64,000 nt of DNA, taken from positions 2,418,001 through 2,482,000 of the forward strand of contig OZ017756.1 in assembly GCA_963969365.1 (NCBI GenBank), in the 5' to 3' direction. Position 1 is the first letter of the stretch; each line of letters begins with the position of its first letter. A program made the position numbers and the translations under genes. Below are positions 1-64,000 of this stretch, piece after piece. The notes under the pieces were generated by a model. It ran no database searches and had not been told where the DNA came from. It saw nothing but the letters and a program-made list of their open reading frames with translations. Source of the DNA: Asterochloris sp. CNOR1. Taxonomy: Eukaryota > Chlorophyta > Trebouxiophyceae > Trebouxiales > Trebouxiaceae.

Positions 1-3000
1 GCAAGGGTGGGTCTCCTGTTGCTTATGGTATGGCAGTCGCCTTCACTTCCAAAGCGAGACTGTCTCATTGAGTTCCCAAAGAGCAATCTGCAGTCACACA
101 GCCCACCTTGGGCAGATCCTGCATTACAGGCTCCATGAGAGACGCCAACATGCACCTGAGCCCCTCCCTGTGTCCTCTCATGAAAGATCAGCAGCCCCGC
201 CCACCTTGTGGAGGTTCTCCATGACGCCAAAGCACCCTGCGCCCCCCGCTGTGTTCTTTTTAACTTGCCCACCATAGGACAAACCGCCCTGCCCACCTTG
301 TGGAGGTCCTCCATGACATAGCGCCCACTCGGCTTCAGGTCTGCAATGAAGGGCGTCCTGTCGCTGATGGTCTGGAAGTCGTCCAGCGTCAGGGGGACGT
401 CCACGGCATGGGCCATGGCCAGCAGGTGCAGCACGGCGTTGGTGGAGCCGCCGAGGGCCATGACCGTGACCATCGCATTCTCGAAGGCCTTTCGCGTCAT
501 GATGTCACGGGGTTTGATGTCGCGGCGCAGGAGCTCCAGGATTGCCCTGCAGGACAGGTTTGTGCAGGGTTTGCGTGATTACTTTGCTGCCTGCAGATGT
601 TGTGAGCAAATGCATGTGCCCGATGTTCAAGCACAGCACAATGTTGCCAGCCGCAGCAGGCACGCAGCAGCTCCTGGGTGGCCCTGCAGGCATCGCACAG
701 GGGTGCAGGCTTTTACCGCTGCAGGGGGTGCAAACGGCCGGGCAGGGGTGTTGGGGAGTGGCACTTGCTGCGCAGCATTGCCGCCGCAGGCGCTGGCACA
801 AGACCTGCTCAAAGGCTTTGGCCGGCCAACAGGGGCCTTGGCAGATTTGCAAGTGTCAAGCAGGAGAGCAGGAACAGGCTGCCAAGCTGATGTTGCAGCA
901 TTGCACTGCACGTTGTCTGTGTTCAACCTAGCAGCCCTGACCAAGATGACACTGTCATAACACAGCACTCCCCAGCTCAACTGCTGGCCAGGCTCTCTCT
1001 GAAAGTTTGCCTGGCCTGCCACATTTATGGCACCTCGTGCAGCACCCATTCTGATGGCCTTGTCCAGCCTAGCCTTCCCTAGCTGTCAGTTGCTGAGGCA
1101 GCCCACCGCCTCTGCAGTACCTTCAACATCAGGCCACAAGCACGCATTCCACGGCACTGCTGCTGCTCCACTGCTGTCCTCGCAAACCTGCACACCCCGA
1201 AGTCTCACCTGCCGGCCAGGCGGCACTCGACCTTCTTGAGAGGGTCCTCTGCGGGAACGCTGCTGCTGTAGGGCAGGCTCATGCCCAGTGCCTCTATGGC
1301 GCTGGCCATTGTGTTGGCAGTGTACATGCCGCCGCAGGCGCCGGCCCCAGGGCAGGCGTGGCGCACCACGTCCGCACGCTCCTCCTCATTCATGAGGCCG
1401 GCTGTGAAGCTGCCTGCAGCCGGGGTTGTAAACAGGCTGTGCTCAGGTGACTTGACTGTGTCGAGGTGACCTAGGTATGGGGAAAGGCATGGTGCACCGC
1501 GGAACCTTATTTGAGAGGCCGGCCACAAAGCCTGCAGGCCGGGCCTTGGCGGCAGCTTCAGAGGCGGTGGCAGCTTCAAAGGCTGCCTGAAGAGCTGGCA
1601 GGTGTGGTGCATGATGATGGGTCGCTGCTCCTTGTTCAGGCAGACCGCTGCAAAGCTGCATGTACGCAAAGGACAAAGACAGAACTCAGGTGAAGGGGAC
1701 TGCCTGGGGATTGCCTGAGGGGATCACCCAGGGGACTGCCAAGAGGGAGCTAAGGGCATCGCCAAGGGGATCAGCAACAAACAGGTGGTATCAGCTATCA
1801 GGTGCTGGAGCCTCTGCAGCAGGCAGTGAAGCTTGTGCCAGAGGCTTGCAAGCGCTGCTGCAGGCCCCTTGCCATGCAAATAAGCAGCATCTGAATCATC
1901 CTACTGGAAGGCCGCCAGCTTGTCCACAAGCCTTGAGAATGCTGTGAGGAAGCGCTGGCATATTTCAACACAAAGTGCAGTGTGAGGACCTGCAGGGCCC
2001 TCAACATAGGCTGCCACCCTTTGCACCAGCCTCGTACATGCTGCAAGAGGGGGCACATGAGTCCTGAACACTGATCCCAGTGTGTGGGCTCATGCGGCGC
2101 ACTCACCGTAGGACTGGAAGGCTGCCACAACGTCCAGGGGCTGCCCAGTCAGGCCGCTCTGCCCCGCGCGGATGGTCCCTCCATAGATCATGATGCTGGG
2201 CCTGTTCAGCCGTGCCATGGCAATGATGGTGCCAGGCATGTTCTTGTCGCACCCGGGCAGGGAGATGTTGGCATCGTACCACTGGCCCCCCATGACTGCA
2301 GGCAGCAGCAGGAGTGACGCTGTAGCATGCGCAACAAGATATGTGGAAGGATCACAGAGAGACCTTGGCGTCATACCACAGCCCGCCCATGCCTGCAGGT
2401 GGCAGCAGGATGTAGCCTGTTGCATCTGCAGCAGTAGAGCTGCAAAAAGTACAAAAAGAGTTGGCACCATATCACTGCCTGCCCATGTCTGCAGGTGGCA
2501 CCAGGAGGACTTCTGTGACATGGGCAGCAGAAAGCTACAGAGTTTGTGAGGGGTGAGGGGTGAAGGTGGCAGTGACAGGGCAGCTGTGAGGGCTGCAAAA
2601 ATGGTGTCAGTGTTCTTGCGCGGGCGCCCATGAGACTATGCAGCAGCAGGGACATGTGGATGCATGCTTTTGCATACGCCAAGCTGCATGGATCGCAATG
2701 AAACCAGGAACTAGCATCTTGAGCCCTTGTCTGACACCGGAGTGAAGCCTGCAGATCTCAAAAGGTCTAGATGACCATGAAAAAGAAGATGGCTGCCAGT
2801 GCAGCCTAGGTGTTGCCTTCCTTCCAATGCTACCCTCTTGTGCAACAGGGCTGGTTCTGCAAGACCCCCTCAGCTCATTGGGGATCATCCTGATCACATC
2901 CTGCATCCTGATCACATCCTGCAACCCACCAGTCTCGATGCTGTCGGCAATCAGGTCCCGCGACTGGAGGGAGAAGCTCATGCCATCGGTGCCCATCGAG

Positions 3001-3649
3001 ATGGCATCGCTGACCCCCACTGTGTTGAAGCGGAAGCCCACCATGTTGGCGTCCTCCACCCCAGCCTTGACCTCCGCAGCCAAGTCCATCAGATGCATGT
3101 TGCAGGGGTTGCCCTCATACCAGACTGAAGAGATGCCCACCTGCAGCAGGAAGCAAGAGGTTCATGCAAGGCTGCCCTGGCAAGATGAGGAGTTGTGGTC
3201 TCGACGAAAGGAGGCGTCAGCAGCGGTGTTGTTGCGGAGGTGCGGAAGGCGTGAGGTTGCTGAAGGGCCCAGGCTGCATGTTGATGGGGTCTGCAGCCAT
3301 GCAGACTCCAGACTGCCGGTTGGCAGATGCTGCATGGCTCAGCTTATGCAGCAGAGTACAGACCCTGCCACACCTGGGGCTTGTCCAGATCCTCCTTTGT
3401 CAACCCAGTGGCATACAGCATTGCCTGCGAGCCTCCTTGTGACTTGGGCTGTGTGATGGTGCGGCTGATTTTGTTTAGCCCTTTGACAGATGTCTCCTCT
3501 GCTGCCTGCACCATCTCCTCCAGAGGAATTAAAGTGGCCTGGGTCCGCAATGCCTCTCGGCCACTGTGCCTGCGAGCAGGTCTTGTCACACTCTGAAGAG
3601 GCTGCTGGCCGCCGCTAATGGGCAGCGTTCTGAGAGACATCTGATGCAT
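1..3649 (-). CDS. DHAD: Dihydroxy-acid dehydratase, plastid type, N-terminal part (runs off left edge)
   Basis: Catalyses dehydration of 2,3-dihydroxy-acids to 2-oxo-acids in valine, isoleucine and leucine synthesis; an iron-sulfur enzyme of the IlvD/Edd family, plastidial in plants and algae. Five exons are visible on the minus strand: 3649-3374, 3140-2930, 2295-2107, 1413-1209 and 547-297. All junctions are GT-AG and in phase. Exon 1 starts with [20 protein letters not shown], an S/T/R-rich stretch that fits a transit peptide, then reaches the conserved [11 protein letters not shown]. Exon 2 carries [11 protein letters not shown] and [20 protein letters not shown]. Exon 3 carries the family signature CDKNMPG. 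Exon 4 carries [19 protein letters not shown], and exon 5 carries [16 protein letters not shown] and [12 protein letters not shown]. The C-terminal part lies left of the window. Decayed copies of the exon 3 and exon 5 edges sit in the adjacent introns. The family assignment is secure; the transit peptide is inferred from composition and position. Confidence 0.93.
101..320 (-). repeat. Tandem copies of the DHAD exon 5 donor region
   Basis: The exon 5 end and donor (gcccaccttg at 291-300) recurs at 199-208 and 101-110. The middle copy extends for about 27 nt with very few changes and still encodes VMENLHK before a GT, against VMEDLHK in the true exon. Confidence 0.75.
2281..2500 (-). repeat. 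Three tandem copies of the DHAD exon 3 acceptor region, about 97-bp unit
   Basis: The real exon 3 start (CAT at 2291-2293) is repeated with CAT at 2388-2390 and 2484-2486. On the minus strand the second copy still reads [12 protein letters not shown] before a stop, against [12 protein letters not shown] in the true exon; the third is more decayed. Confidence 0.8.
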
Positions 3650-3960
3650 CTGCAAGTCCCTCAAGCAGCCCCGCTCGCAGATGTGCTGAGCAGATCACCC
3701 TATTGTCAGATGAGGGTGTTTACTTAATCCAAGCAAGAATGATCTTCCCCGTCCTCTACTCTAAATGCACTTGTATTGCTACGCCACCTGTTATGGTAAC
3801 CTGTGCGCAGAAGTCAAAGACGTTCAACAGAGCTTGCATGAATGAAGCTAATCTGAGTTCAACCTTGCAGCCTGCCCTTGCAGTGCAGAATACATACAGT
3901 AGTCTCAAACTGCTTGAGGTCTGTCAACGCACACGTCTCCAAGCACACTGGTCCCACACA
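3650..3960 (-). promoter_or_regulatory. Intergenic: AATF 3' end and DHAD upstream region
   Basis: About 310 bp lie between the AATF stop codon and the DHAD start, with both genes on the minus strand. The stretch must hold the AATF 3' UTR and the DHAD promoter. It is richer in A and T than the genes around it. I found no TATA box and no TGTAA signal on the minus strand, and no ORF with homology. Confidence 0.4.
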
Positions 3961-6900
3961 TCATGCCTTGATACCGAACAAATTTCTGAAGAGTTTTGGG
4001 GCCATGGCGTCGGCTGCAGCCTCCACTGGTGACATGAAACTGACCAGCTTGTCCTGCACGTGGAAGCGGAGCTTGCGCCCCTTTGAGGCACGCCGGTCCA
4101 CCTGTTTGCGACGTTTCCTGCCCTGCAGCAATGTGCAGAGTGCTTGCATCAGCAGGCCACACTGCCTCTTCAGCATAAAAGAGGCTTATGCTCCTGCAGC
4201 AATGTGCAGAGCATTTGCATCCACAAACCACTTTTGTGCTCGTGAACAAAGGCTCTTGCGCCCTCTGCGTGTCAAGGCAGACTCCTGGCAGTATCCAGGG
4301 CTGTATGCTGCGCGGTCGACACACATCCTGGAGGCAGTCACCTCCCAGGCGCTTTGGATTGGCTCTGCCTTATAGCTGTAGCGAGGCACCAGACTGAAAT
4401 ACGAATTGTGAGCAAGGCCTGGCTCTCTTCACCTCTGCGCCAGGCAAACCTGGTCAGACCTAACTGGACAATTAGACAAGGCCTTGCCCCTCATGCTGCA
4501 CTGTGCTGAACCCAAAGCTATGCTGAGCTACAGTACTCACCCAAGCAGGAGTGGTCCCGCAGTGCATTGTGCTGAGCCACAGAACCCCTCTGGAAGCAGT
4601 GCACAAGGCCTGCCCATGCAATACTGTTGATGCCCTGCAACTTTCCAGATGTCCACACAGCCCAGGCGCCCCAATGCTGCAGTTGCTGGATGGTGGCTTG
4701 AGCCCAGGCGCTTATTGTTGGCACCTGAGCAGTATGGACGAGGCCTGGCCCCGCAGATCCGGTGGCCTCCAGGAACTCCTTCAGCAGCTGAGCATAGAAC
4801 TCAGCGTCATCAAAGGTCTCGTTGTTGGGCTCGACCGCTCCCGTCGGTGCTGTGGCTGTGGCAACGCCTGCCTCGACTGCCTGCTGGAGGGGCTGCTCAG
4901 CGGCACTGGCTGCTGGGGCCTGCCAGTGGCCGGGCGCACAGAGTACACGGGGCCGGTCTGTCCCGCTGAGGGCTGTGCGCTGGACAGCTTTGTCGGAGCT
5001 GCGCAGCAGGGCAGCAACCTGGCTGCTCACGCTCTGGTTCAGGGCGCGCAGGTTGCCGCGGCTGACGATGCCGCCAGAGGCCAGCATTGTTTTGCGATGC
5101 CACCTGCAGACGTGGCGGTGCATGACCTGAAGCCCCGACGAGTGTTCATGTTTGTTCAGCAATGCTGCCCTGTCGGATGCGACATGATCACTTCAGGGCA
5201 CGCAGACAGGGTGGTGCTGTCCAGTGTGACCTAAATCCAGGTCTGCAGGTGCCAGGCAGCCGGTTGCACAAGACGCCTCTGTTTGTACCAGGGTGTAATG
5301 GTGAGATCAGCCTCGAGGCGTAACGTGTGCGCTGCCAGCAAGCTGTTCTCCAGGCTTGTCACGGGTCACTGAAGCCTCACCTGTCCACACTGGCATCCCG
5401 AAAGGGGGCAAGAAGCCTGTAAGCCTCATCAATGCGCTGCCACTTGCGTTCTGGCACGCTGCCCTCGTTCCCCTGATCGTTCTCTGGCGCTGCTGCCTCC
5501 CGGCCACGCTTCCTGCCGGCAGTGCCATTGGCAAGAGGGGCAGTCCCGTTGGCCTCAGGCGCATGGCCATTGGGCAGCCCAGTGCCTTGACTGGGCGGAG
5601 CTGCAGCCGCTGCTGCGGCCACAGCCTCGGCGGCAGCAGGGTGCTGCCCAATCAGGGCAGCTTGCAGCTCCAGGAGGCTGTCCAGAGTGGATGAGGCTGC
5701 CTGGCTGACCTCAGAGTAGGCCGTTGCGACGCCGCTGTCCGCTGCGCAGCAGATGGGCTGCAGGGCCGCTGGTGGTAGCTGGTGCGCCGCCTGCATAGCA
5801 GATGGGGCAGACTATGTATGTGTGAATGCTTATGAAAGATGAAGAGGCAAATTATGAAAGCGACCTGTGCTGCAATCATGGGGACTGGCAGCACATGTAC
5901 CATCGTGTATTGTAGTGGTGTCTGTGCAGCACCTGAGCAAAATCTGTCTAGTCTATCATGGAGGGTGCAGCCTCAGCTCAGGGCTAGCCATAACTTCCCT
6001 TCAAGCTGCCACAGCTTTCCTTCAGGCTGCCATAAGGTCATCAATCTGCGTACCAGATGCACGCAGCTAGTGTCATCATGCGTGTAGCGCTATTTCCTCA
6101 TCTCAGTCTGCCTTGCATGCCCGACCCCAACCTATGCAGGCTCCACTCTGCAAGACGCAGCGCTGCAGCAGGATGTGCAGCTACGGCGCATGCCTGAGCA
6201 AGGTGCAGCTCTGCCTACATGGTGTGTCTCAATCTGCTGGCGCGCTGCCAGGCATGTGCAGCTGAGAAGCTGCCCCTTGCCCAAGACCCCACCTGAAGGC
6301 AGCGCTGCAGCATGATCCGCAGCTGCAGCGCGTTTTCCCACACGCGACACTGATTGGCCACTGCAGCCCCCTTGCGCTGCTGCTTCTGCTGGCGCTGATG
6401 CAGACCATCCGTCAGCCCTGCATCCTGTGCAGCCAGCTGGGCGTACTCCTGGTCCAGGGCAGCCAGCTCAGCATCATCTGCAGACAGGGCACGTTTCATC
6501 TGCATATGTGCTCCTCACTGGAGGGGGCCGTGCCAGAAGCACAGGCACAGGTGGCTTCGCTAAGCCGTGCTGGTTTGCAGCTGCATCTGAAGCAGGCAGC
6601 ACCCTTCAGCATACCCTGACTTTGGGACTGGTCGACCTTACCTCGACACCTGCTGTGCCAACTTGCCTGAGTTGCACTGTGCAGCTCTGCAGGCAGAAGA
6701 GAGCACAGATTGTGCAGCATACATGCTGAGCACCACGCCGGGGGCGCGGGCGCTGCCTGCCCACCTGCTCCGCCGTTGCCTTGGTAGCTGGGCAGCTCAG
6801 GCTGCACATCTGCCTCTGCCTCCTCGTCAGTGGCCCCCAGGTTGGTGGGCTCCTCAGATGCTTCGCTGCCAGAGGCCTGAGAAGCAAAGCCTGCCTCTTC

Positions 6901-7884
6901 ATCCTCACTTCCTTCCTCACTGGGCTCACTGTCATCCTCACTGCAGCACAGTGAAACGCTGCCAGTCATCATATGGGGCACAGCATGCGACGCACAATGG
7001 CAAGGCAAGTCACCGGCAGTGGGGCGCAGACGGCAGTCGACAGGCGCACAGCTGACGACCTGTTCTCTGCAGATCATCTTCCAGCGAGCAGGCAAACCCT
7101 GACCTCCCCCTGTAGACCAACCTGATGAAGAAACATACCCTCTCAAGCCTGCTTGCAGTGCAGGCAGCCAGGCATTTGCTGAATGCGTCAGAGAATAGCA
7201 GATAGGCACTTCAAAACTGGATATGTCGCAGAATGATCACAGAGGAGGACCGTCATGGTGGTCAAAGGCTCAGCTCAAGGGTGCACATAGAGGCATACTG
7301 GCACAAAGCTGGGGCGACAATAGAAAGACAGGCAATGGCAGTAGCCCTGTATCATGCGCAGTCTGGTCTTTTGGGACATACAATGACGCATCCAGGTGAA
7401 CAATCACTGGCATGTCTCAAACGCTGCTCAAGAGCCTGGGACGAACCTGGTGGATGGCTCACTCTCCTCCTTCCCAAAGAGGGCCGCCCTGCTAGTCGCC
7501 TTCCCCTGATAGGCTGCCCCATTCAGGCCAATGTCCCCCTGTGCCTGCAGCCGCCTGCCCTCAGGTGCTTTCCTACATCAGGTGTTGCCAGGCCTCAGCA
7601 ACTTAAAGGCCTGTCGTGAGCTGTCCAAGAAACAAAATGGCTGCAGCAAACTTGCCTGCTTGCAGCCAGTGGCAGCAACTCGTCATCACTGTCCTCCAGT
7701 TTTGGTTTTTGGTGCAAAACATCTGCCTCTGGGTCATACTCTGCAGCAATCGGGCCCAAACTTGTCAGAGAGAAGAGGCCAGATCTCCCAGCAAGTTGCG
7801 AAGAAACCAGGCTGCCCACAAACCTGCTGGCACAGTGGAGGTCAGCTCAGCCAAGTCATCTGCCAGAGTCCTTCTGCGAACCAT
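3961..7884 (-). CDS. AATF: AATF/BFR2 (TRAUB) ribosome-biogenesis protein
   Basis: Nucleolar factor of the AATF/Che-1/Bfr2 family, needed for small-subunit pre-rRNA processing. The start [14 protein letters not shown] at 7884 is the first in-frame ATG before the conserved [13 protein letters not shown]. An acidic Ser/Glu/Asp-rich block follows ([14 protein letters not shown], about 6960-6790). Next comes the AATF helical segment at about 6500-6290 ([17 protein letters not shown]) and a spacer with poly-Ala and Asn/Gly repeats (about 5796-5390). An exon at about 5100-4760 carries [17 protein letters not shown]. The C-terminal TRAUB domain at about 4130-3961 contains [15 protein letters not shown] and ends [10 protein letters not shown]. 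The exon just before TRAUB was not resolved. The gene is divergent from TFB4, with about 170 bp between the starts. Identity is confident; several internal exon borders are not. Confidence 0.85.
4124..4225 (-). repeat. Duplicated acceptor region in AATF
   Basis: The acceptor preceding the TRAUB exon (tgcagcaatgtgcagag, 4124-4140) recurs at 4195-4211, a 71-bp offset. Similarity continues for about 15 nt beyond. Confidence 0.75.
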
Positions 7885-8056
7885 GGTGTCAGGTTTGCTT
7901 CAGTGACAGCAATCTCATTGGACTCATGCCGCCCAATTTTTCTTGAATAGGTCAAGATCAGCAGAAGACAAGTAAGTGGAAGGTTCTGCAGACCTCTGTG
8001 TGTGCCAACAAGGCTCGTGGGCACAGTTCAGCGTCTGGCATGCTGCTGATGTTTAC
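7885..8056. promoter_or_regulatory. Putative bidirectional promoter, AATF / TFB4
   Basis: Only about 170 bp separate the divergent start codons of AATF (minus) and TFB4 (plus), so both promoters must overlap here unless a 5' UTR intron exists. I see no clear TATA box. Calling it a promoter follows from geometry alone. Confidence 0.5.
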
Positions 8057-9973
8057 ATGACTGACACTAACGGTAAGCTGTCATCTTCTCGTCTTCCAAT
8101 ATAGCATGTCACCAAGTTTTCAAGTCACTGATTGCAGATGATGGAGCCCTCCTAGTGCTTTTGCTGGAGAGTCATGCTGGCCTGTGGTCCCAGCTGCAGG
8201 CAGCAGCGTCCCAGCAGGTTCTGGGCGCCGCTCAGCTGGTGCAGCAGCTCATCCTCTTTCTGAATGGCTTTCTCCTCCTGAATGAGGCCAATAAGGCAGC
8301 TGTCTTTGCAGTGGATGATGCTGGCAGGTGCACTGCTATCCTGCTTCTCTGAGCCGCGCTCCATCAATCGAGCATGCCTGATGCAATTTATTCACCACTG
8401 CCAGCCGCCTGTCCTCTGCTGCGCTGCATATATGGCTGAGTGCTGTGCCCTTCCTTGCTGCCGCCCCCACCAGTCCATCGCATCCTGCTTCTCATAACAC
8501 GCCGACTCTACCTGCAGCCACGCGCTGTACTTGTCCCCAGGCATCACGCCGGGCAGCAGCCTGCCAGCTGTGGCCCTTATCCCTCTGGCCCACCAAGTCT
8601 GCGGGCAGCTGCAGCGCCTGGCAGCGCAGCAGGCCCAGCGCGGCGCCACCAGCACCCAGCCCCCCTGCTGGTCCGCGGCGCTGTCCAAGGCGCTGTGCCT
8701 GCTCAACCGACTGCAGCCCCAGGCGGCCGGGCAGCGGGAAAGCGCACACCGATCCCGCGTGCTGTGCCTGCTGGGCTCGCCAGACGCTTCTGCGCAGTAC
8801 ATCCCAACCATGAATACCATCTTTTCGGCCCAGGTGGGCATGTCGACAGCTGCTTATGACCCAACAGTGGCAGCTTGAGCCAGCCAGGGGTGCACCGGGC
8901 TGTCTGCTGAGTCGCCTCAGCAAAGATGGGCATGCAGCAACAGCCGCTGCGTGCAGGCAGGCTGCTGGAGTCAGCAGGGCCATGCAGTGCCATCCAGGGC
9001 TGCCTGTTGGGTGCACATTGCGCTGCCCCGGCCTTCACAGTGCTGCAGTCTTGCCTTGAAGTCGTGGGCAAGGCCGCCTGATGGTGCCCAGAAGCAGCAG
9101 AAGGAAGGGTCCTTCCTGTGCACGTTGTGTTGACCTGCAGCAGCTCTCACGTAACCAGCTTCAGCATAGCAACCTGCAACAGGGAAGTGCTGGCGCCAGC
9201 CTTGCAACCCCGTTGGCTATGCACGCAGCGCCTGAACTGCAGCAACTGGAGCTGAAAGCAGTCCTCTGCCATGGTACTGCGCCCATTGGGACCATGCTGG
9301 TTGCCTGCAGAGACACCGGGTCATCATTGACTCCTGCATGCTGGGCAGTGCGGATTCAGCCTTCATGCAGCAGGCTGCTCACGTCACGGGGGGCATATAT
9401 CTGAACCCCAAGCACCCCGCAGCCCTGCTTCAGTACCTTCAGGTAGGCATCGTGCGCTGCTGGCAGAGCACTTGTCCAGCACACTGCAACCACTGAACGC
9501 TTTCGAGCCTTATCTGCTATATGAGCTTCTCCATGGTGCTGCATTCCCTGGCCCCAGCTTGTGCCCTGCTGCCGCATTTGCAATTCAACAGCGCCATGGC
9601 TGTGCCTGCAGACCTGTTTTGCGGTTGACAGCCAGAGTCGGCATTTTCTGCACATGCCCAAGATGGCTGGTGTGGACTTCAGAGCCTCTTGTTTTTGCCA
9701 CAAGGTATGCTGGTTGCAGAGTCCCAGTGCTTCGCTGCCAGATGAGGCTGACACATGGCCCACCTGCTGCAGAGAGCCATTGAGTTGGGCTTTGTATGCT
9801 CAGTGTGCCTCTCCATCTTCTGCCAGGTCAGTTGTGCTGTGTGCCAGTGAGTCCTCAGCCTTTTATGAAATGTTCCATTCCTGCCCCTGCAGATGGTTGA
9901 TGAATGCAGCACCTGTGGCACCCAGTTTGACAAGGGCGCACCGTCCAGGTTAATGCCCCCCCATTTCCAATGA
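8057..9973 (+). CDS. TFB4: TFIIH core subunit TFB4 (GTF2H3/p34)
   Basis: Subunit of the TFIIH core complex, acting in RNA polymerase II initiation and nucleotide excision repair in the nucleus; it has a von Willebrand A-like fold plus a C-terminal zinc-binding module. Exon 1 (8057-8072) is tiny, MTDTN, and splices in frame to exon 2 (8138-8327) to read MTDTNDDGALLVLLLESHAG, with LLNEANKAAVFAVDDAG further on. The exon ending at 8833 carries ALSKALCLLNRLQ, SRVLCLLGSPDAS and MNTIFSAQ. Exon 9311-9442 carries VIIDSCMLGSADSAFMQQAA and HVTGGIYLNPKHPAALLQYL. Exon 9612-9704 ends VDFRASCFCHK. The next exon carries GFVCSVCLSIFCQ and the last CSTCGTQF, giving the paired cysteines of the zinc module. The stop is TGA at 9971-9973. 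The exon between 8328 and 8540 is not resolved. Confidence 0.9.
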
Positions 9974-10456
9974 GATGCTGCTGGCAATTTCCTGTTTTCA
10001 GTGTCTGACTGAGCATGCCGGATGCTCCTCCGCTGCCCAACTTTGAGTATCTGACCTATCGCCTGCATCACGGTCCTTGCTCGCTTGTAAGGCACCAATC
10101 CAGGTCCTTGAAGATCCTGTGAAGCGGAAGTCGCTGGCCAGAGCTCGTCTCCCAGGACCTAACCCACAACAGCAGATTTCCCACCTTTAGCAGTCTCTAG
10201 CAGCCTTGTTACATAGCAGGCAACTTCTGGGCGGTCAGCATGCCAGGGGCATGCCCTGGCAAGCTGTTCTCAAAACGCTGGCCAGGGACCCACCACCATC
10301 AGCAGTAGACAGCGAAAGCATCACCACATGCACAGTGGGTGGCAGACACCCAAAGCAGGAGTTCTGCTGGCCCTTGCCGGCAGCATGGCAATTTTACTGC
10401 TGTGACATTGCTGCGCCACGCATCTCACCCCTTGCAGTTGCTCTGTGAACATTTCC
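9974..10456 (+). other. Intergenic, TFB4 3' UTR and MOK upstream region
   Basis: About 480 bp between TFB4 and MOK, both on the plus strand. It holds a TGTAA element at 10086-10090, about 110 nt past the TFB4 stop, which suits a green-algal poly(A) signal. No ORF here has recognisable similarity. Confidence 0.45.
10086..10090 (+). terminator. TGTAA poly(A) signal, TFB4
   Basis: TGTAA is the usual polyadenylation element of chlorophyte algae. It lies about 110 nt after the TFB4 stop codon on the coding strand. A five-base match is weak on its own; position and strand support it. Confidence 0.45.
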
Positions 10457-13400
10457 ATGTTGCTGGCACATAAGGTCAACCTGCACTGACACCGGCTCTT
10501 ATGATGTCGTTGCCTGCGTGCAGAGTATAGACTGGTGGCCAAGAAGGGCGAAGGCACCTTCTCAGAGGTGCTCAAGGCCCAATGCATCAAGAACAGCAAG
10601 TATGTGGCCATAAAGTGCATGAAGAACCACTTCGACAGCCTGGAGCAGGTGAGCCGCTGGCTCCAACACTCGTCGCAGCTTGGCAGCGCTGCTTGCAGAG
10701 GTCTGTCCTGGCATACTCTTGTATCAGCAGGGGGACTCAAGTGCAGGCTGCAGCGCAGTAACAGAAAGCCTAAGGACTAAAGCTGGAGGAGGAAACTAAA
10801 ATTTGCTGTGACATCAAGCAGGCTGCACCTCTCTGCAAGGCGGCTCGTGCATACCATGCCCAGCAGGCAGCAAATGGCATGGGCCCAGCAATGCCCCATG
10901 CAGAAGACATGGCCGACTTGGCGCATCACTGCTGCAGGTGAACAACCTGCGCGAGATCCAAGCGTTGCGGCGACTGTCCCCCCACCAGAACATCATCAAG
11001 CTCCTGGAAGTGCTCTAGTGAGCGCATCTGTCTGCCTGGGCTGTGTGACTGGGGGGCTGTGCTTGCTGGGCTGAGCCAGCATGACCACCGATTCATTGCT
11101 GTGGGGATCCCTGTTTGGCTGTCCGAGCTTGTCTTCCCCTGGTGGCCCGCCAGTGCATGGCCATCTTGACACATTGGCACATGAGATGCTGAAGCTGACA
11201 CAAAGTCCAGCACTCCCCTGCCTGCTCCGCAGCAGTGACCTGCGCGTTGGGTAGACACTAGCATCATAGGTTCAGTGCGACACCAGCTCCTACTTTCTTG
11301 ACGGTAGTGACCAATCAACATGCCTCCTGGCCCCTGTTTTAAGCTAATGAGCATGGGAAGCTGCCTTTGGCACCACAGCTCAGCACGGTCCCCTGCCCTC
11401 TCTGGTGCAGTGACCAGCCGACAGGGCGCCTGGCCCTTGTGTTTGAGCTGATGGACATGAACATCTACGAGCTGATTCGGGGGCGCAGCCACTACGTGGC
11501 GGAGGAGCGCACCAAGCGCTACATGTGGCAGCTGCTCAAAGCGATGGACCACATGCATCGCAACGGCATCTTTCATAGGTGGGGCACAGTCACAGCGCCA
11601 TTGCTTTGGGCAGGAGGGCCTGCGGGCTTTTGGGCAGCCCCTTGATGTTTCGAATGGCTGTTCTACTGGGGTAGGGTGCTGCTTGGCACATAGACCATTC
11701 AGTAGTGCTGTGGAGCAATGAGCATGCACGACCTCCTGTGGAGCCTGCAGGCACACACCAATCGACATGCTTTCTGGTGGGCTGAAGCTGATCCCGCAAA
11801 GCAATTTAGACTCCATAGCTGTGGGCATCCTCGTGCTGTGTTAGATCAGTGGCAGCTTTGTCACTGGCAATGCCGCAACCAAGGCAGCCACCAGTTGCAT
11901 CAAAGCAGGGTACCTGGGCCAGGCTCATGTCTACCCTGCTGTTTCTGCAACCAATCCTGCACACCCGGGCAGTGCTTTCAAGGATGCCAAAGCTGCAGAG
12001 CTACTCAGTCCAGACGCTTTGTTGTGATGCGGAGTGATGGCCCCTCACGCCCTGTTGCTCTCCTGTCACACTTGCAAAATCCTTTGCGCCCTTCAGGGAC
12101 ATCAAGCCGGAGAACATCCTGATTATCGATGAGTGCCTCAAGCTGGCAGACTTTGGCAGCTGCCGGGGGATCTACAGCAAGCAGCCGTACACAGAGTACA
12201 TCTCCACGCGGTGGTATCGCGCCCCGGAGTGCCTCCTGACAGATGGTTACTACACTCAGAAGATGGACATGTGGGGTGTGGGCTGCGTCTTCTTTGAAGT
12301 GAGCGTGCAAAGGATGCAACAGGATTCTGGGTGATTGTGTGGTGTCAATTTCTCCCGGCAGGGCAAGGCCAAAGACTACTTGCCCTGTGCATACATGTGC
12401 CCCTGTTGGACGGCACTTACAAGATGGGCATGTGGGGATGGGACTTGATGACCATGTTGTGAAAGCTGCCTCACCCTCAGTTCCAAGCCTCGCTGCAAGT
12501 TGCGCTTCGGCCATTGCATTGGGCCACAAGGAGCGACCTTGGGCCCGCTAAAACCTCGATTGCAATGCCGAGCCTGTGGGTGCCAGCATGATTGCATGCA
12601 GACACAGCCCACCACTTCAGTTAGTGCCTGCAAGAAATCCCCTGCTCACCCCGGGGGAGCTCAGCATCTGGGGCTGCATGCCAAGAGGCAACTGAGCGGG
12701 TGACCCTCTCATCTGACTGTCCCGGCAGGTACTCAGCCTGCTTCCCTGACTCCAATAGGCTGCTCACAGAGCCTCACTGCACAGGCCTCACTACCCCCAT
12801 GCCACCATGCCGCTCGTGCAGGTGGTGAGCTTGTTTCCCCTGTTCCCTGGCACCAACGAGATGGACCAGATAGAGAAAATCCACGCAATCATGGGAACGC
12901 CGCCTCCCGAGGTGCTGGCGCGTATGAAGAAGCACTCAACCCACATCGAGTACGACTTCAACCCCAAGGTGGGCAGCAGCCATGCTGTCACGGCAAGGCG
13001 GCATCCTGCCTGCATGAGCTGGGGTTTCAAGCTGGTCTGGGCTGCATATTGTGGTCTTGAAGCGTGTCCTATTGCTTGCGGGGGCAGCTGTTTGGCCTTG
13101 GAGCAGGAGAGCACTGCATATAGCACTTCACCCTCACCGAGTACAGCTCTGACCCCCAGGATGACACCACTGCTGAGATCAGTGCTTGAGACACATCAGC
13201 AAAGGGGTCATGCACTGAAGCTGCTGCCCTGGTATCCGCTGATGCCCACACAGTGGCCAGGGTGGCCTGCCAGCACTGCAAGCCGCTGGAGATTTGTAAC
13301 TGGGAGGAGGGGGCAGCGCTGTGCTGCCAAGAGCTGCTGTATGAAAGCACGCAAGTCTGGCAGGTTCGAGTGTCTGTGCTCTGCCAACACGGCAGTCTTC

Positions 13401-16211
13401 AGAGGCCCTGTAGGAGCAGCTGGAAGCCTTGCACTAGCAGCAGGCACCTGCCTCAGAGCTCTGGCAGGGATGGCTGTGTATGCTCTGTCAAGACTCCCCT
13501 TGCTGAAGGTCACTCTTACTGTTGGATTCTGAGTTCGTACAGCTGGAAGGCTTGCAGTAGCAGTAGGCACCTGCCTGAGAGCGCTGGCAGCCCCGGGTGT
13601 GTGTGCAGTACCCAGCCGCTGCATTGCTGGCACTACGGCCTCTCCTTACAGCCTTCGAAAGCTGGATCGCGCTGGTGCTGCCACAGCTGCCTGCAGGTAT
13701 CTCCCACAACAGCATGTCGGTGCACAAGTCAAGCTCACCTGAGAGCTCATCAGCAGCAGGGATGACGCAGCACCGGAGCACACAGATGGCAGGGCTGTCA
13801 AGCATTCCCCAGTTGTGCACTTCACTGCTTGGCTTGCTGCCTGCAGGATGGCAGTGGGCTTGCAAAACTGATACCCCACCTGAACCCTGAGGGTGTAGAC
13901 TTGATACAGAAGCTGCTCATCTATGACCCCGACCAGCGACTGTCGGCGCGGCAAGCGCTGCGGCACCCCTACTTCCGGGAGTTCAGGTGAGTTCTCAGCA
14001 CCAGCTCTGCGCTGTCCGATGCTGTCCCCACTTCTGGAAGTTCTTGTGTATGTCTGATGCGGTGCTGCTGTCAAGAGCACAGGTGGGCTCCTGTTGCCGG
14101 CTGCTATGCTGCTCTGTGAGCTGGAAGACCCTGCCAGCCTGTCTTGCACAGCAGTGCAGGCACAGACGACATGCCGGCCCGCACAGTCTGCCCAAGCACT
14201 ATTGCTTACAGCCTGTTGCAAACCCTCACAGGGAGCAGCAGCAGCAAGACTACCCTGCCAGCTCTTTCGTGTTGCTCACTCTACACCATGCCTGCGGGCA
14301 GGAGGGGTCACACAGCCTGTCCACGTACACTACTCACTGCATGCTGGCTGGCCTCTTGTGTAGTTGGTTAGTGAGGTGAATTTATGAGTCATGCCGGTCT
14401 GCAGGGAGGAGGAGCGGCGGCGGGAGGCGGCCGCCCAGGCAGAGCCCCCCAGCGTGCACACATTCCTCAACACGGTGGGGCGCCAGAAGCTGGCCAACGG
14501 GAACCAGTCTGCGCGGCGGCGGCCCCAGGTGAGGAGCCGCATGGGTGGTGCATGCAGCAGATTTGAAAGGAAGTGGGCTGCCAGGCGTGTGCAGGGCGGA
14601 GGGCGCGTGAGCAGTGTTGAAGAGTCCATGCAATAGGCAGCACCAAGTAAAACCTCATCTTGTATATTTTCAGCCCTTATAGTAAATGGTGGTTCGGAGT
14701 GCGTGAAGGAAAGAGTCCATGACAGGTGCTTTGCAAGCTAGGAGGAGGCCAGCATGCTGCTTTTTGTGAGGTGCGAGGGTGTGGGCTGCCTGCAGCAGGC
14801 CGCAAGTGGTGCTGGCAAATCTGAGTGGTGACAGCCCGCAGCAACATGGCCTGTGGCCCATGCAATCCGAGGGGTGAAGGATGGGTCCTCTGCCTCAAAC
14901 ACTATGCAGCAGCAGCTTATTGTTGGCTAGCTCAATCTGAACGACCACCTTGGAGCTTCCTGTACAAGCCCTTCTTGGCTGGCTGCTGCAGGCGCAGGCA
15001 GAGGGTGGCGGCGCAGGCACCAAGGAGGGGGGCCTGCCCAGCATTGTGGGCAGCAACCGGCCGCGGGAGGAGCGGGACTCTGAGGCAGGCCAGCAGCAGC
15101 ATAGTCACCAGCTAGCAGGTCAGGGCAAGTCTTGGCTGGCACATGGCAAGGGTGGTTTGTGAGTGGCTCTGCGTGTCTGCTGCACGCTGGAGGGCTGCTT
15201 GCTGCAGCAGCTGCATAGCCACCAGCTACCCGGACAGGCCTGCTGCAACATGCATTGGCTGCGTGCAGCACCTGAGCGGCAACTGATCAGGGGGCAGTGC
15301 CTAGGAAGTCTGCTTTGCTGAATAATTGCCAGGGTGTTGATATTGATGTTTGTGTGTGCCTGCAAAGGGCAGAGCTGTCAAAGCGGGGCCACCTGCCGCC
15401 AGTCAAGACTGGGGCAGGTGGTTGCTGTGACCATGGACTGCTGGCTGGCCTTGGACTGTTGACTCGTGTTGGCAACATGAAAGCAGACAGGCAGTGGAAG
15501 CATGGTGTGGCGGGAGTCGCAGCCAATGTTGTGCAACCTAGCCCCTCATAAGTGGTGACTCACTGGGGCAGTTGCGGGTTGCCACAGTAGCCCTCTGGTC
15601 ACACAGTGCAGCATCTAGACTTGCTGTGCTCCTCTGGCCCTGAGTGCTGCACTTTCATTTTGCTGTGCTTAACATGCAGCTGCCCGAGCAGGCACAAAGT
15701 GCATGTAGGGCTGGCCAGGCAGCAGCCCGATGGGGAGCTGACAGGCAGCCAGGCATCTTCGCTTGTTGTCCAGTCTCCATGTCGCCCAAGCAGGCACCGG
15801 CTGCCTGCAGGTCTGGCGCGGCAGCAGTTGGACGCAGCAGCAGGCAGTGGAGTGGCCGGCCCTGGGGCCTCCCAGTTCCCTGCCCTGGGGGTCAGCAACA
15901 GTAGCAATGCTGTGCTCAGCCCAATCGCCAGCAAGGTGCTCAGCCACCGTGTGCCCATGGGTGGGGGGTACATGCAGAACTACAGCCACAGCAAGCAGGT
16001 GCCAGCCAAGGCTGGAAGCTTAGTGGGCAGCAACTCGAAATTCGCAAAGGGCGCCATGCCCAGCAATCCCAACCCCCGCAGCTCAGCGCTGCGGGGGAAG
16101 TATCCCCGCGCCAGCGCAATAAGCACAGTTGCTCCGGTCCTCAGCACCAAGAGCAAGCCCTACATCTCCCCTTACAGCCAGCAGGTCATGAACACGCTGC
16201 GTGAATCCTGA
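10456..16211 (+). repeat. Decayed tandem copies of exon edges in MOK introns
   Basis: Intron segments resembling the adjacent exon edge: 11306-11355 (exon 4 start, 11409-11460), 12420-12465 (exon 5 end, 12260-12304), 12725-12762 (exon 6 start, 12818-12857), 14012-14047 (exon 7 end, 13955-13988), 15205-15238 (exon 9 end, 15091-15124) and 15678-15733 (exon 10 start, 15779-15834). Spacing is 60-160 bp. A further intron-only pair is 13422-13480 and 13540-13600. Confidence 0.75.
10457..16211 (+). CDS. MOK: MOK-type (MAK/ICK/MOK family) protein kinase
   Basis: Serine/threonine kinase of the RCK group (MAK, ICK, MOK), which in ciliated eukaryotes regulates cilium length and transport. Exons: 10457-10474 (tentative), 10526-10648, 10938-11017, 11411-11578, 12097-12298, 12822-12968, 13847-13986, 14405-14528, 14992-15118 and 15811-16211; from exon 2 on the phases agree. 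The glycine loop is KKGEGTFSEV and the lysine motif VAIKCMK; MOK-specific VNNLREIQALRRL and ELMDMNIYELIRG follow. HRDIKPEN spans the exon 4/5 junction. DFG is at 12149-12157. The activation loop SKQPYTEYISTRWYRAPE holds the TEY dual-phosphorylation motif (12190-12198). The domain ends near LRHPYFREF. The tail is basic and Ser/Pro-rich and ends QVMNTLRES. MOK is favoured over MAK/ICK by the YSKQPYTEY loop. The first exon (MLLAHK, with a short cagag acceptor) is uncertain. Confidence 0.9.
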
Positions 16212-16560
16212 GGTCGAGGCAGCCGCCAGCCGCTGCAGCAATGCAGCCTGCAGAGCTCTTGGCGGCATCTGCCCTGCCTCCGCCAGCCTGCAGCTCTGCA
16301 GCGTCCGACATGTCTGGCATCGCCTGATCTCCTCAGCGCTGCTAGCTGAACTCTGCACAAAAAATCCATGACCACTGACGCCATACAGACTCAGTCCTGA
16401 TGCTGCTTGCAACTGCTTCTTGCGCATGAAGCTGAATGTGCTGAGCAAGCTTCACTTTCATCTCAAACAGCAGGCAGTGATACGAAAGTAGTTTAAGTCA
16501 ACCTTCCCAGCAAGGCCTTGTAGCCTACAAGGCTGATTGAGGTTTAGACATACACACAGC
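16212..16560 (+). other. Intergenic between MOK and the unnamed 246-residue gene
   Basis: About 350 bp with the MOK 3' UTR and the upstream region of the next gene. No TGTAA was seen here; the nearest, at 16726, falls in the first intron of the next gene. No conserved ORF was recognised. Confidence 0.35.
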
Positions 16561-18262
16561 ATGCGGAGAGCACCGCAAATAGTCTCACGGGGCACCAGGC
16601 AGCTGGAGAGCCTGACTGTACGTCACTCTGAAAGCACTCTGAAGCAGACCGAGATCGTGAACCCCAACCTTGCCAGGTCTGAATCAACCCAAATGCTGGC
16701 ATCAAGCATCCTATGGCAATCTACTGTAAGGGTTGGTCCCCCTTGTCAGCAGTCTGATATTGGCTCTGCTTGTGCAGGGATGGCAGCATTGAAGCACCCG
16801 CAGGGAACCTCTTTGAAGAGGCCGCTGGCATGACTGTGCCGTCTGCTCTGCCCATGGTGGCATCTGTGCAGGGTGAGGCAGCTGCGCAAGCCCAGCACTT
16901 TGCCCAACAGCCCTGGCAACCCTGCAGCATGGTCGCCTCTTGCATTACATATCATCATGGCGTGCGCTGTGCACTCCGCCCACTCTGCTACTTGCTTGCC
17001 TGCAGATGAGGTTGCCACTAAGCTGCCCACTCTGTCGCTGGTCCCCCAGGGCTTTATGGAGGCCCCAGCAGGTTCAGCAGGGGCCAGTCTGGAGGCCGCA
17101 AAGCTGCCCACTCTGTCGCTGGGCCCCCAGGGCTTCATGGAGGCCCCAGCAAGCTCAGCAGGGGCCAGTCTGGAGGCAGTCACCTCCCTGCTGCCGCGGA
17201 GCATCCAGGGAGCCATGATGCAGTGCATGGCCAGCGGGGACGACAGCAACAAGGGCGGCGGCTTTGAGCGCAAGGCCCCGGAGGACAGCCCTCCAGACCA
17301 GGTCAGCCTGCGAGCGACTGGCTGTGGACAATGGAAGCTTGTTTCATGCCTTGACCATGCCTGGGACAGGGGACAGCTGCCATACCAGGTCCAGCTCCAT
17401 GACAAAAGTGACCGCTGCCAAGTGCCCTGACCAGATGGGTGCAGCTTGAATGCATTTGCCAGATCGGGACAGGGGACAGGTGCTGAATGCTCTGGGCAGA
17501 TCTGGCCCTGAGATGTTGTCAGTACTGGTCCCTTGCAGTGCTTGAGCACATAGCAGGGGGGTTGCACACAAGTGTAGCTACAGCAGTTCTGACATGCAGC
17601 ATCTGCCTCACACCAGCCCACTGCGCTGCCCCCTGCTGTCAGCACCATGCACATGCAGCATCGCCGTGTCAGGCAGTGCAACTGCTGTACTCACCCTCAT
17701 GCAGCAGCATCTCACACCCTCTCTCAAGGAACAGAAAATCTGCTGCCACTCTCTGGCACTGCACATAACTCTTGAGAGACACTGTGGTGAGGCAAGCTTT
17801 GTGCCAGATTGCGAAGGCTCAGCTGCTGACATTTGGTGGACTGGCCTGACTTCAGCATGTCCCTGATGCAGCCTAGTGGCGGCTTAAGGCAGGACGTGCC
17901 AGCAGTGAAGCCAGGCATGGAGGGCAATGGCGTGCCGCCCAGCCCTGACGCTGCCAATTCAGAGGTGAGCTGCTCTGCTACATCTACATGCAGCATGACC
18001 GGTGCTCCTCAGGACAGCAGGCTGTACACAGCACTGGGACTGTTGCCTGCTGTGTTGTGCTCTCAAGCAGCGTTGTCCGCATGCTGCAAAAGCAACCTGA
18101 GCCTTGCACATGCCCCTGCAGATTGACAGGTCGGACTACTCGGCACCTGGCAGCAACCCTGATGTACCAAATGACACCAGCAAGGAGGATCTTGAGCCTG
18201 GCAAGGAGGCTAAGGAGGATGTCAAAAAACGCAGCAAGACAGGCAAGGGAGTCGTGTCTTGA
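16561..18262 (+). CDS. Uncharacterised protein, about 246 aa, with in-frame tandem repeat
   Basis: I do not recognise this protein. A five-exon model closes in phase: 16561-16676, 16778-16872, 17006-17301, 17872-17964 and 18122-18262, each with GT-AG borders; the total is 741 nt including the stop. It begins MRRAPQIVSRGTRQLESLTV. The middle holds two tandem 27-residue units starting KLPTLSLVPQGFMEAPAG and KLPTLSLGPQGFMEAPAS, followed by LLPRSIQGAMMQCMASG. The C-terminus is charged (SKEDLEPGKEAKEDVKKRSK) and ends GKGVVS. No signal peptide, membrane segment or known domain is visible, and the composition suggests a largely disordered protein. Support for coding is the phase agreement over four introns and a TGTAA signal 85 nt after the stop. 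The long fourth intron (17302-17871) could hide a further exon. Confidence 0.6.
17020..17178 (+). repeat. 81-bp in-frame coding tandem repeat, two copies
   Basis: Unit 1 is 17020-17100 and unit 2 is 17101-17178, in the third exon of the unnamed gene. The copies differ at only a few positions, and the 81-bp unit keeps the reading frame (27 codons). A shorter match (gcccactctg) also lies just before the exon, near 16979. Confidence 0.9.
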
Positions 18263-18494
18263 GGCTGCACCCTCCTTCAGAGGCTCTCTTCTATACACGC
18301 CTCAGTGACACGCCACCAGATGAGATCACCACCAGATGACATCACGTGTAACAATCGGGTAGACAGAACAATCTCAATGAAATATTCATGTTCATTAAAC
18401 TGTTTGCGCCCACTCTGGCTGGGTCGTTGAACCACGTGCCATGATGAAATGCATTAAATCAATCAACAAGTACACATGCAAGGAGGGTAATTGG
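18263..18494. other. Convergent 3' intergenic region
   Basis: About 230 bp between the stop codons of the unnamed plus-strand gene and the CABIN1 minus-strand gene. It holds the plus-strand TGTAA at 18347 and an A/T-richer stretch. Nothing else was recognised. Confidence 0.4.
18347..18351 (+). terminator. TGTAA poly(A) signal, unnamed gene
   Basis: TGTAA lies 85 nt downstream of the stop at 18260-18262, on the coding strand, as expected for a green-algal 3' end. It supports the 3' end of the preceding gene model. Confidence 0.55.
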
Positions 18495-21400
18495 CTAGTC
18501 AGGTGGCATGCATTGTTGGCTGGCTTTACTGGTGGGCGATGGCTCACTTGGCCCTTCAGCCTCCACTGCCATGGACTGGGAAGGCTGCGTGGTCGTGCTG
18601 CGCCTTCTATTGGCAGCCCTGTGCGCAGTTACCCCAGCTGGGGGGTTGCAGCTGGGGTGGGCGCCCCCAATCTGTTTCAGCTGTGAGTAGCCTTCCTTGG
18701 CATAGTCGACCGTGACAGGCACATGCACCTCCATCCCATGCAGCTTCATGTATGCCTTATAGCTCCTGCAGCCAGGCACAAGCAGCTCCTGAGCCCGCTC
18801 TGACAGCCATGTTTGTTTCACACACATCCAGAGCCAAGCACTTCTTGAGGAAAATCAGCCAGGACCCCTCATTAGCAGCCAGGAGCAGATTCATGGCCAG
18901 CCAGACACCACAGAAAACCTGAGCAGGTTGACAACCAGACCCAACTGACAGCCAGATCCCTCACGCAGAGCCACTCAACGGTCAGTGCATTGCCGAGCAG
19001 GCTCCTCAGCACGTTGTTGGGTATACCCCGCTCCGGGTGTGCAAACAGACTCTGCTGCAAGCTGCAGTGTCACCAACGCCTTTTGAGGCGCTGGCACCCT
19101 CAAGCATTGCTGCTTCCCCCCACCTGATGAGCAGCTGCCCCATGGGCCCCTCCTGTCTGAGCTCCTGAGGCAGCCCCAGCTGCTGGCTGGCCTCTGCACT
19201 GAACCTGGGGCGGGAGCGGTGGAAGGCATCGCAGCGACCCAGCGTGGCGTAGGCAGCAGCCAGGACCGCTGCCTGCTCTGGCGGGAGCGCCTTCTCTGGG
19301 CTGAGGGGCTGTCGGCTGCCCTGGCGACTCAGGGGCTCCCCACCAGCATCGCCTGCTGCCGACCTGAGCTCCATGCCAGGCGCAAAGCAGGCTGCGGCCG
19401 GCGGGGAGGAGCCAGCAGGGGCGCTGCCGCGCCCTGCCGCCTCTGCCTGCCCTGCATTTCTGCCAGCATCCGGCGGCGGCGACACCTCCATGGTGGCAGC
19501 CTGCTGCTGCTGCACACCTGCATCAACCCCCACCACGGTTGCCAGCCCTGGCCCGCCCAGGGCAGCAGCAGGCTGCTGCTGTTGGGCATCCACGCTGCCT
19601 GCTGGCAGCATGGGCTGACCCAGGCGCATGGGGCCAGCCACGGGATGGCCACCCTGCAGCTGCTCTGGCCCCTGCACGCCGACCGGCGGCGACTCAGGGA
19701 TGACGGGGAGGGCACCCTGAAGCCTTGCCGGGCTGGCCAGCGCTGCGGGGTGCGGCAGGTGCTGAGGCCTGGCTGGCACACTGGCTGCCTGCTGCTCTGC
19801 ATGGCCCACATCCCTGGCCAGCAGGGAGACCATGCCTGCGTTGAGCAAGCATTGCAGCTCCACCACCTCTGGAGCAGCTCCCCTGCACAGCAATGTCGTT
19901 ACTTGAAGCTCTCTCCTGCTGTTACATGCATCAACCTGGTTGAGCAAATTCGACAGTGCCTATGCCAGGCATTTACGACACGTGCACATCATTCTGGGGT
20001 GTGGAAATTGTAAATGAGCAGGCAGAGTGCAATGACATTTACGCATGGGGGACCTCTGCATCTGACCCATATGCAGCACTGGTTCTTGGCTCATGTCACA
20101 TCACCCTTGCCGGTCCTTAGCACCCAGGCTATGAACTTGCTCAGCTGTACTGGCACAAGGCAGCAAAATCAGCATGCAGCAGCCATGGCTTCTGACGTCA
20201 AGGAGGTTGCAGATATGCAGGGAAAGCTTCCAGGGAACTGACTGCTGATGCAAACGGTGGGCCAAGCCAGCCTATGTGTCATCCCCTTGCTACTCACCCA
20301 GCTTTGGCTTTCCCACGGGCCTTCTGCGCCAGGCGAGACAGCGTGGCGTGGCTGCCCTCAGCGACCAGCACCCTTGCGCAGGCCACTGCGTACACCCAGG
20401 CACTCTGTGCGCTGAGCCAGACCTCCAGGCCCTGCAGCTGCTGCTGGAAGCCTGCGTCCTCCCTGGCAGCCTGCTCCAGGGCGGGCTGCAGCACAGATGC
20501 CCACCCGGTGGCGGCCGCCTTGGCGGGCATGTACAGGTCCAGCATTGCCAACAGCAGCTCCTGCAGGGTTGGGGGTCAGGCTTAGGGTTCTGCATGCAAA
20601 AGTGTGTGGAGGACACCCTGCAGGATGTGCCAACCAGCTCCATCCACACGGCACCTCCCAGCAGTAGCTAAAGCCCTTGAATGCAATTTGGTGTCATGTG
20701 GCCGCCGCCTCTCCCTTCAGGTGTGCAGGCAGGCACTTGGGTCGCCCATGCCCCAGCTTGGGGGCCTACCTCATAATGTCCCTTTCACGAGGGCAGCTAC
20801 AAGGAAGCGGAGGGCGCCTTGTCAATGCCAGTAGAGCAGCTGTGCAGACAACTGGTCAAGCGCGCAACAATCAGCAGCCAGGTGTGCGGCCGATGCCCCC
20901 AGCCACATTTATTTTGCAACACTGGTGTTGCTCACCTGAGCCTCTGCCCGCAGATCATGGGGCACATCCAGCAGCTGCTGTGGCCCAAACGCCAGTGCAG
21001 CCGCCAGCGCAGCTGCCCCTGACGCCGCAGCAGCCGGCCCCCGCGGCAGCTGCGAAGCCCGGCGCTTGATGATGGCCTGAGCCAGCCCCCTCAGCTTGAT
21101 GGCCACCTGGCAGGCGTAGTTTGCCAGGACCCACCTGCACAGCAGCGAAGTCTGCGTGTTGGCACGAGAACAGGGCACAGATAAGTTGCTGGGAGCTGTA
21201 TGATGGCTCCTCACACCTTGGCCAGCAGCCACTGTGAGGCGGGCAGACGTCTGGCGCTGCCATGTCCTGCTGGAGCAGCACCTCAGACTGCTGACAGGTG
21301 GAGGGCGCTTATGAGGGCTTGTCAGTGCCATTGCAGGCTTCCCAAACAGGCATCATCCAGCTGTGGGGCCAGATTGCCCCAGCACCCGCAGAAAGCAGAT

Positions 21401-24400
21401 GCTCGGCCTAGCAGGGGAAGGCCCCACGGCTACCTAGCCAGAGACGCTCGTACGTTCGGGTCCTGGCCTTCGGCCACCTGCCTTTACTGGAAAGAGGCGC
21501 CCGCCTCAACATCCCAAAAGAGGCTTTACGACTGCCTGACCCTGCATCCAGAGCTATATACCCGTGCAGGTGCCTCACTTGCAGGGCCTCTGGCCCCTGC
21601 ATCTGCGGGAAGGCAGGCGCCTGCCCCAGCGCCATCATGATCACCACCCGGTCACCCCTGAAAAGACCTACAAACCCCCAGATGCACTCCGCTCACCCGT
21701 GAAGATCCCCAAGTTGGGGGGCCTTTGGCCCCTGCATCTGGAGGAAGGCGGCTGCCCGCCCCAGCGCACCCACGTCCCCGCAGCGTGCAGCCACTTCAGT
21801 GAACAGCAACAGGTACTTGCGCTGCCTCGTGGCGTGCTGGGCATTGCCCTCATCCAGGACGACTGTCAGCTTGGAGCCTGGGGGCAGCTGGAAGCCCCAA
21901 GTGTGCTCCGGCTGGGCATCTGTGAGGGCCTGCTCGACTGCCATCCCCGGCACCTCCTGCAGCACAGCAGAACACAAGGTCATGCAGCAGAGCAGGGGGC
22001 AGCAAGCAGGAGGCAGCAAGCAGGGGATAGCACCACAGGGCATTGGCAGCAAGCGGGAACAGCAACAGCAGGGGTGGGGCCACCAGGGAGCAGCAAGCAG
22101 GGGCAGCAAGCAAGGGCCAGCAAGCAGGCTGCAAAGCAGGCTGCAGATTGGCCGCTTGCCTGCAATACGACAGGGATGGCAGCCTGCATGGCCCCCTGTG
22201 CTAGTGCGGCGGCTCACCGACTGGTCCCTCACTGCATCCTTACTGACTGGCTTGAAGCACAGCGCGAAGCCCTGCCTGTTGCTGAAGAGCCCCTGGAGGT
22301 GTTGCAGAGCGCCAGCAGCATCCCCAGTCCTTGCACAGGCATCTGCCAGCCTGCACAGGGAGACCAATCGCCTCAGTGCTCTATTGTGTCATTCTTGAAA
22401 AACGCTCAATTTGCATGCCTGCGACTGAGGGCTTCGTAGCTCCTCCATACTGGCAAAGACTCCTGCGGCAGCATGCATGCCGCAGCCCAAGATTACAATA
22501 CAAATCTGCAGCTGCAGTGCATCAGGTTGCTGTCGCTATGATGCTGCTCTGTCTCTGCGGACGACATCAAATGAAACACAGAGAGCTGGGTGCCAGCTTC
22601 CTCTGTCAGCCAGGGTCTACATGGAACCCTGCACATGGCCCACCTGTAGACCACCTTGTGGCAGTTGGGCCTGCTGGCCGCCAGCCACCGCATGGCATCC
22701 AGGCAGTCCTTCAGCAGCAGCTCCTGCAGTGCTCGCTCAGCCACCGCCGGATCAGCATCAGCTGCAGGCACCCCACTGCCAGCCTGCATGCCTGCAGCTG
22801 CCTGCTCGGTCTCTGCCAGTTCGACACCAGCTGCAGGCCACCCACTGCTGGCCTGCATGCCTGCAGCTGCATGCGGCTCTGCAGCAGTGGCCACAGCATC
22901 TCCTACGCCATGGCCATGCCCAGGTGCATCCACAGCCCCAGCGAGGGCACGCAGCAGCCCCTGCGCCTTCTCATGCGCTTCTGGGCTGAAGCAATGCACC
23001 GCAATGTGTCCCAGATCTGCAGCGGTGCTGCTTGCCGGGGGATTGCTGCCGGCCTCGGTGGGCCAGCCTTGGAGAACCGCCTTTAGTCGAGCGGCATGCA
23101 GCCTGCAGAGCATGACCGCAGCGCATGAGATGACGCCAGCGCATATGTAAGTCTATGTATCTTAGTTCAGGGCGCCACAGCCATACCATGCAGATGTTAC
23201 CCAAGCAAGGCTGCGCCCTGTCAGGTGTCCGCAGGTGCACCAGCTTGCAGCTTGTGGTTGGGCAAGGCACTTGAACAAGCTGAGCTCTTCACTGCCTCGT
23301 CAGGCGTAATAGCCCAGACGGCACTATCTGAGCTCATGCCAAACTGCGCTGCCGTGGGCCACACAATTGAACCAGTGCTGTGCAGCTCGCAGCATGTTAC
23401 TGGCCTCAATGTGCTTATGTGGGCCATGCAGCATAGCTCACAACGTGGCACTGGCACTGCCAGGCGCCTGAGCTTGAGTGTTGGCAAAGCCTCTGCAACC
23501 CCCTCAACCCCTCCCCCTCACCTGTAGAGGGGGTCAAAGCGCCCATCTGTGAAGCTGCGGGCGAGAGCGCAGGCGCGCCCCAGGTGGTGCAACGAGACCC
23601 CCAAGGGTTCCGCCAGGCGCAGGGCGCACCGCCCCTGGTGCAGCCGGTACTGCCACTCCTCGTCCAGCTCATCCCCTGCCCGCTGGAACGCCCTGTAAGC
23701 CTGCTGGGTAGCCTGCAGCCTGTCAGGGGGCACTGCTGGCCCCTGGTTCTGCTGCCCCGGCTGCTGCCTGGGGCTACTGGCTGGGCTGCTGTCGTCCCCA
23801 GCAGCCGTCTCGCTGCCAGGGTCTGTCCCTGGGTTTGTGGCATCGGCGTCACCGCCGCTGCTGCTGCCTGGGCTGGTGGCGTCAGGCATGTCGATGTCAG
23901 CATCAACCCCTTCCTGGGGCTCTGAGCTTGCCTCGCGGATGCATCGCTGGCTGTACCAGGGGAACACTTTCTTGCCCATCTCCAGCAGCAGGTTGCCTGC
24001 CTGCAGCACACAGGTACCAGCAGTGGGCAGGCGTGCCGCGGCAGGCACTTATACCTCAGCTGCCTGTGTGCTTATCAGCAGCCTGCTGAATGGCCTTTAA
24101 CTGAAGAGAGCGGTGCAGTGCAGCCCAGCAACAGCTCACATGTCCCTAGATCCACCAGATCCTGGATGCCAATGAAGCAGTTGTGCAAGGCCGGTGTATG
24201 TGGCCAGCTGAGAAGCACAGTGATCCACGCCAGCTGCACCCAGCATCTTCAAGTGTGAAAGTGCAGACTGCTCCAATATCAGTGTACCCCATGTGAGGAT
24301 TCAATCTAAAAGGGCACGAGGACATTAATGGGCATAGATGGGGTTTCGTGCAGATGCTGTATCTCCTTGCGCAAGGCAGGCACTTCATGTGAGGGTGAGA

Positions 24401-27400
24401 CTTGTTTGGCTGAGAGGAGCCCTGGCCATACCTCTTCGTCCATGGCAGGGACATCTGCAGCAGCCTTCCAGCAGCGGCGCGCCTGCAGGGCTGCATGCCA
24501 AGCGCAGCGGCCATACAGCTCCAGACGCCGGTGGAGGTCGCGCCGCTTCAGCCACTCTGCCCGGGTGAGCCGCCCAGCAGCCACGTCCAGCATGAAGGAG
24601 TGCGCATGTGCATAGCCACCTGCAGCCAGAGGTAGGCTGAATTGCTGTGCAGTTGTGTATACAGAAGCAGGAGCCCAGCCGGGAGGTGCGTGAGCCATTC
24701 AGCGTGAGGGAGGGTGTGTGTGCACGGCCACCCTCGGGCAAAAAGTTGTTCGGTGGCAGAAGTGGACCTTGCCAAGAACAAGCTTGCTGAGGGAAGCTGC
24801 AGGGTGATCATTGGCAGTCTTGAGTCTGAAGAGTGGCAATGTCAACTTGTCCAGTGTAAAGAGCTTTACGCTGTCGAAATAACCTTGGACACTGCAGGCA
24901 GGAGCTCCTGTATTAAGTGTGCACATGGCTGTGCGCTGTATCAAAACAGCGGAGCATCAAAGGCACTGTGCACAGCAGAGTGCTCCCTGGAGTATCAGCA
25001 GATTGGGATGTGCTCACGTGCTAGGTGCTCCCAGCCGGCAAAGCTGTCTGGGTCCAGGCGCAGGTGGTGTTCAGCAAAGCGCATGTAGGTGAGCACCTCT
25101 TTGTGCCCCTCTTCTGACAGGGGGTCCAGATGCGCCGCCACTTTCTGCAGACACAGGCGACACTCAACCAGATGAGCACCTCCATGTACCCCTTCTCTGA
25201 CACGGAGTCCAGCTGCATGACAGCGGTCTAGCTGTGCTGCCACAACCTGGAAACAGGGGTAAGATTGTCAGCGCATGAGCCGTGCACGGGGGTGGCTGAT
25301 GCTTGCTCCCAACTTGGCCACAAGCAGTGCTGCCACATCTGCAGCTTGAGGCGCTCTAGGAACCTCTGAGGGGCTTGAAATTCCCCTTCAAAAGCTGCAT
25401 CAGGTGGAAGGAAGCACGCTGTGCCTGGCTGCTTGAGGCCTGGGGCAGGAGTGTACTCTAAGGGAGCTGGCCAGGCAGCAGGCTATTATGCAGAATGTCT
25501 GCTGTAGCTCACATGCATGAGGCACAGCTTCAAGCTACTGCACAATGATTGGCTCTTGCCTGCACAGCAGCAATATCACCTTGACAGGAGCCCACCAAGC
25601 AGCATGCTGCTTTGGCCATTGCCAAAGATATAGCCCCAGCCTGTGAGCACTGGCCTGCTGCTCCTCAATGCAGACGCAATTCATGCAACATCTGGCAGAC
25701 GACCTACACAGTCAGTGGCAAACCTGCAGAGCATGATCGGGTTTTGGCCGGCTCTTGGCATACCCAAAGCAGATCCATCCCAAGCCCAGCAGCTCACATA
25801 GAGTTCGGACATGAGGTCCGCCTGCAGCTCAAAGCGCTTGCCAAAGAGCTCTGCCTGGAGCTGCAGGTGAGGGTCCTGCCTCCCGGCGTCCAGCACCGCA
25901 GCTCGAGAGGGGATGGCTGCCGGCTTTGCTTGCAGCATCTCTTCTGGGGTCAGGCCTGGGTCCCGCAGCATGGCCTGGACATCAAAGAGCTGCAGCAGCG
26001 CCTCGGGCGGCTTCTTGAAGAACTTGCTGACAGCTTTGACGATGGAGTTCCAGGCCCCTGCAGGAGAGCTTGTGTCAGGTGGGAGCCTGTGTGTATAGGA
26101 GTCAGTGTGGCTGTGTGTGGAAGTCGTTGATGTGTGGAGTGGTTGTATGGCAATGACTAAATGATGTGTGTGCCAGTGGCTGCCAATAAAGCAGGGCGGC
26201 TGCCTCAGCAGATGGACAGGCAGTTGTGGCAGGCACATCTCTGCCGGACAGCGCATTACAAATCAAAATGGTGTGCTTACCAGGACGCTTTCAGTCTCAG
26301 GCAGACCTCACTACTTCACACGGTATCCCAGCACCAACTCGGATTGTACTGGCTGTTGGGAAGCTCAGGTGTCGCTGAACTCCACTATCTGCAATGCAGG
26401 AGGGCACGCAATCCCTCCCCACCAATGCTCCTGGAGGTCTTTGAGCCGATGTCCAGCCAGCGCCACACATGTGCGCAGTCCTCCCGGCTGGTCAGGCGCT
26501 CCTCCGTCTCCGTGCCCTGCACAGTGCCTTGGCATCTTCCAAGCCGCTTCCAGACACTGTGAGCTCAGTGAGTCTGCACACCTCTCCTGATAGCAGCTGG
26601 CAGGCCATGCACGGCAGCAGCAGGCAGCGACATTGCCCAGGGAAGGTAAGATGCACCTGGAGCCCCCCTCACTACACTGGCCAGCAAGGAACACTGCTGT
26701 GCTGCATGGTGCACCAGCGGTGGCTGCGGAACATGGCATACAGACTGCATCTGACTTGGACGCTGGTTACCCACCCCCCATGCTGTCAAGCTCACATTGC
26801 AGCCACCCGCCCAGTCCGAATTGCGGCCGGGCAGCTTCACTCCATAGATCAGGAAGAGGCACTGCATGATGGCCCCTAGCACAGCCTGCAGCTGCTCTTG
26901 AGAACCTGCATGGGCAGCACCGGGACTGCTAGCTTGAGGGGTGGCTTGCTGCATTGGACATCTGAGAGCAGCCCAACAAGCTGGACTCACAACTACATTC
27001 AGACACTGTGAGGCAGGAGCAGCATCTTGAAGGTAACGACATGCTGGAGTGCACCAAAATTGTGGTGCACAGCATTGGCGGCCATGCTGGAAGCTTGAGG
27101 CCGGGTGGCACTCAGGAAGACAACTCTACAGACCAGGTCCAGCCAATGCATGTGCCACCTGCAGCCTGCTCTGAGGCAAAGCGCTCCAGTGTGGCAATGC
27201 AGGCCCTGGGCCAGGCACTGTGCTGCATGGTCAGCAGGTGGCAGTCACTCAGCAGACGGTAGCCCTGCGACAGGAAGCTCTCGCAAGCTGGGGCCCCGTC
27301 GCGCCAGCCCCCACCAAGCTCATGCAGGGCGTTCAAGCCCAGCATGGCCTGCAGGAGACCTGCCTGTAGCCTGGCCGCCTGCACCAGCGCACAGCCACGG

Positions 27401-30400
27401 TTGACAACGATGCGCCAACAGGTGTGGGCGCCTGAAGCACCAAACAGGGCAGGGCAGGGGAGGGCAGGGCAGGGCAGGGGAGGGCAGGGCAGGGCAGGGC
27501 AGGGCAGGGCAGGGCAGGGCAGGGCAGGGCAGGGCAGGGCAGGGCAGGGCAGGGCAGGGCAGGGCAGGGCAGGGCAGGGCAGGGGAGGGGGTGCAATAAA
27601 GCATGGATAACGAGCGCTGCCCTGCAACAGCACGAGCAGTCCAGCGCATGCAGTGTTGGCTCAGGCACATACAGGTGCCTGTGCCTCACGCAACACGGCA
27701 CAGGCCAAGCATGTGCAGCCTTGTGAACACAAACCTCGACAGCTTTGCAGCAGGAGTTGTGGTAAAGCCATGCAGAGATGAGTGGGTCTCACACCTTCTT
27801 ATTGAGGGCCTGGCCCCTCAGAGGCTGCTTGGCAACCGCCCAGTAGAGCTCCTCAACGTGGCGTAGCAGCTGCCACTGCACAGCGGCCAGCAGCTGCTGC
27901 AGCTCGAGGCTCATCGTGTCTGCAGCCGGCTGGATGTCTGCTGGCTCACTCCCAGGGGCAGAGTCGTGCACCTGCACCACCTGAGGGGTCTGTGCTGATG
28001 CCTGCAGGCCCTCATGTGTTGCTCCTGCAGAATCTGCAGCAGCCCTGCAAAGCCAGAATGGACTCCGCCTCAGCCCAAGCAAAGCAGATGCCCTGCTGCA
28101 GTGTAGATGTAAGTTGAGCTGCAAGTGCTGCCCAACTGCCACAAGAAGCAGGCAGGACGTGTGAGACTGGCTGACACCTGACAGACATGGTTATGTGAGC
28201 AGGCTCACCTGAGTGCTTCCTGACCTCTTGCCTGTCGCCGCAAGGCAACCGCCTGCAGGCTGCTCAGCGCTTGGTTGACATTGGCAACCTCATGCTGCAG
28301 CTCAGTGGGCTCCAGCACAGCTGCAGGTACTGTGATGGCAATCCCAATGGTGCCCGCATGCTGCTCATCTGAGGTGGGAGCCTCCGGGGGGCCCAGCAGC
28401 TGCTTGTGAAGGCGCAGCAGCAGGCAGTGCACCTCCACCGGCCAATTGCCAGCATGCTGCGCAGCATCCTGCAGGCAGGTATGTACAGGGAGAACTCAAT
28501 CGACAGCCAGCAGCCAGCGTAGCTGCACTTCATGTGTGACTCACCCAACCATGTGGGCCAAACACACAAAGTTTGCGCCGAGCAGCATGGGCTCATGGAT
28601 GACGCAGCTTTATGGCCTGTAGCTTGGCAGACCCAGCTGTGGCTTGCTCGTGGTGCCTATCTGCCTCACCTGTAGCAGCTTCAAAGCCTGCAGCCTGTCA
28701 GGCCCTGCCGGCAGCCCAGTAGCAATGCTGCTGGGCGCGAGAAGAAGGGGCGCCAATCTGCCCACCACATCGCCCTGCGCTCCACTCTGCGCGAGCTCTG
28801 AGGCCTCAGACAGCCTGTCAAGCAGCCGCACCGCCTCCAGTCTGCCTGCGTGGCATGTCAGACCATGCGTTTTCGTTCTGACACAGCCGTTGAGTAGCCC
28901 AGGCATGTACCAACAAGCATGTCACCTTCGCTGTGAGTCTTCTCTACCCAAGCAAGCAAGCCTTGCCTGGCATGGCATGGCATGGCATGTGTTGTGAGCT
29001 GCTCTCCACAAGCGAGGCAGTGGCTGCGCAGGGGGCTGCGCACCGTGAACAGCGTCCCTGTCAATTACGGCATCGTTTGCGCAGTTGAGCACCGTGATGC
29101 CAGCTCCCTCCTCGAATTGGCTGAGCAGCAGACTGCAGGCGTCCAGGTGAGCGACAGCAGCGGCTGGCTGCGCTGTCAGGTCTGCGTGCCGAGCGCAGGC
29201 CCAGTGGCAGCGCAGCATCAGCTGGCACCAGTCAGCACTGGACAGACTGATGCTGGACCGGCTCCATGTTGACGCATCCTTGGCCGCTGTTGTGCCTGCC
29301 ATGCTACCAGTTGCAGCTGCTGCCCCAGGGCGTGACAGGCTGTGGTTTGAGCCTGCAAAGGCAGCCCTGCCATTGCTGCTGGGCTGATCTGCAGCTGCTG
29401 CCTGGCACGCAGGGCCCGGCATGGTCTGCTGGTATTGCAGCAGCATGCTGGGCTCGCAAGCCAGTGCAGCATACACTGCAGAGGTGCCTGCCAGGCAGCC
29501 CTGCAAGTGCTGCTTGAGGGCCTGGGCGCGCCGGCTGGCTTTGCGCTTACGCTCCACATGGGGCGCAGCTGGGGGCTTGCTGTCTGGCGCTGCCCGCGCC
29601 CGGGTGGTGGCAGCGTCCAGGTGCAGCTCAGCACAGGACATGGCAGCAGGGGCACTGAGTTGCTGCCCTGCAGCAGGCAGTTGTCAAGTCAGAACGGTCA
29701 TTCAGAGTCACAGTGCAGACAACACAGTGCACATTGCACGTTGTCACAACAATCCCAGTCGTCACAGCAGTTTCTGCAGTGCAGAGAAGCCACAGCAGCT
29801 CTTTGCTGCAACTGCATACAACCCATGTGGCAGGCAGCACTGAGTGTGGCCTCTCATACCATGCACAGACAGTCCTAAAGTTCTGGGTGCAGCCTGAGGT
29901 GTACTGGCCATGCATGAGTGGCTCTGCACCTCCGTCACAATGGGAGCACCTAAGCTCCTGCAGTGCTGCCCATGATTACCACTCACGGCAGTCTGCAGGC
30001 ACCAGGCAGCCGGACACACACCTGGCAGTGCCTGCTGCAGCTCCAGCACCTGCGAGATGGCCGCCTGACACAACATGGCCTGCTGCCCAGGCCCCAGCAG
30101 GTGCTCCAGCAGCTCAGCCGCCAGGCAGGGCAGCCCAACCACATGCTGCCTGCCCTCCAGGAATGCCTGCACAGCCTGGCACTCCCCCTCCGCATCTGGC
30201 GCTGCAGCCTTGGCGAGCGCAGGGCCCTTGGAGCCCTGGCTGGGGCCTGTGGACTGCAGGGCAGCCTGTGCAAGGTCCAGGCTGGGCATGTGGGGCCGAA
30301 ACATGGCCAGCACATTGCGTGGCAGGCCGTCCCCCTGGCTCTGCCTGTTCTCCTTACGCCGCCTGCAGAGGGTGGCAGGGGGGGTTGGCACTGCTGCACC

Positions 30401-33269
30401 TGGCAGGCCTGACGGGGCCTGTCCTGACGCACCTTGTTTGTGACTGCCAGCGCAAGGGCCTGGGCTGCGGCCAGCCATTCTGCGTCTTGGCAGGCTTTGG
30501 AGTCCACTGCAATGTTCACCCCTGGAGTGACAACGACGCCTGCCAGCAGAAGGCCTGACACAAGCAGAGGCCTGGCAGGTGTCAGCTGCCACGCACCACA
30601 GCCTTGGGGCAACCCAGGTGCACGCTGAGCCTGCTGCATCAGATGACCACTGGCGAGCAACAGTCGATGGCACTCACTTGATGCGCCGCGAAACTCGCTG
30701 CGGGGCCAGGGGGTCCAGGTCGGCTTCGGTCAGCCCTGGAGGCAGCGCTGCTGCCTGTCCAGGTTGCCCATGCACAGGCCCGTCCGACTGCTCTACCAGC
30801 TCGCTGACGGCCATCCCTGGCTGCCCACCAGTGGTTGCCCCTGGCAGATCCAGATGCCCGCTGGCAATCACGTCTCCTGCTGCAGCCACCAGCTCACTGG
30901 GGCCGCACACCAGCCGCACAGACAGCGCCTGCCCAGCAGCTGCCTTGCCTGGCGGGCTGGGTGCCAGCTGCACGGACACAGCAGGCCTCCGCGCCGCCAC
31001 TGTCGCCGCCCCTGCTGCCGCCGTTGCTGGTGCCTTGCGCTTGCGCGCGTCTGCTGACTGACTCGGGCCAGCACTGGCGTCCTGCTGCTGAGCTGGACCC
31101 TGGACAGCACCAGCAGCCTCCTCCTGCAGCCCTGCTGGGCCTGCGTTGCTTCCTGGCGCCAGAGTCCCATCTGCCCGATTCTCTTTGTCAGATGGGCCTG
31201 CCTCACAGCCAACTGGCATGCCCACTTCAATGCCTGGCTTGAGCGGCGAGCTCACGCTGTTGTCCCCTCCAGCAGCTGTGGACAGGGCCAGCCTGCTCCA
31301 ACTGGCTGCAGGCCTGCCGCTGCTCTCGGCAGGAGCGCCCGCCGCCTGGCCCCTGCAGCAGGGATGGCCTGTATGTCTGGGGCACATATACACTCCTGCC
31401 AATGCTTCTGAACAGCAGGCATGCTGACCAATACCTTGTCAGCCCACACAGGCCAGCCAGGAGCCCCTGCCGCCTGCCCACTGTAACAGGGCTGTCCTTT
31501 TCCTTGAGGGCAAACGCACGCCTGCCCTATGCGTTCTGACAGCAGGCATGCTGACAGAGAAGCTTGTCAGCCCATGCAGGCCGGCCAGCAAGCACCTGGC
31601 ATGCCTTGTGCACTCAGTCATGTGCCAGCCAAGCTTGACCAGCGCTGACCTGATGAGCTGGTTCAGCTGCTGAGCGACCTCTGCCCAGCCAGCACCCTGG
31701 CTGAGCTGAAGCTGTGCCACCCCTGGCTGCGGGGCGCCGCTGTCTTCAGGCGCGTCCTCCACCGGTGCAAACTTGCGCTTGCGGGGCTGCAGCGCCCTGT
31801 AGGCTGAGTCCAGGTCCTGTTTGGGGGTTGCTGGCCTGCCCCTCAGGCGGAGGGCGCTGATGCCAGCCTTCAGGGCTTTGCCCCTGGGGTGGCCCGGGTC
31901 CTGCTCGGACAGGAAGAAGAGGGTCAGGACAGGCCACCAGAAGCTGCCTGCCCAGCAGGCAGGAAGTGTCTTCCCCTCACCCAGGAACACAAGGCAGTGC
32001 TGCACTCCCTGCCACCCCTGCTGCACCTTGATTCTGCAACAGGAACTCGCAGCAGTCCTAGCCATGAGGCGACAGCAGCTGCGTGGGCACTTGGCCAGAG
32101 GGCTGTCCCTAAAAGCTCCTCGGGACTGATGGCTGAATTGTGATACAAGAAAACAGGCCAGCTGCCGGACCAAGCTTCAGCTGCAGCCCCACCTCCATGG
32201 CTTGGCAGAGGAAGTGCAACCAAGCTGATGTGAAGCTGGCCAGAGGGCACTCCCACTACACAGGCACAGCAGCTGTCGGCCACCGCCCACCTGTTCCAAC
32301 AGGCGGTGCAGCACGTCCCTGGCGGGGCCCCAATCCCCTAGCAGCACCAGAAGCTCTGCCAGGCGCTGCAACATCAGCAGGTGGCGTGGGTTGCAGCGCA
32401 GCCCCATCTCCAGCACGCGGCGTGCCAAGGCCCACTGCCCCAAGTCAAAGGCCTGCAGTGATCGACTACAGAAGCTCATTGCGTCTACGCCTTGCTTTGC
32501 GGTGTGCAGGCCCCCATCAAGTGACCGGATGCAGGTGGCAGAGTGCAGGTGAGATACCATGCGGGTACCAGAACGGTTATACCGCTCAAAAACATGCGCT
32601 GTATAAGCGCGGCTGTAGCCAACTATGCGGCGCATAAGACGTGTAACTGCACACATGCTACAGGCAGACTCCAGCGGACTCACCAGGGAGGAAAAGTGGT
32701 TCCAGACCAGCACGTCGCTGCCATCAATCATGGCAGCCTCTGTAAAGAGATCCAGCGCCTTGGCTGCGGTAGCCTGCCGCTTGGCCAGCAGGATGGCCAG
32801 GTTCTTGAGCACAACATAGCGCACTTGCACCAGCTTGCCAGGCAGTTGGCAGTTGGCCGCAGGGTAGGAGTGTGCTTGTAGCATGGCGTCAGTCAGGAGC
32901 CTTTGCAGAGCATCCTGCAGGCAGCACGGCTCCTCAGAGCTGCACACATGCTGATGCAGGTCTCTCCTGGTGCTGTGAGTGTGGACATCGTGACTGTCCT
33001 GCTGGGTTGCACCTGGGCGGCCACCCGCAGCCTCGAAAGAAGGCAGGGCGGCAGGTGCTGGCAGGTGCATGCTTGGAATGTGCCATGCCACTATACACTA
33101 GACTTGAGCGCACCTCGGCCTCTATGTGCTTGCCCTCGTGGACAAGCATCAACGCCTGCTGTGAGGCTTCTGCCATACGTGCCTCAGCAGCTTCATGAGT
33201 TTCGGAGTGCTGCTGGCGATCCTGATCTGGCTGCGAGTTGATGGCAGAGAAGCCACCTAACCGCACCAT
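18495..33269 (-). CDS. CABIN1: CABIN1/HIR3-like HIRA complex subunit (TPR protein)
   Basis: Large TPR protein of the CABIN1/Hir3 family, a subunit of the HIRA histone chaperone that deposits H3.3 independently of replication. It starts MVRLGGFSAINSQPDQDRQQ at 33269; exon 1 ends at 33114 (GKHIEAE). The next exons carry VRYVVLKNLAILLAKR, DVLVWNHFSSL and LGLRCNPRHLLML-like TPR helices, matching the plant CABIN1 N-terminus in order. Later exons run leftwards with KDCLDAMRWLAASRPNCHKV, YLLLFTEVAARCGDVGALG and EEWQYRLHQGRCALRLAEPL, and with long low-complexity Ala/Gly/Pro/Gln blocks (for example 31230-30680 and 19800-19250). The 3' end is less certain: exons near 19060-18975 and 18805-18495 (LLVPGCRSYKAYMKLHG) join in phase and I assign them here by position. 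Introns contain a long CCCTG array and several tandem duplications. Family is confident; many borders were not resolved. Confidence 0.8.
21591..21775 (-). repeat. Duplicated exon segment in CABIN1
   Basis: The segment at 21726-21770, which encodes AAAFLQMQGPKAPQLGDLHG on the minus strand, is matched by 21591-21640, which would read APAFPQMQGPEALQVRHLHG. The offset is 135 bp. The second copy looks like a pseudo-exon within the intron. Confidence 0.75.
22759..22870 (-). repeat. 69-bp-spaced in-frame direct repeat in CABIN1
   Basis: A 43-bp segment at 22759-22801 recurs at 22828-22870 with about three differences. The spacing is 69 bp, or 23 codons, so the frame is kept. On the minus strand both copies encode an AAAGMQA-type Ala-rich stretch followed by SGxPAA. 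Confidence 0.8.
27446..27590. repeat. Pentanucleotide array (AGGGC)n, about 29 units
   Basis: Twenty-nine tandem 5-bp units, AGGGC on the plus strand, with AGGGG variants at 27456, 27476, 27581 and 27586. It lies in a CABIN1 intron, directly upstream (on the minus strand) of an exon that begins near 27435. As CCCTG on the sense strand it forms the polypyrimidine-type tract of that acceptor. The plus (template) strand has more than 25 regularly spaced GGG runs, an ideal G-quadruplex pattern. Confidence 0.95.
28971..28988. repeat. Short GGCAT microsatellite
   Basis: About four tandem ggcat units in the CABIN1 gene, in a stretch I take to be intron. Short and probably of no consequence. Confidence 0.6.
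31400..31600 (-). repeat. Tandem duplication in a CABIN1 intron, 127-bp offset
   Basis: A stretch of about 60-110 bp near 31400-31470 recurs near 31530-31600; the core cagcaggcatgctgac is at 31413 and 31540. Identity of the wider region is roughly 70-80 percent by eye. Confidence 0.75.
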
Positions 33270-33541
33270 CTGTGCCACTGACCAAGGCTCAGCTCATTGC
33301 ATCTGGGTGAGAGGCTAAACTAGTCGAAGTCCACAGGCAGAAGAAGCCTTGACACATGCAAGACATGTGTCATTGCCACTGCCAAGCCTGCAAGTTGGGC
33401 TTGGACAGTAAAGAATGGAAGTGGAATCGACCTAGCAATGTCTCAGCCATGGCACAGATATGAGATCAAAACTTTGACCTCCTTGTGGGGGGCTAGGGGG
33501 GAGGCAGCATCTATCTGCTGAGACGCGTTCACAGTGCAGCA
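33270..33541. promoter_or_regulatory. Putative bidirectional promoter, CABIN1 / fatty acid 2-hydroxylase
   Basis: The divergent starts at 33269 (minus) and 33542 (plus) leave about 270 bp for both promoters. The stretch is A/T-richer than the genes and has no recognised ORF. I identified no core element by sequence. Confidence 0.5.
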
Positions 33542-34575
33542 ATGACTCAAGAGGACCGTGCAGCAAGGCAGCTGGCTCAGCTGATCTCAGCTGGCCAGCC
33601 AATGCTCATGGAGGTGCGCTTTGAGGAGCTGCTGACTCTGTCTCCGAACATTGCAAGTCTTGGCCTTAAGTTGGAGGTCTCCATTGCAGGTAGGGCACTT
33701 GGGTGCTCAGTACCCCGAGTGGGTGCACAAGCCTGTTACAGGCCAGCCACGCTTCTTCCAAAGCAGCTCAGCAGAGGCCATTAGCAAGACGCCCTGGTGA
33801 GCACCGTGCATGCAGGCGTGTATTGTGCTGCCCTGCGCCTGGCGGCAGCATGGCCCCTACTTCCACAGCAGAGCCTCACACGGTTCCTTGGCCCTGCCGT
33901 GCAGGTGGCTTGTGCCCCTGCTGTGGATCCCAGTCTGCTGTGGTCTGGTCCTGTATGCAGCACTGGCTCTGTGCACATCCCCACAGCAGCTGTGTGGCCA
34001 CCTAGCAGGAGGGCTGCTGCTCTGGCAGCTGTTTGAGTACAGCATCCACCGCTTCCTCTTCCACGCCATTCCCACCAGCTACACGGGTATCATGCTGCAC
34101 TTCACCTTTCACGGCTGCCACCACAAGTTTCCCTTGGACCAGCAGCGCCTGGTGTTTCCCCCGCTCCCTGCAGCAGTAGTTACAGCAGGCATCTTCTGGG
34201 CCTTCTGCAGCCTCATGCCGCAGGTCAGCACTGCACCAGCATTGTCACAGCACTGGGGTCCTGTGTTGCCTGTTGACACACCTCACTGCTGCGCACGTGC
34301 AGGCTCAGTCTGTGCTCACTTTGCATGCTGTGCTTGTGCAGGCCCAAGCCATAGGCCTTGCCACTGGCATGCTAATTGGCTACACTTCCTATGACTGCAT
34401 CCACTTCTGCATACACCACTGCCAGCCCTCAAATAGACTTATGAAGAAAGTCCGCTCAGCTCACCTTAGCCATCACTACAGAGACTCTGGGAGCTGCTTT
34501 GGCATCAGCTCACCGCTTGTTGATGTGCTCCTGGGTACACTGCCAGCACAACTTATGAGCAGACCAGCATGTTGA
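33542..34575 (+). CDS. FAH1: Fatty acid 2-hydroxylase (FAH/Scs7 family)
   Basis: Di-iron membrane enzyme of the endoplasmic reticulum that adds a 2-hydroxyl to the N-acyl chain of sphingolipids. Four exons close in phase: 33542-33613, 33690-33796, 33905-34223 and 34342-34575. Joined exons 1 and 2 read PMLMEVGHLGAQYPEWVHKP, matching the plant FAH N-terminus. Exon 2 continues TGQPRFFQSS. Exon 3 has a hydrophobic segment (WLVPLLWIPVCCGLVLYAAL) and the histidine boxes HRFLFH and HFTFHGCHHKFP. Exon 4 has further boxes, YDCIHFCIHH and HLSHHY. As in plants and unlike yeast Scs7, there is no N-terminal cytochrome b5 domain. The plain ORF over 33542-33784 reads through the first intron and is wrong after residue 24. 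The stop is TGA at 34573-34575. Confidence 0.92.
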
Positions 34576-34810
34576 GCAATTTGCAGTCAGCATTGAATGA
34601 ATGAACTTGGCCAGCCGCAAAATGTTGGCTGGGGTGATTTGAACCTGAAAGCAGCACAGGGGAGACAGAGCAGCTGGTGAGATACAAACATGGAGCCATG
34701 CAAGATTGAAAGGCAGTCCTGTCTGATTGAGCTGTGGTCATCAGTATCTAGCCAAAAGAATGGTCCTGTTGAGACCCGTGCAGACCTTCTGGACTTCTTG
34801 CTACACATTG
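34576..34810. other. Convergent 3' intergenic region, FAH1 / AMMECR1
   Basis: About 235 bp between two convergent stop codons. No TGTAA was found on either strand here and no other feature was seen. Confidence 0.4.
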
Positions 34811-35694
34811 TCAAGCGACTACAGGGATGGGGAATTGGCCAATGCTCTCATTGGCCAGATTGGAGGCATTGGCTCTGCGGTCATGCCACTCCTGGTAGGT
34901 GAGGGATTGGGCTGTGCTCTGGTATCGTGTAAGATGCAGAGCATCTCGCAGAGCAAGTGTGACACTCCCGCTGAAGCCAGACTTGCGTACGAGGGAATCA
35001 ATTGCCTCCATGTGGGTCCACCCCTCATGCGCAGCAATTTCTGGCAGGAAGGTGGCAGTGCGGTGCTGCCTGGTGAGGGGATCCGTGAAATGTATGATGA
35101 GGCCGTGGACCCCGATGCTCCACTGCTGCCAGTTTGCAGCTGCCTCAAAGCTGTGCAGCAGCGACACTGTGCACTGCAGGCTCTGCAGCTCCTTCCTCTG
35201 AATGGGCGCGAAGCGCTTATCCCGCAGAGCACTACAGAGCACAGCAAGCTTTGTTGGGCAACAGACTTCCAGAAGAACAGGAGCAGGAGACACACATTGA
35301 CATCTCGAGCAGCCGCCTCAAGAGGAATGCTCAAGCACTGGGCACACTGCATCTGAGCATACCTGATCAAGGTGTACTCTTGAAGAGCAGTTTTGAGGCG
35401 CTGGGGTTCCAAGGTGCCAATGCAGCCGCGCAGTCTGTATTCGCTCCGCGACACTTTATTCCAGGTTACAAAAAGAGGGCTGCAGCACCACGCAAAAGCC
35501 AGGCTGACTTACGCTTGAGCTGCGGGGCACTTTCAAGCAGTTTGAAGCAGACAGCTTCACAGTCAATGCAGAGCTGGTGCTCACCAGTGCCAATCTACAA
35601 AGGGCGTTGAGCTGGGAGCTTCTGTGCCCTCCAGGTGGGCAACAAGCACATCAAAACAGAAGTGGGGATGACTTGGCTGGGCTTGTAGTGCCAT
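34811..35694 (-). CDS. AMMECR1: AMMECR1 domain protein
   Basis: Conserved small protein of the AMMECR1 family; its biochemical role is unsettled. Three exons close in phase on the minus strand: 35694-35585, 35479 to about 35364, and 35231-34811. Exon 1 starts MALQAQPSHPHFCFDVLVAH and ends PSSTPFVDWH. The junction restores a cysteine to give CPLFVTWNKVSRSEYRLRGC, and exon 2 continues IGTLEPQRLKTALQEYTLI. The second junction gives SALRDKRFAPIQRKELQSLQ, and the rest follows the family: CTVSLLHSFE, GVHGLIIHF, TATFLPEIAAHEGWTHMEAI, DSLVRKSGF and HLTRYQS. The invariant RGCIGTL motif is intact. Length, about 215 residues, is normal. The start is the first ATG upstream of CFDVLVAH. Confidence 0.93.
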
Positions 35695-36064
35695 TTCGAG
35701 CTATACCCTGAGGGCTGAAGCCTGCCTCGCACCTTGGAACTATCGGCACTGCCTGCTGACGAGAGGCATTCAGACGTGCTTGCCCTAAACAGCCTGTACT
35801 GCACAGGCACCTTCTGACTAGAGCAGCAATGCCTGGGGTGCCTGCGGGAACAGGCAGCCCTGAGCGCTAAGGGAAACTTTCCTGCGCAACCAGTCTGTGG
35901 ATATGTCCCCAATTTTCTACCAGGCAAAGTTGACGGAGTTGCAGGTCTTCACACTGACCAGGCCCTGCACCGGTTCCGCAAGGCCTGAGAGAGGCTGCGG
36001 ACTGCCGGGAGAGACACCAGTAGTGGTGACAAAAGTTGCCACGGCGCCTCTCAGGGGCTAGCCA
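35695..36064. promoter_or_regulatory. Putative bidirectional promoter, AMMECR1 / dynein heavy chain
   Basis: About 370 bp between divergent starts at 35694 (minus) and 36065 (plus). Both promoters and 5' UTRs must lie here. I found no convincing TATA box or X-box. Confidence 0.45.
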
Positions 36065-39000
36065 ATGGCTCTGGACAGCAGGCACCGCTTTCTGGCGGCC
36101 AAGGTCAGTCATGATGGTGGATTGACAGCAAACAGATGGCCCTGCACCTGACAACACTCCTCTGACCTGGCATGCCTGTGCCCTGCAGCTTTCTGAGGCC
36201 TATGAGCTGCCATTGGATGCGGTAGAGAAGATCGTCTCGTGAGTGTGTGCTGCTGCCTGGCTGCCTCACATCATGCAACATGCATGTGCCGCACTGCTGC
36301 TGCTTGCTGCCTGCCAGCTGAAAGCACTGATGCTGTGCTATGCTGTACAGGGCAGGCTGCATCCACAGTCAACTGTGCATGGGCTCCACTCTGCAAATGC
36401 TTTGCTGTCCCTGCAGCCACCGTAAGCGGGAGCTCGAGGGATTTTTTGAAGCTGATGGCCCCCTCACACTGGCGTGGTTCTACCAGGTGAAACTTGCCTG
36501 CGCCCCTGCTGTCCACAGTTTTCCTGCAGCCTGAGCTGCACAGTGCCTGCATGACTCAGCACGCAAAGCAATCAGCAACAGCGTGGCTCACCTACCAGTG
36601 CTGTTTGCGCTGCAGCAACAGGCGGGGGCGCAGACAGGCGATCCCCAGCTGTATCTCTCCCAAGTGCAGGTGAGCTACACGCAGCGTAGCACAAAGCAGC
36701 ATTCTACATTCCAGGCCAGTTGCTGTCCAGGCCTTCTTCAACAACCACCGCTGGCAGATGCCAGCTGTGCTCGTGTGACCTGCATAGCCTAGAAACAGCC
36801 TACTGACTGCTTTGCTGCCTGGACTGCAGCATGAGCCTGTCCTCAACAAGGTGGTCTACTTTGTGCGTGCCAATGCTAAGGGCATTTCAGAAAAGACGTG
36901 CGAGCAGGATATCACTGCCGGCATCGTCAGCAAGGAGACACTGGACAGCTACAAAGTGCTGCTCAGCGAGCTGTACCTGCCCATCTTCCAGGAGCAGAGC
37001 AGCTGGGGCAAGAGCAGCGAGGAGCACACGCGCGCTTTCCTGCAGGTCAACAGCCGTCCATGCCATGTATCACAATTGCACTGAGGCAATCATGCCTCAT
37101 GCCTCCAAATCCCAGCTTGACCTCCTGGGCAGCTCTGACTGTGTGCAGGCTGCTCCAGGTGCCAGCAGCACTTGTTGAATTTGCAGCCACAGTGTGGCCT
37201 GCTGCTGCAGCCTACCTGATGCATCCCTGTGAAGAAGAGGAGGCACCTTGCAGCCCTGCATGACGCTCTTAAGAATCAATGGCTGCAGGGGGCGACGCGC
37301 TTCAGCAGCGCCTTGATAGAGGCAGTCAACAGTCTGAAAGGCAGTGTGGAGCTGCGCCTGCCGGAGCCAGCTATCGTGGCAGGCATCGAGCTGCGACCCA
37401 ACATCATGCAGAAGGCTGCGCAGGACGCCACTATCATGGCGCATCTGAACGAGGTGCTGGTTGACTGGTGCAAGCAGGTGGAGGTGCTGCTGGACGAGGC
37501 CAGCGGGACTGCTAAGGATGGTGCTGAAGCAGGTGGGTTCAGCTCTGGCTGCCTCTCTGCAGTTGTGGTTGAGGGACGCCCTGTGCAGCATGAGCATGCA
37601 TGTTGGCACCTGACAGCTACAGGCCACAAGTCCGGCATGTTGTGTTTGTTGCCTGTGAAGTCACTGGCTACTGCTTACCAAAGTGTAAGCAGCCAAGCAG
37701 TGCTGCACACAAGGCTGCATGACACAATGGCCATGCCCTTCTGCAGGCCCTGATACCGAGCTGGAGTTCTGGCGCTCCCGGATGACCAAGTTCACTTCCA
37801 TCACCAAGCAGCTGCAGCGGCGGGAGTGCAAGATTGTGATGGGTGTCACCTCGGCAGGGCGCAGCAAGGCGTACAAGCGCTGGAAGGACATTGACGTGCG
37901 CGTCACAGGTGGGCAGCGCTTCCCCGCCAGAGAGATGCTTCCCGCTGTGATGTGTGCTGCACACCTGGCATCCTCCCTCAAAATCAGTGCTGATCCTCCC
38001 TGCTCAGTCTTTGAGTGCAAAGACCCTCATGAAACGTCAGCACCTGCAGAACATTGGTGTGCCATGGAAGCGGCTCAGAAAGATTACAGTCCACGAGTGG
38101 CCTGTGGATTGAGCCTTGATATCTGTGGCCCCTCGCAAATCGGAATGCTCCAAACAGAATGCTCCGCAGCAAGGTTGCAGCCTGCTGTTCCGGCTAATCT
38201 TCTGCACACCTCGCATGATGAGCAGGAGCCTCCTGTGACTGGCAGACCCTGCACGAGCATCACTGCTGTGCAGATGCTGCCAATGAGGCCAAGGACAATG
38301 TGAAGTACCTGGCCACTCTGGAAAAGAGCCTGGAGCCGCTGTACGTGGGCACTCCTCAGATGATCATCGAGTCTCTGCCCACCATGATGAACAACATCGC
38401 CATGATGCACACCATCGCGCGCTACTACAACACCCCAGAACGCATGACGGTTTTGTTCCAGAAGGTGTGGCCTCATGCTGCTCTGTCAAGCAGGTCCCTG
38501 TGGCCTCAGTAGCCCGCTGCAGATGATCTCCAGCTCGCTGCGCTGCTCTTGCATGCCACAGCCTGAGCCTGCAGCTGAGCCCACAAAGTGGGCTGCCATA
38601 GTCATGATGCCAGCAGCGCAGGCTGCTCTCTTGCCAATTGTGCTGTTGCTGCATGCAGCTGCCTAAGCAAGCAGCTGTGCCTGCACACAGCAGCACCTGG
38701 TAGCCGACTGTGCAGGCAGTAGTGCCTGTCATAGTCAGCGTCCAGCAGTCATGACCTGCTGGCATCACTTCCTTGCATCAAGGCATCTGCTGCTGGTGTG
38801 TGCAGGTGACCAACCAGATGATCCACAATTGCAAGGAGGCCATTCAGGCCCCAGGGAAGCTGTGGGAACAGGACAAGTCAGTGCTGCTGGGCAATCTGGA
38901 GGCAGCAGTGACGCTATATGTACGATATCAGCAGGAGTACCAGGCAAAGGCGAAGGTCAGTCACCAGTGCCACACTGCCTGAGCTTGTTGCCTGTCCGCA

Positions 39001-42000
39001 GCTGTGGTGCTGTACCTCCTGCCTGAACCACATTCTGTTGGGCAGCCCGTGCGCTGCCTGCTGGGAATGGTCAACTGCAGGGCTGCCTGCTTGTTGTGCC
39101 TCACCTCGCAGCAATGCGTGCCTGGCCAGCACTCGCTGCAGACCAGCCTCTCTGCAGTATTCATGCACTGTACAAACAAACAGGCTGCATCGCTGCATGT
39201 GGCCGTGTTTCAACCCTCCAGCCTGCCGTGATCATCTATTGCACAACAGCGTAGGCTGCAGAGCTGCCTCTGGCCACATTCTGACCCCTCGCCCCTGCCC
39301 TGCAGAGCCAGCAGCGGGACGGCAGCATCTTCGTCTTTGACGAGGGCCGCATTTTTGGCAAGTTTGACCTTTTCGTCAAGCGCTGCAAGAAGTTGCTCAA
39401 CATGTTCACGACCATCTACCAGTTCAGCTCCCTGGCCCAGCACACCCACATCGATGGGCTGGACCAGATGATCAAGAACTTCTCCAACATTGTGGATGAC
39501 GTCAAGCGGAAGCCCTATGACCTGCTGGACTTCCACAAGAACCAGTACGACCGGGACATCTTGGAGTTTGACGTCAACATCCATGACTTGGAGGCGGCGC
39601 TACAGGTGGGCTTGGCCTTGAGATCACCCTGACTCTAATTACAGTGTGCGCTCTGTGTACGTCCTGCTAATTAGCAACTGCTGCTCCCCTCCTGCTGGGA
39701 CGGCTGCAGCACTCACCTTGCTCTGCGCACGTTTGTGGCAGCCTGTTTGGCCTGAGGGCGCCTCAGTCTATGAGCCAGTCTGCCTCCTCTTCTCCAGCCT
39801 GTGCAGCACCTGTGTGCTCTTGTGCCTGCAGGGCTTCATTAACAAGTCCTTTGAGAACATCGCCTCCACAGAGCACGCCCTGAACCTGCTGCGCCAGTTT
39901 CAGTCCATCCTGCAGCGTGAATCCCTCAAGGCAAGCCGTTCTTTGAGGCACCTTCCGTTGCAGCAATGTTAAGTGCCTCTGCCTATGATCCAAGCCTGCC
40001 CCTGTTGCTTCTCAACCAGACTATCTCAAACAGACTTACTCTGTGCCATGCCACAAGCCATCACTCTTTGACTACAGGAGGACCTGGCTGCAAAGTACCA
40101 AGTCATCTTCCAGAACTATGGTCACGATCTTGAGGAGGTGCAGAAGCTCTATGAGACCCACAAGAACAGCCCACCTCTGGTGCGCGATGCACCACCAGTG
40201 GCGGGCAACATCATGTGGGCGCGGCAGCTCCTGAGGCGCATTGAGCTTCCCATGAAGAGGTGCGCCCTCACCCAGTCCCTCTTAACACTGCACACAGCAT
40301 GCATCCAGCCATTGACAGGCGGCTGCCCTCTCTGCACAGGCAGAGCTGACGCTGCAGCCCTGCATGCTATTGCAGATGGTCCACTGCCACTTGACTGGTC
40401 TGTACCTCAGCTGTTTGCTGCCATGCAGGTTTGCTGTCAACAAGTCCCTCATGGCCAGCAAGGAGGCCAAGCGGATTGTGAAGACCTACAACAAGGTGGC
40501 CAAGGCCTTGGTGGAGTTTGAGGTCATGTGGACGCAGGCATGGATCAACTCGGTGGAGAACGCCAAGGCTGGCCTGCAAGCCACCCTGATTGTCAAGCAC
40601 CCTGAGACAGGTGGATTTGGCCTGGTCATTTGTGGCATAAGCAGACAGCATTACAGGAGCTGGCAGCTGCTGCATGTTGTGAACTAAGAAGCGCATCGGC
40701 TGCTTACATGTCTGATGGGACTACTCAGCTGCCTGGCAGAAAGGCAGAGAAAGCAGGCGCACGTGCTGCCATGGCAGCTGCTCTGGTGGAGGTTGGTGGC
40801 TGGTCCCTCCAACTTTGTCAAATCGGCCCTGCAGGGCAGCTGCTGGTCAATTTTGACAAGCAGATCATGCAGCTGATGCGCGAGGCCAAGGCAATGCAGC
40901 GCATGAGTATTGCGGTGCCGGAAAATGCCCGCATGGTGCTGCTGCAAGAGGAGAAGTTCAAGCACTACTTGAATCAACTCACCTATGTCTTGAAGGTGGG
41001 CAAGCTTGGACGTTGACTCCAATAGTGCATGAACCTGTCAGCAGCTGCAGATGGGCCCTGCTGTGTGGGGTCAGTGTTTGCAGAAGTCACCAATTGCAGA
41101 GGCTGAGCAATGTGCTACATGTTGGGTGCTGATCAGCACATGCAAACGGGTGCTGTGAGAGTTGATCTTGGGTTTGCTGGAGGTGTCAACGGCTGCAGCA
41201 TTTGAGACAGCCCCATGCGAATGTATGCAGGAGCATGAGGAGGTCACCAGCCTTATCATGCCGGTGGTGCGCCCCCTGCTGAGGCCCCATCTGGAGGATG
41301 TGGAGCTCAAGATCCAGCCGGGCGCTGTGCTGCTGACCTGGACCTCCATGAACATTGACGGCTACATCCACATCGTCAAGCAGGTGAGTTAGCTGGGACC
41401 TTCAGGTCACACTGCACTCTGTCCTGCGCTGCCCGTGAACAGCTGACGCTGTGCACTGCAAGCAGCTTCTGAGAGAATTGACAGCTACATACGTGACCTG
41501 GATGTGACCTGGATTTGACCCACATCATCAAGCAGGTTGGGCAGCTGCACCGGCAAGGTCTGCTGGCAGGCAGATGACTGACGTGCCACTGCCAGCAGAC
41601 TCCACAAGCAATGCTATTTCGTGTTCTTGTAGGGTGCAAAACCAGCATTGCCAATCCCTGCACCACTGCACTGCCACAGTCTCACATCTCCGCTGTACTT
41701 GCAGGCTCTTGCCCGCCTTGAGGAGCTGGTGCGCAAGATCAAAGACCTGATCGACCACCGAGTGGAGGCCAATCTGAGCAGCATCTCTAAGATGCGGCTG
41801 GTGGACCTGGCGGACGACCGCTCATTTGCTTATGACGAGTTCGTGACCACCCAGGCAAAGTTTGTCAGGAAGCAAGCAGAGACGCTGGCCATCAGGTGAG
41901 CTGGTTGCTGTACAGGCAGAAAGACTGAGTGTTTTGCAGGCAGGCAGACTGCCCCGGCCCTGCTCGTGTGCACACAGCAGCATCCTTGGGGCCCCCAAAC

Positions 42001-45000
42001 CTCTGATCCAACTAATACACAGAGTGAAGCCATGTTGCATGACCCTGACTGCACACAGCACCACTGAGGTTCAAGCTCTGATGCCTGATTCAAGCTCTGC
42101 TGTCTGCAACCTGCAACATCTATAGGCCCCTAGATGGCACCTTAAGCGCCTTATCTCTGCCTGCAGGAATACTGAGGTGCACAAGGCCATCATTGACTTG
42201 GTGGAGCTTGTCCGTCACTACCCCCGGGAGAATGTGCGGACTGAGGTGGAGCCCAGCGACATCGAGCTTGTGCGGCAGCACTACAGCAAGCTCATGTACC
42301 AGGTGACTGACAAGCTGCATGGGTGTACACAGCTTGGTCATCTGGGTTGTGCTTGACAAGATCTGCACAGCTTGTTTGACATCATTCAATTTGTGTTGGC
42401 TCTGCCAAGCTTGTCTGGGCCTGAGCTGGAGACAAAACTTGCACCTGACCTGGATGGCTGACCAATTGGCGATTTGCTATGGCTTGGTAAATGCCCAAGA
42501 GCCTGCAACTTTGACATCGCTTGTGCTGCAGGCCATTCTCTCTGCCACAAGGGCCAGCTTCACAGCCATGAAGAAGAGACTAGGCTCTCGTGCCAGCGCT
42601 GGCTTCCTGTATGTGGAGCGCCCCCTCTTCGATGTCAGCGTGCAGCTCAGTGTGCCGCGGGTAGTGATGGTCCCCTCCCTGGAGGACATCCAGACAGCCA
42701 TCAATACAGCTGGCAAGAAGGTCAGCTTGGCAGGGTCGTGTGCAGCTCTGCAGAGGGGGTTCGTGCCACCAGCAGCTGCTGTCCCCTGATGTGCTTTGGC
42801 CTTCATGTCAGCCAGTTGGTGCATGTTGTTGGGCTTTGCTTGTCAAGTCTGACAAGAGGCCGGCCTGCTTTTTCTCTGAAAGCTAGTGTTGTACAGCAAG
42901 CTGGGGCTGCACAGCCAGCCATGCCGCGCAGACTTTGTCCTGCAGTTCCTGCCTGCACAATGTAGCTATGGAGGAGGCAGTGCTGCACTTGGCTGAAAAG
43001 CAGCTCCTCAATGTGCTGCAGGTCCTGGGCTGCGCCAAGCAGCTGGAGGTGTGGGGCGGCGAGGCTGACGGCCTCACCACCTATTACGACATGATTGCGC
43101 GGGACAAGGAGGTGGTCAAGATGGTGCTGCTCCTCACCGGCAGCATTGAAGGCATGAAGGAGAACGTGCTGCAGTACATTGGCCACTTCAACCAGTACTC
43201 CTTCTTGTGGCAGAAGGACCTGGCAACCGAGTACGCCGCCTTCATGTCCACAAGTCCCTCCCTGGAGGTGCGCACCTGGCCATAAAGTGGCTATGTGCTC
43301 AGCTTGATGGCCTCTGCATGCTGTGCATACTGAGAAAACCCTCATTGAAGGCACGCTGCTGCATCCCCTCATCTGCCTGCTTGCTGCTTGCAATGGACAA
43401 GTCAAGTGTTCACCTCCTGCTTGCGAGCTTTACCCCTGGACAGAACTGCCTGCCAAAACGGCCTGCTGCTTGACCTGTTGCCTGTGGTCTTGCCCTGCAG
43501 GCATGCAAGATGAGGCAGGGCTGCGTGACATATGTCTCCAGCCAGACTGTGCCTCTTAGAGAGCAGCAATGCTGTCAACTTGATGACAGTAAGGGATGGT
43601 CGTGTCATTCCTGCAGGCCTTTGAGTCAGAGCTCAAGAAGTACATGGCAGTGGAGCAGGAGATCAGCGGCATTGCTGGTGTGCACAACATTGGCTCCCTC
43701 TCGCTGGAGACCCAGCCGCTGAAGTACTCGCTAAAGAGCGAGGCCAGCAGCTGGAAGGCTCAGTTTGCTAGGAACCTGCACAAGCAGGTGAGGTGATCAG
43801 TGTCTAGCAGCCCTCACCTTGTCAGCACGTCATGCTGTCTCTGCAGCGGTTTGATAATTTTGAGGCAGCCTCCACCCTGTCTGTCTGGCCTTTCCAGCCA
43901 GCTTTTGTGGGTTCAGTCAGCCACTGCCTGGAAGCAATGATCCCCACATGTCATTTTGCCGGACCAACCGTCTCTGACAGCAGAGTTGCAGGCCCATGGC
44001 ATCAAACCTGCACTCCATCAAGGTGAATTTGATGTGTGCGCCCTGGTGCAGGGTAGCGAGAATCTGAAGGCCTTTGACCAGTACATGCGGGACACCACGC
44101 TCAAGCTGAACAGGAAGGTTGAAGACCTGGAGGACGTGCGCTTCCTCATGGGCGTTCTCAAGGAGGTGAGGGCCTGTGCTGTGTCAGTGTGTGCAGCAGC
44201 TTGGCCAGCTGTGTGTGCAAGAGGACACAAACAGGTCCCCAGCTGTGCAGCAGCTTCCCCGGCTGCTGTCTGGTCCCTGCAGTTTGACCAGGTCCAACGT
44301 TCAACTTGCACTTTGAAGTGGCAGCCCAGCCGCCTGTGACACCATTTTGCATGCCGCTTGGAGCAGCCTTGTAATCAACTGACCGCTAGTATCAATGACC
44401 TGGCAAGCTGCTGCTGCGGTGTGCAACCCTCATCGGATTTTGCAGGCAGCCGGCTCAAGCTGAATAGGACTTTACTTCAGGTCCGCGAAAAGGAGGCCAA
44501 TGTGGACAACTTGATCAACCCCATTGAGGACATGTACGCCCTGCTGATGCGCTACGAAGTGCGTGTGCCCAAGGAGGAGACCGACATGGTCTCTGACCTC
44601 CGGTACAGCTGGCGCAAGCTGCGCAAGCTGTCTACGGACGTGTCAGACACTCTGGCACGGCTTCAGGTGAGCTGTCACATCTGAGCTAGCTGAGGGACAC
44701 ATGGCCATACATCTGACTGTCTTGTGACCCTCATCTCCTGGGGTGCATTGCCCTGACTGGTCAGTGGCGGCCTGAATAGCATTTTGCAGGACGCCCCGGT
44801 TGAGAGGGCACAATGTCAGTCTTTGGGTAAAGCATAATGCAGATGAGCTCTTGAGCAGGGGAGCGCTTCTCAGCACGAGACCCTGCACTGCAGGTCGGCT
44901 TCAAGCGTGAGCTCATCAAGGAGGTCAAGCTGTTTGTTGGCGACGCCCAGGCCTTCAGGCAGGACTGGGAGGCCAATGGCCCCATGGCCCCTGGCCTGGA

Positions 45001-48000
45001 CCCCATGGACGCTGTGGACCGCCTGAAAAAGTTTCAGCAGATGTTTGAGGTCAGCTTCGCCGCTGCCTCAGGCCCTGCTTGCTGCTGCGGAGAGGTGCCA
45101 TGCTTCAGAATCAGCGGATGGCAGTACACATTTCCACGTCTCTATACCCTGCTTGCTGCTGCGGAGAGGTGGTATGCTCCGGAATTTTATACATCAGATA
45201 GCAGCTCAGAGTTGCACTGGGATTGTGGGGGCCCGCCGGCACAGAGCTGCCCCTGACTCTGGTACAGCGCTGGCAGCACTGTCTTACACGGCTCACCTGG
45301 TGATGATGGTGGCTGCAGGTTCGCAAGCGCAAGTGGGACAACTACAGCAGTGGCGAGGAGTTGTTTGGCCTGCCAGTCACTCAGTACCCTGAGCTGGAGA
45401 AGACTGAGAAGGAGGTGGTCATGCTGGACCGCCTCTATACGTGAGCCTGCTTGCACGCATCTCTGCACTTCCCCTGTGCAGCAAGCAGCACAGCTCTCAC
45501 GCTTTTTCCGGCCATTGGGCCAGGCGCCGTGCTCTGAGGCCCCTCTGCCCTGCAGGCTCTATGTCAATGTCATCACAACAATTCGGAGCTTTGGTGACTA
45601 CTTCTGGGTGGATGTTGTGGAGCAGATTGATGCAATGACTGAACAGGTCAGCATTGACGACAGTGGGCAAACTGCCTGATGCTGCTGTTGGCAGGCAGGG
45701 CTGGAAGGCAACTGCCCCTGGCAGGTTTGCTGTGCCGCAAGGCTTTTAGATCAGCAAACAAACTTTTGGACTCACTGGAGCCTAGCCCTTACGGTGATAT
45801 AATGCTGCCTGCAGGTTAACAATTTCCAGAATCAGGCTAAGAAGCTGCCCAAGGCCCTGCGTGACTGGCAGGCCTTTGTGGACTGCAAGAAGGTCATTGA
45901 CGACTTCCTGGAGGAGCTGCCCCTGTTTCAGCAGCTTGCCCACAAGTCCATGCGGCCCAGGCAAGTACCTTGATGCTGAGGGGCAAGCTTGCAAGCTCCC
46001 CCGCACAGACACTTCCATCCTCCCCCCTCACTGGCAGCTTGTCTTGGGGCTGGACAACATGCCCAGGCGCATTTTAAGCAACTGAAGTTGGCCTCAGCAT
46101 TTGAGGCAAGCTGTCTGCTGACGCTTGAAATACATATTGCAGGCACTGGAAGGAGGTCATGCGGATTGCTGGCAAGGAGCTCAACCTTGCTGAGGACGTC
46201 TTCAAGCTGCAGCACCTGCTGGACTGCCACCTCCTCAAACATCGCGAGGTGAGCTGGCTGAGCACGCAAAGCAGTTGCCCTCTGGAGCGCATTGTGAAGC
46301 TGCTCAGCATGCGCCAGCCATGTGGCCTGCACCCCGCTGCTCCTTGTCTGGCAGCGCACCCTCACCTGGCCTTGCTGCTGCAGGATGTGGAGGAGCTTTG
46401 TGGCAGTGCTGTCAAGGAAGAGCAGATCGAGACCAAGCTGGCTTCCATTGCCGCTGACTGGGCTGAGCAGAACCTGAACTTTGCAGACTACAAGACTAGG
46501 GGCCCTGTCATCCTCAAGGTGAGCATTATTTGCAAAGCAGCGGTTGTACATGGCGCGACTGCCAGCCTGTCTTCCCTGGCTCGACAACCTCTATTGGGGC
46601 AAGCCTTCCAGCTCACTGGATGCACATCTGCAACCGTCAATTCGCTGGCGGCAGTAGCAATCTGTGGGAACTGAGTCTCATGACTGCAGGCCTCCGACAC
46701 TGCTGAGCTGGTTGAGAAGCTTGAGGACAGCCAGATGACACTGGGCAGCATGGCCAGCAACAGATACAGTACACCTTTCAGGTGGGAAGAGTCTTGGACA
46801 GGAAGGTGTTCATTGTAGCCTACGTACAGTCCATGCAGGCATGTTTCAGGCCCCACCTGAGAATGTGCTCTGCCTGCTGGTGACAAGCTGACTTGTGCTG
46901 AACTGCCTCCTGCAGGGATGATGTCACTGGATGGATTGTGAAGCTGAGCACTGTCAGCGAGATCGTGGAGCAGTGGCTCATGGTGCAGAACATGTGGATG
47001 TACATGGAGGCTGTCTTCAGTGGCGGCGACATTGTCAAGCAGCTGCCCGCTGAGGCCAAGCGCTTCCAGAACATTGACAAGTCCTTCATGAAGGTGAGCC
47101 TGCAGCTGCTGAGTGCACTCCACACGGTTTTCTCCTGCTTCTGCGCCCTGCACCAGGCAGAAGTGTACGAAGGCTGTCTCTGTTTGTCATTGCACTCCTT
47201 GAGCATGCAGCATCAGCACTTGGGCTCGGTTTTGACAGCTGAAGCAAGCCTAGAGGCACCCAAGCAAGCAACATCTTGCATGCCTGCAGATTGTGTCTGG
47301 TGCTGTGGAGACTAAGAACGTGGTGGCCACGTGCTTTGGCAATGAGGCCATGAAAAACATGCTGCCCCACCTGCTGGAGCAGCTGGAGCTCTGCCAAAAG
47401 TCGCTGTCTGCCTACTTGGAGACCAAGCGGGCTGAGTTCCCGGTGAGCAGCAGGGTCTTCAGCCAGATTTACTAGGGATTGGCTCATGCTGTGGCTGTTT
47501 GTCCATTTGTGGGCAGCCATTGCTGCAGGCGCAGCCTTGCATTGGCTGGTGAGCTGCCAGTGTATTGAATCCTGGTCCGCAATGTAGTGTTTATATTGCT
47601 GATGCGAAGCTTCCTCCCCACCCTTCTGACTGTGTGGCTTGATGCTGCAGCGCTTCTACTTTGTGTCAGACCCAACGCTGCTGGAGATCCTGTCCCTGGG
47701 CAGCGACCCCCCCAGCGTGGTGCCCCACTTCCAGTCTGGCCTGTTTGACAGCCTGACCGCTGTCACCTTTGACAAGGTGGACAAGGGCAAGATGCTGGAC
47801 ATGTTCTCGCAGCAGGGCGAGAAGGTGGAATTTGAGAAGCCTGTTGAGGCCAAGGGTGAGCAGCCTGCTGCCTACAGAGTCGTACACGCGTCCAGCGGAT
47901 GCTGCAGGTTCACCATGATTGCCTTCCTGTCCTCTGCATCGCACACCCTGCTGAATCAGACACTGCTGAAGCACGCAGCTACCTCTGCGCAGCACCTGTG

Positions 48001-51000
48001 CTGTGGCATGTCTCAAGCACAGTCACGTACCCGCTGAGAATGCTATGCACCTCCATGATTCCATGAGTCAGGCTGGTCGCATTGCAGAGCTGTGACAGAG
48101 GGCATGCTGCTGCAGGCATGGTGGAGGTTTGGCTGCAGAAGCTGGTGGATGGCATGCAGGGCACCGTCAAGGCCACCATCAAGCGCGCCTACAGGAATGT
48201 GCAGGAGATGGCCCTTGAGGACTTCATCTTCAGCCATCCTGCACAGATTGCACTGCTGGGCATCCAGTTCCAGTGGACAGGCGACACACAGGTCAGCTGC
48301 TGCATGGAGCTGAGTGACTTGACTGAGGAACAGGGTACAGGGCCAGCTGGGATGATAGGTGCCTGTCATATCCATGCTTGGTGTGTGTGGGCTCAGCAGG
48401 TGCAGGTCTTGTCCCAGGCTGTGCTGCGGCGAATGCTTTCAGTGACATACTGGTCAGCTGCTGCAAGACAAATTCCATATGCTGCACTGCCAAGACCTGG
48501 GTTCAAGGCATGCCCAGCATAAGCCCAAACTGGGCCCTCTGCTGGGGATCTTTGCCGTGTGAGGATAGATCAGTACCAATGCGCTGGCACAGTGGGGCTA
48601 CATGCTGGGGCAGGCAGTGCCGCATGTTGATGCTCAGCTTGGGACAGTTGTGGCGTTTGCAGCTGCAGGTCTTTGCTGCCCGTGGTCACAGCGGTTGTGC
48701 AGTGTTCTGGCATCTTTCGCATGTGTTGTGCCAGCTGTGCTGAGGTCTGCAGCAGTCTGCTGCAGGCTGCCCTGGTCCAAGCGCGCACTGACAAATCCAT
48801 CATGTCCAAGAACATGAAGAAGACAGAGGCCATTCTGCGAGAAATGGTGATGATCACGCTGCGGACTGAGTTGACAAAGATTCAGCGGACCAACCTCGAG
48901 ACCTGCATCACCATCCACATGCACCAGAAGGAGTCCACAGGTCAGCCTCTGTTGTGGCAGGCATGCAGTGGAGGTGCTCGGAGATGTGTCAGTTGCTCAA
49001 GTGGAAGCTGCTGTGTGCAGCTGTGGTCTGGAAAAGACAGATGTTTTGCAGTGTGTGCAATCGCAGATTGCCAGCGGCGCAGCCGGCCTACTCTGCACAA
49101 TGAAGCAGCCCAGCTGGCGGTGTGCTGGCGCAGATTGCGCTGCAGTGGTGCTGCTGGCTGCTGGGCATTGCTCAAGAGCTGTCACGGGATGCTGATGCCC
49201 TGCTTGCAGAGGAGCTGATGCAGACCATCACAGTGCAATTTAACAGCCGAAGTCAGCAGCAGAGGCCGCGCCTTGCAAGCAGACTGATTGGAGGCCACCC
49301 TTGTTCTGCCTGCAGAGGAGCTGGTGAAGCACAAGATCAAGGACCCCACCGACTTTGAGTGGCTCAAGCAGGCGCGCTTCTACTGGCGCGAGGACAAGGA
49401 CACTGTCATCATTTCCATCTGCGACGTGGACTTTGAGTACTCCTACGAGTACCTGGGCGTCAAGGAGCGGCTGGTCGTCACGCCGCTGACCGACATCTGC
49501 TATGTGACCTTGTCCCAGGCGTTGGGCATGTTCTTGGGAGGGGCCCCTGCAGGGCCCGCTGGGACTGGCAAGACAGAGACCACCAAGGTCCGTACACTGG
49601 CAGAGTGCTGCTTCCCAGGTGCATTGAGAGCACCTGCAGTTTGCCCGGTGTGGCAGCTTGGCACGTGCGCTGGCCTCAGCACGCCCCTCTGCGACCTCCT
49701 GCCCTGTTCAAACTTGGGCGAGGGCCACAAGTTTGGCGTACTCAGCGGGGTCTGAGAGTTTCAGCTGATCCTGGTCTGCACTTGCAGGACCTCGGGAACA
49801 CCCTGGGCAAGTATGTCGTAGTCTTCAACTGCTCAGACCAAATGGACTACAAGGGCATGGGCAAGATCTACAAGGGTCTGGCACAGAGTGGCCTGTGGGG
49901 CTGCTTTGACGAGTTCAACCGCATCAACCTGGATGTGCTGTCTGTGTGCGCCCAGCAGGTGAGGCAGGGGCTCTGCCGCTGCACTCTTCTGGACATCTGG
50001 TTCTTGCCAGGCCATTTGATTGGCTGCAGAGCATACACTTTTGCTGCATGCTGTCAGGCGGAGCAGCTGAGTGGCAGCAACTCGCAACAACCTCCTTGAC
50101 GCCACAAGCGCATCGCTGTTGCTCTTGGGCAGTCCTTTAGAGCAATGCATGCAGACCTGGCAAGCAGAGGGCACAGCAGGTGCTGGTGACCACGGCAGTC
50201 ACATTGGCTTCCACATGCATCAAAGTACTGCTGTGCCTGCAGGTGTACTGTGTTCTGAGCGCCATTCGCGAGCGCAAGAAGCAGTTCCTCTTCACAGACG
50301 GCAGCCTGGTCAGCCTGGACTCGCGTGTGGGCTTCTTTATTACCATGAACCCTGGCTACGCTGGCAGGCAGGAGCTGCCAGAGAACCTCAAGGTGTGTCG
50401 CCTGTCACTCAAAGTTGCTGCTGCAGCTGCATCGAGTGTTAAGTCTCCCTGTTCCCCTCCTTGCAAATCAGTATATCAGGTATAAGGTATTGAGAGGTTC
50501 TTCATTGTGGTTCAGATCAGGGCTGTGCCTTATGCTCACTGGTGTCTTTGGCCCCTGCAGGCTCTGTTCAGGGGTGTGACCATGATGGTGCCCAACAGGC
50601 AGATCATCATGAAGGTCAAGCTGGCCGCCTGTGGGTTCCAGGAGAATGACATCCTCTCCAAGAAGTTCTTTGTCCTTTACGGCCTCTGCGAGCAGCAGCT
50701 GTCCAAGCAGGCGCACTACGACTTTGGCCTGCGCAACATCCTGTCTGTGCTGCGCACGGCTGGAGCTGCCAAGCGAGCCAGCCCTGACAAGTGAGTAAAT
50801 GATGCTTCTGTAGACTTTTCAAAGCTGTCTTGTCAGGTCGTGCAGAGTGCCGGCTGCTACCAGTCTGAACATAGCTGCCATTTGACTGGCTTACACACTG
50901 TTGCAGGTCTGAGATCTTCCTCATGATGCGCTGCCTGCGCGACATGAACATGTCCAAGTTTGTGGCAGAGGACGTGCCCCTGTTCCTTTCCCTCATTGAT

Positions 51001-54000
51001 GACCTGTTCCCAGGCCTCAAGGCTGACCGTGCCTCATTCCCTGAGATCTCTGCTGCCCTGGAGAAGGTGGGCCAAGCGCTGCACTTGCAGCCAGACCACT
51101 GCAGGGCATATGCTCTTTGCAAGCAAGCAACCCTGGCTGCATTGGTGCACACCTAAAGCATTGGTAAGCCCAGCTTGCTGCCTCCTCATGCACCAAGACA
51201 ATGCTGGCATGCATCGCAGGTCACACTGGAGCGCGGCCTCCAGCTGCACCCCAGCTGGCTGAACAAATGCATTCAGCTGTACGAGACGTACCTTGTGCGC
51301 CACGGCATCATGCTTGTGGGGCCTGCTGGCAGCGGCAAGTCAGCCATCTGCGAGTGCCTGGCAGCAGCCCTCACTGAGCTGGGCACCAAGCACGTCATCT
51401 GGAGAATGAACCCAAAGGCCATCACAGCGCCCCAGATGTTTGGGCGCATGGATGCAGCCACAGGTGCAGTCTGCGTACCAGCTGATGAGTATGCCGTGTG
51501 GCTCAAACCTTTTGCATGTTGGCCAGCAAATTGCCATCAGAGCTCTGGTCAGCATGCCGTGCATCAATGCACAGGCATGCACAGGCTGGCAATCACCCCT
51601 CTGACGACTTGCAGGCGACTGGACTGACGGCGTGTTTGCTGTCCTCTGGCGGCGCGCGGCCAAGGCTAAGAACCAGAACACCTGGATTGTCCTGGATGGC
51701 CCTGTGGACGCCATCTGGATTGAAAACCTGAACACTGTGCTGGACGACAACAAGGTCAGCAGCATTGTGGCATCTGCAGTCAAGATACGCACACACAGTG
51801 CAGCCCTGTGCCTGTCCTCTCAGCTGTCCCTGCCATGTGCAGGTCCTCACGCTGGCTAACGGAGACCGCATCCTCATGACGCCCCAGATGAAGGCCATGT
51901 TTGAGCCTGAGAACCTGAGCAATGCCTCTCCAGCTACAGTTTCCCGTGCTGGCATCATCTATGTTTCCGATTCAGAGCTGGGCTGGGCCCCTGTAGTCGC
52001 TTCGTGGCTGCAAACCAGGCGCCCACAGGAGGCAGCTGCTCTGAAGCCATGCTTTGACAAGTATGTCGAGCACATGCTGGACTTTATCAGGTGAGCTCTG
52101 GGCCTTGTAAACAGCCCACGGCCTTGCACTTTGCAGTACCAGCTTTTGCTGGCCTCATCTCTCCAAAAAGAAAGGCACCATGCCTACTGGCAGTGAGGAT
52201 TGGCTGAGGTTGCACCTTCTGACAGCTTGAGTGGGTGCCATGCTGCTGTGTAATACTGGGCATCTATACACATCTGCATTGTCAGGCAGGCCAGCCTGCA
52301 GGGTGCTGGAGGTTGCGAGGCTGACTGTCAGCTTGCTCTGCAGGCTGAACCTGCGGCCAGTGATGTCCAATGAGGCTGTGTGCCAGGTCGGCACCCTCAT
52401 GACCCTGCTCAATGGCTGCCTCCTCAAGTCTGTGAACGCCAACGAGACCCTGGACGGGGCACACTACGAGCGCATCTTCCTGTACTGTCTGGCTTGGGCG
52501 GTTGGGGGCCTGCTGGACGTGAAAGACCGGCCAGCCTTTGACACCGAGCTCCGTACGCTCTCCCAGGCGGTCCCCCCTAAGGCAAGCTGCAGCACTCATG
52601 CCGATGGATCTCATGCACTGCCTGCAAGCGCATCAAATGCGCACACACCTGCAACAGCTGGCCCGCAACACAAGCTGTTGCACGCCTGCTTCGGAAGCTC
52701 ACGAAGTGCCTGTAAGGGCATAACTTCAGTGGACCTGCCTCCAAGGAGGTTCTATGTCATGGCCTCTGGTGGCACCGTCATGCTGGAGCCTGCATTACCT
52801 GGAGCTCCTCGCTCACTGCACTTCACGCAGAGTGCGGCAGGCTGTCTCCACCGCTCTCGTCTTGTGTGCGTGCAAGCTTACATATTGTGCGCCTGCAGAC
52901 CAAGGACACCGACACCATCTTTGAGTTCCTGGTGCGCGATGACAACGCGCAGTGGCAGCACTGGAAGGAGTGTGTGCCCAGCTGGGAGTACCCCAAGAAG
53001 CAGGAGCGCCCCAAATTTGCCCAGCTCGTCATCCCCACCCTGGACAGTGTGCGCTATGAGAAGCTGCTCATGCTGTGCTACAGTGTCCAGAAGGTGAGCT
53101 GTTGATGGACTATCTAGCTGATAAAGGCGGCCAGTCAGAGGCCTGCATCACACACACCTGCCAGACGCTGGCTCCCTGGCAGGCTGCCTGCATACTGCAG
53201 ATCATATGCTGGATGTTGACCTTGTTTAGCAGCTGTTGATCTGCACTCCTCACGCTGCACAAGCTGGCTGTGTATCTTCCTGCAGGGTGCCCTTCTGGTC
53301 GGTGGGCCTGGAACTGCAAAGACCACAGTGATCAACCAGTTCCTGTCGCGTTTCAACCCAGAGGAGGCCTCCTCTAAGACGATCACCTTCTCATACCTCA
53401 CGACTCCACAAATCTTCCAAATGAGCGTGGAGGTGAGGCGTGCTGCAACTCAGGGTCTGCTTGCCAAAAGCTCACAGCTGATGCCTCTGATAGTGGGAGA
53501 CCTTGCGATGTGCCATGGGGTAGCTGCTGTTCTGCCCAGCACTCCATCCTTGCATAGATTGTGCTTCATCTGGAGTTGGTGCTGCCATATGCTTTTGACA
53601 GCAGCTGCCTGTGATGGTGGAAGCTCGACTCCTTTACCATGTGCAGGGCTCTGTTGAGAAGCGCCAGGGACGCACCTTTGGGCCCCCTGGCGGCAAGATC
53701 ATGACCATCTTTGTGGACGACATCTCAATGCCAGCCATCAACGACTGGGGCGACCAGGTCACCAACGAGATTGTGCGCCAGCTGCTGGAGCAGGGCGGCA
53801 TGTACTCGCTGGAGAAGCCCATCGGGGACATGAAGTTTATCACAGACTGCAGGTGAGCTTGGCAGTACTGCATGCCAGCCCTTGCCCAATCAGCTGCCTT
53901 GCGCTGCATGATGACGGTGGCCATATTCTTGTATAGCTTGAGGGGGCTAGAGCTTGGTGCAGCTTGCGGGCCTTGGCCTCCTCAAAGCTGCCTGCAAGAG

Positions 54001-57000
54001 GTCAGCTTGGAAGGCAGCAGCTGCGTGAGAGCGGCGTGCTAAGCTGTTGGTATGACTGACAGACACAGTGTGCTGCAGATATGTGGCTGCCATGAATGTG
54101 CCCGGTGGTGGCAAGAATGATATCCCCAACAGACTCAAGCGCCAGTTTGCCATCTTCAATGTGCCCCTGCCATCAACGGCTGCCATCAACAATATCTTTG
54201 GGGCGCTTGTCAAGGTGCGCAGCTGTCAGATCACAGGGCGATACAGCCCCAAAACAGCTTACCAGCATGTCTGCCCAGCTTGCGAAATGCTGCAGCTGGG
54301 TAGAGCTGTTTGACTAGTCCCAGTGCTGTTGCCCAAAGGACTTCTGTCAAGAAGACTTTGCCTGGCAGGCAGCTGAGGCTCTGAATCTGATTGGAGTGGA
54401 GCTGCGCAGACTCACACTGGCATCAAAGCTGTGCAGGGTCGCTTTGACAGCGACACCTTCACAGCTGACGTGGTGGAGGTGGCCAAGAAGCTGGTGCCGC
54501 TGACTGTGACCCTGTGGAACAAGGTCTCCATCAAAATGCTGCCCACTCCCGCCAAGTTCCACTACCTCTTCAACATGCGCGAGCTGTCCAAGGTACTCCA
54601 ATATCTGCCTGCCTGTGCTGTCTGCTTGCAAGAGGGGTTGCAGGTTCAGCAGGAGATCATATGCTACAAGAGACAAGGTCTGGCCCAATGGTGTGCTGTC
54701 TGTTGGGTGCAGCAGCACCCTTATCCTGCATTGAGCAGATGCTCAGCTGGCCCCAGAGGGTCCTATTGAGCTGAAGCTGACTAGGCAACACACGTTGGGT
54801 GCAGGTGTTCCAGGGTGTCATCCTGGCGTCGCGGGACCGTTTTCAGAAGAACAGCCCCCTGGGCGGCCTGCCTCCCTTTGGTGGCAGCGTGACCAGCCCT
54901 GAGGGGTACCTGCTGGCTCTGTGGGTCCACGAGTGTCAGCGTGTGTTCAGTGACAAGATGATCACTCTGGAGGACAAGGGCTGGATCGACGGCGCCATCA
55001 AGGAGCTATGCAAATCCAACTTTGTGCCAGAATTGGTCAAGCAGGTTCGTGCAATGCTGATCACCCCAGCAAGCACCCGAGCGCACCACATCAACATACT
55101 CATTTATGTAGCATCCGTGCAGCTGTTGGCAGCTGACACTGCATACTGTTGCCTGCCTCTGATCTCCTGCACAGCATGAGAGCGCCATAGTGAGAAGCAA
55201 CTACGTCTAAGTTGCGGCAGCTTGCTTTGATTGAGAGCACCCTGCCTTCAGTGAATGCCTGACGCCCCACGCTGCAGCTGTGCATGCACACTTCTACCTT
55301 GCTATAGGTCGAGGAGCCACTGTACTTTGTCGACTTCCTGCGCGAGCCCATCACCGACAACGAGACTGGCGAGGTCATTGACGCCCACCCCTCCTTCTAT
55401 GAGTCGGTACCCAGCGGCCTGCCAGACATCCGCAAGCGCGTGGAAGCCCTGCAGCGCAAGTTCAACGAGGAGTCCAAGGCGGTCAAACTGGAGCTGGTCC
55501 TGTTCACGGACGCGCTTATGCACATGATGCGCATCAGCCGCCTGCTGGCCATGGACCGTGGGTCTGCGCTGCTGGTCGGCGTGGGTGGCTCGGGCAAGCA
55601 GTCGCTTTCACGCCTGGCGGCGTACATTGCAGGTGGGTGGCTGTGATGCCGTGGAGTCTTGAAGGCTGCAACAGCTTTCTGCAGGTGTGTCGGTCATGTG
55701 CTTGAGCACTGCTTGATGCAGGCTTGTCAACGCTTGCTAGAGCAGTAGAATGAAAAGCCTTGTTGGCAACCTAGAGGTCAGGAGGGTGGTTGTGGTGCTG
55801 CAGTGGCCTTGCATGCAGAAGCGGCCTCCTGCAGCTCTGCATTTGCATATGGCATGTGTTAGGTCACCGCTTGGGGCAGACCTGTCAATGGCTGCCTGTA
55901 CACCTGCGCCTGCTGCATGTCTGGCGGCCCACATTGCGCATCATATTTGCTGTGTCACAGCAGTGGCTTTGAATGCAGTGGCAGCCTTCTACCTCTCTCT
56001 ACCTAGGAATGCAGTGTGTTTGGGCTCAGCTTTGCATAGGCCTGACAATCCATGCTTCGCTGCGCTCACCACAGCCTCCAGCATGGGGCTGCATAGGACT
56101 AAGCTCCATGAGCCTGCCTGCAGGAGCCTACCCCTTCCAGATCACTGTCACCAAGACCTACAACATCACCAACCTGTTTGATGACATCAAGGCCCTGTAC
56201 AAGATTGCTGGATACAAGGGGCAGCCCGTCGCCTTCATCTTCACTGACAGCGAAGTGAAGGAGGAAGGCTTCCTTGAGTATATCAATCAGGTGGGCCATC
56301 AGGTTGCAAGGTATGTCCTCTGTGGACAGCAGGACTCACATTCCAAAGTTTCATGCTGGCAGCTGCAGCACTGTACGTGCTTTTGTTCGCTGTCTCAGGC
56401 ATGTTTGCTGGCCTGTGATTTTTGCTGCTGCTTTATAGACAACAGGTGAAGCTATACCTGCCAATTTTGACCAGGCATTTGGGTGGGCGCCTTCGGCTAG
56501 ACGAGAGAAGGCAGCGGGGTGGAGGCCACTGCGCTCCTGTGCAAGGCCCCATCGCTGGCCTGTGTGTGTGCTGCTGTTCTGTGCCTCGAGCAGCACAGCT
56601 GACGCAGCAGCTGAAGCAGCGCCTGATCTTTGCTGGACTCTGATCAGTGTCACTGCTCTACATCAGCTGCAGCGCAGCTGCAGGGGTGCTGCATTTGAAC
56701 CAGTAAACCAATGTTGCGAGTAACAGTGGTTGCCGTGTGTGCCTGCAGATCTTGATGACAGGCGAGGTTGCAGGTCTGTTCCCTAAGGAGGAGCTCGATG
56801 TCATCGTCAATGACATGAGGCCCATCATGAAGGCTGAGGCTCCAGGCAAGCGTCCACCCTGTGCTTCATGGCACAGCACAGCGCGCTTCTCTCATGCACG
56901 CTGTTCCTTGCCTCTTGCAGCAGTATGGCAGCTGTGCTGCAGCCTTTTTGGAGAACTTTTCCATTGCTCCACCCCAGCCAGGTCTTCGTCGCAAAGGGCG

Positions 57001-60000
57001 CTAGCTTGCAGGAACTTTGCTTGCCAGTGTCCTCTCATGCAGCAACAGCCATGTTCACCAGGACCCATGATAGCCTACCTGCCATGCCAAACACTGCGGC
57101 TCTGGTGTGCAGGCGTTCTGGACACCTGGGACAACCTGTACAGCTTCTTCCTGGAGCGTGTGCGCAACAAGCTGCATGTGTGCCTGTGCTTCTCGCCCGT
57201 GGGCGTCAAGTTCAGCCGCCGCGCCCAGCAATTTCCTGGTCTCATCAATGGCTGCACCATTGACTGGTTCCTGTCCTGGCCAGAGGAGGCCCTCACCTCA
57301 GTCAGTGGCAAGTTCATTGATGAGTTCAGCATGGCCTGCCCCGACACCGTGAAGGACTCCCTCAAGCTCATGATGGGCGCAGTGCACGTCAACGTAACTG
57401 CAGCCTGCCAGGTGAAGCTCTTACCGCGGGGGGTGCTTGTCACACTGCTGGATGTACTGCACAGTGTAGCCCTCTCCTGCTGTGCACGCTGCATGTCACG
57501 GTCATGTAGCCATCCCCTTGACCATGCTGCATACTGTCAAAAAGGACTGTTCTCATGGTGTAGCACCCAAATGCTGCACTGTGGCTCTCGGGGTGGCTGA
57601 CTGTCCTGCACTTGCTACCCTGCAGGAGTACTTTGAGAAGTTCCGCCGACATGTCTATGTCACGCCCAAGAGCTATCTGTCCTTCATCAGTGGCTACAAG
57701 GGCCTGTACCAGAAGAAGCTGGTGTTTGTCCAGGAGCTGGCCCGCTCCATCAACAGTGGGCTAGCCAAGATGGGTGACGCCAAGGTTGATGTGAACAAGA
57801 TGAAGGTGAGGTGCTGCATCTGCAACTGTTGTGGGTGCTGCTTGGCTTGTCTAAGAGACCTACACCTGAGTTGCCCTGCTCACATGTTATGCCTCCAGCA
57901 GCAGTGCATGCACATGATGAGAAAATGCTCTGCTGTCAGAGTTAGAGACTGATGGTGCGCTGCTGCTCACATTCTGGCATGATGCTGCTGCAGGGTGAGT
58001 TGGCCATCAAGAACACAGAGCTTGCGGCTGCCACCAAGGAGGCTGAGAAGCTGCTCAAGGAGATCAGTGAGAACACAGCTATTGCTGAGAAGGAGAAGCA
58101 GAAGGTGTGACACTATTCTCGGCCTGACAGTCCTGTGCCCCCTCAGTGCTGTGTGCGCACACTGTGCTTCTGTGCCATTGGCTATCACCTCATATGTCCG
58201 CGCTGCTGCAGGTGGTTGTCATCGTGGAAGCTGTGACAGTCAAGGCTTCTGAGATTGCAGCTGTGAAGGACGACGCTGAGAAGGACCTGGCAGCTGCCAA
58301 GCCAGCTCTGGACTCTGCCCTGTCCGCTCTGAACAGCATCACGCAGAAGGATATTGTCGGCCTCAAGGCGCTCAAGAACCCTCCTGACATTGTCAAGCGC
58401 ATCTTTGATTGTGTGCTCCTCCTGAGGTAGGCATTGTGCAATATTCAACTGCAAATCAATCAGCAGGCTGGTTTGAACATGTGGTTGCTGCAGCTTGGTG
58501 ATTGCTGATCGCAGCAGCAGCTAGGCACTACCCTCCATCTATGTGCTGATGACTGGCATTGTGCAATTGTGAGCGTGAGCTGCCTCCTGAGGCTTGTCCA
58601 GCGGCATGCAGGTACATGCCTGTGCAGAAGGCCATCTGGCAGGACATCAAGGGTACCCAGGTGCTGCTGGGCACCTATGAAGAGGCTGTTAGGATGATGG
58701 GCGACACCCAGTTCCTGTCTGCCCTCATGAACTTCCCCAAGGAGCAGATCACGGATGAGACTGTGGAGCTGCTCCTGCCCTACTTCAGCGCCCCCGACTT
58801 CAACTTCGAGTCTGCCAAGAAAGCCTCCGGCAACGTGGCCGGCCTCTGTAATTGGGCAGAGGCCATGTGCACCTACCACAATGTGGCCAAGGTGGTGGAG
58901 CCCAAGATTGCAACCCTGCGCGGCGCAGAGGCTGAGCTCAAGGTGGCCACCAAGGAGAAGAACGCTGCTGAGGAGCGCATGGCTATTGTACAGGGGAAGC
59001 TGGACGAGATGCAGGTGGGTGTTATCATTGGCTTGTCTTTTGTTTATCTGGCAGTCCATGTGCAGCCTGGTGGTTACTTGATGAAGAGTTGTGAGTGTTG
59101 CTTGTGGGTTTGTTGACGGATATGCAGGTCCTTGTAGGTGCTGGCCCAGTAGAAGGCAGCATGCAGAGTTTGAGCACCTGGCTGCTGGTGGCCTGCTTTG
59201 CTGTGGGCCATGTGCCCGTGCGTGAAGTGTTTCCCTGGTCCTCATGATGAGCTGATGCCCTGGCACTCTGCAGGCCAGCTTCGATGCCGCCATGGCCCAG
59301 AAGCAGGCACTGGAGGATGACGCCACTGCCACCCAGCGCAAGATGGACAGCGCAAATGCGCTGATCAATGCACTGGCCGGGGAGGAGTCTCGCTGGACGC
59401 AGCAGTCCAAGGAGTTTGATGACACCATCCAGCGGCTCACAGGTGGTCATCAAGTATAGCACTTTGTGTCCTCTGCAGAGGCTGCAGAGGCTTGTGGAAT
59501 GTCTGCAGTGTGCTCATGAAGCTTTGAACTCATATACATCTGGCAGCTTGCTGCTAAAGTGCATCCTAGCAGCAGACATGTTTCATGCAGGTGTACAGGC
59601 ATGGCACACTTCTCTGGCAAAGCTTCTGAGCAATGTGTCATGGGTGTCATGCGTCAGAGCCAATTTGCTTGCGTCTATTGCAAGGCTACCATGTGTTACT
59701 GCACAGACACTAGAGCTCAGCAGCTCGCCTGACCAGGATGGCAAGGCGGGACGCTTGTTCTTGCAGGCGACTGTGCCATTGCCAGCAGCTTCGTGTCCTA
59801 CCTGGGCCCCTTCAACAAGGAGTTCCGGGACCTACTGATCAAGCGCGACTTCTACACTGGCTGCGTCAAGCTCAACATTCCAGTGACCAAGGACCTGCAG
59901 GTCTCCAAGTTCCTGGTGGATGATGCTGAAGTGGGCGAGTGGACACTTCAGGTGAGCTTTGGCGTTGGGCCATCTGGTGCAACAGTTCTATATATATCCT

Positions 60001-63000
60001 CCTGTTCTAGGGGCTGTTGCCCTGCTCTGGCCTGGCTGGGTGTATGTGGCATGGGCCTGGGAAGCAGCTCACAAGTCAATCAAGTGCATGCTGAAGGCCC
60101 TCCCTTGCGCCCCTTGAGTGCGTGAGCAGGCACTGCTCTGTCTGTCACCCTGGCCCCCATGCTGTGCAGGGCCTGCCCACAGACGAGCTCAGTGTTCAGA
60201 ACGGCATCATGGTCACCCGCGCCACCCGCTACCCAGTCATGGTGGACCCCCAGGGCCAGGGCCGCACCTGGATCATGCACAGGGAGGAGGCCAACCAGCT
60301 CAAGGTCACCCAGCTCAATGACAAGATGTTCAGGAACCACTTGGAGGTGAGTGAAGGTCCCAAGCCACAATTGTGCAGCTCCAGCTGTGGCCCACATCCA
60401 CCCCAGCTTGGCTCGGCTGTGTGCCAAGCTCTGACGGACTGTATTGCTAGTTGGAGAGGCCTGTATGTCCTTCGTCCCGGGCAGCTCTGCCAAGCCACCC
60501 GGCAACGTCTGCCTTGACGTGCAGGACTGCCTGTCCTTTGGCAAGCCCATGCTGATTGAGAATATTGAGGAGGAGCTTGACCCAGTGCTGGACCCCGTTC
60601 TGGAGCACCGCTACGTCAAGAAGGGCAGGGGCTACGTCATTGCACTTGCAGACAAGGAGGTAAGCCGCGCTCAAGCAGGCTCTGGACATGTTTTTGCTTA
60701 CTCCTGTGCGCAGCCTTTGGCAAAGCTGACGCCTGCATGAATTCTGAGAGTCACAGCAGCGCAAGCAACCCTTGGTGCCTCTCTGCAGGTGGACTTCACT
60801 GAGTCCTTCAAGCTGTTCTGCACGACCCGCCTGCCTAACCCTCACTACACTCCTGAGCTCAGCGCCAAGGTGAGCAATCTGAGCTGCCTGCCTGCATTGC
60901 ACAGCTGCCATCCTGCCTTCTCCTTGCACAGCTCTGCCTGAAGGAGGGTCACGCAAAGCTTATTTGAAGGCTCCACTGCATGACTGCTTTGCAGCACAGC
61001 TCCCCACACTGCCTGCAGGTCACCCTGGTTGACTTCACTGTGACCATGGCAGGCCTGGAAGACCAGCTGCTGGGCAAGCTGATCCTCAAGGAGAAGCATG
61101 AGCTGGAGGAGCAGCGGCAGGGGCTCATGGAGGAGGTGCAGAGCTACCGCAAAAAGATCAAACAGCTGGAGGATGACCTCCTCTTCAGGCTGTCCAACTC
61201 CCAGGTAGGGCTTGTTCTCTGTCTGACGCAAGCGCTCCGCTGCGTCGGCTGTGGGTCCCACCGGCTTGATGCTCTATCCTGCCAGGGGTGGCTGCAGAGG
61301 TGGGCTGAATGGCGCCTTCCTCGTCGATCAAGGGATGGTAATGCAGACGTCATCTGGTGGTCTGATCAGGGCGATCCCAGGGAGCAGACTCTGACATCAG
61401 CGTTGCCTTTGTGTAGACAGAGGCTGCATCCCAGCTGGCCTAGATGTGTATGAAACGTGGGAATGGAAGGCTAATGCTAACCAGGCAGCTTGCGGTGCAG
61501 GGCAACCTGCTGGACGACACAGAGCTGATTGATGTGCTGGCAGTCACCAAGCAGACTGCTGGGGAGGTGAATGAGCGCCTGATTGGCGCCAGCGAGACCA
61601 ACAAGAAGATCAATGAGGCCTGCGAAGAGTACCGTCCTGTAGCCCACCGTGCGACGCTGGTCTACTTCCTGATTGCAGAGTACAGCGTCGTCAACTGCAT
61701 GTACCAGGTCAGTGGGTGCCAAGTGCAAATCAGCGGGAACCCAGCTGCCTGATGGCTGCCCTTGCCAGCTAGGGCAGTGGCAAGGCTGGCTGGCAGTTGC
61801 TGCTGCTTGAGCCGTGGTACACGGCTCAGCAGTAAATGCTTCCTCCCTGCAAAAGGTGCAGGCGTCCTTGTGTAGCACCCAGGCCTGCATTCCAGTGCAT
61901 CATGTCATCGCAGCATCCTTTACACATGCAGCGGCTTGAAGGCACTTGCACTGCTGTTTGCCTGTGTGCACACATGGCCCCCTCACTCACCCTCCCTTCA
62001 CCAACACAGCCAGCAGCCCACTGATGTTAGCGCCGACCCTACCCGTTGTGGCCTGCAGACGTCCCTCTCCCAGTTCAATCAGCTGTACGAGCTGGCCATT
62101 GAGCGCAGCGAGAAGGCTGCGCTGCCCAGCAAGCGCATCAGCAACATCATAGAATACATGACCTACGAGATCTACCTCTACATCCAGCGAGGCCTGTTTG
62201 AGCGGCACAAGATCATCTTTGCCCTCATGCTTGCCAATAAGGTGCGTAGGTTAGATTATTGTGCAGGCAGGTTGCACCCTGCTGCTGTCAGGCAGCATCA
62301 AGGCAGCAGGTGCTTCTGGCTTAGTCATCATGAAAGTGCTGCAATGAAAGCTTTCTTAAGCATTCGGCTAGACCCCTTTGCAGTACAAGGCTGAGCACTT
62401 GTGGCATAAGTTAGGACCGAGTCTCTTTCCTGCAGGTGCTCTTGTCTGCTGGAAAGGTGAAGTCCGAGGACATCGACATTTTTCTGAAGGGTGCTGGAGC
62501 TTTGGACATCAACAGTGTCCGGAAGAAGCCCAAGGTCAGCAAAGCACTCGGGAGAACCTTGTCTTGGCGTGGCCTCAGCTTCAGAGTATCAACAGTGTGC
62601 TGCTATCATCATGCAACATTCAGACCAACCTTCCCTACCAATGAGCAATGCAGCGGCCAATGCTTTTGAACAAGCCTGCATGCCCTGAACTTAGTCCTTG
62701 CTCATGATGCAGGAGTGGCTGCCTGACCCAGTCTGGCTAAACATTGTCGCCCTGTCCGGCATGGAGGCCCTGAGAGACATTGCTGACAGTGTGTTCCGCA
62801 ATGACGGGCTGTGGCGGCAGTGGTATGACGCTGAGGCACCTGAGACCGCCCATGTGCCGGACTATGAGGAGCGCTTGACGAAGTTTGAGCGTATGTGTGT
62901 AGTCAAGGTGGGTTCAGGTGCCATACAGCTGTGGCTGGGCATGCAGAGATGCTGATTGGGTCATTCTGATCAGAGCCCAGCAGCCACTGTATCAGCTCAG

Positions 63001-64000
63001 ACTGCAGCATCTCTGCGCTGAGCTGAGTGCAGATGGGCTTTGGTGACACTGGCTGTGCCCGAGATGTGATCAGGAGCATTTGCTCTCTGAGGCACCGTTG
63101 CGCACGCCTGCAGGCTTTCAGGGAGGACAGGACCCTCATTGCAGCGGCAGACTACATTGCCGAAGCACTGGGTCAGCGCTTTGTGGAGTCTGTGCCCCTC
63201 AACATGGAGCGTGCCTGGGCTGAGAGTCACCGCAAGTGCCCTCTCATCTGTCTGCTGTCACCTGGAGCAGATCCCACAAAGCTCATTGAGGTGGGCCTGC
63301 CAGTTGCGGCATCATTGTGCATGTCATCAGGATGAGTGGGGTTGCCTTCCTGCACTCCTGCAGCATCTCTTTACATAGTATGACTCAGGACTGTGCTTTC
63401 TTGTCTGGCTCTAGTGAGACTCACCATGCGCACTTCTGGGCTGCAGCAATCTTGTAACTGCCCCTGCAGGACTTGGCAAAGAAGAAGAAGATCAAGACGC
63501 TAGGAGTCAGCATGGGTCAGGGCCAGGAGATCATTGCCCGAAAGTACATGGCGACTGCCACTGTAGAGGGGCAGTGGGTTCTGCTCCAGAACACCCACCT
63601 GGGTTTGAGCTACCTCACAGAGGTGTGCATGTCTGACAGCTGTCTGCCATCCTGTGCATCTGCCAGCACAAGGATGCAAGCAGGGCAGTTAAACTAACTT
63701 GCACGAGGATTGCATGTCAGCAATGCTATCCCTGATCAAAGCAGCTACCCACACAGCAGCAAGCAAGCATGCAGCCAGGCAAGGGTTCACGGTGGCACGC
63801 CCACCTAGTGGGAGTGCAGGAGGGGCACATCAAATTGAGTCGCTGATTCAAACCACTGCTGCAGGTGGAGCAGTACCTGGTAAAGGCTGAGGAGGTGCAT
63901 GAGGACTTCCGCCTCTGGATCACAGCCGAGCCCCACCCCAGCTTCCCCATTGGGCTGCTCCAGATGGGCATCAAGATCACCAATGAGGCGCCTGTGGGCA
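36065..64000 (+). CDS. ODA2: Outer-arm dynein heavy chain, gamma (ODA2/DNAH5-DNAH8) class, C-terminus beyond window
   Basis: Motor subunit of the ciliary outer dynein arm. About 70 exons on the plus strand join by GT-AG introns. The first are 36065-36103 ([13 protein letters not shown]), 36189-36238, 36417-36486, 36616-36669, 36830-37045 and 37289 to about 37533. The start is the first ATG and fits the family (xLDxRHxxL). Domain order is complete: tail (N1), linker (N2), AAA1-AAA4 each with a P-loop, stalk with microtubule-binding tip, AAA5 and most of AAA6. The window stops in the exon reading [20 protein letters not shown], so only the C-terminal region is missing. Placement in the gamma class rests on the N-terminus, on tail motifs such as [20 protein letters not shown] and [20 protein letters not shown], and on co-linearity with DNAH5/8; it is from memory, not a tree. 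No in-frame stop was found in the exons examined. Confidence 0.88.
37289..44160 (+). other. Dynein tail (DHC_N1) coding region
   Basis: Exons for the heavy-chain tail, which assembles the outer arm by binding intermediate chains and neighbouring heavy chains. Landmarks in order: [93 protein letters not shown] and [17 protein letters not shown]. The order agrees with DNAH5-type tails throughout. Confidence 0.85.
45072..45171 (+). repeat. Direct repeat in a dynein intron
   Basis: A 25-bp exact repeat (core cttgctgctgcggagaggtg) occurs near 45072-45096 and 45147-45171, a 75-bp offset, in the intron between the exons ending KKFQQMFE and starting [11 protein letters not shown]. Confidence 0.85.
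45815..48938 (+). other. Dynein linker (DHC_N2) coding region
   Basis: Exons for the linker that swings across the AAA ring. Landmarks: [115 protein letters not shown] and [17 protein letters not shown]. Confidence 0.88.
49316..50789 (+). other. Dynein AAA1 (main ATPase site)
   Basis: The principal hydrolysis site. Walker A GPAGTGKT is at 49552-49575, preceded by [14 protein letters not shown]. Walker B CFDEFN is at 49902-49919 ([18 protein letters not shown]). The exons after it carry [20 protein letters not shown] and [20 protein letters not shown]. All catalytic residues expected of an active AAA1 are present. Confidence 0.93.
51220..52090 (+). other. Dynein AAA2
   Basis: Walker A GPAGSGKS is at 51318-51341. 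The following exons carry [38 protein letters not shown] and [16 protein letters not shown], all in the family order. Confidence 0.9.
53287..53852 (+). other. Dynein AAA3
   Basis: Walker A GGPGTAKT is at 53301-53324. Walker [10 protein letters not shown] is near 53707-53733, followed by [23 protein letters not shown]3 is the regulatory nucleotide site; both motifs are intact. Confidence 0.9.
55310..56290 (+). other. Dynein AAA4
   Basis: Walker A GVGGSGKQ is at 55578-55601. After an intron of about 490 bp, the next exon carries [20 protein letters not shown] and Walker [20 protein letters not shown]. Confidence 0.9.
57628..59440 (+). other. Dynein stalk coiled coil and microtubule-binding tip
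   Basis: Coiled coil 1 runs from about 57760 to 58350 ([40 protein letters not shown]). The microtubule-binding tip follows ([15 protein letters not shown], then about 58613-58880 with [20 protein letters not shown]). Coiled coil 2 runs to about 59440 ([40 protein letters not shown]). The heptad character of both strands is visible. Confidence 0.88.
59767..64000 (+). other. Dynein AAA5 and AAA6, partial
   Basis: AAA5 begins with [20 protein letters not shown] and [23 protein letters not shown]6 exons carry [58 protein letters not shown] and [17 protein letters not shown]. The window cuts the last exon; the C-terminal domain is outside. Confidence 0.88.

Follow-up and report, generated by a model that had tools for sequence, protein, structure and literature searches.

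Here, we confirmed that copies of exon edges within their own introns are a real feature of the Asterochloris sp. CNOR1 sequence. These copies probably result from a known type of short duplication, in tandem or as patches, combined with a bias in which duplications survive.

Exon edges and their copies in adjacent introns

The sequence sampled amounts to 324 kb, i.e. the window (the whole stretch of 64,000 nucleotides under study) together with 200 kb (c1) and 60 kb (c4) from two other contigs. Splice sites in every count are ab initio predictions of a gene finder trained on the same sequence, and some boundaries must be wrong, since 44 of the 798 predicted introns were shorter than 45 bp and 160 had a flanking exon shorter than 20 bp.

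We compared 729 exon ends and 729 exon starts with their own introns (score of at least 18), using random pairing and the reverse complement as controls. Matches in the own intron were observed for 29 exon ends versus 1.5 by random pairing, and for 14 exon starts versus 0.9. The reverse complement gave one exon end and one exon start out of 729 each over the 324 kb, and inverted duplication was rejected on these counts. In the window alone, 8 of 136 exon ends (0.3 expected) and 4 of 136 exon starts (0.2 expected) had such a match, with none of either in the reverse complement, and the excess was present in the window, c1 and c4 taken separately. The sequence-only reading, which had proposed that introns resemble their own exons more than random ones, withstood this comparison, as the similarity was far above both random pairing and the reverse complement.

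A catalogue of duplications, in which simple repeats were taken out and overlapping matches merged, was also compiled, with distant offset ranges as controls. It contains 27, 67 and 29 duplications for the window, c1 and c4, respectively, versus 0-2 at distant offsets (0 and 1 at two such ranges in the window); the same catalogue for 50 kb of E. coli K-12 contains 2. Ungapped direct matches at offsets of 20-319 in the window comprised 58 segments scoring at least 18, 22 of them supplied by one CAGGG array, and each of four distant offset ranges in the window yielded no segment with that score. At offsets of 60-160 bp, shared 10-mers were enriched 3.6- to 6.3-fold; the enrichment was 1.9-fold at 160-200 and 1.1-fold at 200-250, i.e. 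near baseline above 200 bp. Thus, the duplications are direct and local and vanish at larger distance. Their density was alike on all three stretches sampled and is not special to the 64-kb window.

In 59 of the 112 duplications with an offset of at least 40 in the 324 kb, a predicted exon-intron border falls within a copy. The donor consensus is CAG|GTGAGC and the acceptor consensus CTGCAG|G, with CAG|G as the common core, and an artefact of splice motifs or of the CTGCAG-rich composition would be one reading of such matches: when the splice motif was masked, 27 of the 59 dropped below a score of 18. However, the other 32 survived masking, and the random-pair, reverse-complement, distant-offset and fourth-order Markov controls were all near zero, which refutes composition as the full explanation and makes an artefact very improbable. 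It is even less probable that mobile introner-like elements or dispersed repeats were inserted in many introns, in spite of the massive recent intron invasion reported for Micromonas, another green alga (PMC3879977). Two complete introns, and a third together with part of its exon, matched only themselves in 56.4 Mb, in a search that skips very common words, so that the many related copies of a dispersed family were absent for these three. In addition, shared 10-mers lay near baseline beyond 200 bp, and borders resembled their own intron and not other introns.

Sites in individual genes

DHAD, AATF, MOK, CABIN1 and dynein had been named as holding exon-edge copies in their introns, and such sites were located in each of the five. 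AATF was assigned to the AATF/Che-1 family by Pfam, a kinase domain was found in the gene called MOK (kinase below), and the gene called CABIN1 is referred to as the TPR gene. The sites in the window are as follows.

101-318, minus strand: DHAD exon end and donor CACAAG|GTGGGC at 297/296, with two copies in the intron (alignment)
2258-2530, minus strand: DHAD acceptor and exon start in three copies spaced ~97 bp apart (alignment and protein fit)
6157-6331, minus strand: AATF/Che-1 exon end 6299-6331 (donor 6292), copied in the next intron at 6157-6189, offset 142 (alignment)
11306-11443, plus strand: kinase acceptor (11410) and exon start 11409-11443, copy at 11306-11340, offset 103 (alignment)
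12253-12437, plus strand: kinase exon end 12253-12276, intron copy at 12414-12437, offset 161 (alignment and exon continuity)
12931-13169, plus strand: kinase exon end and donor 12931-12978 (12969), decayed intron copy at 13122-13169, offset 191
13417-13606, plus strand: kinase, duplication entirely within an intron, 67 bp at 84%, offset 123
15091-15238, plus strand: kinase exon end and donor 15091-15124 (15119), copy at 15205-15238, offset 114
17014-17177, plus strand: 81-bp in-frame tandem duplication in a predicted coding exon, a 27-residue repeat
22730-22874, minus strand: TPR gene, duplication of 69 bp (23 codons) in an unbroken open frame
24588-24732, minus strand: TPR gene, acceptor-side exon start (24620) with intron copy, offset 112
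28604-28708, minus strand: TPR gene exon end 28675-28708 (28669), intron copy at 28604-28637, offset 71
31330-31498, minus strand: TPR gene acceptor region (31353) with intron copy, offset 128
41368-41547, plus strand: outer-arm dynein exon end and donor 41368-41395 (41384), copy at 41520-41547, offset 152
48283-48465, plus strand: dynein exon end and donor (48292) with intron copy, offset 161
55678-56049, plus strand: dynein, duplications (offsets 158 and 160) entirely within the predicted intron 55633-56123

The two donor copies of DHAD lie at 194-225 (offset 92, 94% over 32 bp) and 101-128 (offset 190), and the exon bearing donor 296 belongs to a protein that was aligned with plant DHAD structures. 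At the acceptor, the most 3' copy (2296) is the one that fits the protein; the other two, ~97 and ~193 bp upstream, are intronic and read into stops. The gene finder placed a mini-exon at 2393-2425, which was rejected because plant DHAD has no insertion there, and the intron was therefore read as 2296-2929. Two other predicted DHAD exons, 1498-1655 and 1905-1989, are probably false, as plant DHAD has no counterpart of this stretch, and an acceptor match at 1990-2106 was therefore not counted as a finding; pooled counts still include this match and other artefacts.

In some cases the donor itself is missing from the similarity: the aligned part of the kinase copy near donor 12299 ends before that donor, the alignment at 28669 of the TPR gene ends short of it, and the donor copied in 15205-15238 has lost its GT. 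The intron of the TPR gene at the second of these sites, taken together with a portion of the exon next to it (28469-28740), has itself as its sole match in the genome. The dynein protein is ungapped across the 41384 junction in comparison with the outer-arm dynein gamma chain (7kzm_C). Of the two coding repeats of the sequence-only reading, that of 81 bp proved real and that of 69 bp lies in an uninterrupted frame; the 30-bp 'introns' that the gene finder put into the latter were taken as artefacts. A further duplication at 21560-21767 (offset 135) was left off the list, since the modelled intron is only 39 bp and the repeat may be coding.

Borders, decay and age of the copies

Where a copy carried a predicted splice site, the site was outward-only in 42 cases, inward-only in 5 and in both copies in 19 (324 kb), versus 16.8, 17.0 and 3.5 with shifted annotation. 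A conservative subset gave 25, 3 and 3, and 19, 2 and 1 after splice motifs were masked as well. The origin of intron sequence and the movement of splice sites are usually argued from rare cases, and the number of border-carrying duplications found here would let this outer-site rule be tested in bulk. The gene finder could favour outer sites by itself where copies have decayed. The cases with borders in both copies make up 19 of 66 border events, and many of them are likely gene-model faults.

The GT of copied donors was kept in 18 of 31 outward cases, close to the 20.4 expected under neutral decay, and the AG of copied acceptors in 25 of 31, above the 19.7 expected. Well-preserved pairs include the DHAD donor pair at 296 and two acceptors 79 bp from each other at c1 112562-112729 (1112562-1112729 of contig 1). 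The value for acceptors, together with nearly identical pairs such as the DHAD donor, could indicate that copies were retained for useful duplicate splice sites, either in alternative splicing or as insurance. On the other hand, copied donors decay as expected and the DHAD acceptor copies read into stops, and we regard such retention as improbable.

It had also been suggested that introns arise anew in this way. If tandem duplication of AGGT-bearing exon segments had created the introns, of which the copies would be remains, donor and acceptor flanks should match in register. Flank similarity was indeed raised, i.e. 6 of 630 introns versus 1.7 at an ungapped score of at least 8, and with gaps 16 of 729 versus 5.5 at a combined score of at least 22 and 5 versus 1.5 at 24 or more, and both consensus sequences share CAG|G. 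However, a strong signature with the offset equal to intron length was observed in only one of 630 introns, which protein homology identified as a gene-model error, a wrongly modelled part of the three-copy array in DHAD. None of 10 introns inspected was convincing: at least three of the top cases involve either a micro-exon or an array of several copies (c1 96614, c1 122515 and c4 57961), and the rest were weak and ambiguous, although not every one could be dismissed. With the register signature lacking and the other signals modest, intron gain of this type was rejected as a general explanation, and it has little likelihood as the origin of the copies.

Another possibility is that splice junctions are preferred targets of duplication, for example through nicks or R-loops that accompany transcription and splicing. 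Border-spanning duplications were about two-fold more frequent than under shifted placement, with 15 versus 7.7 in the window and 36 versus 19.0 in c1, and 0 of 300 shifts were as high in either. The border-to-intronic ratio was 3.0, compared with 1.0-1.5 in a survival simulation with ages from zero; old-age simulations gave 4.6-5.6, and masking splice motifs lowered the observed ratio to 2.0 (48 to 24), within the simulated range. Thus, old ages or masking close the gap, and the two-fold excess was traced partly to splice motifs, which raise alignment scores or make alignments longer. Copies with the border in their aligned part are outnumbered ~2:1 in old-age simulations by copies that lack it there, whereas the masked data show the opposite (16 missing versus 32 containing). 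The fit is therefore imperfect, and room is left for some splice-linked excess. Borders were distributed over the copies as 9, 15, 19, 25 and 14 in five bins (window and c1), which implies that copies neither start nor stop at splice sites, and purely intronic and purely coding duplications are present too. Taken together, targeting appears unlikely.

Most duplications are not recognisable as complete tandem units. The best ungapped segment fell short of the offset by 40 bp or more in 84 of the 102 duplications with an offset of at least 60, and the other 18 were nearly full-unit copies. Flank similarity was raised in 25% of the 84 versus 7% by chance, and the gapped score exceeded all ten own nulls in 31 of the 102; whole-unit gapped alignment left most tandem and spaced cases unseparated. 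Either these are old full-unit tandems or many of them are short spaced copies and not true tandems. A simulation with ages of 0.2-0.5 per copy comes close to the short-segment pattern, and overall scores and lengths are fitted better by copies at 0.2-0.5 substitutions per site than by simulations with young copies. The description of the process as continuing is therefore doubtful, being favoured by a few young copies (~93%) and opposed by the overall fit.

Origin of the copies and known systems

The account that we prefer, short tandem or patch duplication with a survival bias, would operate as follows. In each of the three regions sampled, segments of a few tens to ~200 bp would be copied to a nearby place in direct orientation. 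The most likely cause is error-prone repair, acting on staggered breaks or on nicks close to each other, as we infer from the size, orientation and locality of the copies. The duplication process itself need not sense splicing. Selection would purge most coding duplications unless their length is a multiple of three; in the window and c1, the offset was divisible by three in 7 of 8 cases when both copies were coding, versus 6 of 25 and 14 of 61 for other duplications. A duplication spanning a border would carry its own splice site along. If the outer site is then spliced, the spare copy would become intronic, the protein would stay unchanged and the copy would decay neutrally, so that introns would lengthen by taking up copies of the exon edges beside them. 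Copies that span a border would also be recognisable for longer than those lying wholly in an intron, since the protein keeps one side constant. Locality, direct orientation, the outer-site rule in the gene models and the near-neutral decay of copied donors support this account directly; a repair mechanism, actual splice-site use and selection are what we would add to them. In this form, the earlier interpretation is retained with respect to local duplication, redundant splice sites, decay of one copy and net intron lengthening, but not to introns arising anew. A bolder version appears unlikely: that repeated duplication of own exon edges with the outer site kept was a main route of intron lengthening in this lineage, with intron ends as layered former borders, a past burst suggested by the age distribution, and junctions that may attract breaks.

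The duplication process is, in our best account, of a known kind, and what we propose here is the rule that the outer site is retained and the spare copy becomes intron. No report of exon-edge copies absorbed into introns in an alga was among the matches listed by a literature search whose scope excluded most subscription papers. In rice, error-prone break repair copies DNA that lies within 200 bp, and the products may be tandem, partly tandem or non-tandem (Vaughn and Bennetzen 2014, summarised in PMC7407515). That source distance fits the ~200 bp offset limit observed here, but the rice events are insertions inferred in that genome, whereas ours have decayed, come from a single genome in a different lineage and are classed by their relation to splice sites. 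In human and mouse cells, fill-in by CST/Pol alpha-primase followed by end joining turns staggered breaks with 3' ends into small tandem duplications in direct orientation (PMC8355091). Our copies are likewise short and direct; for those cells, insertions below 100 bp are described, and a repair origin would be our reading here.

For splice borders, the potato RdRp gene gained an intron when a tandem duplication ran across an intron-exon boundary (PMC4974935). There, as here, the duplication spans the boundary and carries splice signals along; in potato a new intron arose, whereas here the spare copy was mostly absorbed by the existing intron. Near-intron pairs in Drosophila point to novel intron positions through sliding or tandem duplication (PMC2891723), and in both cases introns would change through copies of exonic sequence that lie next to splice sites. 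In Drosophila, the new positions were inferred and the surrounding duplicate is no longer conserved, whereas here the copies themselves survive and are known without new positions.

Sampled sequence and gene models

Besides the window, we studied a 200-kb stretch of contig 1 (c1) and a 60-kb stretch of contig 4 (c4) of the 56.4-Mb genome, which comprises 21 contigs. Genes were predicted with a purpose-written ab initio gene finder trained on the window and c1, and all splice sites are its predictions. At convergence these two stretches held 81 genes and 655 introns (median predicted length 178 bp), with the consensus CAG/GTGAGC for donors and CTGCAG/G for acceptors; in c4, which had no part in the training, it predicted 143 introns. 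Among predicted introns of the window and pieces L007-L026 of c1, the acceptor was strict (before AG, T 0.91, G 0.93 and C 0.97), and about 4% had GC donors.

All seven predicted proteins or protein parts submitted matched a Pfam family (AATF-Che1 with TRAUB, protein kinase, TPR, fatty acid hydroxylase, AMMECR1, Tfb4 and DHC_N1), the fatty acid hydroxylase match lying under the family cut-off. For the genes named MOK and CABIN1 in the sequence-only reading, our analysis supports just a kinase and a TPR protein. The nearest matches of DHAD were chloroplast-type plant enzymes, and that of the dynein gene was the outer-arm gamma chain in 7kzm, which we take to be a Chlamydomonas entry; such gene content suggests a flagellated green alga. 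Among 798 predicted introns, 44 shorter than 45 bp and 160 adjoining an exon shorter than 20 bp were counted as model faults; the plant DHAD alignment pointed to one false mini-exon and probably two further false exons in DHAD. Two other features of the window concern the gene models:

36065-45973 and 46159-64000: outer-arm dynein gamma-like heavy chain, split in two by the gene finder; probably one gene extending past the window end.
27445-27589: CAGGG microsatellite of about 29 copies within the predicted TPR-gene exon 27159-27621; either coding or a gene-model fault.

Local copies of exon edges

We catalogued direct matches with a score of at least 18 at offsets (spacings between the two copies) of 20-419, with simple repeats removed. 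The window yielded 27, c1 67 and c4 29, compared with 0-2 in each distant offset range; 50 kb of E. coli K-12 gave 2, and a fourth-order Markov copy of c1 gave none. The enrichment of shared 10-mers varied with offset: it was 5.4-fold for 20-40, 2.6-fold for 40-60, 5.9-fold at 60-80, 6.3-fold at 80-100, 4.4-fold at 100-130, 3.6-fold at 130-160, 1.9-fold at 160-200 and 1.1-fold at 200-250, the level at 250-1000 being 1.2-1.3.

The sequence-only reading had noticed that introns hold decayed copies of their own exon edges, and it was right: matches to the own intron far exceeded random pairing, the comparison it had itself proposed (Table). It had also considered the density in this window unusual; rates were similar in all three stretches, and the window is therefore unexceptional among them. 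The duplication process is of an already known kind, and what is new is the frequency of such duplications in this genome and the rule on outer sites described below.

Table. Exon edges matching their own intron (matches/tested; random-pairing expectation; reverse-complement control)
Exon ends, window: 8/136; 0.3; 0
Exon ends, c1: 16/461; 0.77; 1
Exon ends, c4: 5/132; 0.40; 0
Exon starts, window: 4/136; 0.2; 0
Exon starts, c1: 8/461; 0.53; 1
Exon starts, c4: 2/132; 0.17; 0

DHAD was the clearest example, with its acceptor and exon start in three copies spaced about 97 bp apart; the protein fits the last copy, and the two upstream copies are intronic and run into stops. The exon end at 297 is present in three copies, all retaining GTGGGC at the donor position. 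A split of the DHAD intron at the middle copy, proposed by the gene finder, was rejected because the extra residues had no place in the plant DHAD alignment.

Exon-intron borders and the outer copy

Borders lay inside copies 15 times in the window and 36 times in c1, versus 7.7 (s.d. 2.1) and 19.0 (s.d. 3.8) under shifted placement, and none of 300 shifts in either stretch reached the observed count. Border-involving duplications outnumbered purely intronic ones 79 to 26 (3.0), or 48 to 24 with splice motifs masked. Forward simulation with ages from zero gave ratios of 1.4-1.5 with exon constraint and 1.0 without it, whereas copies aged 0.1-0.4 gave 1.7 and those aged at least 0.2 gave 4.6-5.6. 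From the old-age simulations and the masked ratio, exon-side conservation plus age can therefore explain the number of borders. The two do not fit the position of borders within copies well: in the old-age simulations the aligned part missed the border about twice as often as it contained it, versus 16 outside and 32 inside observed after masking. This commoner inside position speaks for duplication linked to splice junctions, which we nevertheless consider unlikely.

Of the events with a border inside a copy, 42 had the predicted border solely in the outer copy, 5 solely in the inner copy and 19 in both, against 16.8, 17.0 and 3.5 under an annotation-shift null. With introns of at least 60 bp and both exons of at least 40 bp, the counts were 25, 3 and 3, and with splice motifs also masked (threshold 16) 19, 2 and 1. 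Thus, the spare copy is mostly left within the intron. Since the gene finder follows coding potential and is blind to splicing, this rule tells which copy still codes. Two further cases were seen in c1. A young 79-bp duplication at 112562-112729 (L018:2562-2729; 93% over 89 bp) carries an acceptor, giving two almost identical acceptors; at 122349-122771 (L019:2349-2771), a unit of coding sequence plus donor is present about three times, part exon and part intron, in what may be an exon array in formation.

Intron gain, decay and form of the copies

The proposal that tandem duplication creates new introns was not borne out. A strong signature, with donor and acceptor flanks similar in register, was found in 1 of 630 introns, and this DHAD case was rejected as a gene-model artefact. 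At a lower score there were 6 of 630 (1.7 expected), and a gapped register test gave 16 of 729 (5.5 expected). Ten introns were inspected, mostly register hits or hits with an offset near intron length, two being picked for involving both borders or a long copy; none was a convincing gain, at least three depended on a micro-exon or multi-copy array, and the others were weak. Intron gain is thus undemonstrated here, and may still occur.

Spare splice sites, among copied donors and acceptors, gave no sign of faster-than-neutral loss. When the predicted border lay in the outer copy, GT was retained in 18 of 31 donors (20.4 expected under neutrality) and AG in 25 of 31 acceptors (19.7 expected); in the few opposite cases, the values were 5 of 10 (6.2) and 10 of 11 (7.3). 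Seven of eight coding duplications maintained the frame.

For 84 of 102 duplications with offsets of at least 60, the best ungapped segment fell short of the offset by 40 bp or more, and 25% of these 84 had raised flank similarity (7% by chance). Simulated full-unit tandems (ages 0.2-0.5, moderate indels) resembled the observed duplications in lengths and flanks, in median score (22 versus 24 observed) and in full-unit share (0.22 versus 0.20). Per detected case they yielded a smaller number of 10-mer matches (153 for 90 cases) than observed (429 near catalogued duplications, 88 of which are at offsets 60-250). The observed set is therefore likely to be mixed, either in age or in combining tandem with short spaced copies. 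According to the summary in PMC7407515, tandem and spaced copies, the same two kinds weighed here, are both described in rice, up to 200 bp from the break.
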